Below are positions 1-64,000 of a stretch of DNA of 64,000 nt, one piece after another (the stretch's first letter is position 1; each line of letters begins with the position of its first letter). The DNA comes from Deltaproteobacteria bacterium. GTDB taxonomy: Bacteria; Desulfobacterota; Desulfobacteria; Desulfobacterales; Desulfosarcinaceae. Under the pieces are notes generated by a model. That model saw only the letters and a list, made by a program, of their open reading frames with translations. It did not search any database and was not told the origin of the DNA. Both the position numbers and the translations under genes were made by a program. The DNA lies in NCBI GenBank assembly GCA_021824175.1, contig JAKALP010000001.1:62001-126000 (forward strand). The letters are read 5' to 3'.

Positions 1-1682
1 AGCTGTCGCACGACCTGGTCCCGCAGGGGTTTGCTCTGGGCGTCGAATTTCAGATTGTTCAGATCATCGCTGTCCACGGTGTAGTCCAGGGTCAGCAGAT
101 TCTTGCCGGCATTCAGGCTGGCCACCTCGGCCAGGGCGGTCGTAAGCCCGCTAATGGCTGTATTGAGATTGGACAGCGTTAATGCTTCGGCCGGAAGACC
201 TGGATAGCGTTGCGCGATTTGGCGCGCGGCAGTAAAAGCAGATTGCTGCGCTTCGGTCAGCTGGGACAGTAATGCTTCGGCCTTCTCATCGTTCATCGGC
301 AAATGCCAGAGCGCCTCCAGGGAGGCACTATCCGGCGTCAGTTCTTCCAATAGTGGACCGAGATTATCCGGTTTCCGGATGGTCCGGTGCAGCATGGCGA
401 CCGTGGGAAAGGCGCCGGCAGCCGCGGTTTCAAGCTGGGCCGCAAATGCTTCCAAGGAGAGGCCTGGGGGTACCGCCACATCAGCCGTCTGAAGAAAATC
501 CAGCCACTCTTTTTGAGTCAACTTGGACAGATCAGCGGCGCTGGATGGCGGCCGTTGCCCCAAAGAATCAAAGGGCCGGCTCAACCCCAGGGCCACGGCT
601 TGAATACTTCCCTGGGTGGCCTGATGTAGGGAGGCGGTCAGTCCCAGCCGGTCGGCCTGGGGCTGGGTGAGTAGGCCGTTGGCCACCAGATTGCGAAGCC
701 TCATATCGTTGATGGCCTCGACGGTGTCTATTTGTTCAACGATTTGCGAAATCTTCTGTGCGGGCAGATCGAGTTGGCCGATGACTTCCTTGGCCTGTTG
801 CCAGGAAGTACTGCCGACGCCGTCTATGATCTGGTTCATATGGTCCGCCAGCCTTGCCGGCACGATTGCTTCGGCAATGGCGGCCTTCAGGTTGGCAAGC
901 AAAAGGCTGGGTGGCTGAAGGCGGATGGCATCGCGATTTTCTTCGATGCCTTTGCGGAACCAGGCATAGCAGGCCGCCGCGGCTTCTTTGAACTTGAAAG
1001 CGCGGCCCACCTGTTGCGCGCTGATCAATTTTTGAAGATTGCTGGGATCAAGGCCGGTTTCACCGGCGATAAAGGGAATATCTTCCGCCTTCAAATCGGC
1101 CAAGGAGAGATCCCTGGCATGGCTCCCCTGGGCTTTTAAGAGCGGTTGTATGGCCGCCAGGTAGCGTTCATATTCTGAAATCCGCGGGGTGGCCGCGGGG
1201 ATGGCCAGATCGATGGTTTCTTCACGGCCGGCATTGAAGCGCGTGGGACTTTCGACCAGGACCTTGCCATCAGGTCCGGACACCCGGATAACCAGGTCCG
1301 GCGCGGCCTTGGGCCGGGCTTCGGCGCTGATGAACTGCTTGGCGTGGTAGCGGATTTCATAATGGCCGGCCCTATCGATCTTTGCTTCTCCGAGCATTTG
1401 GGCCTTGCGCAGGTCGCGGTCAAAGGCCCGTACAATCAGATCGGCTGCGGGTTGGGTGTCTGCCCGCGTGATGGTGCCCCGAACAAGGTACTCACCTTCA
1501 GGCCGCGGCGGATCCACATGGTGCGCGGTGACCGCATCGGGCTGGGTTTTGCTTTTCGCTGGCCGCGGCGACGATTCTTTTTTCTTTCCGTTCGCTCGGG
1601 CCGTTGAGTCTGTCTTTTTATAAATTCGACCGGTCTTGCTCGTGCGGCCGGCACCTGTGGTATCGCCTTTTTTCGTGACCAT
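1..1682 (-). CDS. TcA-like toxin complex subunit, N-terminal 560 residues (runs off the window)
   Basis: The minus-strand frame is open from an ATG at 1682 to the window edge, giving 560 residues and no stop. A GGAGAGGAG ribosome site lies a few bases upstream. After a Lys/Ser/Thr-rich leader (about residues 1-60) comes a short beta-sandwich segment of carboxypeptidase-regulatory type (about 65-140, starting EYLVRGTITRADTQPAADLI). An Ala/Leu-rich helical region follows, of the kind found in TcA/TcdA-type proteins of Tc toxins. In that family TcA forms the pentameric receptor-binding and injection channel. The gene follows the TcB-TcC fusion with a 119-bp gap, so the two are probably one operon. 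The channel and receptor domains would lie outside the window. Assignment rests on the N-terminal architecture plus the neighbour; it could be another large protein with the same N-terminal module. Confidence 0.75.
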   Translation of the reverse strand, partial: MVTKKGDTTGAGRTSKTGRIYKKTDSTARANGKKKESSPRPAKSKTQPDAVTAHHVDPPRPEGEYLVRGTITRADTQPAADLIVRAFDRDLRKAQMLGEAKIDRAGHYEIRYHAKQFISAEARPKAAPDLVIRVSGPDGKVLVESPTRFNAGREETIDLAIPAATPRISEYERYLAAIQPLLKAQGSHARDLSLADLKAEDIPFIAGETGLDPSNLQKLISAQQVGRAFKFKEAAAACYAWFRKGIEENRDAIRLQPPSLLLANLKAAIAEAIVPARLADHMNQIIDGVGSTSWQQAKEVIGQLDLPAQKISQIVEQIDTVEAINDMRLRNLVANGLLTQPQADRLGLTASLHQATQGSIQAVALGLSRPFDSLGQRPPSSAADLSKLTQKEWLDFLQTADVAVPPGLSLEAFAAQLETAAAGAFPTVAMLHRTIRKPDNLGPLLEELTPDSASLEALWHLPMNDEKAEALLSQLTEAQQSAFTAARQIAQRYPGLPAEALTLSNLNTAISGLTTALAEVASLNAGKNLLTLDYTVDSDDLNNLKFDAQSKPLRDQVVRQ

Positions 1683-1801
1683 ATCGCTCTCCTCTCCACC
1701 GATGGCTTTGCCCGGGGGGTGTTTCCGTTGACTTCAAAGAAAACTATGGAGCATGACCAAAGGATCAATCCAGCCACGTCGAACTTGTTTTGTGGAAGCG
1801 G

Positions 1802-4800
1802 TTATTTCTTCTCAGGGTTGGCCGGAGCCGGTTTGGGTGGATCGATCTTCACGTCAAATCCTTTCAAGGTCTCTTTATCCGTGGTGATCCACGGCTCGGT
1901 CCGGTTCATGAATGCTCTTGCTTTGCCCGCGTTTTCTACACAGCACATTTCAGAGTCGGATGGCAATCCGAGCGCCTTCTTGACGAGTTGCACCGGGGCG
2001 GCGGCTTTACCGGGGTCCCAGTTGTATACATCAAAGGCCTGGCTCTTCCACTCCAGGAATTCTACATGATACTTATTTTCGTCTGTTTTCGTCACGGCTA
2101 CCTTGACGGTCGCGCGCAGTTGAAAACCGCCGAAGGCATAGCCGAGAGCGTCTTTGGGATTGGCGGAGTAGGCTTCCAGGCTGGTCATATAAGTCATTTC
2201 CAGCTCGGATTTCAAAGCCCGCGGATCTAACCGACCATCCTCCAGTCTATCCTTGACTCCTTTGATAAACGCATCACGCCATTTGCCTCTCAGGGCCTCT
2301 CTGACTACTTTATGTTCGCTGAATACTTTGCTGGGAATGATCAATTCCGTACCGGTGTTTTCCAGCCAATGTTTTATGTTTTCTTGGGCCGGCTCCGAAA
2401 AACGGGGAAGTTTTTCCTTGGCTTTTTTTATCTCGGCGTCGATCATTTTGCTGTCAGGAAATTCTTTTTTACAATAATCTTCGAGGTTCTGACAGACTGC
2501 TTTTGAGTTCAGATACTCCACGGCTTGTTCGGCGAGATACCCTTTTCCCTCCATCTGCTTGACAAACTCTACTTTATCGTCGGCCGACATCTCACTATCG
2601 GCCTTTGCCGCTTGGCGTCCCGTGAAATCAATAAAGCTGACGGGGTTGTCACGGGCAAAGACAAATACATTGAAGCCATCGACCCAATCGGCCGGATCGC
2701 TGCTGGCCCACCGCCCCAGCCACGGCAAGTAATACCTGGCCGAATGATAGTTCAGCCCGCTCTCTTCATCGCGCTCCATGCCGGAAAAACGGTAGCGTTT
2801 GGGGGGCGCTTCGGTATCGCTTCGCATGGCCCGATAGGCGCTGGTGCCGTAGGGATGATACTCTTCGTAGGAAATGATTTGGGCCTGGTGATCCAGCTCC
2901 AGGCAGGAAGAACCAAGATGATTGCCGTATTGATAGCGATAGAGCGGGCCAGTCTGATATGCCTCACCACCGGCATGGGTTTTGTTGGTGGAAATCACAT
3001 CTTCGACCAGCAGCACACGCTTTCGGCTTTCAAACAGATGGTGCGACTCGATCTCTTCGACCACCCGGCCGCTGCCGTCCCAGCGCCGGTAGCGCTCAAA
3101 ACCGTCCAGATTGATGCGTTCCCACTCCTTTATCCAAGAAGTATTTCCATTGCTGTCCGTGGCCTGGCGCAAAATCTGTTTGCGCGTGCGCTGCTTGTCC
3201 GCGTCGTATTGATAATAGACCATTCCGCCGCCCACCAGATCGATGCTGTGGATCATGTCGCGCGGGTCCCATTGCAGGTGCTGCCCCGGCGCCACGCGCG
3301 CCAGGTTCAGCAGGTTGCCGTGGGTGTCATAGGTATAGGTTACGGCCTGAGTTCGGTCGCCGCCCTCCCAGGTCTGCCAGAGGCGGTTGCTGGCCGGCTG
3401 GGCCGGATCGTCAAAGGCATAGGCGTAGTCGCGCGTCCAGCCGCCTGATGAGCTGGTGACCGTCTGACGCATCTGGGAGATATTGCCCACTGGATCGTAG
3501 CGAAGATATTGGGTGTAGCCGCGCAGGGCATTGCTTGCCGCTACCGGGAAATCGATGTTCTCCTCGCTGTCGAACTGTCCGGGGGCGGCGGTAAAGGAGT
3601 AGTTCTCCCGGCCCGTGGCCGAAGTCAAACGGTAGAGGGCATCATATTCATAGCGGCTGCGCGGTTCGACCATGACATTGGCGAAGAAGGCCGGCTTGAA
3701 GGCTGCATCGTAGATTTCAACGACATTGCCCTTGGGGTCGTAGGTGTAGTTGAGCTGCTGCAAGACATTGGGATCGGCCAGGTTGGCGCGGGTGCCGGGA
3801 AAAGCCGGGTCCTGGTTGGGCCGGGTGGTGCGCAATTGGGTCAAGCGGAAAGTCTGTGGATCATAAGCATAATGCGTCAGCGTGCCGTTGCCCAGCCGCA
3901 TATAGGTTTTCTGTCCCTTGGCATTGTATTGGATCTCTTCGATGGCCGAAGCGCGCGCGCCGCTGTCCGGGTCTTCACTGGTGGCGCGCAGGACCAAATC
4001 TTCTCCATGCAGCAGACCGCGCAGGTTGTAGCGCGGCAGGTAGATGGTCATGCGGCCGGCGGATGGCTGACGCCAGTTGCAGAGCTTGGTTATGCGATTC
4101 AAGGCATCATACTCGGTATTGCGGGTGAATGCGGCCGGAAGACCGCTGGCGTCGGTTTCCAATCGGTTTTGGGGCGCGTTCCGCCAATCGATCAGGGCCT
4201 CCTGGGGTGCATTGTTGAGGGTGCGGCGCATCTCCAGAATATTTCCCTTGAAGTCCCGGCGGATGGTTTCGTTCAAACCGCTGGGATCATAGTGCCGCAC
4301 CAGTTGGCCGTTGAGGTTGGCGGGGTCGTCGGGCAGGGCGTCCTGGTATTCATAGCGCTCCATCATGATGCGGGCTGCGCCTTCCAAGGAGAGCCACAGG
4401 GCCGTGGGCCGGCGCAGGGCATCGTAGTCCGTGGTGTAAAGGCGCGCGCTGCTCGCGACAGTACTGCCTTGGGGCGTTTGGTTGAAATCCCAGGCCAGCA
4501 TGGGCCTGCCGCCTGCATCCATGAGCTGCCAGCGCGCGCCCGAATCCATGCTGTGCTGAAACAGCGGCTGGCCGGTCATGTCGCGGCCTGGAATGCTTCC
4601 CACCGGTAGCATATCGTTGGGGTCGTTACTGGCTTTGGCGGGCGCAATGTATTGTACTACCAGATGGTTCAGGACATCGCGCACCCACAACGGTTTGCCA
4701 TCGATGTCCATGCGAGTGAAGGTCAAATACTTCTCATCCTGCCATTGGCCACTACTACTCAGGACCCGGTTGTGGATGATTTCGATTACGGCTCGCCCCA

Positions 4801-7800
4801 GGCTGTCCAGGATGGTGAGGCTCGGCGTGCCAGCATGCCGGGTAGTGAGCACCGCGGCGCGCTGATCTTCCGGCGATGCGTTTGAGCCGGCCGCGCGCGC
4901 AGCGTACCATTGACTTTCGAGCACGGTATCGTTGGGATCTTCGGTTTGAAGGTGCCAGGGAGAAAAAGTAATTCTGCTGAAAGTGCCGTCCGGCATCTCT
5001 TTCCGGATCAGACGGCCGGGGCCGTCATAGTACATTAGAGGCGTGACGCCGTTGGCTTCCGGCATCTGGCATCCGAAGCGGTCGCTAAAGGCCGGCTCGT
5101 ACTGCTTGACCGGTAGTCCCTTGTTGTTGAGCACGGTCAGGCCGTTGATGAGCCAGCGCGGCGCGCCGCCCGGAGTTTGCGGCTCGGCCAGGGCCTTGGT
5201 CATCAACGCATTGCCCACGCCATCGGAACATTCCAGGCGCACCTGGATCGGCAAGCTATCGTCCAGGCCGCCCGGCTGGGAAGCATGAATTTCGCGTTGA
5301 ATGGTACAGGCGCCGGCCGGGCGCTCGGCCCAGGCCGTGACATTGCCGATGGCATCGCGGGCCTCGCCGAAGTGATAGATGAAGCGGCTGGTGGCGCGCT
5401 GCAGCCAATCCAGAGCCGCGGTCCTGTCCAGCGAAGTCGCGGTGCAAAAGTTCTGGATATCGCCAGGGGGCGGATTGCGGCGGGAGAAGTCCAAGCCATC
5501 CAGATCGTCTCCCTCCCAGAGCGGGTGGGCGGCATCAGTGGAGAGGTTTTTGCCCTGGACGGCCAGGGCGACCACGCGGCCCAGAATGTCAAAGGCGGCA
5601 TCCAGTCGATTGCCGCTGGCATCCACCATTTCCAACGGCGCCAGGACCCGGTAGTCAAAGCGCGCCACCTGGGTAGTATTTTGCAGCGCGTCCAGGGTTG
5701 TGGTGACAAACAGATGGTACGGATCAAATTCTACTTCCGTCGCGTTGCCGAAGGGATCAGTGTAGTGTTGGGGCAGGTAGAAATTCTGGTCGGCCTGGGC
5801 GCCAAAACCAGCCCTGCCGGAAGGCAGCCAGTATTGATCGGTCAGGGTCGCCTCAATCTGGGTGCCGGGAACATAACCGCTAATGGCTGGATCATCCAGC
5901 ATGGCCTGGGCCGTCAAGGGGCCGCCGGTGGCCGCGCTGAGCTTGGCCCCGAACAGGGCGGCCAGGTGGTCGCTGGTGAGGGCCAGATGGTAATCTTCAT
6001 ATTTGAGGCCGCGCGGGCCGTGGGTGCCGAAGGCGTGGGGGGCCTGGGGCTGGGCGATGCCGTCTTCGTCCTGGAAGTAAAGGGAGCGCATGCTGGTGAT
6101 GAGACGTTGCTGGGCCGTGCTGCCATCGGCCCACTCATGATAGGCATTGGGCTGCAAAGCGATGGGTGTCCAGCCGGACGGGACCGGATAGAAGTCGCTG
6201 AGCTGATAGGGAAGTAAATCTTCAATCTGGTAGTAAACCGCATTCGACTTGCTGATGTTCTTGAGCTCGCAGCTCCGCGTCTCGCAGGCCAGGCGCAGGC
6301 GATGGTGGATGATGGGAGTCGCGGCATCGCCGTCGATTCCGTATTTGATGCAATCGCTGGTGAAGCGTTTCTCTTCGTAGATCAGATGCTCTTCGGCTTG
6401 GGAGGCGTGGATCAGATCCGGCCGCGGCAGATCAGTGGTCGGCCACGGCGTCCGGCGGCCGTAGCCCACGGTGATGGATTGCAGGAGCTGGCCCAATTCG
6501 TCGTGGCGCAGATTGAGAATATGAGCAATGCGCGGGTCCGGCTGAAGCTGGGCCTCGCGCAGGTCCAATTCATAATGATAGGTGATGGCCTCGCTTTCAT
6601 TAACCAGAAAGACAGCGTGGGGATTGGCGCCGCGCGGCTGCACTCTTTGAATCCGGTAGTTGTGGGCCGCGGCCGAGAAGATCTTCACCAGCGTTTGGCG
6701 GCCCTGGGCCAGGTCGTTCACATCCAGCGCATAGCTCTCCTGGCGCAGCACCCGGCCCTTGCAGGCCCGCAGGGCTTCGCGCCACTCTTGGGCCGTGAGG
6801 TCGGATGGCGCAAAATCAGGCTCAGGCAGCGGTTTTTCACGAAACACGTTCGGGTTGGCGGCGGGATCAGGCAGTTGTTGCGCGTAACGCCGGGGAAAAT
6901 ACTCCTGGCTGAAAGCCGACAGGATCTGCTCCCCATCCAGGGCCGCGCCGGTGTGAAACCAGGTAATGGTCTGAACCGGCGGCTGATAAAGGGTGTGGTC
7001 CTGGGTGACATAAGGGCTGTTGCTGTTTGCTGCCATGAACGTACCGAACTCTTCGGCATCCACCTGTTCCACCCGGCCAAAGCCGCGGAATTCTCTTTCC
7101 ACGCCGTCAAAGTAGCCATGGTGATAGGCGTAGGTGGAAGAAAAGGTGCTGCCGCGCCATTGATCCTGGAGAGTGACTCTGGTGACGCAATGCACGGGAA
7201 AGGGCAGGCGCGTGACCCAGGGGTGGCCGGCCAGTTTATCCTGAATGTAGAATTGGGTGGAGGAAGTATATTCAATGGTGGTGACGGCGCCGAGATTGTT
7301 GTTTACTTCCACAAGCAGGTGCGGTTTGCGCCCGGACATTAGATCGATGTAGCGCACGGGCCGGCCAACATCCGCCGGCAGGGGCGAATTCCAGACCAGG
7401 CAAGCCGTACCGTTGCCCAGCAGATCCGCCACTTGCACGGCGGCCGGATTTTCGCCGGCCAATGGAAAGTTCAGGCGCAAGGGCTGGCTGAAGCTGTTGC
7501 CCGAGCGGTTGAAGTATAGGCGCGCTCCATCCCGGCCGAGGTAGATGAGGTCCGCCGGGCCGCTGCCATCGATGTCGGCCAGCCGGATGCGGCGCGGGTC
7601 AAAAAGTTCCGGGTGGTCGAAGATGGGCGAGTGGTCCAGGGTGACCTTGGCGCCGAAGCGGCCATAGCCGAGATTGGGCCAGTAGCAGACTTCACCGTTG
7701 CGGATGCGGACCAGGTCGGTCAGGCCGTCGCCGCACAGGTCGGCCAAAAAGAGGGTCTGGGTCGTATCGGCAAAGATCACGCGGGGACCATCTTTTTCAT

Positions 7801-9541
7801 CCAGGGGCGTGCGCTGCTTGCGTGCGGACTCAAATCCCGCCTCACCGCAAGAGGGATACCAGGTCAATACTTCGTCTTCGGTGATCAGCACATCGGTCAG
7901 GCCATCGCCGGTCAGATCGGCGAAGCGCAGGTTGGGATCATTCCAGTCGATGGTCGGCAGCGATCGGAAGGGGATGAAATTCTTCCACCCCGAAGTTTCG
8001 TCCCGCTCGTGGAAGCCGGGCGCTGGCGAAGAGAATTCCACCAGATCGATTTCACCATCGCCGGCCAGATCCAGGAACTGTTGCCGGCCGCGGCCCAGGG
8101 CCGCCATGGCCGGGCGTTGCGCCACCTGGCTGACAGGCCCGAAGACGCCATTGCCCAGATTCGGCTTATAGAACCAGTTGCCGCCTTGTTCGCTGAGCAC
8201 GCCGCTGAGCCCTTCGCCATCCAGGTCCAGCCACTGATAGCCCGCGCCCTGGGTGCCCACGGGCAGGTTTTCGAGCTGGGCCGGGTCGATGGTGCGGGCA
8301 ACCGTGTCCACCACGGGTTGGCTATAGCGAAAGGTCACTGGCGGCCATTGGCGCGATTCATAGCCGCCTTCGGGGCCGCGTTCATAGCTGTGGTGGGCGA
8401 TGGCGGAAAGCTCCGTATAGCCCGGCATCACGGGATCGTCCAAATCAACGGGTTGGCGGTAGTCGAAGACCGTGGCGCGCACCAGGCAGTTGGCTCCGAC
8501 TTCAGGTTCGTTGGGGAAGTGGTGGAACATCAGGACCCGCCGGCAGAGTCGCTGGGTGCGGATTTCGAATCCGGCGCGATAGGTGGAGAAGGGATCCGGA
8601 CGGCAGGGCCAGGGCAGGTTGTCGGCCGGTGTGGGCTGAACTGGATCGCATTGACCGTAGTCCATGACCACTTCAAACAGCCAGGCCTGGTCTGTCTGAT
8701 CCGGCTCAGGCCAGGGCAGGTCGAGGGACAGAACCGGCCGGTAGGGGAGTAAATTTCCGTAACGGATGCGGTGCAGGTAGCGACCCGCCGTGTACTGGCC
8801 AGGCGTGCGGTGGCGTTCATGGGCCGCGGCCATATCGATATTGCGGGCATCTTCGCTCAGGTAGTCATAGATGGCCACATTGCCTTTGTCGTCGTGAATC
8901 TGGCAGATCAGCCATTGGAAGATGTGGCTCGGGTCAGCGGGGTCGCAGATGCGGCTGCCGGGGCCGCGGCCATACCAAGTGGTGACATTGTCCCGGCTGA
9001 GGGTGCGCCAGAAGCAGTTTTCCGGCGCGCCGGCTTCCGTCCAGCACTCGATCAGGGCGAATAAACCTTCGACGCGCGGGCGATAGCGCTGGACAAGAAA
9101 GTGCCGCCCCCCCACCCAATATTCGGCCGGGGCCGGCGGGGGCCAGGCCGCAGCATTGTCCGGGATGACCGGCACCAGGTCTTCGGCGCCGGAGAGGATG
9201 AATACGTCGGGTGCTTCCCCCTCGCCATAGCGCGGCAGTCCCTTGTCGGTTTTGCGGGAGATGGCCGGCAGCTCAAGTCGCCATCCCAGACCAAAAGGGC
9301 CATTGCCCGCGCCCGAGTCGTAGACCAGCGCCAGCTGAGGGCCAAAGCCCGCGCGGCCAGGCGAGGTCGCGATGGGCACGCTCAGGGCGCCTGTGCCAGT
9401 GACCGGGTTGGCGGTAAACTTCTCTCCGATGCCGCGAATGGCGCCGCCGCCCTTGGGCAGTGAAATCACCGGCGCTGAAATTATACGTCCAGCAGCGCCC
9501 TCTTTTTGCTCCGTTGGATTGCTATCGCGCCTTTGGTCCAT
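1802..9541 (-). CDS. Fused TcB-TcC toxin complex protein (SpvB + RHS), 2579 aa
   Basis: This is one continuous frame. The N-terminal part is SpvB-like (VPIATSPGRAGFGPQLALVY; GNGPFGLGWRLELPAISR). Next come FG-GAP-like repeats near residues 540-700 (ADLTGDGLTDVLI, ADIDGSGPADLIYLG), the TcB middle domains (about 730-870), then many YD/RHS repeats. A canonical RHS core ends near residue 2308 (YGNHLGSSCLELD, YHPYGTSAYRA, DNPVSFIDFTG). In Tc toxins, TcB and TcC form a cocoon that encloses the C-terminal effector, which is cleaved off behind the RHS core. Here B and C are one chain, an arrangement known in some Tc loci. The last 271 residues are the presumed effector and match no fold that I recognise. 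The start is supported by GGAGAG eight bases upstream. The cell or tissue it targets cannot be read from the sequence. Confidence 0.93.
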   Translation of the reverse strand: MDQRRDSNPTEQKEGAAGRIISAPVISLPKGGGAIRGIGEKFTANPVTGTGALSVPIATSPGRAGFGPQLALVYDSGAGNGPFGLGWRLELPAISRKTDKGLPRYGEGEAPDVFILSGAEDLVPVIPDNAAAWPPPAPAEYWVGGRHFLVQRYRPRVEGLFALIECWTEAGAPENCFWRTLSRDNVTTWYGRGPGSRICDPADPSHIFQWLICQIHDDKGNVAIYDYLSEDARNIDMAAAHERHRTPGQYTAGRYLHRIRYGNLLPYRPVLSLDLPWPEPDQTDQAWLFEVVMDYGQCDPVQPTPADNLPWPCRPDPFSTYRAGFEIRTQRLCRRVLMFHHFPNEPEVGANCLVRATVFDYRQPVDLDDPVMPGYTELSAIAHHSYERGPEGGYESRQWPPVTFRYSQPVVDTVARTIDPAQLENLPVGTQGAGYQWLDLDGEGLSGVLSEQGGNWFYKPNLGNGVFGPVSQVAQRPAMAALGRGRQQFLDLAGDGEIDLVEFSSPAPGFHERDETSGWKNFIPFRSLPTIDWNDPNLRFADLTGDGLTDVLITEDEVLTWYPSCGEAGFESARKQRTPLDEKDGPRVIFADTTQTLFLADLCGDGLTDLVRIRNGEVCYWPNLGYGRFGAKVTLDHSPIFDHPELFDPRRIRLADIDGSGPADLIYLGRDGARLYFNRSGNSFSQPLRLNFPLAGENPAAVQVADLLGNGTACLVWNSPLPADVGRPVRYIDLMSGRKPHLLVEVNNNLGAVTTIEYTSSTQFYIQDKLAGHPWVTRLPFPVHCVTRVTLQDQWRGSTFSSTYAYHHGYFDGVEREFRGFGRVEQVDAEEFGTFMAANSNSPYVTQDHTLYQPPVQTITWFHTGAALDGEQILSAFSQEYFPRRYAQQLPDPAANPNVFREKPLPEPDFAPSDLTAQEWREALRACKGRVLRQESYALDVNDLAQGRQTLVKIFSAAAHNYRIQRVQPRGANPHAVFLVNESEAITYHYELDLREAQLQPDPRIAHILNLRHDELGQLLQSITVGYGRRTPWPTTDLPRPDLIHASQAEEHLIYEEKRFTSDCIKYGIDGDAATPIIHHRLRLACETRSCELKNISKSNAVYYQIEDLLPYQLSDFYPVPSGWTPIALQPNAYHEWADGSTAQQRLITSMRSLYFQDEDGIAQPQAPHAFGTHGPRGLKYEDYHLALTSDHLAALFGAKLSAATGGPLTAQAMLDDPAISGYVPGTQIEATLTDQYWLPSGRAGFGAQADQNFYLPQHYTDPFGNATEVEFDPYHLFVTTTLDALQNTTQVARFDYRVLAPLEMVDASGNRLDAAFDILGRVVALAVQGKNLSTDAAHPLWEGDDLDGLDFSRRNPPPGDIQNFCTATSLDRTAALDWLQRATSRFIYHFGEARDAIGNVTAWAERPAGACTIQREIHASQPGGLDDSLPIQVRLECSDGVGNALMTKALAEPQTPGGAPRWLINGLTVLNNKGLPVKQYEPAFSDRFGCQMPEANGVTPLMYYDGPGRLIRKEMPDGTFSRITFSPWHLQTEDPNDTVLESQWYAARAAGSNASPEDQRAAVLTTRHAGTPSLTILDSLGRAVIEIIHNRVLSSSGQWQDEKYLTFTRMDIDGKPLWVRDVLNHLVVQYIAPAKASNDPNDMLPVGSIPGRDMTGQPLFQHSMDSGARWQLMDAGGRPMLAWDFNQTPQGSTVASSARLYTTDYDALRRPTALWLSLEGAARIMMERYEYQDALPDDPANLNGQLVRHYDPSGLNETIRRDFKGNILEMRRTLNNAPQEALIDWRNAPQNRLETDASGLPAAFTRNTEYDALNRITKLCNWRQPSAGRMTIYLPRYNLRGLLHGEDLVLRATSEDPDSGARASAIEEIQYNAKGQKTYMRLGNGTLTHYAYDPQTFRLTQLRTTRPNQDPAFPGTRANLADPNVLQQLNYTYDPKGNVVEIYDAAFKPAFFANVMVEPRSRYEYDALYRLTSATGRENYSFTAAPGQFDSEENIDFPVAASNALRGYTQYLRYDPVGNISQMRQTVTSSSGGWTRDYAYAFDDPAQPASNRLWQTWEGGDRTQAVTYTYDTHGNLLNLARVAPGQHLQWDPRDMIHSIDLVGGGMVYYQYDADKQRTRKQILRQATDSNGNTSWIKEWERINLDGFERYRRWDGSGRVVEEIESHHLFESRKRVLLVEDVISTNKTHAGGEAYQTGPLYRYQYGNHLGSSCLELDHQAQIISYEEYHPYGTSAYRAMRSDTEAPPKRYRFSGMERDEESGLNYHSARYYLPWLGRWASSDPADWVDGFNVFVFARDNPVSFIDFTGRQAAKADSEMSADDKVEFVKQMEGKGYLAEQAVEYLNSKAVCQNLEDYCKKEFPDSKMIDAEIKKAKEKLPRFSEPAQENIKHWLENTGTELIIPSKVFSEHKVVREALRGKWRDAFIKGVKDRLEDGRLDPRALKSELEMTYMTSLEAYSANPKDALGYAFGGFQLRATVKVAVTKTDENKYHVEFLEWKSQAFDVYNWDPGKAAAPVQLVKKALGLPSDSEMCCVENAGKARAFMNRTEPWITTDKETLKGFDVKIDPPKPAPANPEKK
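1805..2617 (-). other. Hypervariable C-terminal effector domain of the TcB-TcC protein
   Basis: This segment encodes the 271 residues behind the RHS core. It starts RQAAKADSEMSADDK and ends in a Pro/Lys-rich tail. The first half looks helical and charged (VEFVKQMEGKGYLAEQAVEY); the second half looks beta-rich (GYAFGGFQLRATVKVAVTK, then VYNWDPGK). Base composition is visibly more AT-rich than the rest of the gene; for example only 26 of the 60 bases at 2401-2460 are G or C. Replaceable tails of different composition are normal for RHS/TcC proteins. I do not recognise the family, so no activity is proposed. Confidence 0.6.
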
Positions 9542-9810
9542 TTATCAATCTCTCCGCTTACACGCAAAGAGGCGTTGCAGGGGGGAATGCCGGGATGGTC
9601 AATCCATTATGAAAGAGTGAACGGATCTCTTCCGTATTCTTCTCAACAAGCCATCTCACAAAAGGATTTTGGGCCAAAAGGCTTTTTGGGCATGGCTTGT
9701 ACTCTCCGGTAACACCAACCGGATCAGTGTCGGCAGTATCGGCATTCATACTATTTTTGTCAAGATAACCGGTAAGGGAAAACACAGGCGGGGACTGCTG
9801 TTACGACCGG

Positions 9811-10194
9811 TTACTTTTTCCTTTTTAACAGCTCTTCCAGGGCAGCAAAGGGTTTGTTGCTAAAATCCGACGCGCGGCTTTGGCCCGTGGTTGCACCCTC
9901 GTAAGCCTCGGCCACGGTATCACGGCTGTGCTCGTTGTCATGGCAGTAGATGCAGAGCAGTTCCCAGTTGCTGCCATCGGGAGGATTGTTGTCGTGGTTG
10001 TGATCTTTATGGTGCACGGTCAGCTCGCGCAACTTTTTGCCGGCAAACTCCCGGCCGCAACGGCCGCAGATAGGCGGGAAGAGTTTGAGTGCTTTTTCGC
10101 GGTAGGTTTTTTCCAGCTCCTGGCGGCGCTGGCGCGCTTCAGCCACGATTTGCCCCAGGCGTTCTTTTTCGGTTGTTTTCTTTTTGGATGGCAT
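9811..10194 (-). CDS. yajD: YajD-family HNH nuclease
   Basis: A 127-residue protein with a Lys/Glu-rich helical N-terminus (about 1-45), then a compact HNH endonuclease fold. The CGRCGREF and CIYCHDNEH cysteine pairs supply the zinc knuckles, and LTVHHKDHNHDNN holds the HH and the Asn of the HNH motif. Length and motif order match YajD. The biological substrate of YajD is not established. The segment between this gene and the Tc locus (9542-9810) contains no convincing gene. No strong ribosome site precedes the ATG, so the start is the least certain part. Confidence 0.88.
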   Translation of the reverse strand: MPSKKKTTEKERLGQIVAEARQRRQELEKTYREKALKLFPPICGRCGREFAGKKLRELTVHHKDHNHDNNPPDGSNWELLCIYCHDNEHSRDTVAEAYEGATTGQSRASDFSNKPFAALEELLKRKK

Positions 10195-10248
10195 GGGTTT
10201 TCGATGTCTGTTGTTCGGTTATTCGATTTTGATAGGCTTTTGCTTCTT

Positions 10249-10644
10249 TTATTCCCAGCGATTGCCGCCTTTGTAATGCAGGTCAATCACATCCACCCGG
10301 CCTTTCTCGCTGATCAGGGTGTTGAGGGCGAAACTGACTATACTGATGAGCAGGGCGCCAAACACCGCGGTCCAGAACCCCTGCACCTGAAAACCGCTGA
10401 TGACCCCTGAGGCCATCTTCAGCATGACCGCATTGATCACAAAGGTAAACAGGCCAAAGGTCAGGATGTTGAGGGGCAGGGTCAGCAACAGCACGATGGG
10501 CCGGAAAAAGGCGTTCAATATGCCCAACATGGCGGCAGCGCCCAGGGCGGAGAAAAAACTCGCCACTTGGATGCCGTCCAGCAGGTAGGAGGCGGCCAGA
10601 ATGGCCGCGGTCAAGGTCAACCAGCGAATGGCGATGCCGCGCAT
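10249..10644 (-). CDS. PF04020 family (YvlD-like) four-helix membrane protein
   Basis: A 131-residue protein with four hydrophobic segments (IRWLTLTAAILAASYLL; FFSALGAAAMLGILNAF; VLLLTLPLNILTFGLFTFV; FWTAVFGALLISIVSFAL). It contains the NAFFRPIVLLLTLPLNILT stretch that defines this family. The family is often labelled phage holin superfamily IV, but no phage genes are nearby and chromosomal copies are common. Its role is unknown. GGAG lies seven bases before the ATG. Confidence 0.85.
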   Translation of the reverse strand: MRGIAIRWLTLTAAILAASYLLDGIQVASFFSALGAAAMLGILNAFFRPIVLLLTLPLNILTFGLFTFVINAVMLKMASGVISGFQVQGFWTAVFGALLISIVSFALNTLISEKGRVDVIDLHYKGGNRWE

Positions 10645-10787
10645 GGGAAGACTCCTTACCCGTTCTTCGAAGTTGATAGAGTCGTAAAAATTCAGCCATC
10701 AATAATATTGTTCGGCTGGAATGGCAAGGAGGAGAGAAGTGCGAGTCAGGATTTCTGGATGGAGATAGGGCTTAAACCCGTTTTTCC

Positions 10788-10869
10788 CGTACTCATACTC
10801 GTACTCGTGCTTTTAAGTGCCACATGCAGGCTTGCTTCGAGTACGAGTACGCGTACGAGTACGAGTACG
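10788..10869. repeat. Inverted hexamer repeat cassette (GTACTC / GAGTAC)
   Basis: The left arm (10788-10810) reads as GTACTC units and the right arm (10838-10869) as GAGTAC GAGTAC GCGTAC GAGTAC GAGTAC. The arms are reverse complements over most of their length, with a 27-base spacer. The cassette lies just beyond the stop of the receiver gene at 10884 and could form a large hairpin there. Confidence 0.8.
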
Positions 10870-10883
10870 ATTAGAAAGCGGGA

Positions 10884-11261
10884 TCAAACCAGTTCCGACA
10901 CCTTTTTGAGCAAGGCGTCGCGGTCCACGGGTTTGGTAAAGGTGCAGGCCGCGCCCAGCTTTTGGGCCAGGTGCAAATAATCTTCGGGCTTGTTGCGGCC
11001 GCCGCCTGAAATGGCGATGATCTTGACGCCGGGGTTGCTCTTGCGCAGCTTGGTGATGGTCTCGATGCCTTCCATCTCGGGCATGATCAGGTCGGTGATC
11101 ACCACATCAAAGGGTTCCAGCAGACTGAGCTTGGAGTCGTAGAGTTTCAGGCCCGCGGCGCCATTGCCGGCCATGGCGACCTCGTAGCCGGCCCGTTCAA
11201 AGGTTTGTTTGAGCATTTTTTGAACAAAATCGTCATCTTCAATGATCAATACTTTTTTCAC
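10884..11261 (-). CDS. Stand-alone response regulator receiver protein
   Basis: A single receiver domain with the usual signature: acidic pair in KKVLIIEDDDFVQ, phospho-acceptor Asp in FDVVITDLIMPEMEG, Ser in IIAISGG and Lys in CTFTKPVD. There is no output domain, so it would act by protein contact. A GTG 15 bases further upstream would extend it, but GGAGG sits eight bases before the internal GTG at 11261, which makes that the better start. The protein ends just before a hexamer hairpin cassette. The partner kinase is not adjacent. Confidence 0.9.
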   Translation of the reverse strand: MKKVLIIEDDDFVQKMLKQTFERAGYEVAMAGNGAAGLKLYDSKLSLLEPFDVVITDLIMPEMEGIETITKLRKSNPGVKIIAISGGGRNKPEDYLHLAQKLGAACTFTKPVDRDALLKKVSELV

Positions 11262-11468
11262 GGTGTGATCCTCCACCTGCTGGTACTCCGCATTGGGTTA
11301 TTGGTTCGCGGGCTGTGTGCTTTGTGAATAAGGCCGCCGGACAGCTTCCGGTAACCCGATAGAAGCTTGCACCGCGGCTGAAGGCCGGTCAGCCACAAGC
11401 CTCCCGCTGAATTGTTATCGTCCATCCGCGTAAAAAGATTAGCCACGAAAGGCGTTTTTTTATAAGTA

Positions 11469-11516
11469 GGGGCTTTGGGGCTTTGGGGCGTTGGCCCGTT
11501 GGCCCGTTGGCGCGTT
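11469..11516. repeat. Six 8-bp units, GGCCCGTT-type tandem repeat
   Basis: Exact 8-base periodicity: GGGGCTTT, GGGGCTTT, GGGGCGTT, GGCCCGTT, GGCCCGTT, GGCGCGTT. It lies directly upstream of the cysteine-rich gene at 11556. It belongs to the same unit family as the cassette at 15651-15906. No inverted arm is seen next to it. Confidence 0.85.
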
Positions 11517-11555
11517 CAAGGCCTCAACCGCCATTGCCAGGAGATCGTAGCCAGT

Positions 11556-12053
11556 ATGCTGAATGCAAAAAGCGATTTGATAGAGCGGTATGGTCGATTG
11601 GAGATGGAGATACAGCGACGCATGAACGCCTGCTGCAGCGCTTTTTGTTCGGTTTGCAAATCACCTTGCTGTCGCGTCGAGTATTGTCGGGAAGCTTTGG
11701 AGAGCCCTTTTTTAGAGGCTGTAAGGCAGCGGTTTGCACCCGCCGTCCATTGGAATTCGGATTCAGGCTGGCTGACGGCCAAGGGCTGTGGTTTGGCGGC
11801 CGGGCGTCCGCCGGTGTGCTATGAGTTTCTCTGCCGGCCCATTCTGGAGGCCCAACCCACTCCGGAGCGCCTTGAAGCCGTGAAGCAGTTGGCCATGCTG
11901 GTCACCATGGCCGGACGCCGCGCCCGGGGCAACCGTCATGTGGTTGAGCTTGAAGATTTAGAGCGGATCAACGCAGCCCGATTGTTGGCGCAGGTAACCA
12001 GTTCAAGTGCCGCCTTGGCACGGATGGAGTTGATTGAAGCGGATAGGGTCTAA
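11556..12053 (+). CDS. Cysteine-rich hypothetical protein (YkgJ-like Cys cluster)
   Basis: About 165 residues with a dense cysteine cluster near the N-terminus (CCSAFCSVCKSPCCRVEYC) and two more cysteines in PPVCYEFLCRPIL. This pattern suggests an Fe-S or zinc site, similar in spirit to YkgJ-type proteins. A longer frame exists, but its extra N-terminus is translated from the tandem repeat at 11469-11516, so the ATG at 11556 is preferred. The C-terminal half is helical and charged. The function is unknown. Confidence 0.65.
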   Translation: MLNAKSDLIERYGRLEMEIQRRMNACCSAFCSVCKSPCCRVEYCREALESPFLEAVRQRFAPAVHWNSDSGWLTAKGCGLAAGRPPVCYEFLCRPILEAQPTPERLEAVKQLAMLVTMAGRRARGNRHVVELEDLERINAARLLAQVTSSSAALARMELIEADRV

Positions 12054-12136
12054 TGATCCGAGTCCTCAGAGAATGTGAGTCGCAATTATTGCACAGCCTT
12101 GATTGCGATCAAAGCAACACTCTTCTTGATTTGCGC

Positions 12137-12925
12137 TCAGTCGTTTGAGGGCGGCGGCGGGTTGCCTTGAGCTCCATCCTTGTAGCATTTGCCGGCATAC
12201 CAGTCGATCTGACGGCAGATGCCGCGAATGATGCTCACCTCGCCGGCCTGGAGCTGCAGCCGGGTGAAAAAGCGGCGCAACTTGTTTAACCAATAGTCGG
12301 GGTTTTCGGGCTGGATGTAGCAGATGCGCACCAGCAGCTCCCGGAGCTGGTCATACATGCCGTCCAGCTCGATGCGGGTGGCCAACCGGGGCGTGATGGT
12401 TTTGACCGGCGGCATATTGGTTTTAAACAGTTCGTAGCAGAGCACCATCACTGCCTGGGCCAGGTTAAGAGAAGAAAATTGGGCCGTGGGAATGGTCACC
12501 AGGTGGTGGCACAGGCGCAACTCCTCATTGGTCAAACCGCGATCTTCGGGCCCGAACACCAGGGCCACTTGGTTATCCTGGGAAACCGGGACCAGATATT
12601 CGGCCATTTGGGCCGGCGCTGAAATGGTCTGGCGCTGGCCGCCCAGCCGCGCCGTGGTGCCCACCACGCAGTTATAAGAGGCCAGGGCCGGGCGCAGATC
12701 CTCGAAACACTCCATCTGTTCGACTACCTCAATGGCCGCATGGGTGGCCAAGGTGAGTACGCGGGTCAAATCACAGTTCTCCGGCGCCACCACCACCAGA
12801 TGGCCGATGCCCATATTGCAAACGGCCCTGGCCGCGGCCCCGATGTTTTCCGGAAAGCGCGGCCGGTTGAGCACCACGGTCACATTTTCGAGGCGCACTC
12901 CGGTTGTTTTGGGGGTTGGGCTCAT
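12137..12925 (-). CDS. trmJ: tRNA (cytidine/uridine-2'-O)-methyltransferase TrmJ-like
   Basis: A 262-residue SpoU/SPOUT methyltransferase. The three family motifs are visible: RPRFPENIGAAARAVCNMG near the N-terminus, LVFGPEDRGLTNEEL in the middle, and FSSLNLAQAVMVLCYE, which builds the knotted AdoMet site. A C-terminal helical extension of the TrmJ kind follows. TrmJ methylates the ribose at position 32 of tRNA anticodon loops; the exact nucleotide preference cannot be read here. The last residues are Pro-rich. An imperfect ribosome site (GGA) precedes the ATG. Confidence 0.9.
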   Translation of the reverse strand: MSPTPKTTGVRLENVTVVLNRPRFPENIGAAARAVCNMGIGHLVVVAPENCDLTRVLTLATHAAIEVVEQMECFEDLRPALASYNCVVGTTARLGGQRQTISAPAQMAEYLVPVSQDNQVALVFGPEDRGLTNEELRLCHHLVTIPTAQFSSLNLAQAVMVLCYELFKTNMPPVKTITPRLATRIELDGMYDQLRELLVRICYIQPENPDYWLNKLRRFFTRLQLQAGEVSIIRGICRQIDWYAGKCYKDGAQGNPPPPSND

Positions 12926-12946
12926 GGAGTTCCGTGACTAGGGAGT

Positions 12947-13002
12947 CAGAATTCAGAAGTCAGCATGGGAGAAGTTGTCATCTGCGCTGCTTCTGAATTC
13001 TG
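12947..13002. repeat. Inverted repeat, 13-bp perfect arms
   Basis: CAGAATTCAGAAG at 12947-12959 is matched by its exact reverse complement at 12990-13002, with a 30-base loop. It lies between the divergently placed 5' end of trmJ and the 3' end of ndk. The left arm is itself part of a short AGTCAG/AATTCAG-like repetition. Confidence 0.8.
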
Positions 13003-13078
13003 GATACTCGCCGAACAGTTAAAATGCATTTAATCTTCGTTGTCTTCGTTCGCGTTAAAGATAGAACGCTTGGGTTCT

Positions 13079-13492
13079 CTAGACTCGCTCAAAGGCGTTG
13101 AAGAAATAGCTGGTTTCAAAGGCCGCGGTTTCGGGCGCGTCCGAACCATGGACCACGTTCTTTTCAATGTCCGTGGCAAAGTCGCGACGAATCGTGCCCT
13201 CGGCCGCATCTTTGTAATTGGTGGCGCCCATCATTTCGCGCCAGCGGGCAATGGCGTTTTCACCTTCCAGAATCATCACCAGGGCCGGTCCGGAGCTCAT
13301 GAATTCGGTCAGGCTTTTGAAAAAGGGACGGGCCTTGTGAACGGCGTAGAAGCCTTCGGCCTGGGCTTTGGTCATGTGAACCAGTTTCATGGCTTTGAAA
13401 CGCAGGCCGGCGCTTTCGATGCGCTTGAGCACGTCGCCGATCAATCCCCGGGCCACTCCATCCGGTTTTACAATGGCAAATGTCTGCTGCAT
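13079..13492 (-). CDS. ndk: Nucleoside diphosphate kinase
   Basis: A 137-residue NDK starting [20 protein letters not shown], the standard N-terminus. The catalytic histidine motif [15 protein letters not shown] and the C-terminal F-E are present. It transfers the gamma phosphate from ATP to other NDPs through a phosphohistidine. An upstream ATG would add 43 residues, but the family start is at 13492 and has a GGAAAGGAAAG ribosome site before it. It is monocistronic as far as can be seen. Confidence 0.97.
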
Positions 13493-13608
13493 GATTTTAC
13501 TTTCCTTTCCTTGAAAAAAGTTGCGGCTGGCATAACAGATGGCCCTATTCAAGTCAATGTGGATGCTATCGCAGGTGTGAGTCATGGCTGTTGCACGACT
13601 TGGTTTGT

Positions 13609-13675
13609 TCGGTATCGGCATCGGTTTCGGAATCGAAACGCCGCGATAGCGATACCGAGTCCAATATCGATGCTG
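13609..13675. repeat. GGTATC-like hexamer repeat with partial inverted arm
   Basis: Hexamer units GGTATC GGCATC GGTTTC GGAATC (13611-13634) are followed by CGATAGCGATACCGAG and ATCGATGCTGATC, which are largely their reverse complement. It lies in the gene-free space upstream of ndk. It looks like a degenerate member of the inverted short-repeat cassettes seen elsewhere in the window. Confidence 0.6.
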
Positions 13676-13739
13676 ATCAAAACAATACTTCTGTCTTGCA
13701 CTCGCTCTGGTAAATAGGCGTTAACAGCCAGAATTTATC

Positions 13740-13772
13740 TTGTAATTTTGCATTTAAAATGCAAAATTACAA
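13740..13772. promoter_or_regulatory. 33-bp perfect palindrome upstream of the ATPase gene
   Basis: Two exact 16-base arms surround a single central A at 13756; the left arm reads TTGTAATTTTGCATTT. It ends six bases before the first possible ATG (13778) of the AAA/DUF4143 gene. The size and position suit an operator or a 5' leader hairpin. No promoter hexamers are clear around it. Confidence 0.75.
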
Positions 13773-13786
13773 ACATCATGAGGTGC

Positions 13787-15013
13787 ATGATCGTCAAAAA
13801 CTATATCCAGCGGAGTTTGGAAAGAGCGCTCAAACAGGCTGCGGCAGAGTTTCCCGCCGTGGTTCTGACTGGTCCACGTCAATCGGGAAAGACTACCCTG
13901 CTTAAAACACTTTTTGGCGACCGATACGGCTATGCCTCTCTGGAACCACCGGATATCCGTGAGGCCGCCATTCATGATCCCCGTGGATTTCTGCGACTCC
14001 ATCCGCCACCGGTCATTTTCGATGAAGTGCAGTATGCGCCCGATTTGCTGCCGTATATCAAAGAAGTGATCGACACCCATCGGGACCAGCCGGGCCAATA
14101 TCTATTGACCGGGTCACAGAATCTGCTGTTGGTGCAGAAGATCACCGAGTCGCTGGCGGGACGTGCCGCCATGCTGCGGCTACTGCCCCTTTCGCGACAC
14201 GAGATTGGGGGCAATCCAAACGCCCTTATGCCATGGGAGGCCGAAGATCTTCAAAAATCCCGATCGACTGTCACCAATCACGATATCTGGTACGACTTCC
14301 TACGCGGCAACTACCCGGAACTGGTCGCCAATCCCGAGCGTGATAGTCAGCTTTGGCACTCCAGCTACATTCAGACTTACCTGGAGCGCGACGTGCGCAT
14401 GTTACGCCAAGTGGGCGATCTGACCCAGTTCCAAATTTTTCTCCGGGCCTTGGCAGCCAGGAGCGCCCAACTCTTGAGCCTGAGCGATTTGGCCAGGGAT
14501 CTGGGCGTAGCGGTGAATACTGTCAAAGCCTGGCTCTCCGTACTCGAAGCCACCTATCAAATTATCGTACTGCGGCCCTACCACGCCAACATCGGCAAAC
14601 GGCTTGTCAAGACCCCCAAAGTCTACTTCATGGATGCCGGCACGCTTTGCCATCTGACCGGCCTGAGAGACCCGCGGCATGCGGCGGCCGGCCCCTTGGG
14701 CGGCGCTATTATGGAGACCGTCGTGCTATGCGAAATCTATAAAACCTTTACCCATCGCGGCATTGATCCGCAGCTTTATTTCTGGCGCACTTCCGCGGGT
14801 ACCGAGGTGGACATAGTGGTTGAAATCGGCGGCAAACTCATCCCCATCGAAGTAAAACTTACCGCCACGCCGCGCCCCGCCATGGCCACCGCCATCGGGA
14901 AGTTCCAGCAGGACTTTGGTAATCAAGCGTTGCCGGGCTATTTGATCCATTCAGGCGAATTGCGGCTGCCTCTTGGGGAAAATGTAACGGCGTGGCCGTT
15001 TCGGGGGTTATAG
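13787..15013 (+). CDS. AAA ATPase with DUF4143 domain
   Basis: About 408 residues. The Walker A motif is LTGPRQSGKTTLLK near residue 35, Walker B is PPVIFDEVQYAPDLL, and the sensor segment is YLLTGSQNLLL. The DUF4143 C-terminal half follows, with YIQTYLERDVRMLRQVGDL and, near the end, the nuclease-like GTEVDIVVEIGGKLIPIEVK. The last motif resembles the D-ExK core of restriction-like folds. Proteins of this family are abundant, horizontally mobile and of unclear function. ATGs at 13778 and 13787 are both possible starts; MIVKNYIQR at 13787 is the usual family beginning. A perfect palindrome lies immediately upstream. Confidence 0.88.
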   Translation: MIVKNYIQRSLERALKQAAAEFPAVVLTGPRQSGKTTLLKTLFGDRYGYASLEPPDIREAAIHDPRGFLRLHPPPVIFDEVQYAPDLLPYIKEVIDTHRDQPGQYLLTGSQNLLLVQKITESLAGRAAMLRLLPLSRHEIGGNPNALMPWEAEDLQKSRSTVTNHDIWYDFLRGNYPELVANPERDSQLWHSSYIQTYLERDVRMLRQVGDLTQFQIFLRALAARSAQLLSLSDLARDLGVAVNTVKAWLSVLEATYQIIVLRPYHANIGKRLVKTPKVYFMDAGTLCHLTGLRDPRHAAAGPLGGAIMETVVLCEIYKTFTHRGIDPQLYFWRTSAGTEVDIVVEIGGKLIPIEVKLTATPRPAMATAIGKFQQDFGNQALPGYLIHSGELRLPLGENVTAWPFRGL

Positions 15014-15156
15014 AATAAAAGAAGTACAGCGCCTCTATGCCAGACACCGTCGTGATTTGACAAGGCGTTGACAACCAATGGTCAACATTTTATTTATGGC
15101 CATCGAGTGCGAAATAGTGATTGTCCAAGAATATTAAAGCGATACGAGGTTGAGCC

Positions 15157-15651
15157 ATGCCCATTTATGAATTCTACTGCGATCAATGCAATACCATCTA
15201 TAATTTCTTCTCGCGTTGCATCAACACCACCAAGCAGCCCCAGTGCCCCCAGTGCCAAACTAAAACATTGTCGCGCCAGATGTCAGCCTTTGCCGTGGTC
15301 GGCCGGGCCAAGGAGGGCGGCGAAGATGGCGAAGATTTGCCCTTTGATGAATCCAAAATGGAGCAGGCCTTGCAAGCGCTGGCCGGCGAGGCCGAAAAGA
15401 TCAACGAGGATGATCCGCGCCAGGCGGCGCAATTGATGCGCAAATTGACCGATATGACCGGCATGGAGCTGGGCGGCGGCATGGAAGAGGCGCTGCGACG
15501 CATGGAGCGGGGTGAGGACCCGGAGCAGATCGAGGCCGAGATGGGGGATTTGCTGGAAAGCGAAGATCCGTTTCAGATGGCGGGCAAGAAGGGCGCCAAA
15601 GGGGCGCGGCGGAGCGCGCCGCGGCGGGATGAGACGCTGTATGATCTTTAG
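15157..15651 (+). CDS. FmdB-type zinc-ribbon protein with acidic C-terminal extension
   Basis: A 164-residue protein. The first 50 residues are the FmdB/CxxC zinc ribbon (MPIYEFYCDQCNTIYNFFS, then CPQC). The rest is Glu/Asp-rich and helical (MEEALRRMERGEDPEQIEAE), as in longer deltaproteobacterial versions. The function is unknown; FmdB was named as a putative regulator, which is not established for this type. GAGG lies before the ATG. The stop codon abuts the first unit of the tandem repeat cassette at 15651. Confidence 0.85.
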   Translation: MPIYEFYCDQCNTIYNFFSRCINTTKQPQCPQCQTKTLSRQMSAFAVVGRAKEGGEDGEDLPFDESKMEQALQALAGEAEKINEDDPRQAAQLMRKLTDMTGMELGGGMEEALRRMERGEDPEQIEAEMGDLLESEDPFQMAGKKGAKGARRSAPRRDETLYDL

Positions 15652-15906
15652 TCCGTTTGCCCGTTTGCCCGTTGGCCCGTGGGCCCTTTGGCCCGTTGGG
15701 CCGTTCGCCCGCGAAAAACCGACTGTCCGTTGAACCATGTGTTTAAAAAGCACAACGATAAACAGTTAGTTGGGGTTTGGATTGTTCAATAAGCCCATTT
15801 TTTGGTTGGATCTATGAGCGACGGGCTTACAAGCCCACGGGTTAACGGGCCCACAGACTAACGGACCCACGGGCCAACGGGCAAACGGGCCAACGGGCCA
15901 ACGAAC
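15651..15906. repeat. Inverted octamer repeat cassette (GCCCGTTG / CAACGGGC)
   Basis: The left arm (15651-15713) is eight 8-base units in perfect register, consensus GCCCGTTG, starting on the last base of the preceding stop codon. After a 121-base spacer, the right arm (15835-15906) is nine units of the reverse complement, consensus CAACGGGC. It fills almost the whole gap between two same-strand genes. The following ribosome site (AAGGAGGT) begins about 20 bases beyond the right arm. Confidence 0.9.
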
Positions 15907-15940
15907 CTAACCATTAATCTCTGCCCATAAGGAGGTATGC

Positions 15941-16471
15941 ATGTCTTCATCCATCCTGAATAGGCTCGAAATCCAGCAAGGCGACATCACCCAACTCAAG
16001 GTGGATGCCATTGTCAATGCGGCCAACACTTCCCTGTTGGGCGGCGGCGGGGTGGACGGCGCCATTCACCGGGCCGCGGGTCCCCTGTTGCTAGCCGAAT
16101 GCCGTACCCTGGGCGGTTGCCCCACCGGCGAAGCGCGGATTACGCGCGGCTACAATCTGCCGGCCAAACATGTGATCCACACCGTGGGGCCGGTGTACAG
16201 CGGCAAACCCCGGGACGCCCAGCTTCTGCGCTCCTGCTATCAAAACAGCCTCGTCCATGCTGTGGCCCACAAACTGCGGACGGTGGCATTTCCGGCCATC
16301 AGTTGCGGGGTTTATGGCTATCCCATCGCCGATGCCTGCAAAATCGCCGTGGATACCTGCATCGAAACGCTCAAAGCCCATCCTGAATTTGAAAAAATCA
16401 TCTTCGTGCTTTTTTCCCCATCGGATCTTGGGGTTTATGCCGATTATCTGCGGACATTCAATGTCGGTTGA
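15941..16471 (+). CDS. Macro-domain O-acetyl-ADP-ribose deacetylase-like protein (YmdB type)
   Basis: A 176-residue single macro domain. Key segments are [20 protein letters not shown] (adenosine and catalytic loop), [20 protein letters not shown] and ISCGVYGYP (phosphate loop). Enzymes of this class hydrolyse O-acetyl-ADP-ribose or remove ADP-ribose from proteins. The Asn and Asp of NAANxxxxGGGGVD used in catalysis are present, so it is probably active. AAGGAGGT gives a strong ribosome site. The upstream gap is occupied by the octamer repeat cassette. Confidence 0.93.
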
Positions 16472-16803
16472 TTGAATCATTGGCCTGCGCCCACATCCGG
16501 CTTTTACGATGGCGTTATCCCATTGAGCATTACGACCAATTACCCATTCAACGATTTTCTCAACCATTGCAAAAACCGGCCGATATCCAAATTAAGCTCC
16601 CATTGTCGAAGGTGGCTGAAGCGGCGGCTTCAGATTTGTTTTGACATCAGCCGTCGGAATCGGATAACCGCATGGGGCTGGCGATCCTGGTGAAGCTGAA
16701 TTGACAACTCAAGCGGTTATGGTTAGGTTGGCCCAGCGTTTCACACCCAGCGCGCGTCAACCATGCCACCAGAAGGCAATGGGCATATATTAAGGAGGAT
16801 ACC
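16472..16803. other. Gene-free stretch upstream of the selenoprotein gene
   Basis: No convincing coding frame on either strand. A weak sigma-70-like pair, TTGACA (16701-16706) and TAGGTT (16724-16729) with 17-base spacing, could drive the selenoprotein gene. An AAGGAGG ribosome site is present at its end. Confidence 0.4.
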
Positions 16804-17130
16804 ATGTTAGAAGTCACCCAAGCGGCAACCGAGCAGATTGCGGCCTATTTCAAGGACAAAGAGATAAAGCCGATTCGGATTTTTCTCAATGAGGGCGGGT
16901 GAGGCGGACCCGGCCTGGCCATGGCTCTGGATGAGCCTAACGATTTGGATCATCAGTTTGATGTGGATGGTTTCAAATATATCGTGAACAAAGAATTTTT
17001 AGACAAGGTGCAGCCCATAAAGGTTGATTTTCACATGTATGGGTTCAAACTGGATTGCGGTGTGGAGTTCGACCGCGGTGGTGGCTGCTCGGGTTGCGGT
17101 ACCTCCAGCAAAAGTTCCTGCGGCTGCTGA
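16804..17130 (+). CDS. IscA/HesB-like selenoprotein (in-frame UGA = Sec33)
   Basis: Reading from the ATG at 16804 (AAGGAGG upstream), the frame meets TGA at 16900-16902 and then continues in the same frame for 75 more codons to a TGA stop at 17130. The junction reads RIFLNEGG-Sec-GGPGLAMALDEPND. This is the IscA/HesB motif in which Cys normally occupies the Sec position. Later segments (FKYIVNKEFLDKVQPIKVDF, CSGCG and a terminal CGC) fit an A-type Fe-S carrier or a related redox protein. Total length is 108 residues with Sec. A hairpin suited to SECIS function follows the UGA. HesB-like selenoproteins are known in deltaproteobacteria. Ordinary gene callers would truncate this gene to its C-terminal part. 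Confidence 0.9.
16923..16937 (+). promoter_or_regulatory. Candidate bacterial SECIS hairpin
   Basis: GGCTC (16923-16927) pairs with GAGCC (16933-16937) around the loop TGGAT. The loop begins 25 bases after the UGA and has G as its second base, which fits the loose rules for bacterial SECIS elements. A longer alternative fold using the GGCC-rich bases before it cannot be excluded. Confidence 0.5.
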
Positions 17131-17157
17131 TTTTTAATTACCTTATTTTATGATGTT

Positions 17158-17200
17158 AAAAGGCGGGGTGCGTTTTCAACGCAGTCTCGCCTTTATATTT
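17158..17200 (+). terminator. Rho-independent terminator-like hairpin after the selenoprotein gene
   Basis: AAAGGCG pairs with CGCCTTT, and inside it TGCGTT pairs with AACGCA, with a small internal mismatch. A TTTATATTTT tract follows. It lies 28 bases beyond the stop, ending transcription before the next gene at 17254. Confidence 0.75.
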
Positions 17201-17253
17201 TCAGCCGCAAAGCGACCATGGTATGAGAATGTATCCCCAGAGTGAGGTGAACC

Positions 17254-18159
17254 ATGCAAATACTCATTGTCGGCGGAACAGGCTTCGTGGGTGGGCATCT
17301 GGTTAAGCGGTTTTTGGATTCGGGCCATGGGGTTACGGTGACCGGCACCCGGCCGGAAAGCCGTCTGGCTTCTGACCGCCGGTTCCAATACCTCCAGGCC
17401 GACACTGCCCAGCCCGGCCCATGGCAGCAGGCCGTGGGTCGGGCGGATGTGATCATCAACCTGGCCGGTCGCACCATTTTTCGCCGCTGGTCCGTACCCT
17501 ATAAACAGGCTATCTACGACAGTCGTATTCTCACCACCCGGAATATCGTCGCGGCCTTGCCCGAGCCAAGCACGGCGGCGCTGGTGAGTACTTCAGCCGT
17601 GGGTTATTACGGAAATGGCGGGGATGCCTTACTCACGGAGGACGCGGCACCTGGCGACGATTTCCTGGGCGTGCTGGCCAGGGAGTGGGAGGCCGCGGCC
17701 CTGGCGGCTGCCGCCAAAGGGGTGCGGGTGGCGATTGCTCGCTTCGGCATTGTGCTGGGAGAGGGCGGTGGCGCCCTGGCCGCCATGCTGCCAGCCTTCC
17801 GCCTCGGGCTGGGAGGCCCCCTGGGCAACGGCCGGCAGTGGTTTCCGTGGATTCATCTGGGCGATTTAGCCGGGGCCATTGAATGGCTGGCCCTCCGCGA
17901 CGATCTGCAAGGGTCTTTCAATCTGTGCGCTCCCAACCCCGCCACCAACAAAGAATTGGCCCAAACCTTGGGACGGGTATTGGGCCGACCGGCCTTTGTG
18001 CCCGCACCGGCCCTGGTCCTGAAGCTGCTTCTAGGTGAAATGGCCGGCGTGCTGTTGTCCGGGCAGCGCGCCGTGCCGGCAAAACTGCTTGCAGCTGGAT
18101 TTGAATTCAGGTATCCCCGTCTTGAAAAGGCTTTAACGGCGTTGTTGCACAAGGATTGA
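17254..18159 (+). CDS. TIGR01777-type SDR epimerase (YfcH-like)
   Basis: A 301-residue NAD(P)-binding protein starting MQILIVGGTGFVGGHLVKRF, a GGTGFxG Rossmann loop. It has the family motif STSAVGYYGNGGD and, at the C-terminus, the DUF1731 region (VPAPALVLKLLLGEMAGVLL). The substrate of this family is not known. GAGGTG precedes the ATG. The small membrane gene that follows begins 32 bases after its stop, so the two are probably co-transcribed. Confidence 0.9.
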   Translation: MQILIVGGTGFVGGHLVKRFLDSGHGVTVTGTRPESRLASDRRFQYLQADTAQPGPWQQAVGRADVIINLAGRTIFRRWSVPYKQAIYDSRILTTRNIVAALPEPSTAALVSTSAVGYYGNGGDALLTEDAAPGDDFLGVLAREWEAAALAAAAKGVRVAIARFGIVLGEGGGALAAMLPAFRLGLGGPLGNGRQWFPWIHLGDLAGAIEWLALRDDLQGSFNLCAPNPATNKELAQTLGRVLGRPAFVPAPALVLKLLLGEMAGVLLSGQRAVPAKLLAAGFEFRYPRLEKALTALLHKD

Positions 18160-18191
18160 AAGGTTTGGGAGGGGATTGGGAAGCCTTGCAT

Positions 18192-18362
18192 ATGCTCTAC
18201 TTCATTCTGATCGTTGGATTCATCGCGGTTTTCATATTCATCGGCTGGCGCATCTGGAAGATGAACTTTACCATTCAACCCCCCAAACCAGACCATTACG
18301 TATGTACCATCTGCAATGAACATCATTGTGATTGTCATAAAGAGCATTCAGGCACTGAGTAA
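18192..18362 (+). CDS. Small single-span membrane protein with C-terminal Cys/His cluster
   Basis: 56 residues: one hydrophobic span (LYFILIVGFIAVFIFIGW), then a basic stretch and YVCTICNEHHCDCHKEH, a likely metal-binding knot. An upstream TTG would add 12 residues that look unlike a start region, so the ATG at 18192 is chosen. I do not recognise the family. It lies between the epimerase and the nitroreductase in the same direction. Confidence 0.6.
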   Translation: MLYFILIVGFIAVFIFIGWRIWKMNFTIQPPKPDHYVCTICNEHHCDCHKEHSGTE

Positions 18363-18397
18363 TCCGCTGCCAACGGAAGAGAAGGAGGAGGAGCAGC

Positions 18398-18943
18398 ATG
18401 TCCGATCTGATGACTTTGATTCAGACCCGTCGAAGTATACGCAAATACGAAGACCGGCCGGTACCGGAGCAGGCCTTGCAGCAGATTCTGGAAGCTGTCA
18501 AGTGGGCCCCTTCCTGGGCCAACACACAGGTATGGGAAGTAATCGTGGTGAAAGAACTTGAGGCCAAGCAAAAACTTCAGGCCGCGCTGCCGCCCAAGGG
18601 CAACCCCGCCTCCAACGCCATGGTGCAGGCGCCGGTGGTGCTGGTGTTGTGCGCCAAGACCGGTTCGGCTGGCTTTTACAGCAATGCGGCCACCACCAAG
18701 TTCGGTGAGTGGATGATGTACGATCTGGGCATCGCCACCCAGAACATCTGCCTGATGGCCCACAGTCTGGGATTAGGCACCGTAGTGGTGGGGCTGTTCG
18801 ACCACAACAAGGCTGCCGAGGCCATGGGCGTGCCGGCCGGCTATGAACTGGTCACCATGATTCCTTTGGGCTACCCGGCCAAGAGCGGCTCGGCCCCCAA
18901 GCGTCGGGAAGTGACGGAGTTTACCCATCATGGGAAGTGGTAG
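18398..18943 (+). CDS. Nitroreductase-family FMN oxidoreductase
   Basis: A 181-residue single-domain nitroreductase. The FMN-phosphate contact RRSIRKYEDRPV is at the N-terminus, AVKWAPSWANTQVWEVIVV forms the second helix, and DLGIATQNICLMAHSLGLGT is the conserved C-terminal binding segment. It would reduce quinones, nitro compounds or flavins with NAD(P)H; the real substrate is unknown. A strong GGAGGAGGAG ribosome site precedes it. It is followed by octamer repeat units and then a larger relative of the same superfamily. Confidence 0.92.
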   Translation: MSDLMTLIQTRRSIRKYEDRPVPEQALQQILEAVKWAPSWANTQVWEVIVVKELEAKQKLQAALPPKGNPASNAMVQAPVVLVLCAKTGSAGFYSNAATTKFGEWMMYDLGIATQNICLMAHSLGLGTVVVGLFDHNKAAEAMGVPAGYELVTMIPLGYPAKSGSAPKRREVTEFTHHGKW

Positions 18944-18945
18944 AT

Positions 18946-18971
18946 GGTTGATTGGTTGATTCGTTGAGTGG
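18946..18971. repeat. TTGATT-type octamer units
   Basis: GGTTGATT GGTTGATT CGTTGAGT GG. The last 18 bases are identical to 32023-32040 in the hcp/hcpR cassette. A short inverted unit (GAATCAACGA, 19027-19036) lies 55 bases downstream, just before the SagB-type gene. Confidence 0.7.
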
Positions 18972-19054
18972 GGAAGCTTGATATGTCTTCCAATTTCTTC
19001 CACCGGATTATTGTTTGACCGCTCGGCGAATCAACGATGCTGTGGGAAAGATGA

Positions 19055-20674
19055 ATGAGCCAAGCCCAGGAAGTCATTAACTACCACGAAACCACCAAGC
19101 ATCACTTCCATCGTTACGCCCGTTCGGCCGGATATATGGATTGGGCCAATCAGCCCAATCCATTTCGTATATATGAGGGGGCCGAAGTCTTCCCGCTGCC
19201 GCTGTCCGGCGGCCAACTGGCGGATATCGCCTATCACCGCCTTTACTCTTCGGCTGATATACTCCCCCAGCCCTTGAATATCTCCTCCCTGGGTAGTTTT
19301 TTAGGGCTCTGTCTGGGGCTGTCGGCCTGGAAGGCGGCTGGCGGCAGCCGCTGGTCTTTGCGCATCAATCCATCTTCGGGCAACCTGCACCCCACCGAAG
19401 GCTATCTGATATTGCCGTCGTTGGGTGAACTGCCAAGCGGTATCTATCATTACAATGTCTTCCACCACGCATTGGAAAAGCGCATCGGACTGCCCGAAAA
19501 CGCTTGGCCTCTGCTGAAAACTCACTTTCAAGGCGCTGGATTTTTGGTGGTGTTAAGCTCCATCTTCTGGCGGGAATCGTGGAAGTACGGCGAGCGCGCC
19601 TATCGCTACTGCAACCTGGATGTGGGCCACGCCTTGGCGGCTTTGGCTTATGCCGCACGCGTGCATGGCTGGCGGCTTACTGCCATCACTGGTGCGGGTG
19701 ACGATCAAATCGCCGCGATGCTGGGTCTCGATCGGACACCATTTGAAGCATTGGAAGAAGAAGTGCCTGATCTGATGGCTTGGGTAGCAGTAGAAAATTG
19801 TTCCGTCGACATTTCTCAAACCCTGCCCGATGATTGGACGCGGATCTTTTCTTCCCTTAAAATGGATGGCCATCCCAACCGCTTGAGCCCCAGCACCGTG
19901 GATTGGTCCATTATCTACCGCACCGAGGCAGTGGCCCGCAAGCCGCCCACGCCGGCTATGGTCTATCATCCAACCGATCGGCCCGTATTTTTCGCGCCTC
20001 CGTCAACATGCCAAGCAGTCGACGTGATCCGCCGGCGCCGCAGTGCCACGGCCTTTGATCCACGCAAGAATGCCACCCGCGAAGCATTTCTATCCCTTCT
20101 GGAACGCACCCTGGCCCGGCCGGGGGCGCCGCCCTTCGATGCGGCGCTCATGGGACCGGCGGTTGATTTGCTGCTCTTTGTTCATCGCGTGGCGGATGTC
20201 GATCCTGGGCTTTACTTCCTGATTCGTTCCGGTGAAGATCTCGCTCCGTTCAAATCCATTTTTAACTCCTCTTTTCTCTGGCGGCCGGCCCATCCCGGTC
20301 TGCCCCTGTGGCAACTCAGCCAGGGCGAAGTCACGCTGGAAGCCTTGGAGGTAAGCTGTCATCAGGAGATCGCCGGCCACAGCGCCTTTGCCCTGGCCAT
20401 GTTGGCTCCTTTGAAGCAAATGGTAGCGGACCGGCCCTATCTTTATCGTCACCTGCATTGGGAGTGCGGCATGATCGGCCAGGTGCTCTATCTGGAGGCC
20501 GAAGCGCAGGGAATGCGCGGCACGGGCATCGGCTGTTTTTTCGATGATGCCGTCACCGAGTTGCTGGGCGTCAAGGACGAGGCCCTGAACAGCCTCTACC
20601 ATTTCACCATCGGCCATGCTTTGGAAGATCAGCGGATTCAAACTTTGCCGGCTTATCACCATCTGGTTCGTTGA
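19055..20674 (+). CDS. Two-domain SagB/ThcOx-type nitroreductase-like oxidoreductase
   Basis: 539 residues with two nitroreductase-fold halves. The N-terminal half has SLRINPSSGNLHPTEGYLIL and YRYCNLDVGHALAALAYAA. The C-terminal half restarts near residue 320 with DVIRRRRSATAFDPRKNATR and ends with LYLEAEAQGMRGTGIGCFFDD. SagB-type domains include azoline dehydrogenases of peptide natural products, but no precursor peptide or cyclodehydratase is adjacent. The family of stand-alone double-domain versions has no assigned substrate. It follows another nitroreductase and may belong to the same redox cluster. Confidence 0.85.
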   Translation: MSQAQEVINYHETTKHHFHRYARSAGYMDWANQPNPFRIYEGAEVFPLPLSGGQLADIAYHRLYSSADILPQPLNISSLGSFLGLCLGLSAWKAAGGSRWSLRINPSSGNLHPTEGYLILPSLGELPSGIYHYNVFHHALEKRIGLPENAWPLLKTHFQGAGFLVVLSSIFWRESWKYGERAYRYCNLDVGHALAALAYAARVHGWRLTAITGAGDDQIAAMLGLDRTPFEALEEEVPDLMAWVAVENCSVDISQTLPDDWTRIFSSLKMDGHPNRLSPSTVDWSIIYRTEAVARKPPTPAMVYHPTDRPVFFAPPSTCQAVDVIRRRRSATAFDPRKNATREAFLSLLERTLARPGAPPFDAALMGPAVDLLLFVHRVADVDPGLYFLIRSGEDLAPFKSIFNSSFLWRPAHPGLPLWQLSQGEVTLEALEVSCHQEIAGHSAFALAMLAPLKQMVADRPYLYRHLHWECGMIGQVLYLEAEAQGMRGTGIGCFFDDAVTELLGVKDEALNSLYHFTIGHALEDQRIQTLPAYHHLVR

Positions 20675-20849
20675 ATAGTTGTTCGATTACCCGGTGATCA
20701 GGTTGATCGGTTACTCAATCTTTTGGTTGTATTAAGCCATCCCAAATTTGCCAAGCCCGGCCCCCGCCCCTATATTCTCACCGCAAGCAACTGATCGGCC
20801 GTGGATATTGTCGTTCTTTTAGCTTTAACCCCTTAAAAGGAAGGCGCCC

Positions 20850-22703
20850 ATGCCCAATCGCCTCATCAAAGAACTTAGTCCTTATTTATTGCAGCATGCT
20901 CACAACCCCGTGGATTGGTATGCCTGGGGACTCGAAGCATTCGAAGCGGCCCGGCGCGAAGATAAACCCATCTTTCTCTCCATCGGCTATGCCACCTGCC
21001 ACTGGTGCCACGTGATGGAGCGCGAATCCTTTGAAGATAACGAGGCGGCGACGGCGCTGAACCAAAGTTTCATTTGCATTAAAGTGGACCGCGAGGAGCG
21101 GCCGGACATCGACGCAGTTTACATGGCCGCCTGTCAAATGGTCACCGGCTCTGGCGGCTGGCCCCTGACCATTGTCATGACCCCTGAGAAGAAGCCGTTC
21201 TTCGCGGCCACTTATCTGCCCAAACAGAGCATGATGGGGCGCCTGGGGCTGCTGGATCTGTGCGAGCGGATTCACCAATTGTGGGCACGGGAACGCGGCC
21301 GAGTCTTGGAATCGGCCCAGGTGCTCAGCGGCCACCTGGCTGGCGCCTTTGAGTTTGAAAGGGGATCGGACCTGCAGCCGGATTTGGGCCTAATCGATCA
21401 GGCGGTTCAAGGCATCACCAGCCGGTTTGATGCCCAATTCGGCGGCTTTGACGGCGCGCCCAAATTTCCCACTGCCCACCGGCTGCTCTTTCTTATGAAT
21501 GTCTACCAACGCCAGCGCCGATCCAGCCTATTGGATATGATCAGTCAGACCCTGACCGCCATGCGCCTGGGCGGCCTGTGGGACCATGTGGGTTTCGGTT
21601 TTCACCGCTATGCCACCGACCGCCAATGGCTGCTACCCCATTTTGAGAAGATGCTTTATGACCAGGCCCTGCTGGCCATGGCCTATCTCAAAGGGTTCGA
21701 GTTGACGGGCAATGAGTTGTTCGCCCAGACAGCCCGGCAGATCTTCACCTATGTGCTGCGGGACATGACCGACAACCAGGGCGGCTTTTACACGGCTGAA
21801 GACGCCGACAGCGAAGGTGAAGAGGGCAAATTCTACATCTGGTCCCAGCATGAATTCGACGAGATATTGGCCCCTGAAGCAAATGCACTTCCCTGGACAA
21901 AGATTTTCAATCTTCATCCGGACGGCAATTTCCACGACGAAGCCACTCGTAGTAAAACCGGTTTGAATATCCTGCACTTGACCCGACCGTGGGAAGCGTG
22001 GGCCGAGAGCCTGAACACCGCACCCCAAGAACTTTCAAAGCAGTGGGAAGTGCTTCGCCAACGCCTCTTTGACATCCGAAAGCAAAGGATCGCTCCCTTA
22101 AAGGACGATAAAATCCTCACCGACTGGAACGGTTTGATGATCGCGGCCCTGGCCCAGGGCGCCGGCGTGCTCAAGGAGAAGACCTATTTGGATGCGGCCC
22201 ACAAGGCGGCCGAGTTTATTCTGGGCTATTTACGGGACGATCAGGGCCGGCTAAGGCACCGCTGCCGCTCCGGGCAGGCGGCCATCAACGCCACGGCCAA
22301 CGATTATGCCTGCCTGATTTGGGGGCTCTTGGAACTTCACCGCGCCGATGGCAACCCGCGGTGGAGCGATTCCGCGGTCTCCTTGCAGCAAGCCATGACC
22401 CACTTTTTTTGGGATCAGGAAAAGGGCGGATTCTTCCTCTCCCACGTCGAGCAGCATGAGCTGCCGGTGCGTCCCAAGGAGATCTATGACGGCGCCCTGC
22501 CATCGGCCAATGCCGTGGCCTTGCATAATCTGTTGGAATTGCATAGGTTCGCAGGCGAGTCGCGGTACTTAGATCAGGCCCGGCAATTGATCCAGGCTTT
22601 CGGTGGCTCGGTGCAGCGCCAGCCATCGGCTTTTCTCCACACTTTGGACGGTTGGGCGAAGTATATTGAGGGGGTTGGCGAAAGGGGAGCAGAGAAGGTT
22701 TAA
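20850..22703 (+). CDS. DUF255 thioredoxin-like protein (YyaL / SPATA20 family)
   Basis: A 617-residue protein. The N-terminal thioredoxin-like domain has the diagnostic [14 protein letters not shown], with the CxxC being C-H-W-C. The conserved [16 protein letters not shown] opens the protein. The remaining 450 residues form an alpha/alpha-barrel as in N-acylglucosamine epimerase-like folds ([38 protein letters not shown]). The reaction is not known. AAGGAAGG lies seven bases before the ATG. Length is slightly shorter than many family members but the C-terminus looks complete. Confidence 0.93.
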
Positions 22704-22777
22704 GGTGGAAGGCAAAAGATAAAAGGTATAAGGGAAGCAGAATTTCTGATATATTGCTGAACGTTCGGAAATGAGCT

Positions 22778-22800
22778 CCCTCTCCCCCATGGGGAGAGGG
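22778..22800. repeat. REP-like palindrome CCCTCTCCCC-CAT-GGGGAGAGGG
   Basis: Perfect 10-base arms around CAT, followed by TCGGGATGAGG. This form is widespread as an interspersed palindrome in many bacterial genomes. It may act as a transcription stop after the DUF255 gene. The bases around it hold AAGGTNN-like degenerate repetition (22690-22735). Confidence 0.7.
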
Positions 22801-22894
22801 TCGGGATGAGGCGGCGGTCTATTACTGTATATTGGTTTTTTGTCTTTAAAGTATAAGATACAAGGTAGAATAAAAATAGAGGAGAAATTCGTCT

Positions 22895-23698
22895 ATGGCT
22901 CTCAAATCCATCAGTCCGGAAAAACTGCGTCAGTACATCCAATCCCATCATGAAAAAAGCTATCTGCTGGTGGACGTGCGCCAGCCGGAAGAGTATCAGC
23001 AGAGCCATATCCCCGGCGCACGACTGCTGCCGCTGCCCGAGTTGGGACGATCCCTGGAGCAGTTAACTTCAAATCAGGAACTGGTGTTTTACTGCCGCAG
23101 CGGCGGCCGTTCCATGGCCGCCGCGGCCATGACTGAAGAAGAGGGATTCAAGGGCACCATTTACAACCTGACCGGCGGCATGCTGGCCTGGGATGGGGCC
23201 AGTCTGACGGATTTCCCCAGAGTGGCGCTGTTTGCCGGGCAGCATGGCGTTGAGAAGTACAAGACCGCCATGAACCTGGAAAAGGGTGCCCAAATCTTCT
23301 ACCAGACCATCGCCCGCGACCATGCCGACCAGCCATGGTCCCACACCTTTGCCCAACTGGCCCAAGCGGAAGAAGCCCACGCCAAATCGGTGTATCGCCA
23401 TTGGCAACAGGCCGGTGATCTGGTTGAGCCCTTTGAGTCGATTTATAACGGACTTTCCGGTGAGGTCCTGGAAGGCGGCCTGCCCCTGAAAGCTGCTCTG
23501 CAAAAAATAACGGCGGTTGGAAAAGATGTTTGCCTGCGGGCCATGGAGATGGCCTTGCAGATCGAATACGCCGCCTTTGATCTCTACCGCAGCCTGGCCC
23601 ATCAATCCGATACAAAGGCGAGCCAAGAGGCTTTCCTACAACTATCCCAGGCCGAAAAGGCCCATATGCAGATCCTGATTACAGCTTTGGATAAATGA
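22895..23698 (+). CDS. Rhodanese-rubrerythrin (ferritin-like) fusion protein
   Basis: 267 residues. Residues 1-110 are a rhodanese domain with LVDVRQPEEYQQSHIPGAR and the active-site loop VFYCRSGGRS, whose Cys would carry the persulfide. Residues 125-267 are a ferritin-like four-helix domain with two ExxH pairs (AEEAH, AEKAH) and matching glutamates in LEKGAQIFYQ and ALQIEYAAFDLY, so the di-iron ligands look complete. No rubredoxin tail is present. A role linking sulfane sulfur and peroxide or iron chemistry is inference. GGAG precedes the ATG. Such fusions are known in anaerobes. Confidence 0.9.
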   Translation: MALKSISPEKLRQYIQSHHEKSYLLVDVRQPEEYQQSHIPGARLLPLPELGRSLEQLTSNQELVFYCRSGGRSMAAAAMTEEEGFKGTIYNLTGGMLAWDGASLTDFPRVALFAGQHGVEKYKTAMNLEKGAQIFYQTIARDHADQPWSHTFAQLAQAEEAHAKSVYRHWQQAGDLVEPFESIYNGLSGEVLEGGLPLKAALQKITAVGKDVCLRAMEMALQIEYAAFDLYRSLAHQSDTKASQEAFLQLSQAEKAHMQILITALDK

Positions 23699-23715
23699 GT
23701 TGTTGGGTTTGTGGG

Positions 23716-23876
23716 TTTGGGGACGCCCTTAACGTGCGGCCGGGCAAGGTCGTAGTAGGCGTTGTTTGGGGACGCCCTTAACGTGCGGCCGGGCAAGGTC
23801 GTAGTAGTCCAGCGGGTGAGACGCCCGGGCGTTGTTGTTTGGGGACGCCCTTAACTTATTAACTTGGTATTGACAC
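23716..23876. repeat. REP cluster: three copies of GGGGACGCCCTTAAC
   Basis: Copies lie at 23719-23733, 23768-23782 and 23841-23855. The first two are part of a 43-base exact direct repeat with 49-base period (23716-23758 and 23765-23807). The third copy begins a 36-base segment (23841-23876) that recurs with one mismatch at 24765-24800, at the left end of the transposase element. These appear to be the REP sequences mobilised by that transposase. Confidence 0.85.
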
Positions 23877-24071
23877 ACAACCGTAACAGGTTAGATCCCC
23901 CCCCCTCCAAATCACGACCTACTCGGGGTCAAGATAAATCATTGTGCAAGGCAGCCTGAGCTGACGATGTCGAAGCAGTCAAAAGAGTCCGCAAAAACTG
24001 TCGTGGGTCTTCTGCCTGTCTTCTCGCCGTTTGCACCAGGCCCAAAAAATTGCTTGATGGCTTCTAATTCC
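23877..24071. other. Gene-free stretch between REP cluster and toxin-antitoxin promoter
   Basis: No convincing coding frame. A short minus-strand frame here has no ribosome site or recognisable motif. The stretch shows no further copy of the REP. Confidence 0.4.
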
Positions 24072-24123
24072 TTGACAAAGAAACGATTATAAGTATTACT
24101 ATTACTGGTAATACTTATAATCG
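24072..24123 (+). promoter_or_regulatory. Promoter with overlapping 16-bp inverted repeat operator (toxin-antitoxin)
   Basis: TTGACA (24072-24077) and TATTAC (24094-24099) with 16-base spacing form a sigma-70-like promoter. An exact inverted repeat covers the -10: CGATTATAAGTATTAC (24084-24099) and its reverse complement (24108-24123), spacer 8 bases. The right arm abuts the GGAGG ribosome site of the antitoxin. This is the expected layout for autoregulation by an AbrB-type antitoxin. Confidence 0.8.
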
Positions 24124-24133
24124 GAGGTGCTTT

Positions 24134-24361
24134 ATGAAGGTAACGATCAAAGGGCAGGTCACAATTCCACAAGATGTTCGCGAAAAACTTAAGATAACTC
24201 CTGCAACTGAAATAGATTTTTTAGAAGAAAAAGGCCGATTCTATATCGTGAAAAGGGCCGGCGAGCCCAATAAAACAGGCAAATTTCATAAATTGAGGGG
24301 CATAGCGAACGTTAAAATGAGGACTGATGAGATAATGGCCTTGACTAGAGGAAAAAAATGA
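24134..24361 (+). CDS. AbrB/MazE-type (SpoVT-AbrB) antitoxin
   Basis: 75 residues with the swapped-hairpin domain at the start (MKVTIKGQVTIPQDVREKL, then KITPATEIDFLEE). The GQVTIP motif is standard. The C-terminal tail would bind and block the toxin. GGAGG lies seven bases before the ATG. The stop overlaps the toxin ATG by four bases (ATGA). The upstream palindrome is its probable operator. Confidence 0.9.
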   Translation: MKVTIKGQVTIPQDVREKLKITPATEIDFLEEKGRFYIVKRAGEPNKTGKFHKLRGIANVKMRTDEIMALTRGKK

Positions 24362-24762
24362 GAGGTGTTCTTGTCGATTCGAATGTGATTCTGGACGTTT
24401 TTCTTAATGATCCGAAATGGGCGGATTGGTCCGAATCCAAATTGCAGGAGTATAGTGATTCGACCTCCTTATTTATCAACGCAGTCATCTATTCTGAAAT
24501 TTCAATTGGTTTTGAATTAATAGAGGACTTGGAGATTGCTATCGCCAAGGCCGGCTTCCGATTGTTGGAAATTCCGAAAGAAGCACTCTTTTTAGCAGGA
24601 AAAGCCTACCTTAAATATAAAAGAAGGCAGGGCGTGAAAGAGACGCCATTGCCGGATTTTTTCATTGGAGCGCAAGCGGCCGTATTAAGCTTAGACCTAT
24701 TAACCAGGGATGTTTCAAGATATCGAACCTATTTTCCCACGGTCAAATTACTAATGCCATAA
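24358..24762 (+). CDS. vapC: VapC-type PIN-domain toxin
   Basis: 134 residues of PIN fold. Acidic metal-binding positions are visible in GVLVDSNVILDVF (first Asp), INAVIYSEISIGF (Glu), LPDFFIGAQA (Asp) and LLTRDVSRYRTYFP (Asp). VapC toxins cleave RNA, often tRNA; the target here is unknown. It is translationally coupled to the antitoxin. Codon use looks more AT-rich than in the neighbours, which fits an acquired module. Confidence 0.92.
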   Translation: MRGVLVDSNVILDVFLNDPKWADWSESKLQEYSDSTSLFINAVIYSEISIGFELIEDLEIAIAKAGFRLLEIPKEALFLAGKAYLKYKRRQGVKETPLPDFFIGAQAAVLSLDLLTRDVSRYRTYFPTVKLLMP

Positions 24763-24764
24763 TC

Positions 24765-25854
24765 GGGGACGCCCTTAACTTATTAACTTTGTATTGACAC
24801 TCAGCTACAGGCCTGCTACGTTCCTGGCATGCCAAGAAAAGCCCGCATAGATGCAGCCGGAGTCCTGCATCATATCATTGCGCGCGGCATCGAGCGGCGC
24901 AAGATATTCATTGACGACCAGGACCGGTACGATTTTCTGGAGCGTATCGGTCCTATCCTCGAACAGACCCAGGCCGCCTGCTATGCCTGGGCCTTGATGC
25001 CCAACCATTTTCATCTGCTGCTGCGCACGGGATCATATCCAGTGGCCACGGTGATGCGGCGGCTGCTCACCGGGTATGCGGCCGGCTTTAACCGGCGCCA
25101 TTGCAGGCATGGCCATCTCTTTCAAAACCGCTACAAATCCATTCTTTGCCAGGAAGATGCCTACTTCCTGGAGCTGGTGCGGTACATCCACCTCAATCCA
25201 TTGCGGGCGCGCTTGGTGAACGACCTGGATGCCTTGAACCGATATCCATTTTCCGGACATAGCGCTTTATTGGGAAGACATGAGCAGGCTTGGCAGCATA
25301 CCCAAGCTGTGCTCTCCCATTTCAGCCCAAAAGCGATAGCCGCCCGAAAGCACTATTTGGCATTTGTGGCTAAAGGCATTGATCAGGGTAAACGACCGGA
25401 ACTTACCGGCGGCGGTCTGGTGCGCAGCGCCGGCGGATGGTCGGCGGTCAGCGCGATGCGCAAAGCCGATTCCCATATGAAAAGCGATGAGCGCATTCTG
25501 GGCGATGGCGATTTTGTCGCTCAAATCTTGGCCCAAGCCAATGAGGCTCTGGAGAAAAAGTATGAGCTGAAGGCCGCTGGCATCGATATTGGTTACATTG
25601 CCCAACGTGTGGCGCATCTGTTGGACATGCCTGTTGAAGAGGTGTGGCTGGAGGGTCGCTACCAGAAGCTCGTCAAAGCCCGCAGTCTTTTATGCTTCTG
25701 GGCCGTGCGCGAGTTGGGGATGAGCATGACCGCTCTGGGGCGCATGCTGAAAATTTCCACCGTAGCTGTGAGCAAAGCCGTTCATCGGGGGGCAGGGATT
25801 GCTGCTGCAGAAGAATATCGCCTCAGGATAAGTTAAAAAGTTAAGGGCGTCCCC
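24765..25854 (+). mobile_element. RAYT element bounded by inverted REP sequences
   Basis: GGGGACGCCCTTAAC at 24765-24779 on the left and its exact reverse complement at 25840-25854 on the right bracket a Y1 transposase gene. The right copy begins just after the transposase stop and lies directly before the histidine kinase gene. This is the layout of a REP-associated tyrosine transposase unit. A sigma-70-like pair, TTGACA (24794-24799) and TACGTT (24817-24822), lies inside the left end. Confidence 0.85.
24829..25836 (+). CDS. REP-associated tyrosine transposase (RAYT, Y1_Tnp)
   Basis: 335 residues. The N-terminal Y1 domain starts MPRKARIDAAGVLHHIIARG and has the HUH motif in MPNHFHLLLRTG. 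The tyrosine helix is FLELVRYIHLNPLRARLV. The C-terminal half carries a DnaA-like or HTH region (LARSLLCFWAVREL-type segment; LGRMLKISTVAVSKAVHRG), as in the long RAYT forms. RAYT proteins cut single-stranded REP hairpins and are thought to spread them. The protein seems intact. The ATG lies only six bases after a possible -10 box. Confidence 0.92.
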   Translation: MPRKARIDAAGVLHHIIARGIERRKIFIDDQDRYDFLERIGPILEQTQAACYAWALMPNHFHLLLRTGSYPVATVMRRLLTGYAAGFNRRHCRHGHLFQNRYKSILCQEDAYFLELVRYIHLNPLRARLVNDLDALNRYPFSGHSALLGRHEQAWQHTQAVLSHFSPKAIAARKHYLAFVAKGIDQGKRPELTGGGLVRSAGGWSAVSAMRKADSHMKSDERILGDGDFVAQILAQANEALEKKYELKAAGIDIGYIAQRVAHLLDMPVEEVWLEGRYQKLVKARSLLCFWAVRELGMSMTALGRMLKISTVAVSKAVHRGAGIAAAEEYRLRIS

Positions 25855-25878
25855 TTATTGTGTGGAGGCCGCAACCAT

Positions 25879-28110
25879 ATGAGCCGCTTCATGCATATTT
25901 CCAGCGAAGATCTTCTTAATCTTTTGCATGCCATGCCCCATCCGATTGGGGTGTTCAACGCCGCGGACGGAAGCCTGTTGGGCGCCAACGGGCATTTCTG
26001 CGATGTGTTGAAACTGCCTCGGGAAGAGCGCGCGCGAGTATTGCGCAATGAATGTCACGGTGACGCTGCAAGCCCTTTGCGCTTGCGAATTCTGGACGAA
26101 AACATCGTTCACTTGATATCGCCGAGCGGCACTCGATCACTGATCGATGCGTATATTAAGATGGCACGCTTGGGAGGGAAAGAGTGCTGGCTGGTCATGC
26201 CCTCGGCGATGAACTGGCCAAGCACACCGGAGCAAAGAGATATTGAAACCGTTCGGTATCAGGCCTTGCTCGAAAATCTGAATGAGATCATTTATGTCAA
26301 TGACAAAAATGCCAATGTCGCCTATGTCAGCCCGAACGTATTTCGCCTCACCGGCTATGAGGCCCATGAAGTCATTGGAAAGAGCTTCACGCATTTTGTC
26401 CATCCCGACGATCTCATCGGCCGGATGGAGACCTTTTTAAAAATTTTGAGTGGAGAAGAACACGCCACCGAATACCGGATGATCCGCAAGACCGGTGAGA
26501 TTCGTTGGGTTCGCACGGATGCGCGACCCATCATGCGCGATGGTATGGTCGTAGGCATTCAGGGCGCGCTGGTGGATGTCACGGACCTCAAGGAGATCGA
26601 AGATGCGCTCAAACTCTCCGAAGAGAAGTACCGCGAGGTGGTTCAAAACTCCAAAGATGCCATCTTCGTAGCCCAGGACCACAAGCTTAAATTCATGAAT
26701 CCCAGCGCTATCGCCATCTTGGGGTACACCTGGGAAAGCGTCGCGGACCGATCCTTTTTGGAATTCATTCACCCGGACGACCGCGAGATGATCGCTGGCC
26801 GTTATCGCCGGCGCCTGGATGGTGAGAGTCTTCTGGAGAGCATTAACTTCCGCATCATCAATCGGGAGGGGCAGATCAAAGATGTGGAGCTCAATTCCGT
26901 GTTGATCTCATGGGAAGGCCGACCGGCGGCCCTCGTCTTTTTAAGGGACATCACCGTCCAGAAGAAGATGGAGAGCCAACTGCGCAATGCCCAGAGAATG
27001 GAGGCCTTGGGAACCCTTTCCGGCGGCATCGCCCACAATTTCAACAATCTGCTCATGGGCATCAACGGCAACGTCTCTCTTTCCATGGCCGACCTTTCGC
27101 CTGCGACCATCGCTTATAAATATATGGAGAAAATCGTCAGCTTGGTTCAAAGTGGTTCGAAACTCACCCGCCAGCTTCTCCAATACGCCCGGGACGGGGC
27201 CCGTGAAATGGTCACGGTGGACATCAACCAACTGGTTAAAGATGCATCCGAGACCCTCGGTGCCACCAAGAAGCAGATTCAAGTTCGATTCAGACTGTCT
27301 CAAGATATGCCGAGCATCAAGGCCGATCAGGGGCAGATCGAGCAGGTATTGCTTAATATACTGCTCAATGCCGCCGACGCCATGCCCGAAGGCGGCGATG
27401 TGTTTATCGAAACGGCCTGTCTGAAGGGAAGTCAGGCTGAAGGGAAGGTCACGCTCTCCAAGAGCATGGATTATGTGATGATCAAGGTCTCCGATAGCGG
27501 AACCGGCATTGCCAAACATGTTATCGATCGTATCTTCGAGCCCTTTTTTACTACCAAAGGGCTTGGCCGGGGCACTGGGCTGGGCCTATCCACAGCCTAT
27601 GGCATCATTAAAAATCATGATGGCGACATTTGCGTGGAAACCGAAGTCGGTAAAGGCAGCACATTTTACATCTACCTGCCGGCCCTTTCGGCGGAGAGCG
27701 CCTGCGCCCCGGCAATGCCTGAATTGCGGGAAATTCCATGCCAGGGAACTATACTGCTGATCGACGACGAACCCAATGTGCTGCACCCCGTCGCGGCCCT
27801 GCTGGAGCATGCGGGCTTTACGGTCTTCAAAGCCATCAGCGGCCCGGTGGCGTTAGAAATTTTTCAGTACCAATGGGAGCAAATCGATCTGGTGTTGCTG
27901 GATCTTATCCTGCCCAACATCAGCGGCAAGGATCTTTACTACCGTTTCAAGGAAATCAATCCCAAGGTAAAAGTGTTGATCTGCACGGGATGCGATCAGG
28001 CCGGTCCCGCCGATGAGCTGATCGCCAGCGGATGTTTGGGCTTCATCCAGAAGCCTTACAACATCGAAGAACTATCGACCCTGATGATGCGAATCCTCTC
28101 CGCGAGATGA
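25879..28110 (+). CDS. Hybrid histidine kinase with PAS domains and C-terminal receiver
   Basis: About 743 residues, without membrane spans. A first PAS-like region covers about 10-110. Two PAS/PAC units follow (NEIIYVNDKNANVAYVSPNV; KDAIFVAQDHKLKFMNPSAI). The HisKA helix is ALGTLSGGIAHNFNNLL with phospho-His near 386. The ATPase has NILLNAADAMPEGG, SDSGTGI and GLGRGTGLGLSTAYGI. The receiver starts ILLIDDEPNVLHP, with phospho-acceptor Asp near 675 in LVLLDLILPN. GGAGG ten bases upstream supports ATG 25879. The signal and target are unknown; no output partner is adjacent. Its 5' end directly abuts the transposase element's right REP. Confidence 0.9.
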   Translation: MSRFMHISSEDLLNLLHAMPHPIGVFNAADGSLLGANGHFCDVLKLPREERARVLRNECHGDAASPLRLRILDENIVHLISPSGTRSLIDAYIKMARLGGKECWLVMPSAMNWPSTPEQRDIETVRYQALLENLNEIIYVNDKNANVAYVSPNVFRLTGYEAHEVIGKSFTHFVHPDDLIGRMETFLKILSGEEHATEYRMIRKTGEIRWVRTDARPIMRDGMVVGIQGALVDVTDLKEIEDALKLSEEKYREVVQNSKDAIFVAQDHKLKFMNPSAIAILGYTWESVADRSFLEFIHPDDREMIAGRYRRRLDGESLLESINFRIINREGQIKDVELNSVLISWEGRPAALVFLRDITVQKKMESQLRNAQRMEALGTLSGGIAHNFNNLLMGINGNVSLSMADLSPATIAYKYMEKIVSLVQSGSKLTRQLLQYARDGAREMVTVDINQLVKDASETLGATKKQIQVRFRLSQDMPSIKADQGQIEQVLLNILLNAADAMPEGGDVFIETACLKGSQAEGKVTLSKSMDYVMIKVSDSGTGIAKHVIDRIFEPFFTTKGLGRGTGLGLSTAYGIIKNHDGDICVETEVGKGSTFYIYLPALSAESACAPAMPELREIPCQGTILLIDDEPNVLHPVAALLEHAGFTVFKAISGPVALEIFQYQWEQIDLVLLDLILPNISGKDLYYRFKEINPKVKVLICTGCDQAGPADELIASGCLGFIQKPYNIEELSTLMMRILSAR

Positions 28111-28224
28111 AGGGTAACTCAGCGATAGGCGACATCTACCCCCATAAGCGCTAACTTAAATAGACAACTAAATTCTGTTGAAAAAAGAATATCGAATGTT
28201 GAACAACAAATATCGAATTACAAA

Positions 28225-28324
28225 GTTTTCTTTTTTTTGGTAATGATTCTTCAGTTCGGTTAATATGTACGGCGAAATCAATCAGTTGTTCATTAATGTC
28301 GTACTGTTTAAGTTCCTTCGGCAT
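28225..28324 (-). pseudogene. Truncated four-helix bundle protein gene (23S IVS-type family)
   Basis: From ATG 28324 the frame reads MPKELKQYDINEQLIDFAVH and continues to ...TEESLPKK. This matches the first 33 or so residues of the chromosomal four-helix bundle family related to the 23S rRNA intervening-sequence protein. It then runs into AT-rich sequence made of GAATATCGAA-like repetition (28180-28220 and again 28340-28360) and stops soon after. Three of four helices are missing, so it is a remnant. The flanking repeats are typical company for this family. Confidence 0.6.
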
Positions 28325-28484
28325 TTTGCTGTTCCTTGTTCGATATTCGAAATTCAATTAAGATGGCGCTTTTGAAATCTACCCCTGCCCTGGGCGTTCT
28401 GTCTCTATTCGCCAGAATATCCGCCGTAGCTGAATTTCGCCTTAGTTCTTCAGTCTTCGGCTTTCTCTCCCGACAGCCGTAATA

Positions 28485-29246
28485 TTATGCGACTTTGCGC
28501 TCCTGAAGAATTTTTCCTCGGGTGCTGATCACCACTTCCGTCATGGGGATTTGGGCTTTGGATTTCTCCAGGGCTACTTTAACAATGTGGGGCAAGCCAG
28601 CGCAGCAGGGTACTTCCATGACCACGGTAGTAATGCTTTTGATCCCCGAGACCTTGAACAGTTCGGTGAATTTCTCCACATACATCTGGGCGTCATCGAA
28701 CTTGGGGCAGCCGATCATGACGGCCTTGCCTTGCAAAAAATCGCGGTGGAAGGAGGGAAAGGCCACGGGCACACAATCGGCGGCCACTAGTAAATCCGCC
28801 CCTCTGAGGAAAGGTGCGGTGGGGGGCACCAGGCGGATCTGCACGGGCCAGTGGGCCAGGGCGGAGTCAGTTGCACCGGCCTGGAAAGCGGGTTTATTGG
28901 CCTGGGCGCAGGGGCTGGCAAAGCTTTGGATCTGGGCCGAGGGGCAGCCGCAGGGCATGCTTTTGGGGGCCGGCGCGGCTTGGTGGCCGGCCTGGCTTTT
29001 CTGGGCATGCAGATGCTTTTCAACAGCGGCTTCATCAAATACTTCGGCTTCGCGTTCGATGATCTTGAGCGCATCCTGGGGACATTCGCCAATGCAAGCG
29101 CCCAATCCGTCGCACAAGTTGTCTGAAATTACTTTGGCTTTGCCATCAATAATGGCCAAAGCACCTTCGGCGCAGCCGTTGACGCAAGCACCGCAACCAT
29201 TGCATTTTTCTTCGTCTATTTGAATGATTTTACGTACGCTTTTCAT
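28485..29246 (-). CDS. 4Fe-4S ferredoxin-domain protein with C-terminal (thiol/metal) domain
   Basis: 253 residues. Two [4Fe-4S] motifs are at the N-terminus: CNGCGACVNGCAEGAL and CDGLGACIGECPQDAL. The second cluster has the altered spacing CxxxxxCxxxC rather than CxxCxxC. A Pro/Ala-rich linker follows. The C-terminal domain has VMIGCPKFDDAQMYVEKF and VVMEVPCCAGLPHIV, whose cysteines may bind a cofactor. GGAGG six bases upstream fixes the start at 29246. It is placed 45 bases after the zinc-ribbon/HD-like gene and downstream of hcp on the same strand, suggesting one redox operon. Confidence 0.85.
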   Translation of the reverse strand: MKSVRKIIQIDEEKCNGCGACVNGCAEGALAIIDGKAKVISDNLCDGLGACIGECPQDALKIIEREAEVFDEAAVEKHLHAQKSQAGHQAAPAPKSMPCGCPSAQIQSFASPCAQANKPAFQAGATDSALAHWPVQIRLVPPTAPFLRGADLLVAADCVPVAFPSFHRDFLQGKAVMIGCPKFDDAQMYVEKFTELFKVSGIKSITTVVMEVPCCAGLPHIVKVALEKSKAQIPMTEVVISTRGKILQERKVA

Positions 29247-29291
29247 TGGATTCCTCCACTTTTCCTCAGGACGCACCGGATCGGCCGTCGA

Positions 29292-29975
29292 CTATTTAAG
29301 AAGCAGTTGCCGAGCGTATTTCTGCCCTTCTGCTGTTGTGATCAATTGGTGAATTTGTGATTCGATCTGTGATGGATCGCTATCTTCCTTGAGGGCATCT
29401 TCCAGGTCGGTCACGTGGGCGGCTTCGGCCACAATTTGTTGATCCGTGGCGTTGCCGTTCAGCGCCGTTTGCCGGGAAATAATAGCGCACACCTTGTCGA
29501 TGAGGGGCGTGGGCGCCTTGAGTTCCGCCAGCAGAGCGCGGGCCGCGGGTAGTTCAGTACCGCCTGCCGCCTCATCCAGGTCCCAAAGGTAAGCGGCAAT
29601 GAGTACGGCCGCCAGATTGCCCTTTTCTACCTGGCAGATTTTTTCGGCGTGGCGCGCCCGGCGCGCGGCCCGGCCGATGGCTTTGAAATCGTTTTTCAGA
29701 TGACGCTTGACCGCGATGGCCACGCGGTCCTTGAGCAGATCTTCTTTCTGGGCCACCAGTTCGGGCGGCAGATCGCCCAGGCACTGCTCGGCGAACTGGC
29801 AATAGGCCGCGCAGCCGAAATCCATTTTGGGATTGACGAAGCGATGGCCGCAACGGCCGCACTTGCGGGTGGTGTCATCTTTGAAGAATTCCACGGCACC
29901 GCCGCACTTGGGACAAACGGCTTCGAAAATGGCGCTGGCGTTCCAGAATTGGGTGTCTTGGCCGGGACATTTCAT
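29292..29975 (-). CDS. Zinc-ribbon protein with degenerate HD phosphohydrolase domain
   Basis: 227 residues. The first 60 hold two CxxC pairs (AVCPKCGGAVEFF; RKCGRCGHRF) and a Cys-rich CAAYCQFAEQC. The remainder has the helical arrangement of deltaproteobacterial HD-type phosphohydrolases that share this ribbon. However, the position that normally carries His-Asp (AYLHD) reads AYLWD, so the metal site is broken. It may be a sensor or scaffold. GGGAGG precedes the ATG. It lies upstream of the ferredoxin gene and downstream of hcp, separated from hcp by a repeat hairpin. Confidence 0.75.
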   Translation of the reverse strand: MKCPGQDTQFWNASAIFEAVCPKCGGAVEFFKDDTTRKCGRCGHRFVNPKMDFGCAAYCQFAEQCLGDLPPELVAQKEDLLKDRVAIAVKRHLKNDFKAIGRAARRARHAEKICQVEKGNLAAVLIAAYLWDLDEAAGGTELPAARALLAELKAPTPLIDKVCAIISRQTALNGNATDQQIVAEAAHVTDLEDALKEDSDPSQIESQIHQLITTAEGQKYARQLLLK

Positions 29976-29994
29976 GGCGCACCTCCCGTTTTTG

Positions 29995-30106
29995 TTGATT
30001 CGTTATTGGTTGATTCGTTGATTCGTTTTCCCGTTGCCCGTTTGCCCGTTCTTGTCCCACTGACACGGGCCAGCGGGCCAGCGGGCAAACGGGCAACGGG
30101 TTAACG
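29995..30106. repeat. Composite octamer cassette with near-perfect hairpin, downstream of hcp
   Basis: Units run TTGATTCG, TTATTGG, TTGATTCG, TTGATTCG, TTTTCCCG, TTGCCCG, TTTGCCCG (29995-30048). After a short spacer the inverted units CGGGCCAG, CGGGCCAG, CGGGCAAA, CGGGCAA and CGGG follow (30066-30100). Bases 30025-30048 pair with 30082-30105 at 22 of 24 positions and keep the same order of 7- and 8-base units. Both unit families are joined in one cassette. It begins six bases beyond the hcp stop. Confidence 0.88.
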
Positions 30107-30111
30107 TTTTT

Positions 30112-31743
30112 CTATCCCAAAATCGCCTTCAAATCCTGATCCGGCGTGCCGATGGGCATGATGTTGAAGTTCTGCACCAGCACGTTGAGCACGTTGGGGC
30201 TGATGAAGGCCGGCAGGCTGGGGCCCAACCGGATATTCTTGATGCCCAGGTGGAGCAGGGTCAGCAGGATCACGCAGGCCTTTTGCTCGTACCAGGAGAG
30301 AATCATGGAGAGCGGCAGATCGTTGACCCCGCAGTTGAAGGCGCCAGCCAGGGCCACGGCGATCTTGATGGCCGAGTAGGCGTCGTTGCATTGGCCCACA
30401 TCCAGCAGGCGCGGAATACCGCCGATGGTGCCCAGATCCTTGTCAAAGAAGCGGAACTTGCCGCAGGCCAGAGTCAGCACCACGCAGTCCTGGGGGATCT
30501 TCTCCACTAGTTCGGTGTAGTAATCGCGTCCGGGTTTGGCGCCGTCGCAGCCGCCCACCAGGAAGAAGTGGCGGATGGCTTTGCTCTTTACTGCTTCGAT
30601 CACCTGGCCGGCCACGCCCAGGACCGCATTGCGGGCAAAGCCCACCATCACGGATTTACCGGCTTTGTCTTCGGTAAATCCCGGCATGGCCAGGGCTTTT
30701 TCAATGGCCGGGGTAAAATTTTTATCGGCGATGTGGCGCACGCCGGGCCAGCCCACCAGACCGGTAGTAAAAATATTATCCTTGTAGGTTTCTTTGGGTT
30801 TCTGGATGCAGTTGGTGGTCATGATGATGGCGCCCGGGAATTCGGCGAACTCCTTGCCCTGGTTCTGCCAGGCCGTGCCATAATGACCGTAGAAATGGGA
30901 GTACTTCTTCAACCCCGGATAGCCGTGGGTGGGCAGCATTTCGCCATGGGTGTAGACATTGATGCCTTTGCCCTGGCTCTGTTTGAGAATCTGCTCCAGA
31001 TCTTTCAAATCATGGCCGGAGACTAGAATGGCCTTGCCTTTCTTTTGGCCCAGGGGCACGGACGTGGGGACGGGGTGGCCGTAGGTGCCGGTGTTGCCCG
31101 CATCGAGCAGTTCCATGGCCCGCAGATTGACCTCGCCGCACTTGAGGGCCAGGCCGACCAGGTCGTTGACGCCCAGGGCGTTGTTCAGGGTGGCGGCCAT
31201 GCCTTCATAGATGTATTGGTAGATGGCATCATCTTCCTGGCCCAGAATGCGGGCATGGTCGGCATAGGCGGCCAGCCCCTTGATGCCGTAAATCAGCAAT
31301 TCGCGCAGGCTGCGGATATCGGCGTCCAGATCCTTAACGGATGGAATGCCCACTTTTTCACCCTGGGCCACCAGACCGTTGAGGTCCGCGGCAGGCTTAA
31401 AAGCAACCGCTCCTTGGCCTGCATCCGCCATTTTGCCGCCCGCTTTTTCGATCTTGGCAATCAGGCTGTCGCGCAGCCGGACCGCCTCTTTGATCAGAGC
31501 CACGAAGCGGTCCGGATCAAAATCCACATTGGTCAGGGTGGAAAAGATCGCTTCGCAGGTGAAACGGTCCACCTGGGCGTCTTTTATATTGGATTTGCGC
31601 GCTGCCAAGGCCGCCTGGGAAAGCCCCTTGACCGCATAAAGCAACAGATCCTGAAGGGCTGCCACATCCGGCTGCTTGCCGCATACGCCGATTTTGGTGC
31701 ATCCTTCGCCTTTGGCCGCTTGCTCGCATTGGAAACAGAACAT
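30112..31743 (-). CDS. hcp: Hydroxylamine reductase (hybrid cluster protein)
   Basis: 543 residues, the normal length. The N-terminal cluster ligands are C3, C6, C15 and C21 (MFCFQCEQAAKGEGCTKIGVC). Hybrid-cluster segments such as GHDLKDLEQIL, THGEMLPTHGYPGLKKY and FFLVGGCDGAKPGRDYYTE are present. Hcp reduces hydroxylamine and, in several bacteria, nitric oxide, and protects anaerobes from nitrosative stress. A strong AAGGAGGT site precedes the ATG. Two HcpR-type palindromes lie upstream, so it is probably controlled by the divergent regulator at 32178. Confidence 0.98.
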   Translation of the reverse strand: MFCFQCEQAAKGEGCTKIGVCGKQPDVAALQDLLLYAVKGLSQAALAARKSNIKDAQVDRFTCEAIFSTLTNVDFDPDRFVALIKEAVRLRDSLIAKIEKAGGKMADAGQGAVAFKPAADLNGLVAQGEKVGIPSVKDLDADIRSLRELLIYGIKGLAAYADHARILGQEDDAIYQYIYEGMAATLNNALGVNDLVGLALKCGEVNLRAMELLDAGNTGTYGHPVPTSVPLGQKKGKAILVSGHDLKDLEQILKQSQGKGINVYTHGEMLPTHGYPGLKKYSHFYGHYGTAWQNQGKEFAEFPGAIIMTTNCIQKPKETYKDNIFTTGLVGWPGVRHIADKNFTPAIEKALAMPGFTEDKAGKSVMVGFARNAVLGVAGQVIEAVKSKAIRHFFLVGGCDGAKPGRDYYTELVEKIPQDCVVLTLACGKFRFFDKDLGTIGGIPRLLDVGQCNDAYSAIKIAVALAGAFNCGVNDLPLSMILSWYEQKACVILLTLLHLGIKNIRLGPSLPAFISPNVLNVLVQNFNIMPIGTPDQDLKAILG

Positions 31744-31875
31744 TGTGTTACCTCCTTGTTGGTTCTTTTAATCTGCGTTCATTCAAATTCGGGTTCAGCT
31801 AATATTGTTAGGCTTTTGTTTGCCTCTCAATCCCAATTGTTGAGTCCATAATAAGCATTTTTGCTTGGCGCCACC

Positions 31876-31889
31876 TTGATGTAAGTCAA
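31876..31889. promoter_or_regulatory. HcpR/FNR-type operator 1 (TTGATGTAAGTCAA)
   Basis: A 14-base near-palindrome matching the TTGAC-N4-GTCAA form described for HcpR in sulfate reducers, with one half-site base changed. It lies 133 bases upstream of the hcp ATG. Confidence 0.7.
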
Positions 31890-31963
31890 AACCTCACATT
31901 TTTTTCCCCGCGGTGGCCGGCTCATGTTGGCTTTGGGTATAGCCCGGCCGATATGGTCACGCC

Positions 31964-31977
31964 TTGACTTAGATCAA
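31964..31977. promoter_or_regulatory. HcpR/FNR-type operator 2 (TTGACTTAGATCAA)
   Basis: A second 14-base half-symmetric match to TTGAC-N4-GTCAA, 74 bases from operator 1 and directly before the left arm of the octamer cassette. It may serve the divergent regulator gene, hcp, or both. Confidence 0.7.
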
Positions 31978-31982
31978 GATTT

Positions 31983-32160
31983 GGTTGATTAGTTGATTCG
32001 TCTATTCGTTGATACGTTGATTGGTTGATTCGTTGAGTGGTGAGGGGGGTTGATAAACAGGAATGAAGAGTGCTGCGCCACTATTTTGATGAACTCGTAA
32101 AGGTAGCATACTGGTGGTAAAGTCAACCAATCAACGAATCAACGAATCAACCAATCAACG
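31983..32160. repeat. Inverted octamer cassette (GTTGATTC / AATCAACG) between hcp and hcpR
   Basis: The left arm (31983-32038) is seven 8-base units of CGTTGATT type in perfect register. After an 83-base spacer the right arm (32122-32160) is five reverse-complement units, AATCAACG type. It fills the 5' leader of the regulator gene, ending 17 bases before its ATG, so any hairpin would affect that transcript. Confidence 0.9.
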
Positions 32161-32177
32161 AAAACAGGAAGAGTGAT

Positions 32178-32867
32178 ATGCTTCGAAAACGCGACGTCAT
32201 TGCCCATAGTCCATTATTCAGCGGATTGGCCGAAGATCAGATGAACCATCTGGAGCAGATCAGCCGCGATGTGCATCTGGCCAGGGGCGAAACGGTGTTC
32301 ATGGAGGGCGAACCGGGCAAAGGTTTTTATATTGTGGCCGCGGGCAAGGTGAAAGTCTTCAAGGTCTCGGCCGAAGGCAAGGAACAAATTCTGCACATTT
32401 ACGGCCCAGGCCAGCCCATTGGTGAAGTGCCGGTCTTTGCCGGCCAGCTCTTTCCGGCCCATGCCCAGGCCGTGGAAAAATGCCATCTGATCTTCTTCCC
32501 CCGCCAGGCGTTCATTGACCTGATCACCGCCCATCCCTCGCTGGCATTGAACATGCTGGCCGTGCTCAGCGTGCGCTTGCGGCAATTCACCATGCAAGTG
32601 GAGAATTTGTCACTGAAAGAGGTGCCGGGTCGGTTAGCGTCCTATCTGATCTATCTGAGCGAAGAACAAAACAACACACAGGAGGTACGGCTGCCCATTT
32701 CCAAAGGGCAGTTGGCCAGCCTGCTGGGAACCATCCCCGAAACCTTGTCGCGTATCTTCAACAAGATGTCGGCCCAGGGATACATCGATGTCCAGGGCAT
32801 GGCCATAGCCATCAAAGATCGCGAAGCGCTGGCGGATCTGGCGTTGAACGGGCGGCTGGTGGAGTGA
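32178..32867 (+). CDS. hcpR: Crp/Fnr-family regulator, HcpR-like
   Basis: 229 residues. A cyclic-nucleotide-type beta-roll occupies about 10-125 (GETVFMEGEPGKGFYIVAAG; GQPIGEVPVFAG). A long dimer helix follows, then a winged HTH with ISKGQLASLLGTIPETLSRI as the recognition unit. No cysteine set for an FNR cluster is seen. In sulfate reducers, HcpR activates hcp and nitrosative-stress genes through TTGAC-N4-GTCAA boxes. Divergent position plus two such boxes support that identity here. A GGAAG site precedes the ATG. Confidence 0.85.
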   Translation: MLRKRDVIAHSPLFSGLAEDQMNHLEQISRDVHLARGETVFMEGEPGKGFYIVAAGKVKVFKVSAEGKEQILHIYGPGQPIGEVPVFAGQLFPAHAQAVEKCHLIFFPRQAFIDLITAHPSLALNMLAVLSVRLRQFTMQVENLSLKEVPGRLASYLIYLSEEQNNTQEVRLPISKGQLASLLGTIPETLSRIFNKMSAQGYIDVQGMAIAIKDREALADLALNGRLVE

Positions 32868-32920
32868 GCAGGACGGCTCGACCTTTTGGGTAGAATATGT
32901 AAGTCATCCGCTCAAATAAA

Positions 32921-32954
32921 GAAGGTGGAAGTTCTATCAATACCTTCCACCTTC
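32921..32954. terminator. Stem-loop between convergent genes
   Basis: GAAGGTGGAAG (32921-32931) pairs exactly with CTTCCACCTTC (32944-32954) over a 12-base loop. It lies between the convergent ends of the hcpR-like gene and the ferritin-like gene. No long T-run follows on either strand, so the terminator role is only probable. Confidence 0.55.
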
Positions 32955-32986
32955 ACGCTTATATCTTCTTCCTTATACCTACGCAC

Positions 32987-33463
32987 CTATTTCTTCGAGG
33001 CCGCCAGCTCCTTGCTCAGCAAGCGGATGTGGCCCATCTCTTCTTTAATAATATCGTCGAGACGGTTGCGGCCCAATTCTTCGGGTACCATGTCGCGCAT
33101 ACCAAGATAAAAAACAATGGAGTCCTTTTCAGCCGTGATGGCGTCTTTTAAGATGGCCTGCATGGAGGAGGTGTCGATGTTCTTTTCGAAAAATACGCGG
33201 GTGTTGGCCAGGGCTTTCAGGTATTCCGCGGCTTCGCCTTGGGGGTCGAACACGGTGGCCGTCTTCTCCGCGGCTTTCAGCTGGCTGCGCATTTTGGCAA
33301 AGGTCTTTTCATGGTCATCTTCCATGGACGCCAGCTTGAGCAGAAATTGGTTGGCATTTTTGTCTTTCACTTTCTCGGCAGCCGTACGGTAGAATTTGGC
33401 GCCGTTGCGCTCCATCTGCTCCGCCATTTCGAAAATCTCATCGGCATTGAAATCGTACATCAT
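32987..33463 (-). CDS. Ferritin-like / rubrerythrin-type di-iron protein
   Basis: 158 residues, a four-helix bundle only. Ligand pairs are EQMERNGAKFYRTA, SMEDDHEKTF (ExxxH-like), AITAEKDSIVFYLG and IKEEMGHIRLL (ExxH). There is no rubredoxin domain at the C-terminus. Such proteins reduce peroxide or handle iron in anaerobes. The small zinc-ribbon gene at 33559 precedes it in the same direction with a 95-base gap. Confidence 0.88.
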   Translation of the reverse strand: MMYDFNADEIFEMAEQMERNGAKFYRTAAEKVKDKNANQFLLKLASMEDDHEKTFAKMRSQLKAAEKTATVFDPQGEAAEYLKALANTRVFFEKNIDTSSMQAILKDAITAEKDSIVFYLGMRDMVPEELGRNRLDDIIKEEMGHIRLLSKELAASKK

Positions 33464-33499
33464 TGCGGCTTAATTCCTTTCTGTGGTCTATTTTTTAAG

Positions 33500-33560
33500 T
33501 AAAATGTTGTGCGGTAAAACTTCTTTATGTCTTAGTCCCTCAGTCCCTTTGTCCCTTTTC
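33500..33560. repeat. Short degenerate GTCCCTT-type tandem units
   Basis: About 33533-33560 reads AGTCCCTC AGTCCCTT TGTCCCTT, another 8-base periodic stretch between two genes. No inverted arm is visible nearby. Confidence 0.5.
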
Positions 33561-33768
33561 ATTTGCTCTTCAACTTGCACTCCTTGTCCCATTCCGGACA
33601 AGCGTCTTTCATGGGGGCTTGGTAATGGAGCATGCATTCGCCGCACTCCATATCGATGTTGGGCACATCGCCGTAGCGCTTTTTGAGCTCCGCGGCGGAC
33701 AGGTTGGTTGCAAAGCTGCAACCGCATTTCGGGCAGGCGGTTTTAATCTGGTAGCGTTTTTCGCTCAT
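33559..33768 (-). CDS. Small zinc-ribbon protein
   Basis: 69 residues with two CxxC-type pairs, ACPKCGCSF and MECGECMLHY, plus a Cys pair at the end (DACPEWDKECK). AAGGAGG six bases before the ATG gives a strong start. The family and role are not recognised. Its position before a ferritin-like gene suggests redox or iron functions, which is inference. Confidence 0.7.
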   Translation of the reverse strand: MSEKRYQIKTACPKCGCSFATNLSAAELKKRYGDVPNIDMECGECMLHYQAPMKDACPEWDKECKLKSK

Positions 33769-33830
33769 GTCGTCCTCCTTGGGTTTCGGGATTGGTTAAA
33801 TCGTTTATTTGGTTGATTCAGGCTATTGGG

Positions 33831-35222
33831 TCATCCTTTTCCCAGCAATCGATCGAGTTGGGCCTGAGGCAGGATCTGCTCCTCCCGCACCACCTGGCGT
33901 ACGGTTTTATCCTCGGTATAGGCTCGCTTGGCGATCGCCGCGGCCCGGTCATATCCGATCACGGGCACCAGGGCGGTCACCAGGGCCAGGCTTTTTTGGA
34001 TGTATTGCTCGCATTTTTTGCGGTCCGCTTGCAACTCCTTTATGCATTTTTCGTTCAGCAGGTCGCAGGCTTTGGCCAGCAGCGTTTCGGATTGCAGCAG
34101 ATTGTGGGCCAGCAATGGCAGGGTCACATTGAGCTCGAAGTTGCCGGCCTGACCGGCCAGGGCAATGGCGGTATCGTTGCCCATGACCTGATAGGCGACC
34201 TGAATGACCGCTTCGGGAATCACGGGATTGACCTTGCCAGGCATGATGGAAGAGCCTGGCTGCAAAGAGGGCAGCAAAAGTTCGCCGATGCCGCAGCGCG
34301 GACCTGAACCCAGCCAGCGGATGTCATTGGCGATTTTCACCAGACTGACGGCCAGGGTTTTGAGGGCGCCGCTGGTTTCCACGGCCGCATCCCGGGCTGC
34401 CTGGGCTTCAAAATGATTTTGGGCTTCGCTGAACGGGATCTGGGTCTTACGCGCAATATCCGCAATGGTTTGGGCGGCAAATCCCGGAGGGGCATTCAGG
34501 CCGTTACCCACGGCCGTGCCGCCCAGGGCCAATTCGGTCAAGCGGGGCATCACGGCCGCCATCCGTTCCCGGCCGAGCTCAATCTGGCGAGCGAAACCGG
34601 AAAATGAATCGCCCAAGGTCATGGGCACGGCATCCTGCAAGTGGGTGCGTCCGATTTTAGCCACATCGGCGAAGTCCGTGGCCTTGTCCAATAGCGCCTG
34701 GTGCAAGCGGCCCAAGGCCGGCAACAGGTGATTCTGGAGCAATTGGGCCGCGGCAATGTGCAAGGCCGTGGGGATGGTGTCATTGCTGGATTGGCATAGA
34801 TTCACATGGTCGTTGGGGTGCACCGGCGCTCGGCCGCCCCGGCGGCCAGTCAGGATTTCATTGGCGCGTGAAGCCAATACTTCATTCATGTTCATGTTGG
34901 TGGAGGTGCCTGATCCGGTCTGGAACAGGTCCACCACGAACTGATCATCCCAGCGGCCGGCCAAAACCTCTTCGGTGGCGGTGATAATGGCTTTGGCGGA
35001 AGCCTCAGGGAGAAGTCCAAGGCGCAGATTGACACCGGCCGCGCATTGTTTGATCAAGGCCAGGGCATAAATGAGAGCCGTGGGCGGTTTCAGGCCGCTA
35101 TGCATGAAATTGTCCACGGCTCTCTGGGTTTGGGAACCATAATAAGCTTCGGCCGGAACTTTGACAGCGCCCATGCTGTCCTTTTCTTCACGAAACTCTA
35201 CAGGTTGTTCCTTGGCTGGCAT
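33831..35222 (-). CDS. fumC: Fumarate hydratase, class II
   Basis: 463 residues of the oxygen-stable, cluster-free fumarase. Visible signatures are GSGTSTNMNMNEV, the catalytic-His segment GRTHLQDAVPMTLGD and the superfamily loop GSSIMPGKVNP. It interconverts fumarate and malate in the TCA cycle. A longer frame exists, but GGTGAGAAG before the ATG at 35222 and the family's usual N-terminus favour that start. Confidence 0.96.
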   Translation of the reverse strand: MPAKEQPVEFREEKDSMGAVKVPAEAYYGSQTQRAVDNFMHSGLKPPTALIYALALIKQCAAGVNLRLGLLPEASAKAIITATEEVLAGRWDDQFVVDLFQTGSGTSTNMNMNEVLASRANEILTGRRGGRAPVHPNDHVNLCQSSNDTIPTALHIAAAQLLQNHLLPALGRLHQALLDKATDFADVAKIGRTHLQDAVPMTLGDSFSGFARQIELGRERMAAVMPRLTELALGGTAVGNGLNAPPGFAAQTIADIARKTQIPFSEAQNHFEAQAARDAAVETSGALKTLAVSLVKIANDIRWLGSGPRCGIGELLLPSLQPGSSIMPGKVNPVIPEAVIQVAYQVMGNDTAIALAGQAGNFELNVTLPLLAHNLLQSETLLAKACDLLNEKCIKELQADRKKCEQYIQKSLALVTALVPVIGYDRAAAIAKRAYTEDKTVRQVVREEQILPQAQLDRLLGKG

Positions 35223-35324
35223 ATGCTTCTCACCTATTGGTCGGCCCGGCACACTATCACGGTTCTCCTGAAGGGGCCAGGGGATATAACCGCTGTTACA
35301 GCGCTGGGACTAAAATTACTCTGA

Positions 35325-35591
35325 TTACCGAATTTCTTCGGCTGGCAGTCTTTCCAAGCTGTCCCGCAGTTGATTGATTTCAATGCTCAGTCCGATGCAT
35401 TGCCGGCCGGTCAGGCACAGCTCCGCGTCGCCTGCCTCCAGGTAGGTTTTAAGTTGGTGATCCTCCTTCTTGAGATGAACCACCCACCGGTCCTGGTCTT
35501 TATCATAGTCCACATCCACATCGATGCCGCATTGGCCGATATCGGGGTAAATTGCTCTAATTTTTTCGCAAAGTTCGTTTTTATCAATCAT
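35325..35591 (-). CDS. Small conserved hypothetical protein
   Basis: 88 residues starting MIDKNELCEKIRAIYPDIGQ. GGAGGGCACC before ATG 35591 sets the start. It looks like a small alpha/beta protein (VDYDKDQDRWVVHLKKE; LTGRQCIGLSIEINQLRDS). I do not recognise a family. It lies upstream of fumC on the same strand with a 102-base gap. Confidence 0.65.
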   Translation of the reverse strand: MIDKNELCEKIRAIYPDIGQCGIDVDVDYDKDQDRWVVHLKKEDHQLKTYLEAGDAELCLTGRQCIGLSIEINQLRDSLERLPAEEIR

Positions 35592-35968
35592 GGTGCCCTC
35601 CAATTTTGAATAGGGTCATAGTCTATTGTTTCGGTTTGAACTGACCGACTATAACCATCGATTCTGGCGACGAAAGGGGGCGCGGTCATCAAGGCCTAAG
35701 GCGGGCTGTTTTCATCATTACTGCCTTGGGCGTCACTCCTCACCGTTAGTCATGGCGAGTCACATTGTCTTTCTCTTTGACAACAGGAGGTTATGTCTCT
35801 ATAGTGATTTATGTGAGACCATGCGTCCGCCGCTGCTGGCTCCCTCCCAGGAGCCGATGGCATCGCAGGCAACGGCGCTTTCAATCCAACCGGTCCCTTA
35901 GGTGCAATGGTGATAATTCATCCCCGTTACATCAACGGGCCATCAGGGTGATGGGGTTCAATCCGTAG
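35592..35968. other. Gene-free upstream region of the adenylate cyclase operon
   Basis: No convincing coding frame. It presumably holds the divergent promoters for the small gene at 35325 and the cyclase operon. No clear hexamers, operator or riboswitch can be named. Confidence 0.4.
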
Positions 35969-37702
35969 ATGAAGAAGTTCTTCAGTTTTTGGCGGACCCT
36001 TTCGGCTCGAATGCGGAGCCGCTTTCAAAAAGGGCAGATCACCCGTGATGATCTTTTCATTGGCGAGGTGCTCAAGCGCAGCGGCATTATCACCGAGTTT
36101 CAACTTAAAATGGCTCTGGACGCCCAGCGCGAAATTTTGCTCCAAAAAGGAAAAGCGGTACGGTTGGGCCAGGTGATCGTGGATCTGGGGTTTGCCACGG
36201 AAGCGGATATGATCCGCACCATCAACAAGGAATACCAAATCTCCGTCACTTCTCTGTCCGATGATATCCGTGAGCGGTTGTCCCAGAAATATGGCGCCTA
36301 TTTCGAGCGCCTGCCCCAGACGCGATTGCCCATGTGGCTCCAGATGGCTGTGGCTACGACTTTTATTGTCGTGGTAACGGTCATTACGCTTAGTCTGGTG
36401 GTGCTGAATCAACAAAAAGAGCGCTTGTACGATCAAACCGTCCGTCTGGGGATGGTCAGCTTAAATTATTTCGCCAACAATGCTCCCATTCCACTGCTCG
36501 AAGATGATATCGTCCGGCTCAACACTTTGATCAAAGAAGCGGCCCGGGTGGAGGGGTTGCGTTACGCTTTGATCGTGGGCACCAATCATTTGATCAAAGC
36601 CCACACGGACATCAATTTGATCGGCGTGCCCTTCAAGCAGTTCGTGGAAGGCCCCAAGACCACGGTTAAAGACGACGTTACCTACTACAACTATAACCGG
36701 CCGGACGGCGAACGCTTGCTGGATCTGTATCGCACCATCAGCTTCAAGGACAAAGTATTGGGAGAAGTGCATGTGGGCATTTCTTTAAATTTCATCCAGG
36801 AACTTGTTCTTCAGGAGCGCATCTCGGTGATTCTGGTCACGCTGGCCACCATTCTGGTGGGGCTGGCCGTAGCGGTGATCTACGGCTTTCGGTTCTCCAA
36901 TCCCATTTCCCAACTGGAGCGCGCCACCCAGGAGATCGCCAAGGGCAACTACCAATACCATGTGCCGGTCAAGCGCAATGATGAGCTGGGCAATCTGGGC
37001 AATGCCTTCAACCGCATGGGCCAGGAGTTGTGGAAGAATGCCATGACCCAGAAATCCTTTGGCAAGTATGTGGGCGCCGAGGTGCTCGATATGATCCTGG
37101 CCAACCCCGAGACCGCCTGGCTCAAGGGCATGCGCAACGACGCCAGTATATTATTTTGCGATGTGCGCGGTTTTACTTCATTTGCCGCCAATACTTCTCC
37201 CGAGCAGGTCGTTGAAGCATTGAATGCCTATCTGGAAATCGCGACGCGCGTGATCATCAAATTCGGCGGCTATATCGACAAATTCATCGGAGATGCGGTG
37301 CTGGGGGTGTTTGGCGTACCGGTCTTCCGCCAGGACCACGTGGAGCGCGCCGTGCGTGCCGCCATCTTCTTGCAGGAAGAATTGATGCGGGCGAGCCGTG
37401 CGGGAAATCCGTTGCTGTCGGCCGTAGGTATCAGCATCCATGCCGGACCGGTGGTGGCGGGCAATGTCGGCTCTCAATCCAAGATGGAGTACACCGTCAT
37501 CGGAGATAGCGTGAATATCGCTTCCCGGCTCAATACCTTCGCCGGTGCGGGTGAGGTGGTTGTCAGCCGGCAGGTGATGGAGACCATGGGCACGATGATC
37601 GAAGCTCAGACCATCGGCCCCCAAAGCATCAAAGGCAAGGCCGAGCCCATCGAGGTTTTTAAAGTGCTCCGCCTGCAAACACGGTCGGAAGGCAATGAAT
37701 AG
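35969..37702 (+). CDS. Membrane adenylate cyclase with N-terminal MshEN-like domain and HAMP
   Basis: 577 residues. A cytoplasmic N-terminal domain (about 28-95; LFIGEVLKRSGIITEFQLKM, then RLGQVIVDLGFATEADMI) resembles the MshEN/GspE N-terminal fold. Then come a membrane span (about 120-145), a periplasmic sensor (about 147-285), a second span, HAMP (NPISQLERATQEIAKGNY) and a class III cyclase. Metal aspartates are in SILFCDVRGFTSF and DKFIGDAVLGVFG; the Lys of YIDKF and the Asp of YTVIGDSVNIASR favour ATP as substrate. Product is cAMP. Overlaps of 8 and 4 bases join it to two lipoprotein genes. Confidence 0.92.
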   Translation: MKKFFSFWRTLSARMRSRFQKGQITRDDLFIGEVLKRSGIITEFQLKMALDAQREILLQKGKAVRLGQVIVDLGFATEADMIRTINKEYQISVTSLSDDIRERLSQKYGAYFERLPQTRLPMWLQMAVATTFIVVVTVITLSLVVLNQQKERLYDQTVRLGMVSLNYFANNAPIPLLEDDIVRLNTLIKEAARVEGLRYALIVGTNHLIKAHTDINLIGVPFKQFVEGPKTTVKDDVTYYNYNRPDGERLLDLYRTISFKDKVLGEVHVGISLNFIQELVLQERISVILVTLATILVGLAVAVIYGFRFSNPISQLERATQEIAKGNYQYHVPVKRNDELGNLGNAFNRMGQELWKNAMTQKSFGKYVGAEVLDMILANPETAWLKGMRNDASILFCDVRGFTSFAANTSPEQVVEALNAYLEIATRVIIKFGGYIDKFIGDAVLGVFGVPVFRQDHVERAVRAAIFLQEELMRASRAGNPLLSAVGISIHAGPVVAGNVGSQSKMEYTVIGDSVNIASRLNTFAGAGEVVVSRQVMETMGTMIEAQTIGPQSIKGKAEPIEVFKVLRLQTRSEGNE

Positions 37703-38690
37703 ACTCTTCTTTTTTATACTTCCGTTGATTTGTATAGTTCTGATGGCCGGCTGCACCGGCCATTTGCTTCCAGTCTCCAATACTGCCCAATGCACACGAA
37801 ATGATTATTTGGCCATAGTAACCATACAGCCCCAGGATACACTGGAAAGCCTGGCGCGCACCTACCTGGGAAGCGAAGAAAAAGCCTGGTGGATCGCGGA
37901 CTATAACCATATTCAAAAAGCGGAAGCCGGCCAGAAGGTCGTCATTCCTTTGAAACCGTTGAAGGCCGGCGGACTTCAGCTCGACGGGTATCAGACCTTG
38001 CCTGTATTGCTTTTCTCGAAAATCACCACGGGTGCAGCCGGTGCTCAGGCCATTAGCGCCAATCAGTTTGAAGGCCAGATGCAATTTTTGCGTGACAATG
38101 GTTATCGGACCGTCAGTCTTAATATGTTCTATGGGTTTTTGAATTTAGAGGAACAATTGCCGCAAAAGACCGTGATCATTACCCTGGACTCCACCCAGCG
38201 CTGGGTGTACGAAACCGCCTACCCAATCCTCAAGCGTCAGGGCTTCACGGCCGCAGTATTTGTCTCCACGGGGCGCGTCGGAAAGCCCGGCGCCATGACT
38301 TGGCAGGAGCTGTCCACGCTTAGCACGGATGGATTCGAGATCGGGGCTGCCGGTGTTTCGGCCCAAAAGCTGACACTTAATGCTTCGAACAGTGATCCGG
38401 CGGAATATCTTCAGAACCTGGAAAATGAGATATCATCTTCACGCGCGACCATCGAGGATCATTTAAAAACCCAATGTTTCTACTTCGCCTACCCCGGTGG
38501 TGAGATGAACGACCTGATTACTGCCATGGTCAAGCAGAGCGGATACAAAGCGGCTTTTACCCGCCAAGGCGGCAGTAATCCCTTTTTCGTTAATAATTAC
38601 AAGGTGCATCGGATCGTCATCACCAATTCGAACGATGCCGCGCAGATGCGCCAAAACTTAATCACCCAGGTCCCGGCGGAGCTTCGATGA
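37695..38690 (+). CDS. Lipoprotein with LysM and catalytically degenerate NodB-like deacetylase domain
   Basis: 331 residues. A lipoprotein signal ends LIVLMAGC-type at Cys20 (IVLMAGC). A LysM-like module follows (TIQPQDTLESLARTYLGSEE). From about residue 95 comes a polysaccharide deacetylase (NodB) fold. The metal motif TFDDG is replaced by TLDST (VIITLDSTQRWVYETAYPIL), and the His-x3-His motif by IGAAGVSAQKL, so the zinc ligands are gone. A pseudo-enzyme or glycan-binding role is inferred. It overlaps the cyclase by 8 bases and the next gene by 4. Confidence 0.82.
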   Translation: MNRLFFFILPLICIVLMAGCTGHLLPVSNTAQCTRNDYLAIVTIQPQDTLESLARTYLGSEEKAWWIADYNHIQKAEAGQKVVIPLKPLKAGGLQLDGYQTLPVLLFSKITTGAAGAQAISANQFEGQMQFLRDNGYRTVSLNMFYGFLNLEEQLPQKTVIITLDSTQRWVYETAYPILKRQGFTAAVFVSTGRVGKPGAMTWQELSTLSTDGFEIGAAGVSAQKLTLNASNSDPAEYLQNLENEISSSRATIEDHLKTQCFYFAYPGGEMNDLITAMVKQSGYKAAFTRQGGSNPFFVNNYKVHRIVITNSNDAAQMRQNLITQVPAELR

Positions 38691-40015
38691 ATTGGCGTCC
38701 ATTACTGCTACTGTTGTTCTGCGGCCTTTGGCTCCAGGGGTGTGCCGGCGCTTTTCAGAACTCACCGGGCAAGGGCACGGAGTCGGAAACTCCAGTAACG
38801 GCCCAAAGCTATCGCCAGAAAGCGCTGGACCTGGAGAGGCAAGGAGAGCTGCAACAGGCCTTGTTTGCCTGGCGCGTAGTAGCAGCCCTAACTCCGGATG
38901 ATAGTGCCGTCCCCGACATCATTAAAACGCTGGAGCGCGGAATTGCCAATGCCGGCGACATACATTATAAAAAGGGCGTCACCTTCTACCAGCAAGGTAA
39001 TTTTTCCGAAGCCCGGCGTGAATTTTTGATAGCATTACGCCTGGACCCCGAAGATAAGCGTGCCGTAACCTTTTTGAAAACTTGGCTGCAATATCCCAAC
39101 CAAAAAATTTTTAAGGTCCAGCGCGGTGATTCATATTTTAAAATTGCCACCGAGGAGTATAATGATCCCAGCAAAGCAAATATTATTGCCGCCTTCAACG
39201 ACCTTGACCCGCAAAAGCCTTTAAGTGTCGACGCTGTTCTTCTTCTACCGAATTTGAGCCCCGATCAGCTGGTGCCCCGCAAAGAAACCATCTCTTTATT
39301 ACAAAAAGCTCAGAAAGCGATGGACAATCGACGCTATCAAGAGGTTTTGGCCATCACCGCCAAGATCAAGTCCGGCGGGCCGGAAGGTGCGGATTGCCAG
39401 GCGCTCAGCGATAGCGCCCACTTTGCTCTCGGCAACGCCATGATGGAGAAAAAGAATTACTCCTCCGCCTTGGAGTATTTTACCAAAGTGAGTCCTGGGT
39501 TTAAAGGACGCGAAATGGCCATTGCCAAAGCCGAATTCAATATCCAGCAGCAGAGCACCGAAGAAAAACTGCGCACCGCCCAGGAAAGCTTCAACCAAAA
39601 AGAATTTTTCGCCGCCATTCAGCTTACTGGAGAAATTTTAGCCCAGGATGCCTCCAATCATAAGGCCAAGGAGTTGTCCGACGCTGCCCACTATGCTTTG
39701 GGCAAACAGCTTCTGGACCAGGGCCAGGAAGCCAAGGCCATCGAGGTGTTGAGCGTTTTAGCCCATGATTACAAGGATACCGCTCAACTTTTAAATCAGG
39801 CCCACGCCAGACGCAATGCCCTGGCCGAAGAGTATTATCGGAAAGGCGTTAAGTATTTTCTTAATGAAGAATTGGAACAAGCTATTGCTTCTTGGGAACA
39901 AACGCTTATACTTAACCCAAATCATCCAAAGGCGAGGCAGGATATTGATAATGCTTCGAGATTGCTTGAAAAATGGCGCGGTATGGAGCAAACTGACAAA
40001 AAAGGGAATGATTGA
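38687..40015 (+). CDS. TPR/LysM lipoprotein
   Basis: 442 residues. The signal sequence LLLLLFCGLWLQGC ends at the lipid-modified Cys. TPR-like repeats occur at about 45-140 (YKKGVTFYQQGNFSEARREF) and again at 205-430 (YYRKGVKYFLNEELEQAIAS). A LysM-like segment lies between them (FKVQRGDSYFKIATEEYNDP). It probably anchors at the outer membrane and binds peptidoglycan or partner proteins. It overlaps the preceding gene by ATGA, forming a three-gene unit with the cyclase. Confidence 0.85.
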   Translation: MNWRPLLLLLFCGLWLQGCAGAFQNSPGKGTESETPVTAQSYRQKALDLERQGELQQALFAWRVVAALTPDDSAVPDIIKTLERGIANAGDIHYKKGVTFYQQGNFSEARREFLIALRLDPEDKRAVTFLKTWLQYPNQKIFKVQRGDSYFKIATEEYNDPSKANIIAAFNDLDPQKPLSVDAVLLLPNLSPDQLVPRKETISLLQKAQKAMDNRRYQEVLAITAKIKSGGPEGADCQALSDSAHFALGNAMMEKKNYSSALEYFTKVSPGFKGREMAIAKAEFNIQQQSTEEKLRTAQESFNQKEFFAAIQLTGEILAQDASNHKAKELSDAAHYALGKQLLDQGQEAKAIEVLSVLAHDYKDTAQLLNQAHARRNALAEEYYRKGVKYFLNEELEQAIASWEQTLILNPNHPKARQDIDNASRLLEKWRGMEQTDKKGND

Positions 40016-40408
40016 TACCCAATACCGCCTGTGATTGGCCGCCATTCCATAAAGGAGGAACTATACGAATTTAAATAATAAACTTTAGATCGTCCCATCC
40101 CCGCGATCATCAAAAGTATCTATTCTTGCATGGCGCTGTATCCTCAATTGTAACCGCAGAAGCCAAAGTTCGGCAAAAATGGTTGCTTGGAAGAGAATCC
40201 GAGTCATGATCCATCTGGTTTCCGAGCGCCTCAAAAATAAAATAACTAACAGATTTATTTAAAAAATTTAGTCTATTTGAAGAGCTCGAAGGCAATCTGC
40301 CGGTGCTTGGCGTTCTTTTTGCTACTTATGAATTTCACAGAGGAGAACGCCTGGGTTTGCCGTCCTAAACCGGACCAAGCAATTCAGGTCACAATTGGTG
40401 AAATACTA
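40016..40408. other. Gene-free stretch before mltF
   Basis: AT-richer sequence without a credible coding frame on either strand. A plus-strand frame that extends mltF upstream into this stretch lacks a ribosome site and would destroy the lipoprotein signal. Confidence 0.45.
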
Positions 40409-41803
40409 TTGAAATTATTTAAGAAGATAATCCGAAGAATCGCTTTGATCAGTGCCTTGACGGGTAGCCTCGGTGTTGCGGCCTGCAACCAGGCGCTGGT
40501 TCGCGACGATTTGGAAGCCCTTAAAGTCCGTGGCGAGCTGGTGCTGGTCACGCGCAACAATTTTGGCTGTTATTTTGAAGCGGCCTATGGGTCCGCGGGT
40601 TTTGAATATGAGTTGGCCAAGGCATTCGCCGACCACTTAGGGGTACGCTTGCGCGTGCAGATTGTAGAGGATGAGGCCAATATGGTCGAAGCCTTGTTGC
40701 AAGGCAAGGCCGACCTCATCGCTGCCGGCTTGCCCTTTGGGCGTCTGACAGCCCGCATGGTGGCTCTTGGGCCTGGCTATCTGGATGTTCAGACCCAAGT
40801 GGTGGGCCGGCGGGGTGGGCCCATGATCGCCAGCGAAAAGGATTTAATCCAGACGCCGGTTTGGATTACCGGCAACAGCGCCAGTTTGGAGGAGCTCAAG
40901 ACCATTAAAGCCAAATTCAGTGGTTTGAGTTGGCAGACCCTGACCGAATACAGCAGCGAAGAGATGTTGCAACTGGTTTGGAACCAGTCGGTGCCGCTGA
41001 CTGTGGTAGAGTCCACCACCGTGAAAATGAATCAACGACTCTACCCTGATTTAATCGTGCATCTCAATCTGGGCGAGCCCCAGCAACTGCGCTGGGCCAT
41101 CAATCCCCAGAGCCGTCAGCTGCAACGGGCGGTCGTGAATTGGTTTGCCTTGCCGGCCACCAAGGAGATCATTAATGGCTTGATTGGCCATTACTACGGG
41201 CATTTGGATCAATTCGACTATGTGGATTTAAAACGGTACCGCCACCGTATCGATAATTTGCTGCCGAAATATCAAACCATCTTCGAAGAGGCCGCGCAAA
41301 AACATGGGCTCGATTGGCAATTGGTGGCGGCCCAAGCCTACCAGGAATCCCATTGGAACCCCAGGGCCGTGAGCTTTACCGGCGTGCGTGGCATTATGAT
41401 GCTCACCCAGGATACGGCCAAGACATTGGGGCTGACGGACCGTACTTCCGAGGAAGCCTCGATTCACGCCGGCGCCCGCTATCTGGCCCGGTTGCATCGG
41501 CTGCTGGGAGATGAGATCCCCGAGCCGGATCGGACGCTTATGGCGCTGGCCGCCTACAATATCGGCTTCGGCCACTTGCAAGACGCGCGTGAACTGGCCC
41601 GCCAGTTGGGTAAACCCGCCAACACCTGGAGCAGTATGCGAGAAGTACTTCCTTTACTTCAGCAAAAGAAGTACTACCGCGATCTTCCCAATGGATACGC
41701 ACGAGGCACGGAAGCCGTGCAATACGTGGACCGCATCCGCACCTACCATCGGGTTCTAAACATGGCCATGGCGCCTACGGGTCTAAAGAGCATCGGCGGG
41801 TAG
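40409..41803 (+). CDS. mltF: Membrane-bound lytic murein transglycosylase F
   Basis: 464 residues if it starts at TTG 40409. That start gives an ideal lipoprotein signal (basic KLFKKIIRR, hydrophobic core, then VAAC), with GGTGA upstream; a longer ATG frame from 40277 buries it. Residues 30-265 form a solute-binding-protein-type domain (LVLVTRNNFGCYFEAAYGSA). The C-terminal SLT domain has the catalytic Glu in AAQAYQESHWNPRAVS, then GIMMLTQDTAKTLG and LMALAAYNIGFGH. It cuts peptidoglycan glycan strands, forming anhydromuramic ends. Confidence 0.92.
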   Translation: MKLFKKIIRRIALISALTGSLGVAACNQALVRDDLEALKVRGELVLVTRNNFGCYFEAAYGSAGFEYELAKAFADHLGVRLRVQIVEDEANMVEALLQGKADLIAAGLPFGRLTARMVALGPGYLDVQTQVVGRRGGPMIASEKDLIQTPVWITGNSASLEELKTIKAKFSGLSWQTLTEYSSEEMLQLVWNQSVPLTVVESTTVKMNQRLYPDLIVHLNLGEPQQLRWAINPQSRQLQRAVVNWFALPATKEIINGLIGHYYGHLDQFDYVDLKRYRHRIDNLLPKYQTIFEEAAQKHGLDWQLVAAQAYQESHWNPRAVSFTGVRGIMMLTQDTAKTLGLTDRTSEEASIHAGARYLARLHRLLGDEIPEPDRTLMALAAYNIGFGHLQDARELARQLGKPANTWSSMREVLPLLQQKKYYRDLPNGYARGTEAVQYVDRIRTYHRVLNMAMAPTGLKSIGG

Positions 41804-41829
41804 AAGATAGAGTATGCCCGCTATGAATA

Positions 41830-42630
41830 CTACCGATCCTTGAATTGCGGTGGACGTTTTTCAAAATTGGCCACCACCGCTTCCACCTGATTGGGCGAGC
41901 CAATCAGGGTGCGCTGCAAGGATTCTTCCAGGCGCAGCCCTTCATCGGCCGTGCCGTGCCAGGCCGTTTCCAGCAGCTGTTTGGCCGCCACCACGGCGTG
42001 CGGCGATTTGGCGGCGAACTCGGCGGCCATGCGATGGGCTTCAGCCAGGGGATCGGCACACACCCGCGTTACCAAGCCGAGCTGGGCCGCTTCCTGGGCT
42101 TCCACGATGCGTCCTGAGAAGGTCAGCTCTTTGGCCACATCCAGTCGCACCAGGTCGCGCAATGTTTGAGTGATGGACATATCGGGGATGATGCCCCATT
42201 TGATTTCCATGACCGAAAGACGTGCATCGGGTGCCGCCAGTCGGATATCGGCCCCCAGGGCGATCTGCAAGCCTCCGCCAAACGCGACCCCATGCAACGC
42301 GGCAATCACCGGTACCGGAATCATCTTCCAGACCAGGCCGGGCATCTGCGCATGATTGCCCGGATCACCGGCCGAGCGCCGCAACAAGTCAACCTCTTTG
42401 CGCTCGCTGGCGCTCATTTCCATGAAACCCTTGAAATCCAAACCTGCGCAGAAACCGCGTCCTTCGCCGGATAGTACCACCGCGCGCAAGCTGCGATCCT
42501 GGGCCAGGGATTTGCCGGCGGCAATGATGGCTTTGAACATCTCCGGATTGAGGGCGTTGAGTTTGTCCGGGCGGTTGAGGCGTACATCCGCCACATGATT
42601 TGCAATTGAAATTTTTACCCAGTCTGTCAT
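41830..42630 (-). CDS. Enoyl-CoA hydratase/isomerase (crotonase) family protein
   Basis: 266 residues. The CoA-binding and oxyanion segments are FCAGLDFKGFMEM and ALHGVAFGGGLQIALGADIR. The first catalytic acid is in VMEIKWGIIPDMS, where a Glu occupies a position used by hydratases. The C-terminal helix ends NFEKRPPQFKDR. It would act in fatty or aromatic acid beta-oxidation; the exact substrate is unknown. AAGGAG before the ATG is strong. It is convergent with mltF. Confidence 0.9.
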   Translation of the reverse strand: MTDWVKISIANHVADVRLNRPDKLNALNPEMFKAIIAAGKSLAQDRSLRAVVLSGEGRGFCAGLDFKGFMEMSASERKEVDLLRRSAGDPGNHAQMPGLVWKMIPVPVIAALHGVAFGGGLQIALGADIRLAAPDARLSVMEIKWGIIPDMSITQTLRDLVRLDVAKELTFSGRIVEAQEAAQLGLVTRVCADPLAEAHRMAAEFAAKSPHAVVAAKQLLETAWHGTADEGLRLEESLQRTLIGSPNQVEAVVANFEKRPPQFKDR

Positions 42631-42931
42631 GTGTTCTCCTTATTTAACATGCCGATTACGGTTTTTCCTCTCACTAGGCTCAAAGACTCCGATGGTTCAG
42701 GAGGGTGTGGCGCTGTTTTAGAGCCCAACTCTTTAATTGTCAATTGGCCCTGGCTTGGGTTGCCAGAATCCGAGGAAAAGGCGGCTCGGATGATATTGTT
42801 CAACATTATGGAACACAAAACGATTTGAACGAACATATGGGCCGCCCCAGGCGTTGAAAAATCCGGTCGTCTACGGTAATCTTCTCTTACGCAAAATTAT
42901 ACTATTCACTTGCAAAAGGAGACTTTGCCTC
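42631..42931. other. Intergenic region between divergent crotonase and OYE genes
   Basis: No gene is supported. It must contain the promoters of two divergent units. No operator stands out; TTGTCAATTGG (42738-42748) is a weak local symmetry only. Confidence 0.35.
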
Positions 42932-44038
42932 GTGCCTATGCTTTTTGAAGCCACCCGTATCAATGGATTGGAATTGGAAAACCGTTTTGTACGCTCCGCC
43001 ACCTGGGAGGGCATGGCGTTTGAAAATGGCGCTCCGACTCCAGCGCTCATCGATCTCATGACGGCCCTGGCCGCCGGCCGTGTGGGGTTGATCATCAGCA
43101 GCCATGCCTACATCACCCGGCAAGGACAAGCGTCGCCGCTGCAGACCGGCATTTACCATGACGATTTGATACCGCCGCTGCGCGCCATGACCGAAGCCGT
43201 GCACGCCCGCCGAGGCCGGATCGTGGTCCAGTTGGCCCATGCGGGCCGGTTTGCCAATCAACAAATGACCGGCCAGCCACCGCTGGCCTTGTCGCTTAAG
43301 GACCCATCCCAAAGTCAAAAATTTCAGGAGGCCACCGAAGAAGATTTGAAGCAGTTGTCCGCGGACTTTGCCGCAGCTGCCCGCAGGGCCAAGGCCGCCG
43401 GTTTTGACGGGGTACAGTTGCACGCGGCCCATGGTTATCTGCTCTCCCAGTCGTTGTCGCCGGCCTTTAATCAACGCAAGGATAACTATGGCGGCCGCCT
43501 GGAAAACCGTGTCCGGCTGCTGCTTGAGACCGTGTCGGTGGTACGCGAAGAAGTGGGTCGGAACTTTCCGCTATTGGTCAAACTCAACAGTGCTGATTTT
43601 GTGGAAAATGGTTTGGTGTTGGAAGAGTCGTTGCAGGTGGGCCGATGGCTGCAAACCGCGGGAGTGGATGTCATCGAAGTCAGCGGTGGCACCATTGCTT
43701 CCGGGGAGATGAGCCCGGTGCGCAAAGGAATCAACACAGAAGAAAAGGAAGCTTACTTCCGGCAAGCGACCAAACGGTTCAAGGAGGCGCTTCAAATCCC
43801 CATCATATTGGTGGGCGGCATTCGATCGCTGGCTGTAGCAGAAGAGTTGCTGGAGGAAGAAGTGGCGGATTACTTCTCTCTGGCCCGGCCTCTAATCCGC
43901 GAGCCGAATCTCATCCAGCGTTGGGCCGAGGGAGACCGGCGTAAGGCCAGGTGCCTTTCAGATAATTTGTGCCACGACGCGGCCCGGGCCGGAGAAGGCT
44001 TGTACTGCGTGATCGAGCGGAGAAAGGAGCGCCAATGA
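42932..44038 (+). CDS. NADH:flavin oxidoreductase (OYE-like)
   Basis: 368 residues from GTG 42932, which has GGAG ten bases upstream and starts the canonical N-terminus (MLFEATRINGLELENRFVRS follows). The FMN barrel shows VVQLAHAGR, FDGVQLHAAHGYLLSQSLSP and IILVGGIRS. The C-terminal end has DNLCHDAARAGEGLYC, short cysteine-containing tail rather than the second domain of dienoyl-CoA reductases. The physiological substrate is unknown. It overlaps the TPP enzyme gene by ATGA. Confidence 0.9.
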   Translation: MPMLFEATRINGLELENRFVRSATWEGMAFENGAPTPALIDLMTALAAGRVGLIISSHAYITRQGQASPLQTGIYHDDLIPPLRAMTEAVHARRGRIVVQLAHAGRFANQQMTGQPPLALSLKDPSQSQKFQEATEEDLKQLSADFAAAARRAKAAGFDGVQLHAAHGYLLSQSLSPAFNQRKDNYGGRLENRVRLLLETVSVVREEVGRNFPLLVKLNSADFVENGLVLEESLQVGRWLQTAGVDVIEVSGGTIASGEMSPVRKGINTEEKEAYFRQATKRFKEALQIPIILVGGIRSLAVAEELLEEEVADYFSLARPLIREPNLIQRWAEGDRRKARCLSDNLCHDAARAGEGLYCVIERRKERQ

Positions 44039-45579
44039 ACGGAGCCGACTGCTTGATGCGGGCGCTGGCCGATGCCGGCGTCACCCTGTGCTTTACCAAT
44101 CCCGGCACCACCGAGATCCACCTGGTGGCGGCCCTGGAGCAAGAGCGACGCATCCGCACTGTGCTGGGACTCTTTGAGGGGGTTTGTTCCGGGGCCGCGG
44201 ACGGTTTTGCCCGTATGACGGGGCGACCGGCCGTCAATTTGCTTCATCTGGGGCCAGGTTTGGCCAATGCCATGGCCAATCTGCACAACGCCCGGCGCGC
44301 GCGCTCGCCGGTGGTCAATCTGGTGGGGGATCATCCGGTCATTCATCGCCGTAACGATCCGCCCCTGGCTTCGGACATTGCTACCATGGCCGCACCAGTG
44401 TCGGGCTGGGTGCGGGAGTCGGCCGATGCCCTCGCCTTGCCCGAAGATGGCGTCGCCGCCGTGCGGGCGGCCTTGGGATTGCCCGGTCAGGTGGCCACTT
44501 TGGTCATTCCGGCCGATTGCGCCTGGGGGACATCCCAACATCTTCAATCGGGCATACCCCAGCCAGAAGCTTCGCCCTTATCCGAAAGCGCCATTGCCAA
44601 GGCAGTGGGTATGCTACGCTCGGGCGCGCCCACGGCCCTCGTTTTGGGTGGCAAGACATTGCTTGAACCGGGGCTGCGCGCCGCGGCCCGCATTGCCCAG
44701 CGCAGCGGCGCGGCAGTGCTGAGTCAAACCTTTGATGCCCGTTTTGCCAGAGGGGCTGGTTTGCCGCTGGTTCAGCGGTTGCCCTATTTCCCCGAAAGGG
44801 CGCGTAAACGGCTGGCGGCGTGCTCCCAATTTATTCTGGTGGGGACCCATACTCCGATTTCTTTTTTTGCCTATCCCAATGGCGAGTTGGATTTACTTCC
44901 CAAGGGGAGCCGGGTGGAGATACTGGCCGATGAGAAGCAGGATGCCGCGCGCGCCCTGGAAACCTTGGCCGAAGCATTGGGCGCGGGACAGGACATGACA
45001 CCGCCACCCATGCTCAAGCGCCCGGAGCGACCCACGGGCGCTTTGACCGCTGAATCGGCCGGCGCCGCCATCGGCGCGTTGCTGCCCGAGGGCGCTGTTG
45101 TTTCCGATGAGTCGGGCACTTCGGGGGAGTTTGCGTATCGTCATACGGTCGGTGCGCCCCCGCATGACTGGCTGTGCCTGACCGGCGGTTCCATCGGCCA
45201 AGGGGTGCCCGTGGGCACTGGCGCGGCCCTGGCTTGCCCCCAGCGACCGGTGATCTGCCTGCAAGGCGATGGCGGTGCCATGTACACTCTGCAAGCCCTC
45301 TGGACCCAGGCCCGGGAAGCACTCAATGTCACCACTGTCATCTTCTCCAACCGCAAATACCAGATCCTGCAAGTAGAGTTGCAGCGCCTGGGCTTTACTA
45401 CTCCCAGCGCCGCGCTGCTCAGCACCATGGAATTGAGCCGTCCGGATTTGGACTGGGTCAAACTGGCCCAGGGCATGGGCGTTCCCGCGGCCCGCGCCGA
45501 CAGCGCCGAAGTTTTTACTTCGGAACTTGAGCGAGCCCTGGCCGAGCCGGGACCGCATTTGATTGAAGCCCTGCTGTAG
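44035..45579 (+). CDS. Thiamine pyrophosphate-dependent enzyme (acetolactate synthase/benzoylformate decarboxylase-like)
   Basis: 514 residues. The N-terminal pyrimidine domain has CFTNPGTTEIHLVAAL with the catalytic Glu, and the typical DGFARMTGRPAVNLLHLGPG. The C-terminal PP domain has CLQGDGGAMYTLQALW plus the Asn of FSNRKY as Mg-TPP motif. The FAD-domain motif of true acetolactate synthase is not obvious, so a 2-oxoacid decarboxylase or lyase is equally possible. GGAG lies upstream and the ATG overlaps the OYE stop. The 3' end overlaps the convergent radical SAM gene by 65 bases. Confidence 0.9.
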   Translation: MNGADCLMRALADAGVTLCFTNPGTTEIHLVAALEQERRIRTVLGLFEGVCSGAADGFARMTGRPAVNLLHLGPGLANAMANLHNARRARSPVVNLVGDHPVIHRRNDPPLASDIATMAAPVSGWVRESADALALPEDGVAAVRAALGLPGQVATLVIPADCAWGTSQHLQSGIPQPEASPLSESAIAKAVGMLRSGAPTALVLGGKTLLEPGLRAAARIAQRSGAAVLSQTFDARFARGAGLPLVQRLPYFPERARKRLAACSQFILVGTHTPISFFAYPNGELDLLPKGSRVEILADEKQDAARALETLAEALGAGQDMTPPPMLKRPERPTGALTAESAGAAIGALLPEGAVVSDESGTSGEFAYRHTVGAPPHDWLCLTGGSIGQGVPVGTGAALACPQRPVICLQGDGGAMYTLQALWTQAREALNVTTVIFSNRKYQILQVELQRLGFTTPSAALLSTMELSRPDLDWVKLAQGMGVPAARADSAEVFTSELERALAEPGPHLIEALL

Positions 45580-47095
45580 TAAAGAACGCGGCATGGTTGG
45601 AAGTAAACACGGGCGGATCGCGGCGGATGATGGGCTGGATGGCGGGATGTTTTTTGAAGATTTTTTCCACGAAACGGCGCACGGCAGCCCGCTGCCAGCC
45701 GGATGGATGAATAAAATCGCGGTACATGGCCAAGTCGCCGTCGTAAAAATCTCTTAGCTGCAAGCCCTGGGCATCCGGCCCGCCAATGGGCAAGTTAAAG
45801 ATGGCGGTGTTGAGGAAATCGATGGCTTCGTGGTGATCGACCACAAAGTCCAGTGTCGCTTGGGCTGCGGCCTCATCTTCAGCCGGTGTACCAAAGAGCA
45901 GGTAGACATAGGCGGCGATGCCAGCCGTACGCAGGTTGTCGAGGACCCGCGTCGCCATGTTGAGTTGAATCCCTTTATGCAGGCGATCGAGTACTTGCTG
46001 ACTGCCCGACTCCAGTCCGATTTTAAGCATCACGCATCCTGACTGCGCCAGACCATGGCAAAAGATCGGATCATCCAGGGGTGGGCCGATGCGCACAAAG
46101 CCATACCAGGGCGCGCCGGGCGGTTGATCCGCCAGCCGTCTGAGCAGGGCCGGCGAAATGGCATTATCCAGCAAGTGTATCAGGCGCGGTCGGGTCTGGG
46201 CCACCAGATGTTGAAGCTGCACAATTGCGAAGGAGTGGGGCAGGGGATGAAAGCGGCCGCCTTCGGCCTGCTCCGGACAGAAGTCGCAGCGCCGCCACCA
46301 GCAGCCATTCGAAGCGCTGAAGGGCAGGATAAATCCGGGGCTGAAGTAGGAATTGGCCGATAGATCACTATAATCGGGTTTGTACCGTCGGGTTTCTATC
46401 GGCCGGCCCAAGGCTTGGAGCAAAGGCCATTCACCCGGACCTGCCACCAAGGTATCTATCAAGCCCGCGAATGGCTCTAACCCTTGGGGCCGCCGCATCC
46501 AGGAGGTGATCAATCCGCCGCCCAGAGCGAGTTTTACTTCCGGTAGAGTTTGCCGGATGAGGCCCGCCAAAGCAAAACCACATAGCGCCTGGGAGAGATA
46601 ATTGATGGAGATTCCCACCATGACCGGTTGATGTTGTGCCAACCGCGGTAGTAATCGGGAGTAGAAATAATTATGGAATGGATTGCGGCGCGGCTCCTGG
46701 GCGGCCCGAAGCAGATGATCGCGGCGCACCGGCGTCAAGTGAGCATCCTCATAGTCTCCCAGCCCTACTTTGATCTCTTCCCTTCGGCCGGCTTGGGAGA
46801 GCACGCGTCCAAGATCCGCCACCGCGCGCCGGTATTGATCCGCATTGGGGTATCCTTGCGGGTTTCGCAAGCAGTTCAAATGTTGTCCCAGGTGGCGATG
46901 GGCCCGGCGAGACCAGGTATCCTCCCCGGCCAAGGAAGAATCAAGAAGGTAGCAAAGCCCCTCAATATTGGCGTCGATCACCGTGCAGTTCACGCCATGA
47001 GCCCGCAAGGCCCCCGCCAGGCGGGCGATGCCGGCCGGCGGTTCACTGGGTTTGACTACGGGTGGATGGATCAAGGCAATGGTTGGGTTCTTCAT
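45515..47095 (-). CDS. B12-binding-type radical SAM protein
   Basis: 526 residues. The N-terminal half is Rossmann-like (IALIHPPVVKPSEPPAGIAR; GGGLITSW) as in cobalamin-binding radical SAM proteins. The SAM cluster motif is GCWWRRCDFCPE, with four residues between the first two cysteines rather than three; other groups of this superfamily with W-rich spacers show the same. Later segments (GLESGSQQVLDRLHKGIQL; VYLLFGTPAEDEAAA) are standard. The substrate is unknown. The C-terminus overlaps the opposite-strand TPP gene by 65 bases. No clear ribosome site is seen. Confidence 0.88.
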   Translation of the reverse strand: MKNPTIALIHPPVVKPSEPPAGIARLAGALRAHGVNCTVIDANIEGLCYLLDSSLAGEDTWSRRAHRHLGQHLNCLRNPQGYPNADQYRRAVADLGRVLSQAGRREEIKVGLGDYEDAHLTPVRRDHLLRAAQEPRRNPFHNYFYSRLLPRLAQHQPVMVGISINYLSQALCGFALAGLIRQTLPEVKLALGGGLITSWMRRPQGLEPFAGLIDTLVAGPGEWPLLQALGRPIETRRYKPDYSDLSANSYFSPGFILPFSASNGCWWRRCDFCPEQAEGGRFHPLPHSFAIVQLQHLVAQTRPRLIHLLDNAISPALLRRLADQPPGAPWYGFVRIGPPLDDPIFCHGLAQSGCVMLKIGLESGSQQVLDRLHKGIQLNMATRVLDNLRTAGIAAYVYLLFGTPAEDEAAAQATLDFVVDHHEAIDFLNTAIFNLPIGGPDAQGLQLRDFYDGDLAMYRDFIHPSGWQRAAVRRFVEKIFKKHPAIQPIIRRDPPVFTSNHAAFFTTAGLQSNAVPARPGLAQVPK

Positions 47096-47189
47096 GGGAG
47101 GTTTTTTTAGTGTCCTTCAATCATGATAGATTGTCTGAACTCATTACTACAAGCCAACCAAGGGACATGCAAGAAAGGAAGTGAAACCC

Positions 47190-47798
47190 ATGGAAATTCG
47201 ATTTCAGGCGGTCGGCCCCTATGCCATGAACGCCTATGTACTCATCTGTCCAGCAACCCGCCAAAGCGTGCTCATTGATCCTGGCGCCGAGCCGGAGGCG
47301 CTGGCCAAGTTGTTAGCGGGGACCACGCCCGTGGCGATTCTGGTGACCCATGCCCATCCAGATCATATTGGCGCGCTGGATGCGATGCGCGGCCAATTGA
47401 AGGTGCCGATTATGGCCCATGGTGGCAATCGCTTTGAACTGCCGGTTGACCGTCGCATCAATGATGGTGAATTGATCGATGTTGGGCAGAGCCAGCTCAG
47501 GGTTTACCATACGCCTGGACATACCCGCGATCAGGTCAGCTATCGGGTCCAGAACGGGCGCATAGCGGTGGTGGGGGATACTATTTTCGATGGCGGTCCG
47601 GGCAAGACCTGGTCAGCCCAGGATTTCCAGACCACGCTGGGGACCTTGCGCAAGGTCATATTGGCCTGGCCGGATGATACGGTTTGTTATCCGGGGCATG
47701 GGGCCAGTTTTCGCCTGGGGGATATCCGTGGCGCGGTGGAGCGGTTTTTGGCCAAGGATCATGGTCAATTCTGTGGGGACGCCACTTGGGAGATGTAA
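47190..47798 (+). CDS. MBL-fold hydrolase (glyoxalase II-like)
   Basis: 202 residues. Metal ligands are in THAHPDHIGAL, TPGHTRDQVSY, GDTIFDGGPG and YPGHG, all expected positions for a binuclear site. ATG 47190 is preferred over an upstream GTG because GGAAG lies eight bases before it. It probably hydrolyses a thioester or lactone; the C-terminal domain of true glyoxalase II is absent. Confidence 0.9.
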   Translation: MEIRFQAVGPYAMNAYVLICPATRQSVLIDPGAEPEALAKLLAGTTPVAILVTHAHPDHIGALDAMRGQLKVPIMAHGGNRFELPVDRRINDGELIDVGQSQLRVYHTPGHTRDQVSYRVQNGRIAVVGDTIFDGGPGKTWSAQDFQTTLGTLRKVILAWPDDTVCYPGHGASFRLGDIRGAVERFLAKDHGQFCGDATWEM

Positions 47799-47804
47799 GG
47801 GAGT

Positions 47805-48068
47805 TTACTGTTTATTGAATTGTTCGCAAAGTTCTTTTAAGCGTGCCGCCATGGATTCGGGAATGGCAACTACGTTTCCGCTGGCGTGGTGTAATTGGAC
47901 GGTGCGCCTGAGCTCGGCCAGACAGACCCGGCAGGCCGGGCAACCCGACAAGTGACCTTCCATGGAACGGCACAGGCTTTCATCCAGCTCACCGTCCAGA
48001 TACTCCGACATGCGGGCAAAAAGATCCAGGCATTGTTTATGGTTGTGGGCTGCTTTACTCATTTTCAA
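47805..48068 (-). CDS. Zinc-binding anti-sigma factor (zf-HC2)
   Basis: 87 residues. The ZAS motif is GHLSGCPACRVCL: His, then CxxC after three residues. It lacks a membrane span, so it would be a cytoplasmic redox-sensitive anti-sigma. Its start overlaps the end of the ECF sigma gene by 14 bases, so the two are translationally coupled and it should bind that sigma. Confidence 0.9.
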   Translation of the reverse strand: MKMSKAAHNHKQCLDLFARMSEYLDGELDESLCRSMEGHLSGCPACRVCLAELRRTVQLHHASGNVVAIPESMAARLKELCEQFNKQ

Positions 48069-48666
48069 AATAGCCTTTCAAACGATCCTTTAAAAACAGC
48101 CTGGCCCGATGCAGGCGGACTTTGACGTTGGCTGGCGTCAAGTTCAGCATTTGCCCGGCCTCCTCCGTGGAAAACCCTTCGATGTCCCGCAGCAGGAGCA
48201 CGGCGCGGTATTTTTCCGGCAAGGCCAGAATGGAGGCTTGCAGATGCTGTTTCAATTCTTCATCGAGCACCTGATCGATGGGCAAGGCCGCCCAGCTAGG
48301 CACTTCTCGTTCCACCGCGGCCTCGTCGGCCGGCAAAAACTCTTCCAATGAAAGTTCGCGTTCGGGCGCGAATTTTGATTTGCGCCGGTTTTTAATGCAG
48401 ACGCTGGTTGCGATGCGATAGAGCCAGTTCTTGAATTTGGTCTCGCGGCGAAAGGAGCCCAGGTATCTAAAGGCATTCAAAAAGGTTTCCTGGACCAGAT
48501 CTTCGGCCGTATCGCTTTTACCGCACATTTTCAGACCGAAATTGTATAGTGGCTTGCCATAGCGCTGAACCAGGTCCGTGAACAGCGAGGGGCTGCCCTC
48601 CTGAATCGCTACAATCAAGTCGTGGTCCGGGTCATCGATTTTCGGTGGATTCGGCGTTTCGGTCAT
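48055..48666 (-). CDS. ECF-type RNA polymerase sigma factor (RpoE-like)
   Basis: 203 residues. Region 2 has SLFTDLVQRYGKPLYNFG, then DTAEDLVQETFLNAFRYLG. Region 4 has LPEKYRAVLLLRDIEGFSTE and LTPANVKVRLHRARLFLKDR, the -35 recognition helix. A Pro/Glu-rich linker separates them. It is paired with a zinc anti-sigma. A 29-residue membrane peptide gene precedes it and may be in the same unit. No strong ribosome site is seen at the ATG. Confidence 0.95.
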   Translation of the reverse strand: MTETPNPPKIDDPDHDLIVAIQEGSPSLFTDLVQRYGKPLYNFGLKMCGKSDTAEDLVQETFLNAFRYLGSFRRETKFKNWLYRIATSVCIKNRRKSKFAPERELSLEEFLPADEAAVEREVPSWAALPIDQVLDEELKQHLQASILALPEKYRAVLLLRDIEGFSTEEAGQMLNLTPANVKVRLHRARLFLKDRLKGYFENE

Positions 48667-48703
48667 GCGGTTCTTTGCGTGTCACCTGACACGCATCGCG
48701 CAT

Positions 48704-48793
48704 TCAGGTGGATATCCCCAGTTTGGGCAGAACATAGGCCTGCAACAAGTACCAGGCGGCTACAATGGCAATGAGGATGATGATCTCGGTCAT
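48704..48793 (-). CDS. 29-residue single-span membrane peptide
   Basis: ATG 48793, with AGGAG six bases upstream, opens a 29-codon frame with stop at 48704. The product is a single hydrophobic span (IIILIAIVAAWYLLQAYVLP) with short ends. The strong ribosome site and the position between the sigma factor gene and glrR support it as a real small gene. The family is not recognised; a stress-related role is only inference from the neighbour. Confidence 0.6.
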   Translation of the reverse strand: MTEIIILIAIVAAWYLLQAYVLPKLGIST

Positions 48794-48879
48794 GTGGTGC
48801 TCCTTTTGATTGGCATCTGCTTTTGTTTTTCTCTATAGAGCTTGTCCATACCAAAAGGTTACACGGGATTTGTGCCTTA

Positions 48880-50256
48880 TCATACCCGGCCGCGCAAGGC
48901 CGAGGAATCGATTTCGTACTTTTTGATTTTGTAGTGAATGGCCCGGCGGCTGATTCCCAGCAGCTTGGCCGCTTCTTTTTGGACTCCGCCTGATTGCTTC
49001 AAGGCCCGAACGATGGCGTTGCGTTCGGTATCTTCCAGAGAGAAGGAGTCGGAGAGTGCTTCTTCGCGTACTTCCATGGGGGGCAGCCCCGAAAGGTGCA
49101 TGTCCTCGGGCCGCAGCACATTGCCATGGCACAGAACAATGCCGGCCTCGAGGGCGTTTTTCAATTCTCGCACATTGCCCGGCCAGGGATAGGCGCTCAA
49201 ATATTGGATGGTCTCCGGCGGTAGCTTGGCCGGTCGGCTGCCGTTTTGGCGGGCAAAGGCTTGAACGAAGTTTTGGGCCAGGATGGGAATGTCTTCCTTG
49301 CGGTCGCGCAGTTTGGGAATTTGCAGGGTGACCACCCGTAGGCGGTAGTAAAGGTCTTCCCGGAAACGGCCGCCCTTGATGTCTTCTACCAGATCGGAAT
49401 TGGTGGCGGCCAGAACCCGACAATCCACCAAATTTTCCTTGAGATCACCGATGCGACGGATCTTGCGGTCTTCCAGAAAACGCAGCAGCCGGATCTGCAT
49501 CTCCTGGGAGATGTTGCCGATTTCATCCAAAAACAGGGTGCCTTTGTCCGCGGTTTCGATGAGCCCGCGCTTGTCGTTGACCGCATGGGTGAAGGCCCCG
49601 CGAACATGGCCGAAGAGTTCACTCTCCAGAAGCGTTGCGGGTGTGCTGCCACAATCCACCACCACGAAGCTTTGTTTGGATCTGGCGCTCAAGCGGTGGA
49701 TGAGGCGTGCGATGCGTTCCTTGCCCGAGCCGCTTTCGCCTAAAATCAAGACATTGACGTCGCTTTGGGCCACTTTCAGCACCAGATTGTAGAGATCTCT
49801 CATCCGCGGGCTTTTGGCGATTTCCATGTCGATCAGCAGGCTATCTTCATCGCTGACTGGCGTCAGACGCGGTTGATCTTCCAGGACTTTGCGTAGCTTG
49901 AAAACCAGTTCGCGACCATCAAAGGGCTTGGCGAGATAATCCACAGCCCCGGCCTTGACCGCTTTGACCGCATCCGGAATACTGCCGTAGGCGGTTAGAA
50001 AGATGATCGGCAGCCCTGGCTGCACGGTCCGAGCCTTGGTCATGACCTCCATGCCGTTCATGCCGGGCATCTTCATATCGCAAAGCATCAAATCGATTTT
50101 GTGTTCTTTGATCAGCCGCAACGCTTCCTGACCGGTCTCGGCCTTGTAAATGGAAAATCCGGACGATTGTAAACGCGCTTCAAGTACTTCCAGCACGTTT
50201 TGGTCATCATCGACAATTAAAATCGATGTGGAGGTTTCTGCAGTCAAACCGGCCAT
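48880..50256 (-). CDS. glrR: Sigma-54-dependent response regulator, GlrR/QseF-like
   Basis: 458 residues from ATG 50256 (AAGGA eight bases upstream). The receiver has ILIVDDDQNVLEV and MLCDMKMPGMNG. The AAA+ domain has Walker A LGESGSGKERIARLIH and GTLFLDEIGN. The sigma-54 contact loop reads GAFTHA instead of the canonical GAFTGA. A Fis-type HTH ends the protein (KEAAKLLGISRRAIHYKIKK). It activates sigma-54 promoters when phosphorylated. Order kinase-lipoprotein-regulator on one strand matches glrK-qseG-glrR of enterobacteria. Confidence 0.92.
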   Translation of the reverse strand: MAGLTAETSTSILIVDDDQNVLEVLEARLQSSGFSIYKAETGQEALRLIKEHKIDLMLCDMKMPGMNGMEVMTKARTVQPGLPIIFLTAYGSIPDAVKAVKAGAVDYLAKPFDGRELVFKLRKVLEDQPRLTPVSDEDSLLIDMEIAKSPRMRDLYNLVLKVAQSDVNVLILGESGSGKERIARLIHRLSARSKQSFVVVDCGSTPATLLESELFGHVRGAFTHAVNDKRGLIETADKGTLFLDEIGNISQEMQIRLLRFLEDRKIRRIGDLKENLVDCRVLAATNSDLVEDIKGGRFREDLYYRLRVVTLQIPKLRDRKEDIPILAQNFVQAFARQNGSRPAKLPPETIQYLSAYPWPGNVRELKNALEAGIVLCHGNVLRPEDMHLSGLPPMEVREEALSDSFSLEDTERNAIVRALKQSGGVQKEAAKLLGISRRAIHYKIKKYEIDSSALRGRV

Positions 50257-50369
50257 AGTTTTCATCCTTGAACAATTGTCTTCGGCATCCAGCCATATTG
50301 CAGCGCGAATCACCTTAGCACATTTGGATGGGATGTGCCACATAAGGAATTTGGCACCGAAAAACTGAC

Positions 50370-51053
50370 TTAATTGGCTGACGGGATTGAATTTTTTTTC
50401 TTTTGGATCTTTTGGTCGATGGTTTCGAGGGCTTTGATTTGGTCATTGAGCCGGTCAATCTCTTTTTCCAAAGATCTGATGCGCTTTTCTTTTTCATCAC
50501 TGTCCTGCTGGGCGCTGACTAATTGATATTTCAGCTTCTGCAGTTCATTGTTGGCCCGAAGCATAAACCAGCGCGTAGGGTCTTCGAGATCGACGGCTTC
50601 ACCGGATTTCAATGGGATTAGTGAAAATACCATTTTCTGTTCAATGATCGGCTTGAACAGTGTGGGATTCTCAGCATCAGTTTTAGTTGGTGCGCATTGT
50701 ACCCATGTTTCCCACAGCGCCAATGCCTGGCGGTATTCGTCCGGGGTCTTTGCTGCCATCAGCCGCGAACACGCCAGACCATACAACGCCATGCGGGTGG
50801 CCACGGGATTGCCCGATTGCTCGCGTATGGCGGCAAATTGCTTGGCGGCCCCCTCATACTGCGCGTTTTGATAGGATTTAACCGCCTCAAGATATTGCTT
50901 CATCTCGCTCGGAGAGATTTCCGATTCCACGACTTTGGGTTGCGGCTGCCAAGTTGCGGGACAGCCCACGACGACAATGCTCGCTCCGAAGCATAGGAGC
51001 GCTATGGCCAGGCGCACCAGGGTCAAAGGCTTTTGAATGCGGTAAGCAATCAT
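50370..51053 (-). CDS. qseG: Outer-membrane lipoprotein, QseG-like
   Basis: 227 residues. Signal: LVRLAIALLCFGASIVVVGC with lipid-modified Cys at the end. A TPR-like middle part (EMKQYLEAVKSYQNAQYEGA) is followed by a C-terminal coiled coil (EKEKRIRSLEKEIDRLNDQI). AAAAGGA lies before ATG 51053; an upstream extension lacks signal features. Its place between a GlrK-like kinase and a GlrR-like regulator is the basis for the name. In E. coli QseG is needed for kinase activity. Confidence 0.8.
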   Translation of the reverse strand: MIAYRIQKPLTLVRLAIALLCFGASIVVVGCPATWQPQPKVVESEISPSEMKQYLEAVKSYQNAQYEGAAKQFAAIREQSGNPVATRMALYGLACSRLMAAKTPDEYRQALALWETWVQCAPTKTDAENPTLFKPIIEQKMVFSLIPLKSGEAVDLEDPTRWFMLRANNELQKLKYQLVSAQQDSDEKEKRIRSLEKEIDRLNDQIKALETIDQKIQKKKNSIPSAN

Positions 51054-51072
51054 TGAAAATTCCTTTTGAAGC

Positions 51073-52557
51073 TCATTGGCGTTTGCCGCGCCCTGATGTA
51101 CCATCTGGGAAAGCCGCAGGCAATGTAAAACTAAAAGTGGTACCCTTGCCGATTTGGCTCTCTACCCAAATGGTGCCGCCATGGGCTTCGATGATATTCT
51201 TTGTGATGCTTAATCCCAACCCCACGCCATCCGAATGTTGGCGGACCGTGGCTCCACGGTAGAATTTGTTGAAGAGCTTGCCTTGATCCTCTTCAAGGAT
51301 CCCTGGCCCATTGTCGATAACGCTCAAGGTCAAGCGGTTGCGTTTATCCAAGGAGCCGGCCCGGACCCAGATCTGGGTTTGGGGATCTGAAAATTTGATG
51401 GCGTTGCCGATCAAATTTAAAAACACTTGCTGCAAGTATTGCGGGTCTCCGCTGATATCGGGCGTCTCTGGCGATATTTCCGAAACGACATGAACTTTTT
51501 TGGATTCTGCGGCGGGTTTCAGGCTGGCGACGCAACCGGCTACCAAGGAGAATGTATCCACCGACTCATGGTGCAATTTCAAAGCGCCTGGCTCCAACCG
51601 GGAAGCTTGCATCAAATGGTTGAGCAGATCACAAATCCGGCCGATCTCTGATCCGGCAATTTCAAGAAATTTGCGCTGCCGGTTGTTGATCGGCCCCATA
51701 ACCTCCTCTTCGATCATGTTGACCGATTCGCGGATGGAGGTCAGAGGCGTGCGGATTTCATGGCTGAGCATGGAGATGAAGTCGGAGCGCAACTGTTCTT
51801 CCTGGTGCAGCCGGTCCGCCATCTCGTTGAAGGCTGAGGCCAACTCTCCGAATTCATCCTTGGAGTGTATCTTGAGTGGCTCGCTTTGGCGCGCTTTGGA
51901 AATAGAGCGGATACCACGCATGAGTTCTTTCAGCGGCCGGATCATGGAATAAGCCAGAAACACCACCCCCAGCAACCCTACGACGCTCGAAATCCCGAGC
52001 CCTATTAAGGCATTATGGATGGACTGAACCGCCCTGCGGTTCAGCTCGCGGGTTGCGTTCTCCACTTCGGCCTGGTTCTGCAGGCGAGCGTCGGAGATCT
52101 TGCTAATCCAGTCGTTGATGACTTTCTCCTGGATCCAAATAGTCTTGGAAGTACCGTCCTTACTCTTCTCTTTTTGATCGTCCTCTTCGGAGATGTATTG
52201 GCGATAGGCCTCAGACACTTCCTGCCAGTTGGGGGAAAGAATTTGACCCTGGGATTGCAGTGACAGAATTTTCGTCAGGCTGTCTTCGAACTCCTTGCGG
52301 GCCGCATTAAAGAATTGAAGATAGTCATCTTTCTTGAGCAGGTTGTATTTCTTTTCGTTTTCCTCCATGCTCAGCAGGTTTTCCAACATGCGTTTGGAGT
52401 AGGCGGTAATGGCGTAATTCTTACTGACGATTTGTTCTGATATGTGCATCACTTGTTGGAAATTAATATAGAGCATCAGTATCGTGCCGTAAAAAATGGC
52501 CACGATGGCGAAAAACCAAATCAGCAGTTTGCCGGTAATGCCGTAGCTTGGATCCAT
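51073..52557 (-). CDS. glrK: Sensor histidine kinase, GlrK/QseE-like
   Basis: 494 residues. Span 1 (about 10-32), a helical periplasmic domain, span 2 (about 183-207) and HAMP (SMIRPLKELMRGIRSISKAR) precede the kinase. HisKA: FISMLSHEIRTPLTSIRESV. ATPase: NLIGNAIKFSDP, DNGPGI and SDGVGLGLSITKNI. It lies 19 bases upstream of the qseG-like gene and would phosphorylate the GlrR-like regulator. The signal it reads is unknown. Confidence 0.93.
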   Translation of the reverse strand: MDPSYGITGKLLIWFFAIVAIFYGTILMLYINFQQVMHISEQIVSKNYAITAYSKRMLENLLSMEENEKKYNLLKKDDYLQFFNAARKEFEDSLTKILSLQSQGQILSPNWQEVSEAYRQYISEEDDQKEKSKDGTSKTIWIQEKVINDWISKISDARLQNQAEVENATRELNRRAVQSIHNALIGLGISSVVGLLGVVFLAYSMIRPLKELMRGIRSISKARQSEPLKIHSKDEFGELASAFNEMADRLHQEEQLRSDFISMLSHEIRTPLTSIRESVNMIEEEVMGPINNRQRKFLEIAGSEIGRICDLLNHLMQASRLEPGALKLHHESVDTFSLVAGCVASLKPAAESKKVHVVSEISPETPDISGDPQYLQQVFLNLIGNAIKFSDPQTQIWVRAGSLDKRNRLTLSVIDNGPGILEEDQGKLFNKFYRGATVRQHSDGVGLGLSITKNIIEAHGGTIWVESQIGKGTTFSFTLPAAFPDGTSGRGKRQ

Positions 52558-53059
52558 GAAGCCGTTCTGTAATCCATTAGGAGTTATGCTTTGTCGATAA
52601 TCTTTTTATAGTGCGTTTGTGGGACGACCGCAGAGTACTTATTAGACCTCACATTTAGCTGCTCTCCGTTCAGACCGGTCATAGTTGGTTGGGGGAGCAA
52701 AACGGTTTGCAGCCATTGGCAACTGGTGGGGCACTCTAGCAGAATGGACTTCGTAAATCAATTTCTTATCCATTTCGATGTGCAGCCTAGCAAACAGCAG
52801 TAGGAGGAAACAATTCCCTCGTTGCCGGACTTCCGGATGGGGATGGGGTGGGAAGAAGTGCCTTGTCAGTTCTTGACTGCAAAAATAGTAATCCCGTGAG
52901 AAAAATTGGTCCCTCATTGCCCGCGTTCACCTTTGGTCAGTAATTAATTCTCTGTTATTGTTTTCTTTTTTAAATTCACGCCACCGGCATGTTACTTGCT
53001 CCTAACTTTTTGATGCCATTGCTAAAATAAACCTTTACAGCAGCGGAAATACGAGTAAT
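52558..53059. other. Gene-free region upstream of glrK
   Basis: AT-richer sequence with no frame that carries a recognisable domain or ribosome site. A 91-codon minus frame (52642-52917) has no motif and Pro/His-rich composition; I do not call it. It should contain the glrK promoter. No sigma-54 -24/-12 pair was found by eye. Confidence 0.4.
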
Positions 53060-53275
53060 ATGAAGCCAACATCAGCAAGAGCAATCCATTCAGACAGGCG
53101 TCTTTTTGACAGGCGAAGCTTTCATTATTCGGATCATATTCCCGAGCGACGTTCGGGCGATGAGCGGCGGCTCTCATCTCCGCATGTCCAAGGGAAAAGA
53201 CCGATGAAGACACCAATTAAAGCTGAATGGGTTCAGCGTACCACTCCCCCCACCGTTCTTGGACATTGCAGTTGA
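53060..53275 (+). CDS. Small Arg/Asp-rich peptide with DRR...PERRSGxxRR motif
   Basis: 71 residues containing SDRRLFDRRSFHYSDHIPER directly followed by RSGDERRL. This repeated RR pattern resembles short peptides encoded before PilZ or signalling genes in Desulfobacterota. No ribosome site is visible, and the C-terminus (PTTVLGHC-like) looks unstructured. It precedes the duplicated-domain gene at 53385. It may be a regulatory peptide or a chance frame around a conserved motif. Confidence 0.45.
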   Translation: MKPTSARAIHSDRRLFDRRSFHYSDHIPERRSGDERRLSSPHVQGKRPMKTPIKAEWVQRTTPPTVLGHCS

Positions 53276-53384
53276 CCCCCGCCTTGGGGACCATCCCTTG
53301 ACTTGGGACTGCGATACGGATAAAGATCGGCACACGAAAAAAATCGGTGCGACCTCAAGCGGCACGGTTTCAGGAAGGAATGCA

Positions 53385-53804
53385 ATGATTCGGTTGGGCT
53401 CCCCATCATCTGACACACGCGAAATGAATTTGGATGACATCTTCAGTTCCCGTCTGAAATTAATGATCATCATGGCCAAAGCCTTTCTTAACGGCTGCCC
53501 CATGGGTGTGTGCCGCCGCAAAGCCATGTTTGACAATGCCTGCCATGTGGAACACGAAGCGTTGGAATTGGGCGGACTTATTGAAAGGCTTCCCGTGGCA
53601 AGCCACAAGCCCGGTCCATTGGCCTATGATTTTGTGTTTTATCAGCGAGTCAAACTGTTGGCGATTATGATGAAGGCCGCGGCCAAGGGCTTTCCCATGG
53701 GAGAACACCGCCGCTCTGCCATGCAGGAAAACCTTGATGTGATTTGCCAAACCCTTATGTTCAGTGGGCAGCCAGAGGCCATCGCCTTTTTAAAGGTGGC
53801 TTAA
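53385..53804 (+). CDS. Hypothetical protein made of two internal repeats
   Basis: 140 residues. It contains two related halves: RLKLMIIMAKAFLNGCPMGV-CRRKAM (about 27-52) and RVKLLAIMMKAAAKGFPMGE-HRRSAM (about 94-119). The shared pattern is KLxxIMxKAxxxGxPMGxxRRxAM, followed by an Asn. Both halves look helical. A longer frame exists, but AGGAAGG six bases before ATG 53385 sets the start. One base separates it from the receiver gene, so the two probably work together. No known family is recognised. Confidence 0.7.
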   Translation: MIRLGSPSSDTREMNLDDIFSSRLKLMIIMAKAFLNGCPMGVCRRKAMFDNACHVEHEALELGGLIERLPVASHKPGPLAYDFVFYQRVKLLAIMMKAAAKGFPMGEHRRSAMQENLDVICQTLMFSGQPEAIAFLKVA

Positions 53805-53805
53805 A

Positions 53806-54204
53806 ATGCCGGCCGCGACCGTTTCCAGCGGGCCGCAAATCATCATTATCGATGATGACCGTTTTGTCCGCGATTTTGCGGTTCACACCATTGAATTCGG
53901 TATTAACCGTGCCGTTGCCACTTTTGAAAATGGATTCCACGCCTGGCAATATATTCAAGAACGCCCTCGTCACATGGATGTGATCATTGCCGACGCTAAC
54001 ATTCCGGAAATGAGCGGCCTGGAGCTGCTAGAGCGCATTAAAACCCAATATCCTCAAAAAAATTTTATTATCACCTCCAGCAACCCTGCCCATGAAAAGG
54101 CCGCCCATCAAAAAGGAGCGGATGCCTTCCTGTGTAAGCCGTACGGGGTTAATGATCTTTTTGCGGTAATCGAGCAATTCATGCTGCGGCCATCCGCCGA
54201 ATAA
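53806..54204 (+). CDS. Single-domain response regulator
   Basis: 132 residues: IIIIDDDRFVRDFAVHTIEF (acidic triad), DVIIADANIPEMSGL with phospho-acceptor Asp, IITSSNPAHEK (Ser) and LCKPYG (Lys). No output domain. It is translated one base after the duplicated-domain protein and has a weak AGGTGG site overlapping that gene's end. The partner kinase is not adjacent. Confidence 0.9.
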   Translation: MPAATVSSGPQIIIIDDDRFVRDFAVHTIEFGINRAVATFENGFHAWQYIQERPRHMDVIIADANIPEMSGLELLERIKTQYPQKNFIITSSNPAHEKAAHQKGADAFLCKPYGVNDLFAVIEQFMLRPSAE

Positions 54205-54352
54205 ATTCTACGTTTGTTAACTCGCTTTTTTAGTCTCCTGTAAAGCCCGCGGAAACAGAAATCCCCAATTAAAATAAACTTCCGGCGGCAATGGCCGATA
54301 TTGACGATTGGAAACCTCCGGTGGTAATTTTATAAAAATGGAGTGCATTTCA

Positions 54353-55276
54353 ATGCGATTTTCCGCATTCTTCCTTTTGATTCTGTTCTTCACGGTATCA
54401 CTTCTGTGGTGCCCGCTGGTTGCCAACAGTCGCCCCGTCCTACCTCAGTATAGACTCGAAAAGGCCACTGCCCAGATTCCCAAGCGTTCGAGCCGGTGTA
54501 TGACCGGTTCCCAATTTTTGAATCATATTGAGGGCATGGATAAATATCAGCGCGAAGAGGCCATTTTCCAGGCCTTGCTGCAAGGTAACCTGCCGGATTT
54601 TTTGCGCCAGCTCAAACCGGTCACCATTCGTCATCGTTTTGATGACGGCCACTGGGTGACAGCCACCGTATTTGTGATGCCCGATTACCTCGCCATTGGG
54701 TCCAACAGTGACTTTGTTCGTATCCCCATGAATTTACATACAGCCAGGAAGGTTGCCGCGCGCTTTGGTTTTAATCTGCCGACCGAAAAGATTGTGGATG
54801 CAATCTATTGCCAGTCCGAATACCATTATCAACCTCAGCCCATGAGGCCTGGGCCTCAAATGCGCTCAACGACCTACTATCGCATCCATAACCAGAAGAT
54901 TCAAAAGCAACGCAAGCGCCTCGGTATCCCATTGAATGCGTTGGTCTGTGGCCACAAAAAGGATGTAGTGATCACCAATCAGCTGCGCCGTCATGATGAT
55001 CGAATTGCCATCTATGGTTGGCATACGCCTGGTGGCGAGCCCATCCAACCTCTAAGCACGGTCCACGGCGCCGGGTATGTTGATTACAGCCATGGGATTC
55101 GCTTGGTAAGCGACCTGGTTCTTATCGATGGCCAACCACGCTCTTTGTGCGCCATTATGGAAGATCCCGAGCTGGCGGCCGTGGTCAGCTATGAAGGGGT
55201 CATTGTCCATGCCCGCCAATGGATGGGGCATCCCGACCAATATCTTTCCAAACTCTTTCCTGAATTAAACAAGTAA
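54353..55276 (+). CDS. Secreted conserved protein of unknown function
   Basis: 307 residues with a signal peptide (MRFSAFFLLILFFTVSLLWC). GGAG nine bases upstream supports ATG 54353. The mature part has notable His/Tyr-rich motifs: HWVTATVFVMPDYLAIGSNS, STTYYRIHNQKIQKQRKRLG, VCGHKKDVVITNQL, YGWHTPGGEPIQPLS and GYVDYSHGIRLVSD. The clustered His and Asp could form a catalytic or metal site. I do not recognise the family. It stands alone between a receiver gene and a convergent FGE-like gene. Confidence 0.75.
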   Translation: MRFSAFFLLILFFTVSLLWCPLVANSRPVLPQYRLEKATAQIPKRSSRCMTGSQFLNHIEGMDKYQREEAIFQALLQGNLPDFLRQLKPVTIRHRFDDGHWVTATVFVMPDYLAIGSNSDFVRIPMNLHTARKVAARFGFNLPTEKIVDAIYCQSEYHYQPQPMRPGPQMRSTTYYRIHNQKIQKQRKRLGIPLNALVCGHKKDVVITNQLRRHDDRIAIYGWHTPGGEPIQPLSTVHGAGYVDYSHGIRLVSDLVLIDGQPRSLCAIMEDPELAAVVSYEGVIVHARQWMGHPDQYLSKLFPELNK

Positions 55277-55329
55277 CATGTAGGCGATAGGCGGATGTTG
55301 TATCGGCCACTGGGACCAGCGCCAATAGA

Positions 55330-56352
55330 TTATGGTTTGGTTTGAATGGTTTTGCAGCAGCGAAACCCAAGGTGGTAATTGCGGTGGCTGTTGGGGTCCA
55401 TGACTCGGCTGCCATGCCAAAAGGGAGCGCGCCAGCGGCACCAATCTTCATGGGCGCGGTAGGTATCGAAAATAAACCAGCTGCCCTTCATCTCGGTGTA
55501 GCCGAGGGTTTTACTTCCCCGGCTGGCCATTTCAGTCTCGTTGAGGGGCAGATTCATATGCTCGGCGGCGTTGCCGTTAAGATCGTAAACCAGCAAAGGG
55601 CTATGGCACTGGGGAAAACTGCCCGAGGGGTAGGTGTTGGAGCCGCAGCGGGACCAATTGCCGCCGTCACAGCCTGAGTTTTTGATGCTGGCCGCGGCGC
55701 AAACTCCTTCTTGATAAACAGGGCCGTAGCTCCATGACTTATCCGCCTGCCGTTTGCGGTTGTGGACCTTTCTCATCTGCTCGATGGCGGTTTCCGGGTT
55801 TTTGCCTTTGGCCATTTCAAAGTCGTAATCCGGTGGCTCCAGAGCTCCGGCACAAGCCCCCTCCCACTCGTGGGCATCGCACAATCGTTTGCCCATGGCC
55901 TCGCAGATCTCGGCGGCCTCGCTCGCCCTGACCCAAACCAAGGGATAGGTACATGGAATGTCAGGGAATTCAAATTGATCAATGCAGACTTGAGCTTCTT
56001 CCGGCTTTTGGGAGTCTGGGTTAAAGAGTGGCGCCATATATTTGGCCCCACAGATTTTTTCAAAGGAAGGGTCGTCAAACGAACGGGGGAGAGCGGCCGA
56101 ACGCTCCTGGCATTGGGCAATCGTCAGCGGATGTTGGGTAATGGCTGGGTTACCCTGGCCGATCATATTGGATCGGGCGAAGATGGCTCTGATCGCCGCG
56201 ATCTGTTCCGAACTCAAGCGGTGAATTCGCTGCACTTCTTTCAATAATTCCTCATTGATTTGGGAGAGGGTCCCGCTGCCCTTTTTCCCGGCTTGCACGG
56301 TGGTTAGGGCGATGGTCAGAATGGCGATAGCGGAGATCATCACGCGTTTCAT
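55330..56352 (-). CDS. Secreted SUMF1/FGE-sulfatase-fold protein
   Basis: 340 residues, signal peptide MKRVMISAIAILTIALTTVQA. The FGE-like domain shows VCIDQFEFPDIPCTYPLVWV, ASEAAEICEAMGKRLCDAHE, WEGACAG, LVYDLNGNAAEHM and the end motif NYHLGFRCCKT. Formylglycine-generating enzymes share the fold, but most bacterial members have other or no known functions. Many cysteines suggest disulfides outside the cytoplasm. Its ATG overlaps the upstream gene by four bases. Confidence 0.85.
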   Translation of the reverse strand: MKRVMISAIAILTIALTTVQAGKKGSGTLSQINEELLKEVQRIHRLSSEQIAAIRAIFARSNMIGQGNPAITQHPLTIAQCQERSAALPRSFDDPSFEKICGAKYMAPLFNPDSQKPEEAQVCIDQFEFPDIPCTYPLVWVRASEAAEICEAMGKRLCDAHEWEGACAGALEPPDYDFEMAKGKNPETAIEQMRKVHNRKRQADKSWSYGPVYQEGVCAAASIKNSGCDGGNWSRCGSNTYPSGSFPQCHSPLLVYDLNGNAAEHMNLPLNETEMASRGSKTLGYTEMKGSWFIFDTYRAHEDWCRWRAPFWHGSRVMDPNSHRNYHLGFRCCKTIQTKP

Positions 56353-58433
56353 GGGCGGGCCTTTCGGAGCAGATAAAAAAAGTCACGGTTGTCAGGAAAA
56401 TCTACGAAACGCGATAAAATGTGGCCATTTTTCTTTTTGTCCAGGACATCCATCCCTGTGATCAGGTGCTGGGTGATCCACCTGGAATCTTCCTGATGGT
56501 AGACGGCAAGATAGGTGTGCTCCAAAGCGTTAATATCCAGCATCATGGCATATCGGCATTGATAGGCCGCAAAGACTCGCGCCATGGCCGATGGCGTGGC
56601 CGCTGAAAAGTAGGCAAAAATCAAAAACCGTTGGTTTTCATTCTCCTGCAGGGCCAGGCCGGCGCGGACGGTCCGACAACGTTCGTCCACCGACCCGGAC
56701 CAGTTGCCCAGAGCCCAGCGGGGCACCATTTTCCCTACCGACGAACCTCCCGTATCGGGGTTGTAGTCGATGATGGGCAGTCCGTTCTGGCGGGCATGGC
56801 GGATACGCGCCAGATAAGTGTCGTCTTTCTCTGTCCAGGTTTTCAAGTCAACTCGACCATCGCTGGATATTAATACGGTGGCCAGAGCCGGCTGGAGTTT
56901 GCTCAAGATGGTGCCATATTCCATGAAGCCATAGTGGCTGCCATTGTTTTTCAGAGCCAAATCAGACCATTTAAAAGCGCCATGATAACGCTTAAAACCG
57001 CCGGCAAAAGCAGCCGCCACCCGGTTGTGGTTGCCGGGTGTGACAATGCCAGTCATGGCCAATGGATCGGTGTTGCCGATACCGTCAGGACCAGGCAACA
57101 TAGGATCTCTGGCGTGTTCAGGAACCCGGTCCGACCAGTTCACCCGGGGATGCTCGGTACCCATTTCAAATCCCAGGTCAAACAGCTCTAAATCAAATGC
57201 CACAAGGTAAACGAGAGCCGCGCCTTCCACGTTATCCAGAGGATTGACCTGAGAGCGGACCCTGGCTAAGACACTCGGCGCAATTAAATCGGGTTGAATC
57301 ACGCTGATAAAAATGCCGGGCAGATCCTTGGCGCGATACCAGCGTCCAACCTGAACCAAAGGTTCCGTTTCGCTGTCCAGGGCAATCCCCAGGTCGGTCG
57401 GCGTCAGCATATAATCAGCAAATTGCGCATTGATGAGCGGCGGCAGCGGTGCATCCGGGGGACCGTCGACGGATATTGCTTCCGGTGCAGCTGGCGCCAC
57501 AAGGGTGGAGGCGGCCAGGTAGGCGTCTTTGTAGAAAGTCTCCCGTACGAAGGTTGTAATTTTTTCCCCTTGCCATACATGTCGGCGTAGTAAATCAGTA
57601 ACGCTTTCAAGCGTGGATTTATTACCTTGGGTCTTGTTACGAACCAAAAGGCGCCCCCCGCAAATGGGCGCAAATGGGGAACCCGATTGAACTGCCTGGG
57701 TAAGAGGGTTGTTGGCTGGGTTATCCCACAATGAGCAATATCCTTGTCCCGAACTGGAATTAATCATAAGCCCATGCGGAAAATCCTGCGAAATGCTGAT
57801 GGTGTCACTCAGGGGGGCTGCACTCTCCAAATGATAATAGGTGACCCCATTTTCATCGGCCCATTGGAGCAGCAATATAAACCAGGTATTGATCCAGGGG
57901 TTGAGATTGATCAAGGCGGCCGTTCCGCCTCTGCCCGCATTGTCTCGGATGGTGATAGTATTGGAGGTGCGGTAAGGTTGAAGGTCAATGACGCTTTTGG
58001 TTTCGCGGGGGACATTTTCTTCCAGTTTATCCAAGTTCAAGGGTGAGCTTTCAGCGTTCCCAGAGGTCTGGGAGGTAGCAGCGTCTTGAATGGATAATAA
58101 AGCAATCGCGGACAGCGTCAGCGGTTCAAACTCAGGTCCGGTTGCGATCGAATTGCAGGGCCAGATCATCATTAAGGCGGCGATCAAGGCAAGGAGATGT
58201 GGGCGCTTTGGCAATCCCCATGGGAAGCAATTGGCCCCAAGTCGCGCTCGAATAAATACCGGCAACCAATTCGCTCCCCCTGGCGGCCTCTTTGTGGCGG
58301 CCAAAGGAGATCTGGAGAGATCTCTATGGAACTTTGACAACATCTTGGGCAATAGCCATCGAGATGGCGTACCCCCTGAAAAGAACTCACAGATAACGCG
58401 ACGAAACATAGATCTTAGTAACCGCCTGAACAA
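56349..58433 (-). CDS. Secreted protein with C-terminal phosphodiester-glycosidase (NAGPA)-like domain
   Basis: Up to 694 residues; the first ATG gives a long basic leader before a hydrophobic segment (LLALIAALMMIWPCNSIA), so the true start may be later. The C-terminal half (about 400-690) resembles the phosphodiester glycosidase family: VAAAFAGGFKRYHGAFKWSD, TVLISSDGRVDLKTW and MLDINALEHTYLAVYH. The middle has GIVTPGNHNR. The substrate is unknown. Four-base overlap with the FGE-like gene suggests the two secreted proteins act together. Confidence 0.65.
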   Translation of the reverse strand: MFRRLLRSMFRRVICEFFSGGTPSRWLLPKMLSKFHRDLSRSPLAATKRPPGGANWLPVFIRARLGANCFPWGLPKRPHLLALIAALMMIWPCNSIATGPEFEPLTLSAIALLSIQDAATSQTSGNAESSPLNLDKLEENVPRETKSVIDLQPYRTSNTITIRDNAGRGGTAALINLNPWINTWFILLLQWADENGVTYYHLESAAPLSDTISISQDFPHGLMINSSSGQGYCSLWDNPANNPLTQAVQSGSPFAPICGGRLLVRNKTQGNKSTLESVTDLLRRHVWQGEKITTFVRETFYKDAYLAASTLVAPAAPEAISVDGPPDAPLPPLINAQFADYMLTPTDLGIALDSETEPLVQVGRWYRAKDLPGIFISVIQPDLIAPSVLARVRSQVNPLDNVEGAALVYLVAFDLELFDLGFEMGTEHPRVNWSDRVPEHARDPMLPGPDGIGNTDPLAMTGIVTPGNHNRVAAAFAGGFKRYHGAFKWSDLALKNNGSHYGFMEYGTILSKLQPALATVLISSDGRVDLKTWTEKDDTYLARIRHARQNGLPIIDYNPDTGGSSVGKMVPRWALGNWSGSVDERCRTVRAGLALQENENQRFLIFAYFSAATPSAMARVFAAYQCRYAMMLDINALEHTYLAVYHQEDSRWITQHLITGMDVLDKKKNGHILSRFVDFPDNRDFFYLLRKARP

Positions 58434-58745
58434 ATAAACACCGTGTTGCGATTGATTCCAATTCTCCTGCTCCTCCAGTGGAAAAGCAAGATAAAACCAT
58501 ATGATTTTATCGGTCCTGAGGCCATACTTCTTAAAAAAATTGATTGCAAAATCAGCCGACTGAATTTAAGATGGAGTCTCATCACAGCGCATCAGGTCCT
58601 GCTCACCTCTCCATCATCTGGTTGATCTGCTTCTTCCTTTGAATCCGAGCGGCTGAATTAAATCTTTTAGGCCGGTATATTCCATTTCCCCCTTCACATG
58701 GGGGCATCTGAATTATTCTTTTTTCAATTCTAATGGGAGGTCACC
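58434..58745. other. Gene-free stretch
   Basis: AT-rich intergenic sequence between divergent genes. No frame with a ribosome site or motif is seen apart from the GGGAGG site of the next gene at its end. Confidence 0.4.
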
Positions 58746-59054
58746 ATGAGTATTAAAAAGGAGTATGCAAGAAATAAAATGATTTGCAAGGTGACGTTCG
58801 AGGTGCCGGAATCCCTGGGCAATAATGCGGCTAAAGCATTCGTCGTCGGGGAATTTAATAACTGGTCCACCTCAGCCACCCCAATGAAGCGCAAGAAAAA
58901 CGGGATTTTTACAGCCACCCTCGATCTGCAGAAAGGTCATGAGTACCAGTTCCGTTATCTTCTGGATAAAGATAAATGGGAAAATGAGGTTGAAGCTGAC
59001 AAGCTAGCCCCAACACCTTATGGGGATGCAATGAATTCAGTTGTTGTGGTCTGA
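58746..59054 (+). CDS. CBM48/AMPK-type glycogen-binding domain protein
   Basis: 102 residues, a single early-set carbohydrate-binding domain. Signature: KAFVVGEFNNWSTSATPMKR, then FTATLDLQKGHEYQFRYLLD and WENEVEADKLAPTPYGDAMN. The two Trp/Tyr faces expected for alpha-glucan binding are present. There is no catalytic domain, so it may target a partner to glycogen. GGGAGG lies before the ATG. Confidence 0.92.
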   Translation: MSIKKEYARNKMICKVTFEVPESLGNNAAKAFVVGEFNNWSTSATPMKRKKNGIFTATLDLQKGHEYQFRYLLDKDKWENEVEADKLAPTPYGDAMNSVVVV

Positions 59055-59207
59055 CATCAAGCCATCCCCAAAAAGGTTTTTGAATTAAAAGACTTTTTTG
59101 AAGGGTTTTGAAAAGCCGCGCACCCGTTATTTCGCGGTAAATTCATGGCCGACCCGATCACGTGTACATCTGGGCGTAAAGATCGGTCCAGGGAAAGGAG
59201 CGTGCGC

Positions 59208-59528
59208 ATGGAAAAAAGGTCCATGGTTCGGAGTCTCACGGCGCAATCCGTGGCGTGCCGCCGGTTTTCTATCCTGGAAGGTTCAGCCATGCATGAGGGG
59301 ACCATGCTGAACTGCTCCAATGGCGGCAGCTATATCGAAATAGACAAGCCCATCGATGAGGGCACGATCCTCATGGTCAAATCGTCTGGTGCGCCCAACA
59401 ATTCTGCGTCTTCAGAGATTCCCGAGGGCTTTCGGAGCGTATCTTTGGCTGAAGTCCGATGGTCCAAAATAATTGATGATGATTTTATGTGCCGGTTCGG
59501 ATTGGGCCTGAAATACTTTGATGAATGA
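59208..59528 (+). CDS. PilZ-like domain protein
   Basis: 106 residues. It begins MEKRSMVRSLTAQSVACRRF, with RxxxR-type spacing, then MLNCSNGGSYIEID in the place of the DxSxxG motif, and ends FGLGLKYFD. This fits a diverged PilZ c-di-GMP receptor; the Asp and Ser of DxSxxG are replaced by NCSNGG, so ligand binding is uncertain. GGAG eight bases upstream selects ATG 59208 over a longer frame. Confidence 0.65.
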   Translation: MEKRSMVRSLTAQSVACRRFSILEGSAMHEGTMLNCSNGGSYIEIDKPIDEGTILMVKSSGAPNNSASSEIPEGFRSVSLAEVRWSKIIDDDFMCRFGLGLKYFDE

Positions 59529-59660
59529 TCGTGCACCAACAAAGCCCCTGGATCGCCACTGTGTCAATGAACGGCGGATGCAACCAAGCAATTGCCAAGG
59601 GGTGAAGTAATCAGGAATTTTTCGGAAACACCACTTAAAGGAACGCTAAAGCAATAGACA

Positions 59661-59695
59661 AAGAGAGGGGCACGGTGCCTCTCTCTTTTCTTTTT
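59661..59695 (+). terminator. Rho-independent terminator after the PilZ-like gene
   Basis: AAGAGAGGGGCA (59661-59672) pairs with TGCCTCTCTCTT (59676-59687), one G-T pair, loop CGG, followed by TTCTTTTT. It stops the plus-strand unit before the convergent tatC. Confidence 0.9.
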
Positions 59696-59743
59696 CATTG
59701 TTTCGGTGATGGCAATCAAAGGGGAGTTAACTCAACGGAATAC

Positions 59744-60472
59744 TCATGATTTCTTCTTGCCCCAAACCCGCATCCCCAGCATGCCGAGTTCGAACAACAG
59801 GTAGAGGGGGATGGCCATGAGCATCATATTGAAAATGTCGGGGGTCGGTGTCAGAATGGCCGCAATGATGGAAATGGCCACAATGATATAACGCCGATAA
59901 CGGGCCAGCGTCTTGGAATCAATCAGACCAATGCTGGCAACAAGGATCATAACCAATGGCAGTTCAAAAATGAAACCGAAACCAAATACCACCCAGGAGC
60001 AAAAGGAGACGAACTTCTCAATGGAAATCAGGGCGACGATTTTTTTGGTTTCATACCCCAATAAAAATTGAGCCCCATACGGTAAGGAGACTCGCAGGCA
60101 AAAAAAGATTCCAAGGGCGAATAAAAAGATGGAAGCCGCCCAAAAACCCAGGAATGATTTACGAGAAAGACCAGGGTAAGAGGCCGACACCGCCGCGAGG
60201 ATCGCATAAAAGGCATAGGGCAGACCAGCGGCCAATCCTATTGCAACCGCCATTGTCAGAAGGGCAAAGAATGCATCTGGAAGACCAAATGCAACCAATT
60301 TGGCGCCAGTGACCTGCTGTAGATATTTCAACAGAGGTCGGGCGCAGAAATAACCGCCGATGGAAAAAATGCCCGTGGCGATGGCGATGCGGATCAGTGC
60401 AGTTCGGATGGCTGCCAGCAACGGGATAATCTGACGTTGAGTTTCGCCATGATTTTCAAGTACATCTTCCAT
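59744..60472 (-). CDS. tatC: TatC-family translocase subunit, divergent
   Basis: 242 residues with six membrane spans. Typical TatC features are FIFELPLVMILVASIG and ILTPTPDIFNMMLMAIPLYL-LFELGML. The N-terminal motif HLxELRxRL is absent; the place reads PLLAAIRTALIRIAI. No tatA or tatB is adjacent. It may be a second TatC or a specialised paralogue. GGAG six bases upstream selects ATG 60472. Confidence 0.85.
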   Translation of the reverse strand: MEDVLENHGETQRQIIPLLAAIRTALIRIAIATGIFSIGGYFCARPLLKYLQQVTGAKLVAFGLPDAFFALLTMAVAIGLAAGLPYAFYAILAAVSASYPGLSRKSFLGFWAASIFLFALGIFFCLRVSLPYGAQFLLGYETKKIVALISIEKFVSFCSWVVFGFGFIFELPLVMILVASIGLIDSKTLARYRRYIIVAISIIAAILTPTPDIFNMMLMAIPLYLLFELGMLGMRVWGKKKS

Positions 60473-60571
60473 AGGGATCTCCAATAAAAGGGCACTATAT
60501 ACCGCGTCCGCACTGGCATCAACGGCAGTTTTTAAATCTCTGAACCAAACGCAGAAAAGGGAGTGGTCACC

Positions 60572-60958
60572 ATGAGCAAATCGCTAAAGGGATTATTATT
60601 GTCGGGCCTGGTATTGCCCGGGTTGGGTCAAATGGTATTGAAACGATATCTGCGTGGTTTGATTTTTATGGGGATCACCATCGGCGCGCTGGTGGTCATT
60701 ATCGTGCAGGGCACTCAGGATGCCCTAAAGATTCTTGAAACGGTTAATTCCGATCAGATGGCGGTGGGTTTTGACCAGATAGCCAATGCCACGGACCAGG
60801 CCATGGCGGATATCTCATCCCCGCTGTACAGATATGCCTTAATGCTGATTGTGTTGGCTTGGGTGGTCGCGGCGGTGGACGCCTTTTTGATCGGCCGCAA
60901 GATGGATGGGCAACCGCGGACCCCTTCATCTCATTCCGCGGGCTTGAAGGGGGAATGA
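60572..60958 (+). CDS. Small membrane protein, two predicted spans
   Basis: 128 residues. Hydrophobic segments are LLLSGLVLPGLGQMVLKRYL (with the PGLGQ start common in DUF5683/TM2-like proteins), GLIFMGITIGALVVIIV and YALMLIVLAWVVAAVDAFLI. The function is unknown. It is divergent from tatC. GGGAG upstream supports ATG 60572. Confidence 0.75.
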   Translation: MSKSLKGLLLSGLVLPGLGQMVLKRYLRGLIFMGITIGALVVIIVQGTQDALKILETVNSDQMAVGFDQIANATDQAMADISSPLYRYALMLIVLAWVVAAVDAFLIGRKMDGQPRTPSSHSAGLKGE

Positions 60959-61423
60959 AAGAGGGGCAAAAAGTGGCTGGGCAGTTATTGCATTTATAAG
61001 ACTATGCTTTGGCCTGGATTCGCCGGGTCATTTTTTCCAAGGAAGAAGCTATTTTGTCTGTCACCATGATGTACCTTTTCGTGAGCGGTTTTTGCTTCTG
61101 CCAATAGATAACGGAAGGATTTTGGTCTTGTTTTTTCGAAGTGCTCGGAATCGGGTTTACCATAATCACCTCTGCTGAAGGCGCCTGTTGTCGGGCGCAT
61201 TGGAGATTTTTGCCTGGCCGGATGCGATGGAATCCCCAATCTTGATGGGCACCGGCACCTTACCGTTCGGCAATCGCTCTGGAACCATCGATAGCCTGGA
61301 ACGAACTGGAGCATCTCCTATATCGTCACGTACATGGCCGTTGATGAGGGTGGAAGCTGACCTCACTGGCCGTTGATAGAGTTAAGATAGCCCAAGTCTG
61401 TCCGAGAAAGCAAATCAGAATTA
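60959..61423. other. Gene-free stretch, possibly degenerate coding remnants
   Basis: No intact gene is seen. Two minus-strand frames (61166-61366 and 60994-61314) overlap and each has some protein-like composition (LPNGKVPVPIKIGDSIASGQ; PKSFRYLLAEAKTAHEKV). One frameshift would join them near 61165-61200. This may be a decayed gene, but no family is recognised. Confidence 0.35.
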
Positions 61424-61441
61424 TATCTTGACATCAAGATA
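61424..61441. promoter_or_regulatory. MhqR-like operator palindrome TATCTTGA-CA-TCAAGATA
   Basis: An 18-base perfect palindrome with two central bases, 20 bases before the MarR ATG. It resembles the quinone-responsive MhqR box (TATCTCGA-AT-TCGAGATA). A -35-like TTGACA lies inside it (61428-61433), so binding would block transcription. Confidence 0.75.
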
Positions 61442-61461
61442 AGTGCGCTTAACATCCGCCC

Positions 61462-61923
61462 ATGGAAACAGCGCCGCGCATACGTTTGTTTTTATGGAAA
61501 GCAGCCAAGGCGGTTGATGGCGTGGATCGTGCCAGTATCGCCGGCACCGGGCTGCTGGTTAGCGAATTCGCCATCTTGGAAGCGCTGCTCCACAAAGGGC
61601 CGCTCCCCATTAACACCATTGGCGAAAAAGTGCTTCTGACCAGCGGTTCCATGACGGCCGCAGTCAATCGCTTGGAAAACAAGGGGCTGGTGGAGCGGAT
61701 TCAGGACGCGGTGGATGGACGCCGCTTTTTGGTACATCTGACCTCCCAAGGCCGAGAGGTAATTCAGCGTGCCTTTGACATCCATACTCGCAATCTGGAA
61801 ACGATTTTGGAGCCTTTTTCCGAGCAGGAACGCTCGGAGCTGGCCACACTTTTGAAAAAATTGGGACGCAGCGCCGAGCAAGTTCAAATGGCGTGCTGCA
61901 CTTATACAATGGAAACAACCTAA
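61462..61923 (+). CDS. MarR-family regulator, probably thiol/quinone-responsive
   Basis: 153 residues. The winged HTH is INTIGEKVLLTSGSMTAAVN, then LENKGLVERIQDAVDGRRFL. The C-terminal CC pair (MACCTYTM) could be the sensing cysteines. It is followed by wrbA and rraA at short spacing and preceded by an MhqR-like palindrome. Autorepression with release by quinones or electrophiles is inferred. No strong ribosome site is visible near the ATG. Confidence 0.88.
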   Translation: METAPRIRLFLWKAAKAVDGVDRASIAGTGLLVSEFAILEALLHKGPLPINTIGEKVLLTSGSMTAAVNRLENKGLVERIQDAVDGRRFLVHLTSQGREVIQRAFDIHTRNLETILEPFSEQERSELATLLKKLGRSAEQVQMACCTYTMETT

Positions 61924-61938
61924 CAAAGGAGAACTCTC

Positions 61939-62550
61939 ATGAAAGTATTGATTCTATATTACTCCCTCTATGGCCATCTGCATAAAATGGCTCAAGCCAT
62001 TGCGGAAGGTGTCCAACAAGTCAAAGGGGCCGAAGCCGTGTTGCGACGGGTGCCGGAAACCCTGCCGCGTGACGTGCTTGAGAAGATGGGCGCTGTCGAA
62101 GCCCAAAAAGCTCTCGCGCACATACCCATTGCCACCGTGGAAGAATTGGCCAAAGCCGATGCCATTATCTTCGGCACACCCACGCGGTTTGGCAACATGG
62201 TAGGTCAAATGCGCCAATTCCTGGATGCCACCGGGCAGTTGTGGCAGCAAGGCGCATTGGTGGGCAAAGTGGGCAGCGTTTTTACCAGCTCCGCCACCCA
62301 GCATGGCGGACAGGAATCCACCATACTCTCCTTTCAAATCACCCTATTGCATCACGGTATGGTAATCGTGGGACTGCCCTATGCCTTCCAGGGTCAGATG
62401 CGCATTGATGAGATTACGGGTGGTTCACCCTACGGCGCCAGCACCATCACCGGTACCAATGGCGAGCGTATGCCCAGCGACAACGAGCTGGCGGCCGCCC
62501 GTTTCCAGGGCAAACACGTGGCTACGATCGCCGCCAAACTTAAAGGCTGA
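61939..62550 (+). CDS. wrbA: NAD(P)H:quinone oxidoreductase, WrbA type
   Basis: 203 residues of flavodoxin-like WrbA. The FMN loop is [20 protein letters not shown]; further motifs are [35 protein letters not shown] and [20 protein letters not shown]. It reduces quinones by two electrons, avoiding semiquinones. AAAGGAG precedes the ATG. It directly follows a MarR regulator, matching known quinone-stress operons. Confidence 0.97.
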
Positions 62551-62567
62551 TCCAATGGAGACGGCTC

Positions 62568-63056
62568 ATGACCATTTCTACCCCTGATCTCTGCGATGCC
62601 TATCCTGACCTGATCCGAGTAGTAGCGCCCATTTTTAAAACCTATGGAGGCCGGGCCGCTTTTGGCGGTCCGGTCTTTACGGTGAAATGCTTTGAAGATA
62701 ATTCGCTGGTTAAAGAACACCTTGGCCGGGCCGGTCACGGACAGGTGATGGTGGTCGATGGCGGCGGATCTTTGCGGTGTGCGCTGCTGGGGGATCTTCT
62801 GGCCACCAAAGCCGTGGAAAATGGTTGGGCCGGAGTGATCATCCACGGCTGCGTTCGCGATGTGGATGCCATCGGTCGCATGGATATCGGCGTTCAGGCC
62901 CTGGCTGCCATTCCATTTAAGAGCGTGCGCAAAGGGCAGGGGGAACACCAGGTGCCGATCTCCTTTGGCGGGGTGACCATTCAGCCCGGCCACTTTGTCT
63001 ACGCCGACCGCAATGGGATCATAATCTCCTCCCAGCCACTGGAAGTAAAAGCCTGA
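62568..63056 (+). CDS. rraA: RraA-family protein (RNase E inhibitor / HMG aldolase fold)
   Basis: 162 residues. It starts [20 protein letters not shown] and has [20 protein letters not shown] and [20 protein letters not shown], the RraA core with the GGxxxRALxG and GxxRD patterns. Either RNase E inhibition or 4-hydroxy-4-methyl-2-oxoglutarate aldolase activity is known in the family; the RD motif fits the aldolase site. Seventeen bases separate it from wrbA. Confidence 0.95.
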
Positions 63057-63158
63057 AAACACGGCATAGGCATCAGAACATCAATTCTTTGTCGATTCCC
63101 GCGCCAAGACTTTTTAGGCTACCACCTTATAGACGCTGGAGTCCCATCGATTTAACAA

Positions 63159-63725
63159 TCAGGGATGATCCGGAGATTTGTCTTCCAATAACGCATTGGC
63201 CTCTTGGACCAGGGGGCCATCCGGACGCCACAAATGGCAGGTGTTGATGACACTCTTCAAATGGCGTTTGGTAAGTTTGCCCTCGGTCAGCGGCCGGCTG
63301 GCCACCGCTGACCACGCCCCCTGAATCGCGGCCGAGGCCATGGCCCGACAAAGCGCCACTAGATGGGCGCACCCTTTTTCACCTCCCACCAGGCGGTGGA
63401 CTTTGGCCGTGAAACCGGCTGAAATGCCTTCTCCCTTTAACGGCAACAAAGAGTTCAGCGCACCACGACAATCCGGATTAGGCACTGTCACCATCTCGGC
63501 TTCGATCTCTTCAATGACCAGTTTGGGACCCCGGACAATCATGCGCACGATCATGTCATGGACAATACCAGGGGGCCGCTTTTGGCCGAACAAGGTATAC
63601 ACCGCATTTAGCCGGTCGTCCGTCAGCCGACCCTCCAGGGCAATGGCTTCCGCCTGGTGAAGATAAGAGACCACGTGGATATCGCGGGTATGCAGTCTTT
63701 GGCACTGATCGGGATTAAAGATCAT
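63159..63725 (-). CDS. DUF2889 protein
   Basis: 188 residues. The family pattern is RLHTRDIHVVSYLHQAEAIALEGRLTD-type opening (cut: IALEGRLTDDRLNAVYTLFG), VHDMIVRMIVRGPKLVIEEI and VHRLVGGEKGCAHLVALCRA. AAAGGA six bases before the second ATG selects 63725. The function is unknown; DUF2889 genes often sit near aromatic degradation genes. It is convergent with rraA. Confidence 0.88.
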   Translation of the reverse strand: MIFNPDQCQRLHTRDIHVVSYLHQAEAIALEGRLTDDRLNAVYTLFGQKRPPGIVHDMIVRMIVRGPKLVIEEIEAEMVTVPNPDCRGALNSLLPLKGEGISAGFTAKVHRLVGGEKGCAHLVALCRAMASAAIQGAWSAVASRPLTEGKLTKRHLKSVINTCHLWRPDGPLVQEANALLEDKSPDHP

Positions 63726-63851
63726 CTCCATTCCTTTGGTTGCGCTGTTGCCCGAAGCAAAATGGCCGCAGATTCAATTCTTGGCCACTCATAGCCATAA
63801 AGCAATTTATAAAGCCATTATTTGCATCGGACATCATGCAATTGCAAGCCA

Positions 63852-63881
63852 TCAAAAAATAAACCGGCCTGTCGGCCGGTT
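63852..63881 (-). terminator. Rho-independent terminator for the minus-strand gene at the right edge
   Basis: AACCGGCC (63862-63869) pairs exactly with GGCCGGTT (63874-63881). Read on the minus strand, the stem is followed by TTTATTTTTT. It lies 41 bases beyond the stop of the partial gene at 63922. Confidence 0.85.
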
Positions 63882-63921
63882 CAGGGAGGCTGAAAAGAGC
63901 GGGGGATGGCTGAGCGACGAG

Positions 63922-64000
63922 CTAAGCCCGTTCGTCAACCGGTTTGTAGGATGGTGGCACCCTGTACACCAAATCACCATCTTTATTGTATTTTTCAAAT
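63922..64000 (-). CDS. C-terminal end of an unidentified protein (partial)
   Basis: A minus-strand frame enters from the right edge and ends with a TAG at 63922-63924. It gives about 25 residues, starting FEKYNKDGDLVYRVPPSYKP and ending DERA. A terminator hairpin follows at a fitting distance, which supports this as a true gene end. Too little is present to name it. Confidence 0.6.
   Translation of the reverse strand, partial: FEKYNKDGDLVYRVPPSYKPVDERA

Follow-up and report, generated by a model that had tools for sequence, protein, structure and literature searches.

Tandem octanucleotides on opposite strands were described in 2009 in Geobacter metallireducens, where predicted global regulator binding sites were grouped into classes 1–3 and a set named S8g (PMC2700814). 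The words of class 1, class 2 and S8g are GTTGCTYN, TCTCCGTS[Y] and TWGTTGAY, respectively. Classes 1, 2 and 3 form 24, 21 and 8 pairs, respectively, in that one genome, with a variable distance between the partners in classes 1 and 2, and it was proposed that the sites bind IHF/HU or other regulators (PMC2700814). Intergenic tandem 7-mers, the TAACTGA direct repeats, are known from Beggiatoaceae, Cyanobacteria and Bacteroidetes and lie, in one genome, mainly just ahead of start codons; of the sets reported there, 169 are direct and one is indirect, and the layout is not a paired inverted one (PMC4679880).

The DNA analysed here is a stretch of 64 kb, called the window, from a bacterium related to the sulphate reducers. 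The original prediction held that its inverted repeat cassettes belong to no named class. As to the name this stands: none was found in a literature search of mostly open-access main texts, and five array strings were absent from the open-access text searched. As to the layout it does not, because the cited passages on G. metallireducens already describe paired octamer arrays (PMC2700814).

Repeat sites in the window

The following features were identified in the window.

10788..10870, no strand: hexamer inverted pair CGTACT/GAGTAC (TRF, 6 nt, at 10788 and 10838; RNAfold; Pfam)
11469..11516, plus strand: single octamer array of family B, GGGGCTTT then GTTGGCCC words (TRF, 8 nt; own scan)
12944..13003, no strand: 7-mer AGTCAGA array with inverted partner, absent from the original prediction (TRF; RNAfold stem)
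13609..13675, no strand: weak hexamer TCGGNA pair (TRF 13609–13635, 6 nt, score 33–40; threshold of own scan not reached)
15653..15711, plus strand: left arm of family B, GTTTGCCC/GTTGGCCC, beginning right behind the stop codon of a Zn-ribbon gene (TRF, 8 nt)
15833..15903, minus strand: right arm of family B, 37 nt ahead of the start of a Macro-domain gene (TRF, 8 nt)
18945..19036, no strand: GTTGATT array directly behind a stop codon, absent from the original prediction (TRF; RNAfold; own scan)
29994..30106, no strand: mixed cassette, GTTGATTC words followed by a GTTTGCCC/GTTGCCC inverted pair (TRF, 8 nt; RNAfold; Pfam)
31984..32038, plus strand: left GTTGATT arm of family A, in a cassette flanked by divergent Prismane and Crp-type regulator genes (TRF 31984–32036, 8 nt)
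32121..32162, minus strand: right AATCAAC arm of family A, 18 nt ahead of the Crp-type regulator start (TRF 32123–32162, 8 nt)
33531..33558, plus strand: single CTTAGTCC-type array with family C words, absent from the original prediction (TRF; own scan)

At least six intergenic sites with units of 6–8 nt had been predicted, and TRF found arrays at all six that were named, the weak one at 13609 being missed by the stricter scan. The arrays are periodic as claimed; their register is not strict, as degenerate units and one-base shifts are present. Reverse-complement arms, expected at most sites, were paired by RNAfold at 10788, 15651, 29995 and 31983. Site 11469 has one arm, at which no inverted array was seen and RNAfold gave a local stem only.

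The 10788 pair has a Phage_holin_4_2 gene (Pfam) and a response-regulator gene as neighbours, both on the minus strand. Hexamer arrays like it were found elsewhere in the genome (L111, L114, L120, L125 with two, and L129) and also within the GTTGATT loops of L003 and L019. The cassette at 12944..13003 sits between SpoU methylase and NDK genes (Pfam), and the 13609 pair lies on the start side of the NDK gene, which is on the minus strand. A hairpin of similar kind with TCGGNA words was seen by eye downstream of the Prismane gene in relative G001. In the 18945 array the inverted partner is one word, near 19027–19036. The mixed cassette, with TRF arrays at 29994–30050 and 30065–30100, is located between the stop side of the Prismane gene and the next gene.

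Abundance and word families

The arrays are real, and their excess over chance is confirmed, as the original prediction implied. A total of 49 tandem arrays of 5–10-nt units was found in 464 kb, 10 of them in the window (own scan), while the same scan found 1 array in one order-1 shuffle and a mean of 0.8 over 5 shuffles, in which whole stretches were resampled with intergenic and coding DNA together. The sample consisted of the window and 20 stretches of 20 kb from the same genome, taken at round coordinates from contigs already listed in the family word search; they were not picked for hits, though some hit positions were known. Intergenic DNA held 39 of the 49 arrays, though about 86% of the sample was coding according to our own gene caller, which uses hexamer scoring.

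The octamers of family A (GTTGATTN), family B (GTTNGCCC) and family C (NNAGGSAC) gave 318, 274 and 314 genome-wide matches, respectively, compared with 7, 75 and 0 in the controls, and the octamer word was kept at 7 of 8 positions across hundreds of matches. The S8g word rotates to GTTGAYTW, close to the family A octamer, and from the cited passages the density looks higher here, with 15 strong family A arrays in 464 kb versus 48 class-1 sites on the 4-Mb G. metallireducens chromosome (PMC2700814). Array words vary from species to species in the genus and also inside a single genome. The prediction that units differ between sites and share one architecture is supported across both sites and species.

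The prediction that the arrays match no catalogued family also agrees with the results: Rfam gave no match at or above the gathering cut-off (window 10000–34500), and neither the repeat layout of CRISPR nor the RAYT and palindrome traits of REPINs were found. CRISPR arrays have direct repeats of about 25–40 nt with regular spacers and were rejected as a candidate, since the units here are 6–9 nt and contiguous.

Arm order, position and pairing

One arm order was found in 69 of 70 pairs (39/39 in family A, 16/17 in family B and 14/14 in family C), with loops of 21–370 nt between the arms. The loci were chosen by family-pattern match and comprised, for families A, B and C, respectively, 16, 11 and 10 of 30 search loci and 44, 20 and 20 fetched sites, each set with 21 sample pieces; the excluded search loci duplicated sites already covered by another piece. 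The pairing count in the 464-kb sample was made without that choice. There, 8/15, 4/9 and 3/6 strong arrays of families A, B and C, respectively, had an opposite array no more than 400 nt away, while 300 trials of random placement in non-coding DNA gave means of 1.2, 0.5 and 0.3 pairs and maxima of 6, 3 and 3. Integron attC sites carry RYYYAAC on the left and GTTRRRY on the right, in the same orientation behind each gene. They were rejected as a candidate, as the arm order here is reversed, with GTT on the left, and paired arrays were found in all gene orientations. The layout of the G. metallireducens classes in the cited passages, paired tandem octamers on opposite strands at variable spacing, recurs in these pairs (PMC2700814).

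The arms often begin at a stop codon or end shortly before the next start. This gene-border position, the fixed arm order and the conserved word suit a protein array, and binding by regulators is what the 2009 passages proposed for G. metallireducens (PMC2700814). Nucleoid or global regulators, IHF/HU-like or other, would bind the arrays, and the opposite arms would let the protein bridge or bend DNA. We regard this as improbable for the present arrays. Among the 38 family A pairs with both neighbours called, in which one divergent site was counted twice, 12 have convergent neighbours, a setting in which a promoter is not expected. This count had the window site 31984 entered twice (as L010 and as the window), and the single array L186/L128 twice as well. 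The variation of words within one genome and between species speaks against regulator binding too. Furthermore, the near-whole-element copies and the order-wide core described below need copying, beyond selection for sites.

The original prediction had suggested cruciforms or RNA hairpins as what the arrays form, and this was not borne out as the property that is kept. The match between the two arms of one cassette did not exceed that between arms of different cassettes in family A (p=0.93) and family C (p=0.34), which speaks against selection for exact hairpins; family B was marginal (p=0.06). A separate pairing test in family A gave p 0.96, and complementarity reaching into family A loops gave p 0.10. 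The arm-match test thus ruled out fold-back copying or compensatory pairing as a general rule in families A and C, with p 0.06 in family B.

These tests also bear on replication slippage alone, by which simple repeats would grow in place and gain inverted partners by fold-back template switching. Long simple repeats of 5–11 nt, above all 7-mers, are known in scattered bacteria, according to the passages of PMC4679880. Mirror copies are suggested by two cassettes of family C (L294 and L289), and the marginal arm match in family B also fits. However, identical words occur in hundreds of matches with one arm order, arms in families A and C are generally not mirror copies, and loops and cores recur at unrelated loci. 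The slippage-only reading is already disfavoured, and we judge it very unlikely.

Orthologous sites in relatives

The spacer between the aminotransferase and VOC genes lacks a cassette in G001 (10 nt) and G008 (23 nt). In G000 this spacer is occupied by a GTTGATT cassette, and in G005 by a GATCAACC/AATCAACC array. At the site of window 15653..15903, the Zn-ribbon/Macro spacer without a cassette is 48 nt in G002 and 21 nt in G009. The strains compared are too distant to show a clean insertion. A CheX-like locus (L188) was dropped as an empty-site test, as its downstream region was by eye not recognisably the same in relatives. All 10 genus members read show, by eye, an inverted repeat downstream of the Prismane gene, and its sequence differs among them, so the cassette seems to be a stand-in for an ordinary hairpin there.

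The Prismane site favours a role as RNA stem-loops, serving as terminators, attenuators or stability hairpins between cistrons or at the 3' ends of mRNAs, for which tandem words would be one way to build a stem; long stems are formed by the arms in silico (RNAfold), and many arms begin at stop codons. As an account of the cassettes in general it appears doubtful at best, and we give it a small chance. Loop lengths reach 370 nt from a minimum of 21 nt, the arms are not co-adapted in families A and C, and pairing into family A loops is not clear. In addition, 4 distinct family A pairs (5 listed, one site twice) lie between divergent genes, and the aminotransferase–VOC junction does with spacers of just 10 and 23 nt in two relatives.

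Recurring inner sequence

Inner sequence recurs among the dispersed elements that the arrays cap. This feature was not visible to the original prediction, and the cited passages and legends on G. metallireducens describe no inner core, polarity counts or element copies (PMC2700814). In genome G003, L339 and L341 aligned over about 376/387 nt at 75% in opposite orientation, with no flank match between them. For family C in G000, L289/L292 aligned over 186/196 nt (78%) and L275/L279 over 104/112 nt (75%), both in opposite orientation, and L290/L293 aligned in the same orientation, at 83% over 108/117 nt of the shorter loop; the flanks of different family C loci did not match each other. Classical MITEs are short, non-coding, dispersed elements with inverted ends. 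Their combination of inverted ends and copies at unrelated places was found for several copies in families C and D, after one family D site (L138) entered twice in the comparison had been discounted.

Similar 80-nt flanks between loci were more frequent on the inner than on the outer side, with 35 vs 11 pairs in family C and 55 vs 37 in family B. The counts for family D (302 vs 48) and family A (333 vs 10) are inflated, because the search pattern for family D loci itself extended into the inner flank and because partner arrays fall within the inner flank in family A. The recurring inner sequence of family B includes a terminator-like hairpin. Family A loops are mostly unique, so copying as a unit in this family rests on the arm order and on the 8 of 78 arms given below.

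In sister species, 7-mer arrays (family D) cap the core AAGGAATTCTGTCGATT. Of 194 genomes searched in the order, 51 hold this core with at most one mismatch. One PCR-genotyping paper in the open-access text contains the complement of a segment of the core. Within family A (GTTGATT) arms, the core was present on the inner side in 8/78 (5 strong) and on the outer side in 0/78, at a 0.5% random threshold. The D-type core was found in family B on the inner side in 0/32 and on the outer side in 1/32, and in family C in 0/28. A count of 15/382 run with the core-in-arm test may take in genes ending in arrays.

When genus copies were retrieved with only the core as pattern, the outer side was periodic in 14 of 31 and the inner side in 3 (99% null threshold). 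In other genera, 5/28 outer and 0/28 inner sides were periodic at each set's own threshold, and 7 and 0, respectively, at 0.625; of these 28 order loci, 8 were returned by the search and 20 were hand-picked from genomes with the core. As 23 of the 28 passed no own-set periodicity threshold, the core does not need an array. Loci L329–L358 of family D were fetched by an array-plus-core pattern, so the pooled values of 42/67 outer and 5/67 inner are biased; array-plus-core loci taken separately gave 31/37 outer and 4/37 inner. Core neighbours less than 600 nt apart were oriented '+-' in 11 cases, '-+' in none and in the same direction in 3 (genus loci examined).

Proposed origin of the cassettes

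From sequence comparison, the cassettes are probably REPIN- or MITE-like miniature, non-autonomous inverted-repeat elements that were copied about the genome and have fast-evolving tandem ends. At each end, an inner sequence that recurs in other copies would be capped on the outside by tandem 6–9-nt words. The unit would land between genes, often right behind a stop codon or just ahead of the leader of the next gene. The caps would then change by gain, loss and substitution of units (slippage), independently in each arm, so that words differ by family or species and the layout stays. A regulatory effect, if any, would be a by-product or a later use. The comparisons themselves show the excess over chance, the single arm order, the recurring inner sequence, the near-whole-element copies in families C and D and the orthologous sites with no cassette; movement by an enzyme, slippage as the source of the caps and a like origin for families A and B are what we infer from them.

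A bolder version, which seems rather unlikely to us, would be an order-wide class of miniature mobile elements recognised by their conserved inner core. Their outer ends would be rebuilt repeatedly as species-specific tandem 6–9-mers by a putative end-copying or slippage-prone enzyme, which would start at the core, proceed outward and halt at gene borders. If true, transposable elements would have a novel means of producing and altering their ends. Addition of a telomerase-like kind at break ends was considered for the fixed arm order; it leaves the long loops and their recurring content unexplained and was kept only within this bolder version.

If the cassettes are indeed miniature elements, tandem repeats described apart, as regulator sites, heptamer repeats and simple repeats, could partly be variable ends of core-sharing mobile elements. 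The core would then offer a way to search for the enzyme, and strain comparisons could test unit turnover. Sequence by itself would also be a poor basis for reading such arrays as regulatory sites. Some arrays provide the stop codon of a gene or take up an entire intergenic region, and thus shape gene ends.

Search for hallmarks of mobility

Sharing between the two outer flanks of one cassette did not exceed that of permuted flanks (p 0.64, 0.80 and 0.92 in families A, B and C, respectively), giving no sign of target-site duplication at a power limited by fuzzy array edges. A search of the loci examined for an autonomous parent gave one inverted core pair 600–3000 nt apart, which held no called gene. 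Compared with classical MITEs, the cassettes have fast-varying ends and showed no target-site duplication, and no parent transposon was found in the loci examined.

In the passages cited, REP sequences and REPINs are similar in having two inverted ends and a spacer, an extragenic position, hundreds of copies and many doublets plus singlets, and their IS200/IS605 kin likewise show no target duplication (PMC3116915, PMC2817692). The ends here are tandem words (in family D with a core such as AAGGAATTCTGTCGATT), unlike the GT(A/G)G-headed, GC-rich palindromes of REPINs in those passages. Membership of the RAYT/REPIN system was rejected, as no family A, B or C array was found within up to 1.5 kb on each side of the 7 IS200-like (PF01797) loci of this genome. 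The window itself has an IS200-like gene at 24829–25836, and its locus (L226) is without an array. At 4 of the 7 PF01797 loci there are weak arrays made of different words, among which no inverted pair was seen; two of them resemble words of window sites 11469 and 12944.

Abundance and Distribution of the Short Tandem Arrays

The short tandem arrays are a real, abundant and structured feature of the genome under study (G000; 6.07 Mb in 61 contigs). Six short-repeat sites at gene borders, most of them with an inverted array, had been named between positions 10788 and 33560 of the window (C10:62001-126000 of G000); all six were present in the window sequence, and a tandem-repeat search of the window found three further array sites in the same interval. 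The window and 20 stretches of 20 kb contained 49 arrays with units of 5–10 nt, of which 39 were intergenic, while a single shuffle contained 1 array and five shuffles a mean of 0.8. Searches of all of G000 for three consecutive words gave 318, 274 and 314 matches for GTTGATTN (family A, GTTGATT words), GTTNGCCC (family B) and AAAGGNAC-type words (family C), compared with 7 (reversed word), 75 and 0 matches for the controls, respectively.

GTTGATTN was by far most frequent in G000. Among the other members of the genus (G001–G010), 36, 7 and 2 matches were found in G005, G009 and G001, respectively, and none in the seven others searched. Samples of 80 kb from G003, G009, G002 and G006 contained 6, 1, 4 and 3 intergenic arrays, respectively. 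Applied to loci of other genomes, most of them named (1.17 Mb in all), the same scan gave 67 arrays versus 9 in shuffles, and their words were mostly different from those of G000. Arrays of 7-mers with their own words were seen at L048, L053, L056, L084 and L086, loci titled Syntrophobacteraceae, Deltaproteobacteria, Nitrospirae and Desulfonatronovibrio, with some inverted pairs by eye. Judged by the Prismane (hybrid-cluster) protein, the nearest named relatives of G000 were Desulfatitalea-titled MAGs (82–87%) and one Desulfosarcina-titled MAG (82%).

Two contigs of G000 end in long GTTGGCCC arrays, of about 15 units (C22:319884-320003) and about 13 units (C23:26116-26219). The assembly seems to have been broken by long arrays such as these, and the two ends may be joinable to each other.

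Layout of the Cassettes at Gene Borders

Each cassette consists of an array, a loop and an inverted array, and the order of the arms was constant in 69 of 70 pairs. Of 27 family A left arms beside a gene on the plus strand, 18 lay −10 to +11 nt from the stop codon; of 19 right arms beside a minus-strand gene, 11 lay −5 to +10 nt from it. The stop codon was inside the first word (offset −5) in 7 of these 27 left arms, compared with 15 of 382 sample genes whose stop context was within one mismatch of a family A word. Right arms of family A ahead of a plus-strand gene ended 6–37 nt from the start in 11 of 20 cases (one site counted twice). In family B, 9/11 left arms beside plus-strand genes and 5/5 right arms beside minus-strand genes were found −5 to +8 nt from the stop. 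In family C, 6/7 left arms lay −1 to +9 nt from the stop and only 2/9 right arms lay −10 to +11 nt from it. Genes neighbouring family A pairs were oriented ++, +−, −− and −+ in 15, 12, 6 and 5 cases, respectively (one −+ site counted twice). Unpaired family A arrays, counted where listed with gene calls on both sides, were directed inward from the nearer gene in 33 of 40 cases (one array counted twice).

Pairing and Independence of the Arms

In the 464-kb sample, strong arrays of families A, B and C had an opposite array within 400 nt in 8/15, 4/9 and 3/6 cases, respectively. Random placement in non-coding DNA gave means of 1.2, 0.5 and 0.3 pairings and maxima over 300 trials of 6, 3 and 3, so that only family C, with 3 observed against a maximum of 3, did not exceed every trial. 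Fold-back copying or kept complementarity predicts that an arm matches its own partner best. The match to the own partner was not better than to other arms in families A (p = 0.93) and C (p = 0.34) and the test was marginal in family B (p = 0.06); two family C cassettes, L294 and L289, had a mirror-copy appearance. From these sequence comparisons, we read the cassettes as probably born as units with inverted ends, the arms of which were then turned over separately.

Dispersal of Units and Recurring Inner Parts

Families C and D, the latter being the 7-mer arrays of G003 with an inner core, were dispersed as units. In G003, L339 and L341 aligned in opposite orientation over nearly their entire length, and L336/L346 and L343/L349 were 71–72% identical over most of their length; comparison of the flanks, L138 aside (entered twice), gave one 53-nt match (L336/L343). 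In G000, nearly all of the shorter loop was aligned in the family C pairs L289/L292, L275/L279 and L290/L293, and no match was found between the flanks of different family C loci. Loops of families A and B had only short pieces in common, often nested hairpin repeats (for example, CGTACT hairpins enclosed by GTTGATT arms), and a 60-nt inner sequence was common to several family B arms. At L240, L246, L250, L251, L312 and L327 of G000, family B arrays were followed by a recurring AAACACCTTAATTT..ATCAGA..TTTGATCCCGC sequence that includes a terminator-like hairpin; more words in the same direction follow in some of these loci.

The AAGTTTT arrays of G003 carried GAAGGTATTCTATCGATT and its like on the inward side. 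A pattern across this border had 41 matches in G003 and none in four other genomes searched, including G000. The core AAGGAATTCTGTCGATT, with up to two mismatches, was found 152, 93, 40, 39 and 13 times in G003, G009, G007, G002 and G000, respectively, and 0–5 times in each of the remaining six genus genomes, with a reversed-control total of 1. With up to one mismatch, it was present in 51 of 194 genomes of the order; the reversed control matched 22 times in 3 genomes, and one of these, which had no forward match, accounted for 20. Arrays outside the core carried other words, for example of the GAATGAC and GAAGATTG types.

Of 31 copies from the genus that were retrieved with the core as the only query, 14 were periodic on the outer side and 3 on the inner side, and of 28 copies from other genera 5 and 0, respectively, with the 99% periodicity threshold taken separately for each set; a single threshold of 0.625 gave 7 outer versus 0 inner for the other genera. 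Several non-periodic copies bear a different hairpin outside; the core can thus occur without an array. In G000, the core lay inside 8 of 78 family A arms (5 strongly) and outside none, inside 0/32 and outside 1/32 family B arms, and inside or outside 0/28 family C arms (1/28 inside by a looser count).

By eye, many 7-mer arrays at L329–L358 of G003 had a further shell, GGGCCCTGGCGGGCC, outside, and GTTGGGTTTG words and CGGCATGCCG hairpins on the inner side, forming nested, onion-like repeats. At L405–L407, L409 and L410, from other genera of the order, the core adjoined a different repeat by eye: a GC-rich hairpin lay on the outer side and CGCTCGCTAACCCCGC or a similar sequence on the inner side.

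Orthologous Sites

Orthologous sites without a cassette were found in other members of the genus. The aminotransferase–VOC site was compared in nine species with sequence beyond the stop, G010 being excluded as it runs off the contig. The proteins ended alike, with KYR in G000, G008, G006, G001 and G005. G001 and G008 had spacers of only 10 and 23 nt, respectively; the spacer contained a hairpin by eye in G006 and G003 and was long in G002 and G007; G005 carried a GATCAACC/AATCAACC array. G000 carried a GTTGATT cassette, whose first word supplies the TGA stop, leaving the protein end unaltered. At the Zn-ribbon/Macro site, G000 had a cassette, the spacers of G002 and G009 were 48 and 21 nt, and other palindromic sequence was seen by eye in G010 and G007. 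A long nested palindrome common to G010 and G008 (L133, L137) was also seen by eye there, at the site of the G000 octamer cassette. An inverted repeat of varying sequence was read by eye 3′ of the Prismane gene in the ten genus members read, and the cassette downstream of this gene may act as the hairpin there.

Known Systems and Proposed Mechanism

The available text of PMC2700814 describes 24 class 1, 21 class 2 and 8 class 3 pairs of similar layout, and the cassettes are therefore not categorically new; our verdict is that they are a variant of a kind already described yet unnamed. Judging from the available parts of the sources, REPINs (PMC3116915) and REPs beside RAYTs (PMC2817692) are closest to the cassettes in behaviour, whereas TAACTGA repeats (PMC4679880) are direct repeats, unlike the inverted cassettes here.

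The most likely reading of the cassettes is as dispersed miniature elements whose ends consist of tandem words. An enzyme would recognise the inner part and copy the whole unit, insertion would be tolerated only between genes, and slippage would lengthen or shorten the outer words, keeping the register and erasing the symmetry. No target duplication was found, so a single-strand mechanism would suit, by analogy with IS200/IS605. However, none of the seven loci of G000 with the IS200-like transposase domain (Y1_Tnp, PF01797) had family A–C arrays, and four of the seven had weak arrays of other words. One of the seven proteins (335 aa) is encoded in the window at 24829-25836 (L226), a locus with no array. 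The weak arrays at two of these loci, L225 and L227, consisted of GGGGCTTTT (×2.4) and a TCCTGACT-like 7-mer, words that resemble those at 11469 and 12944 of the window.
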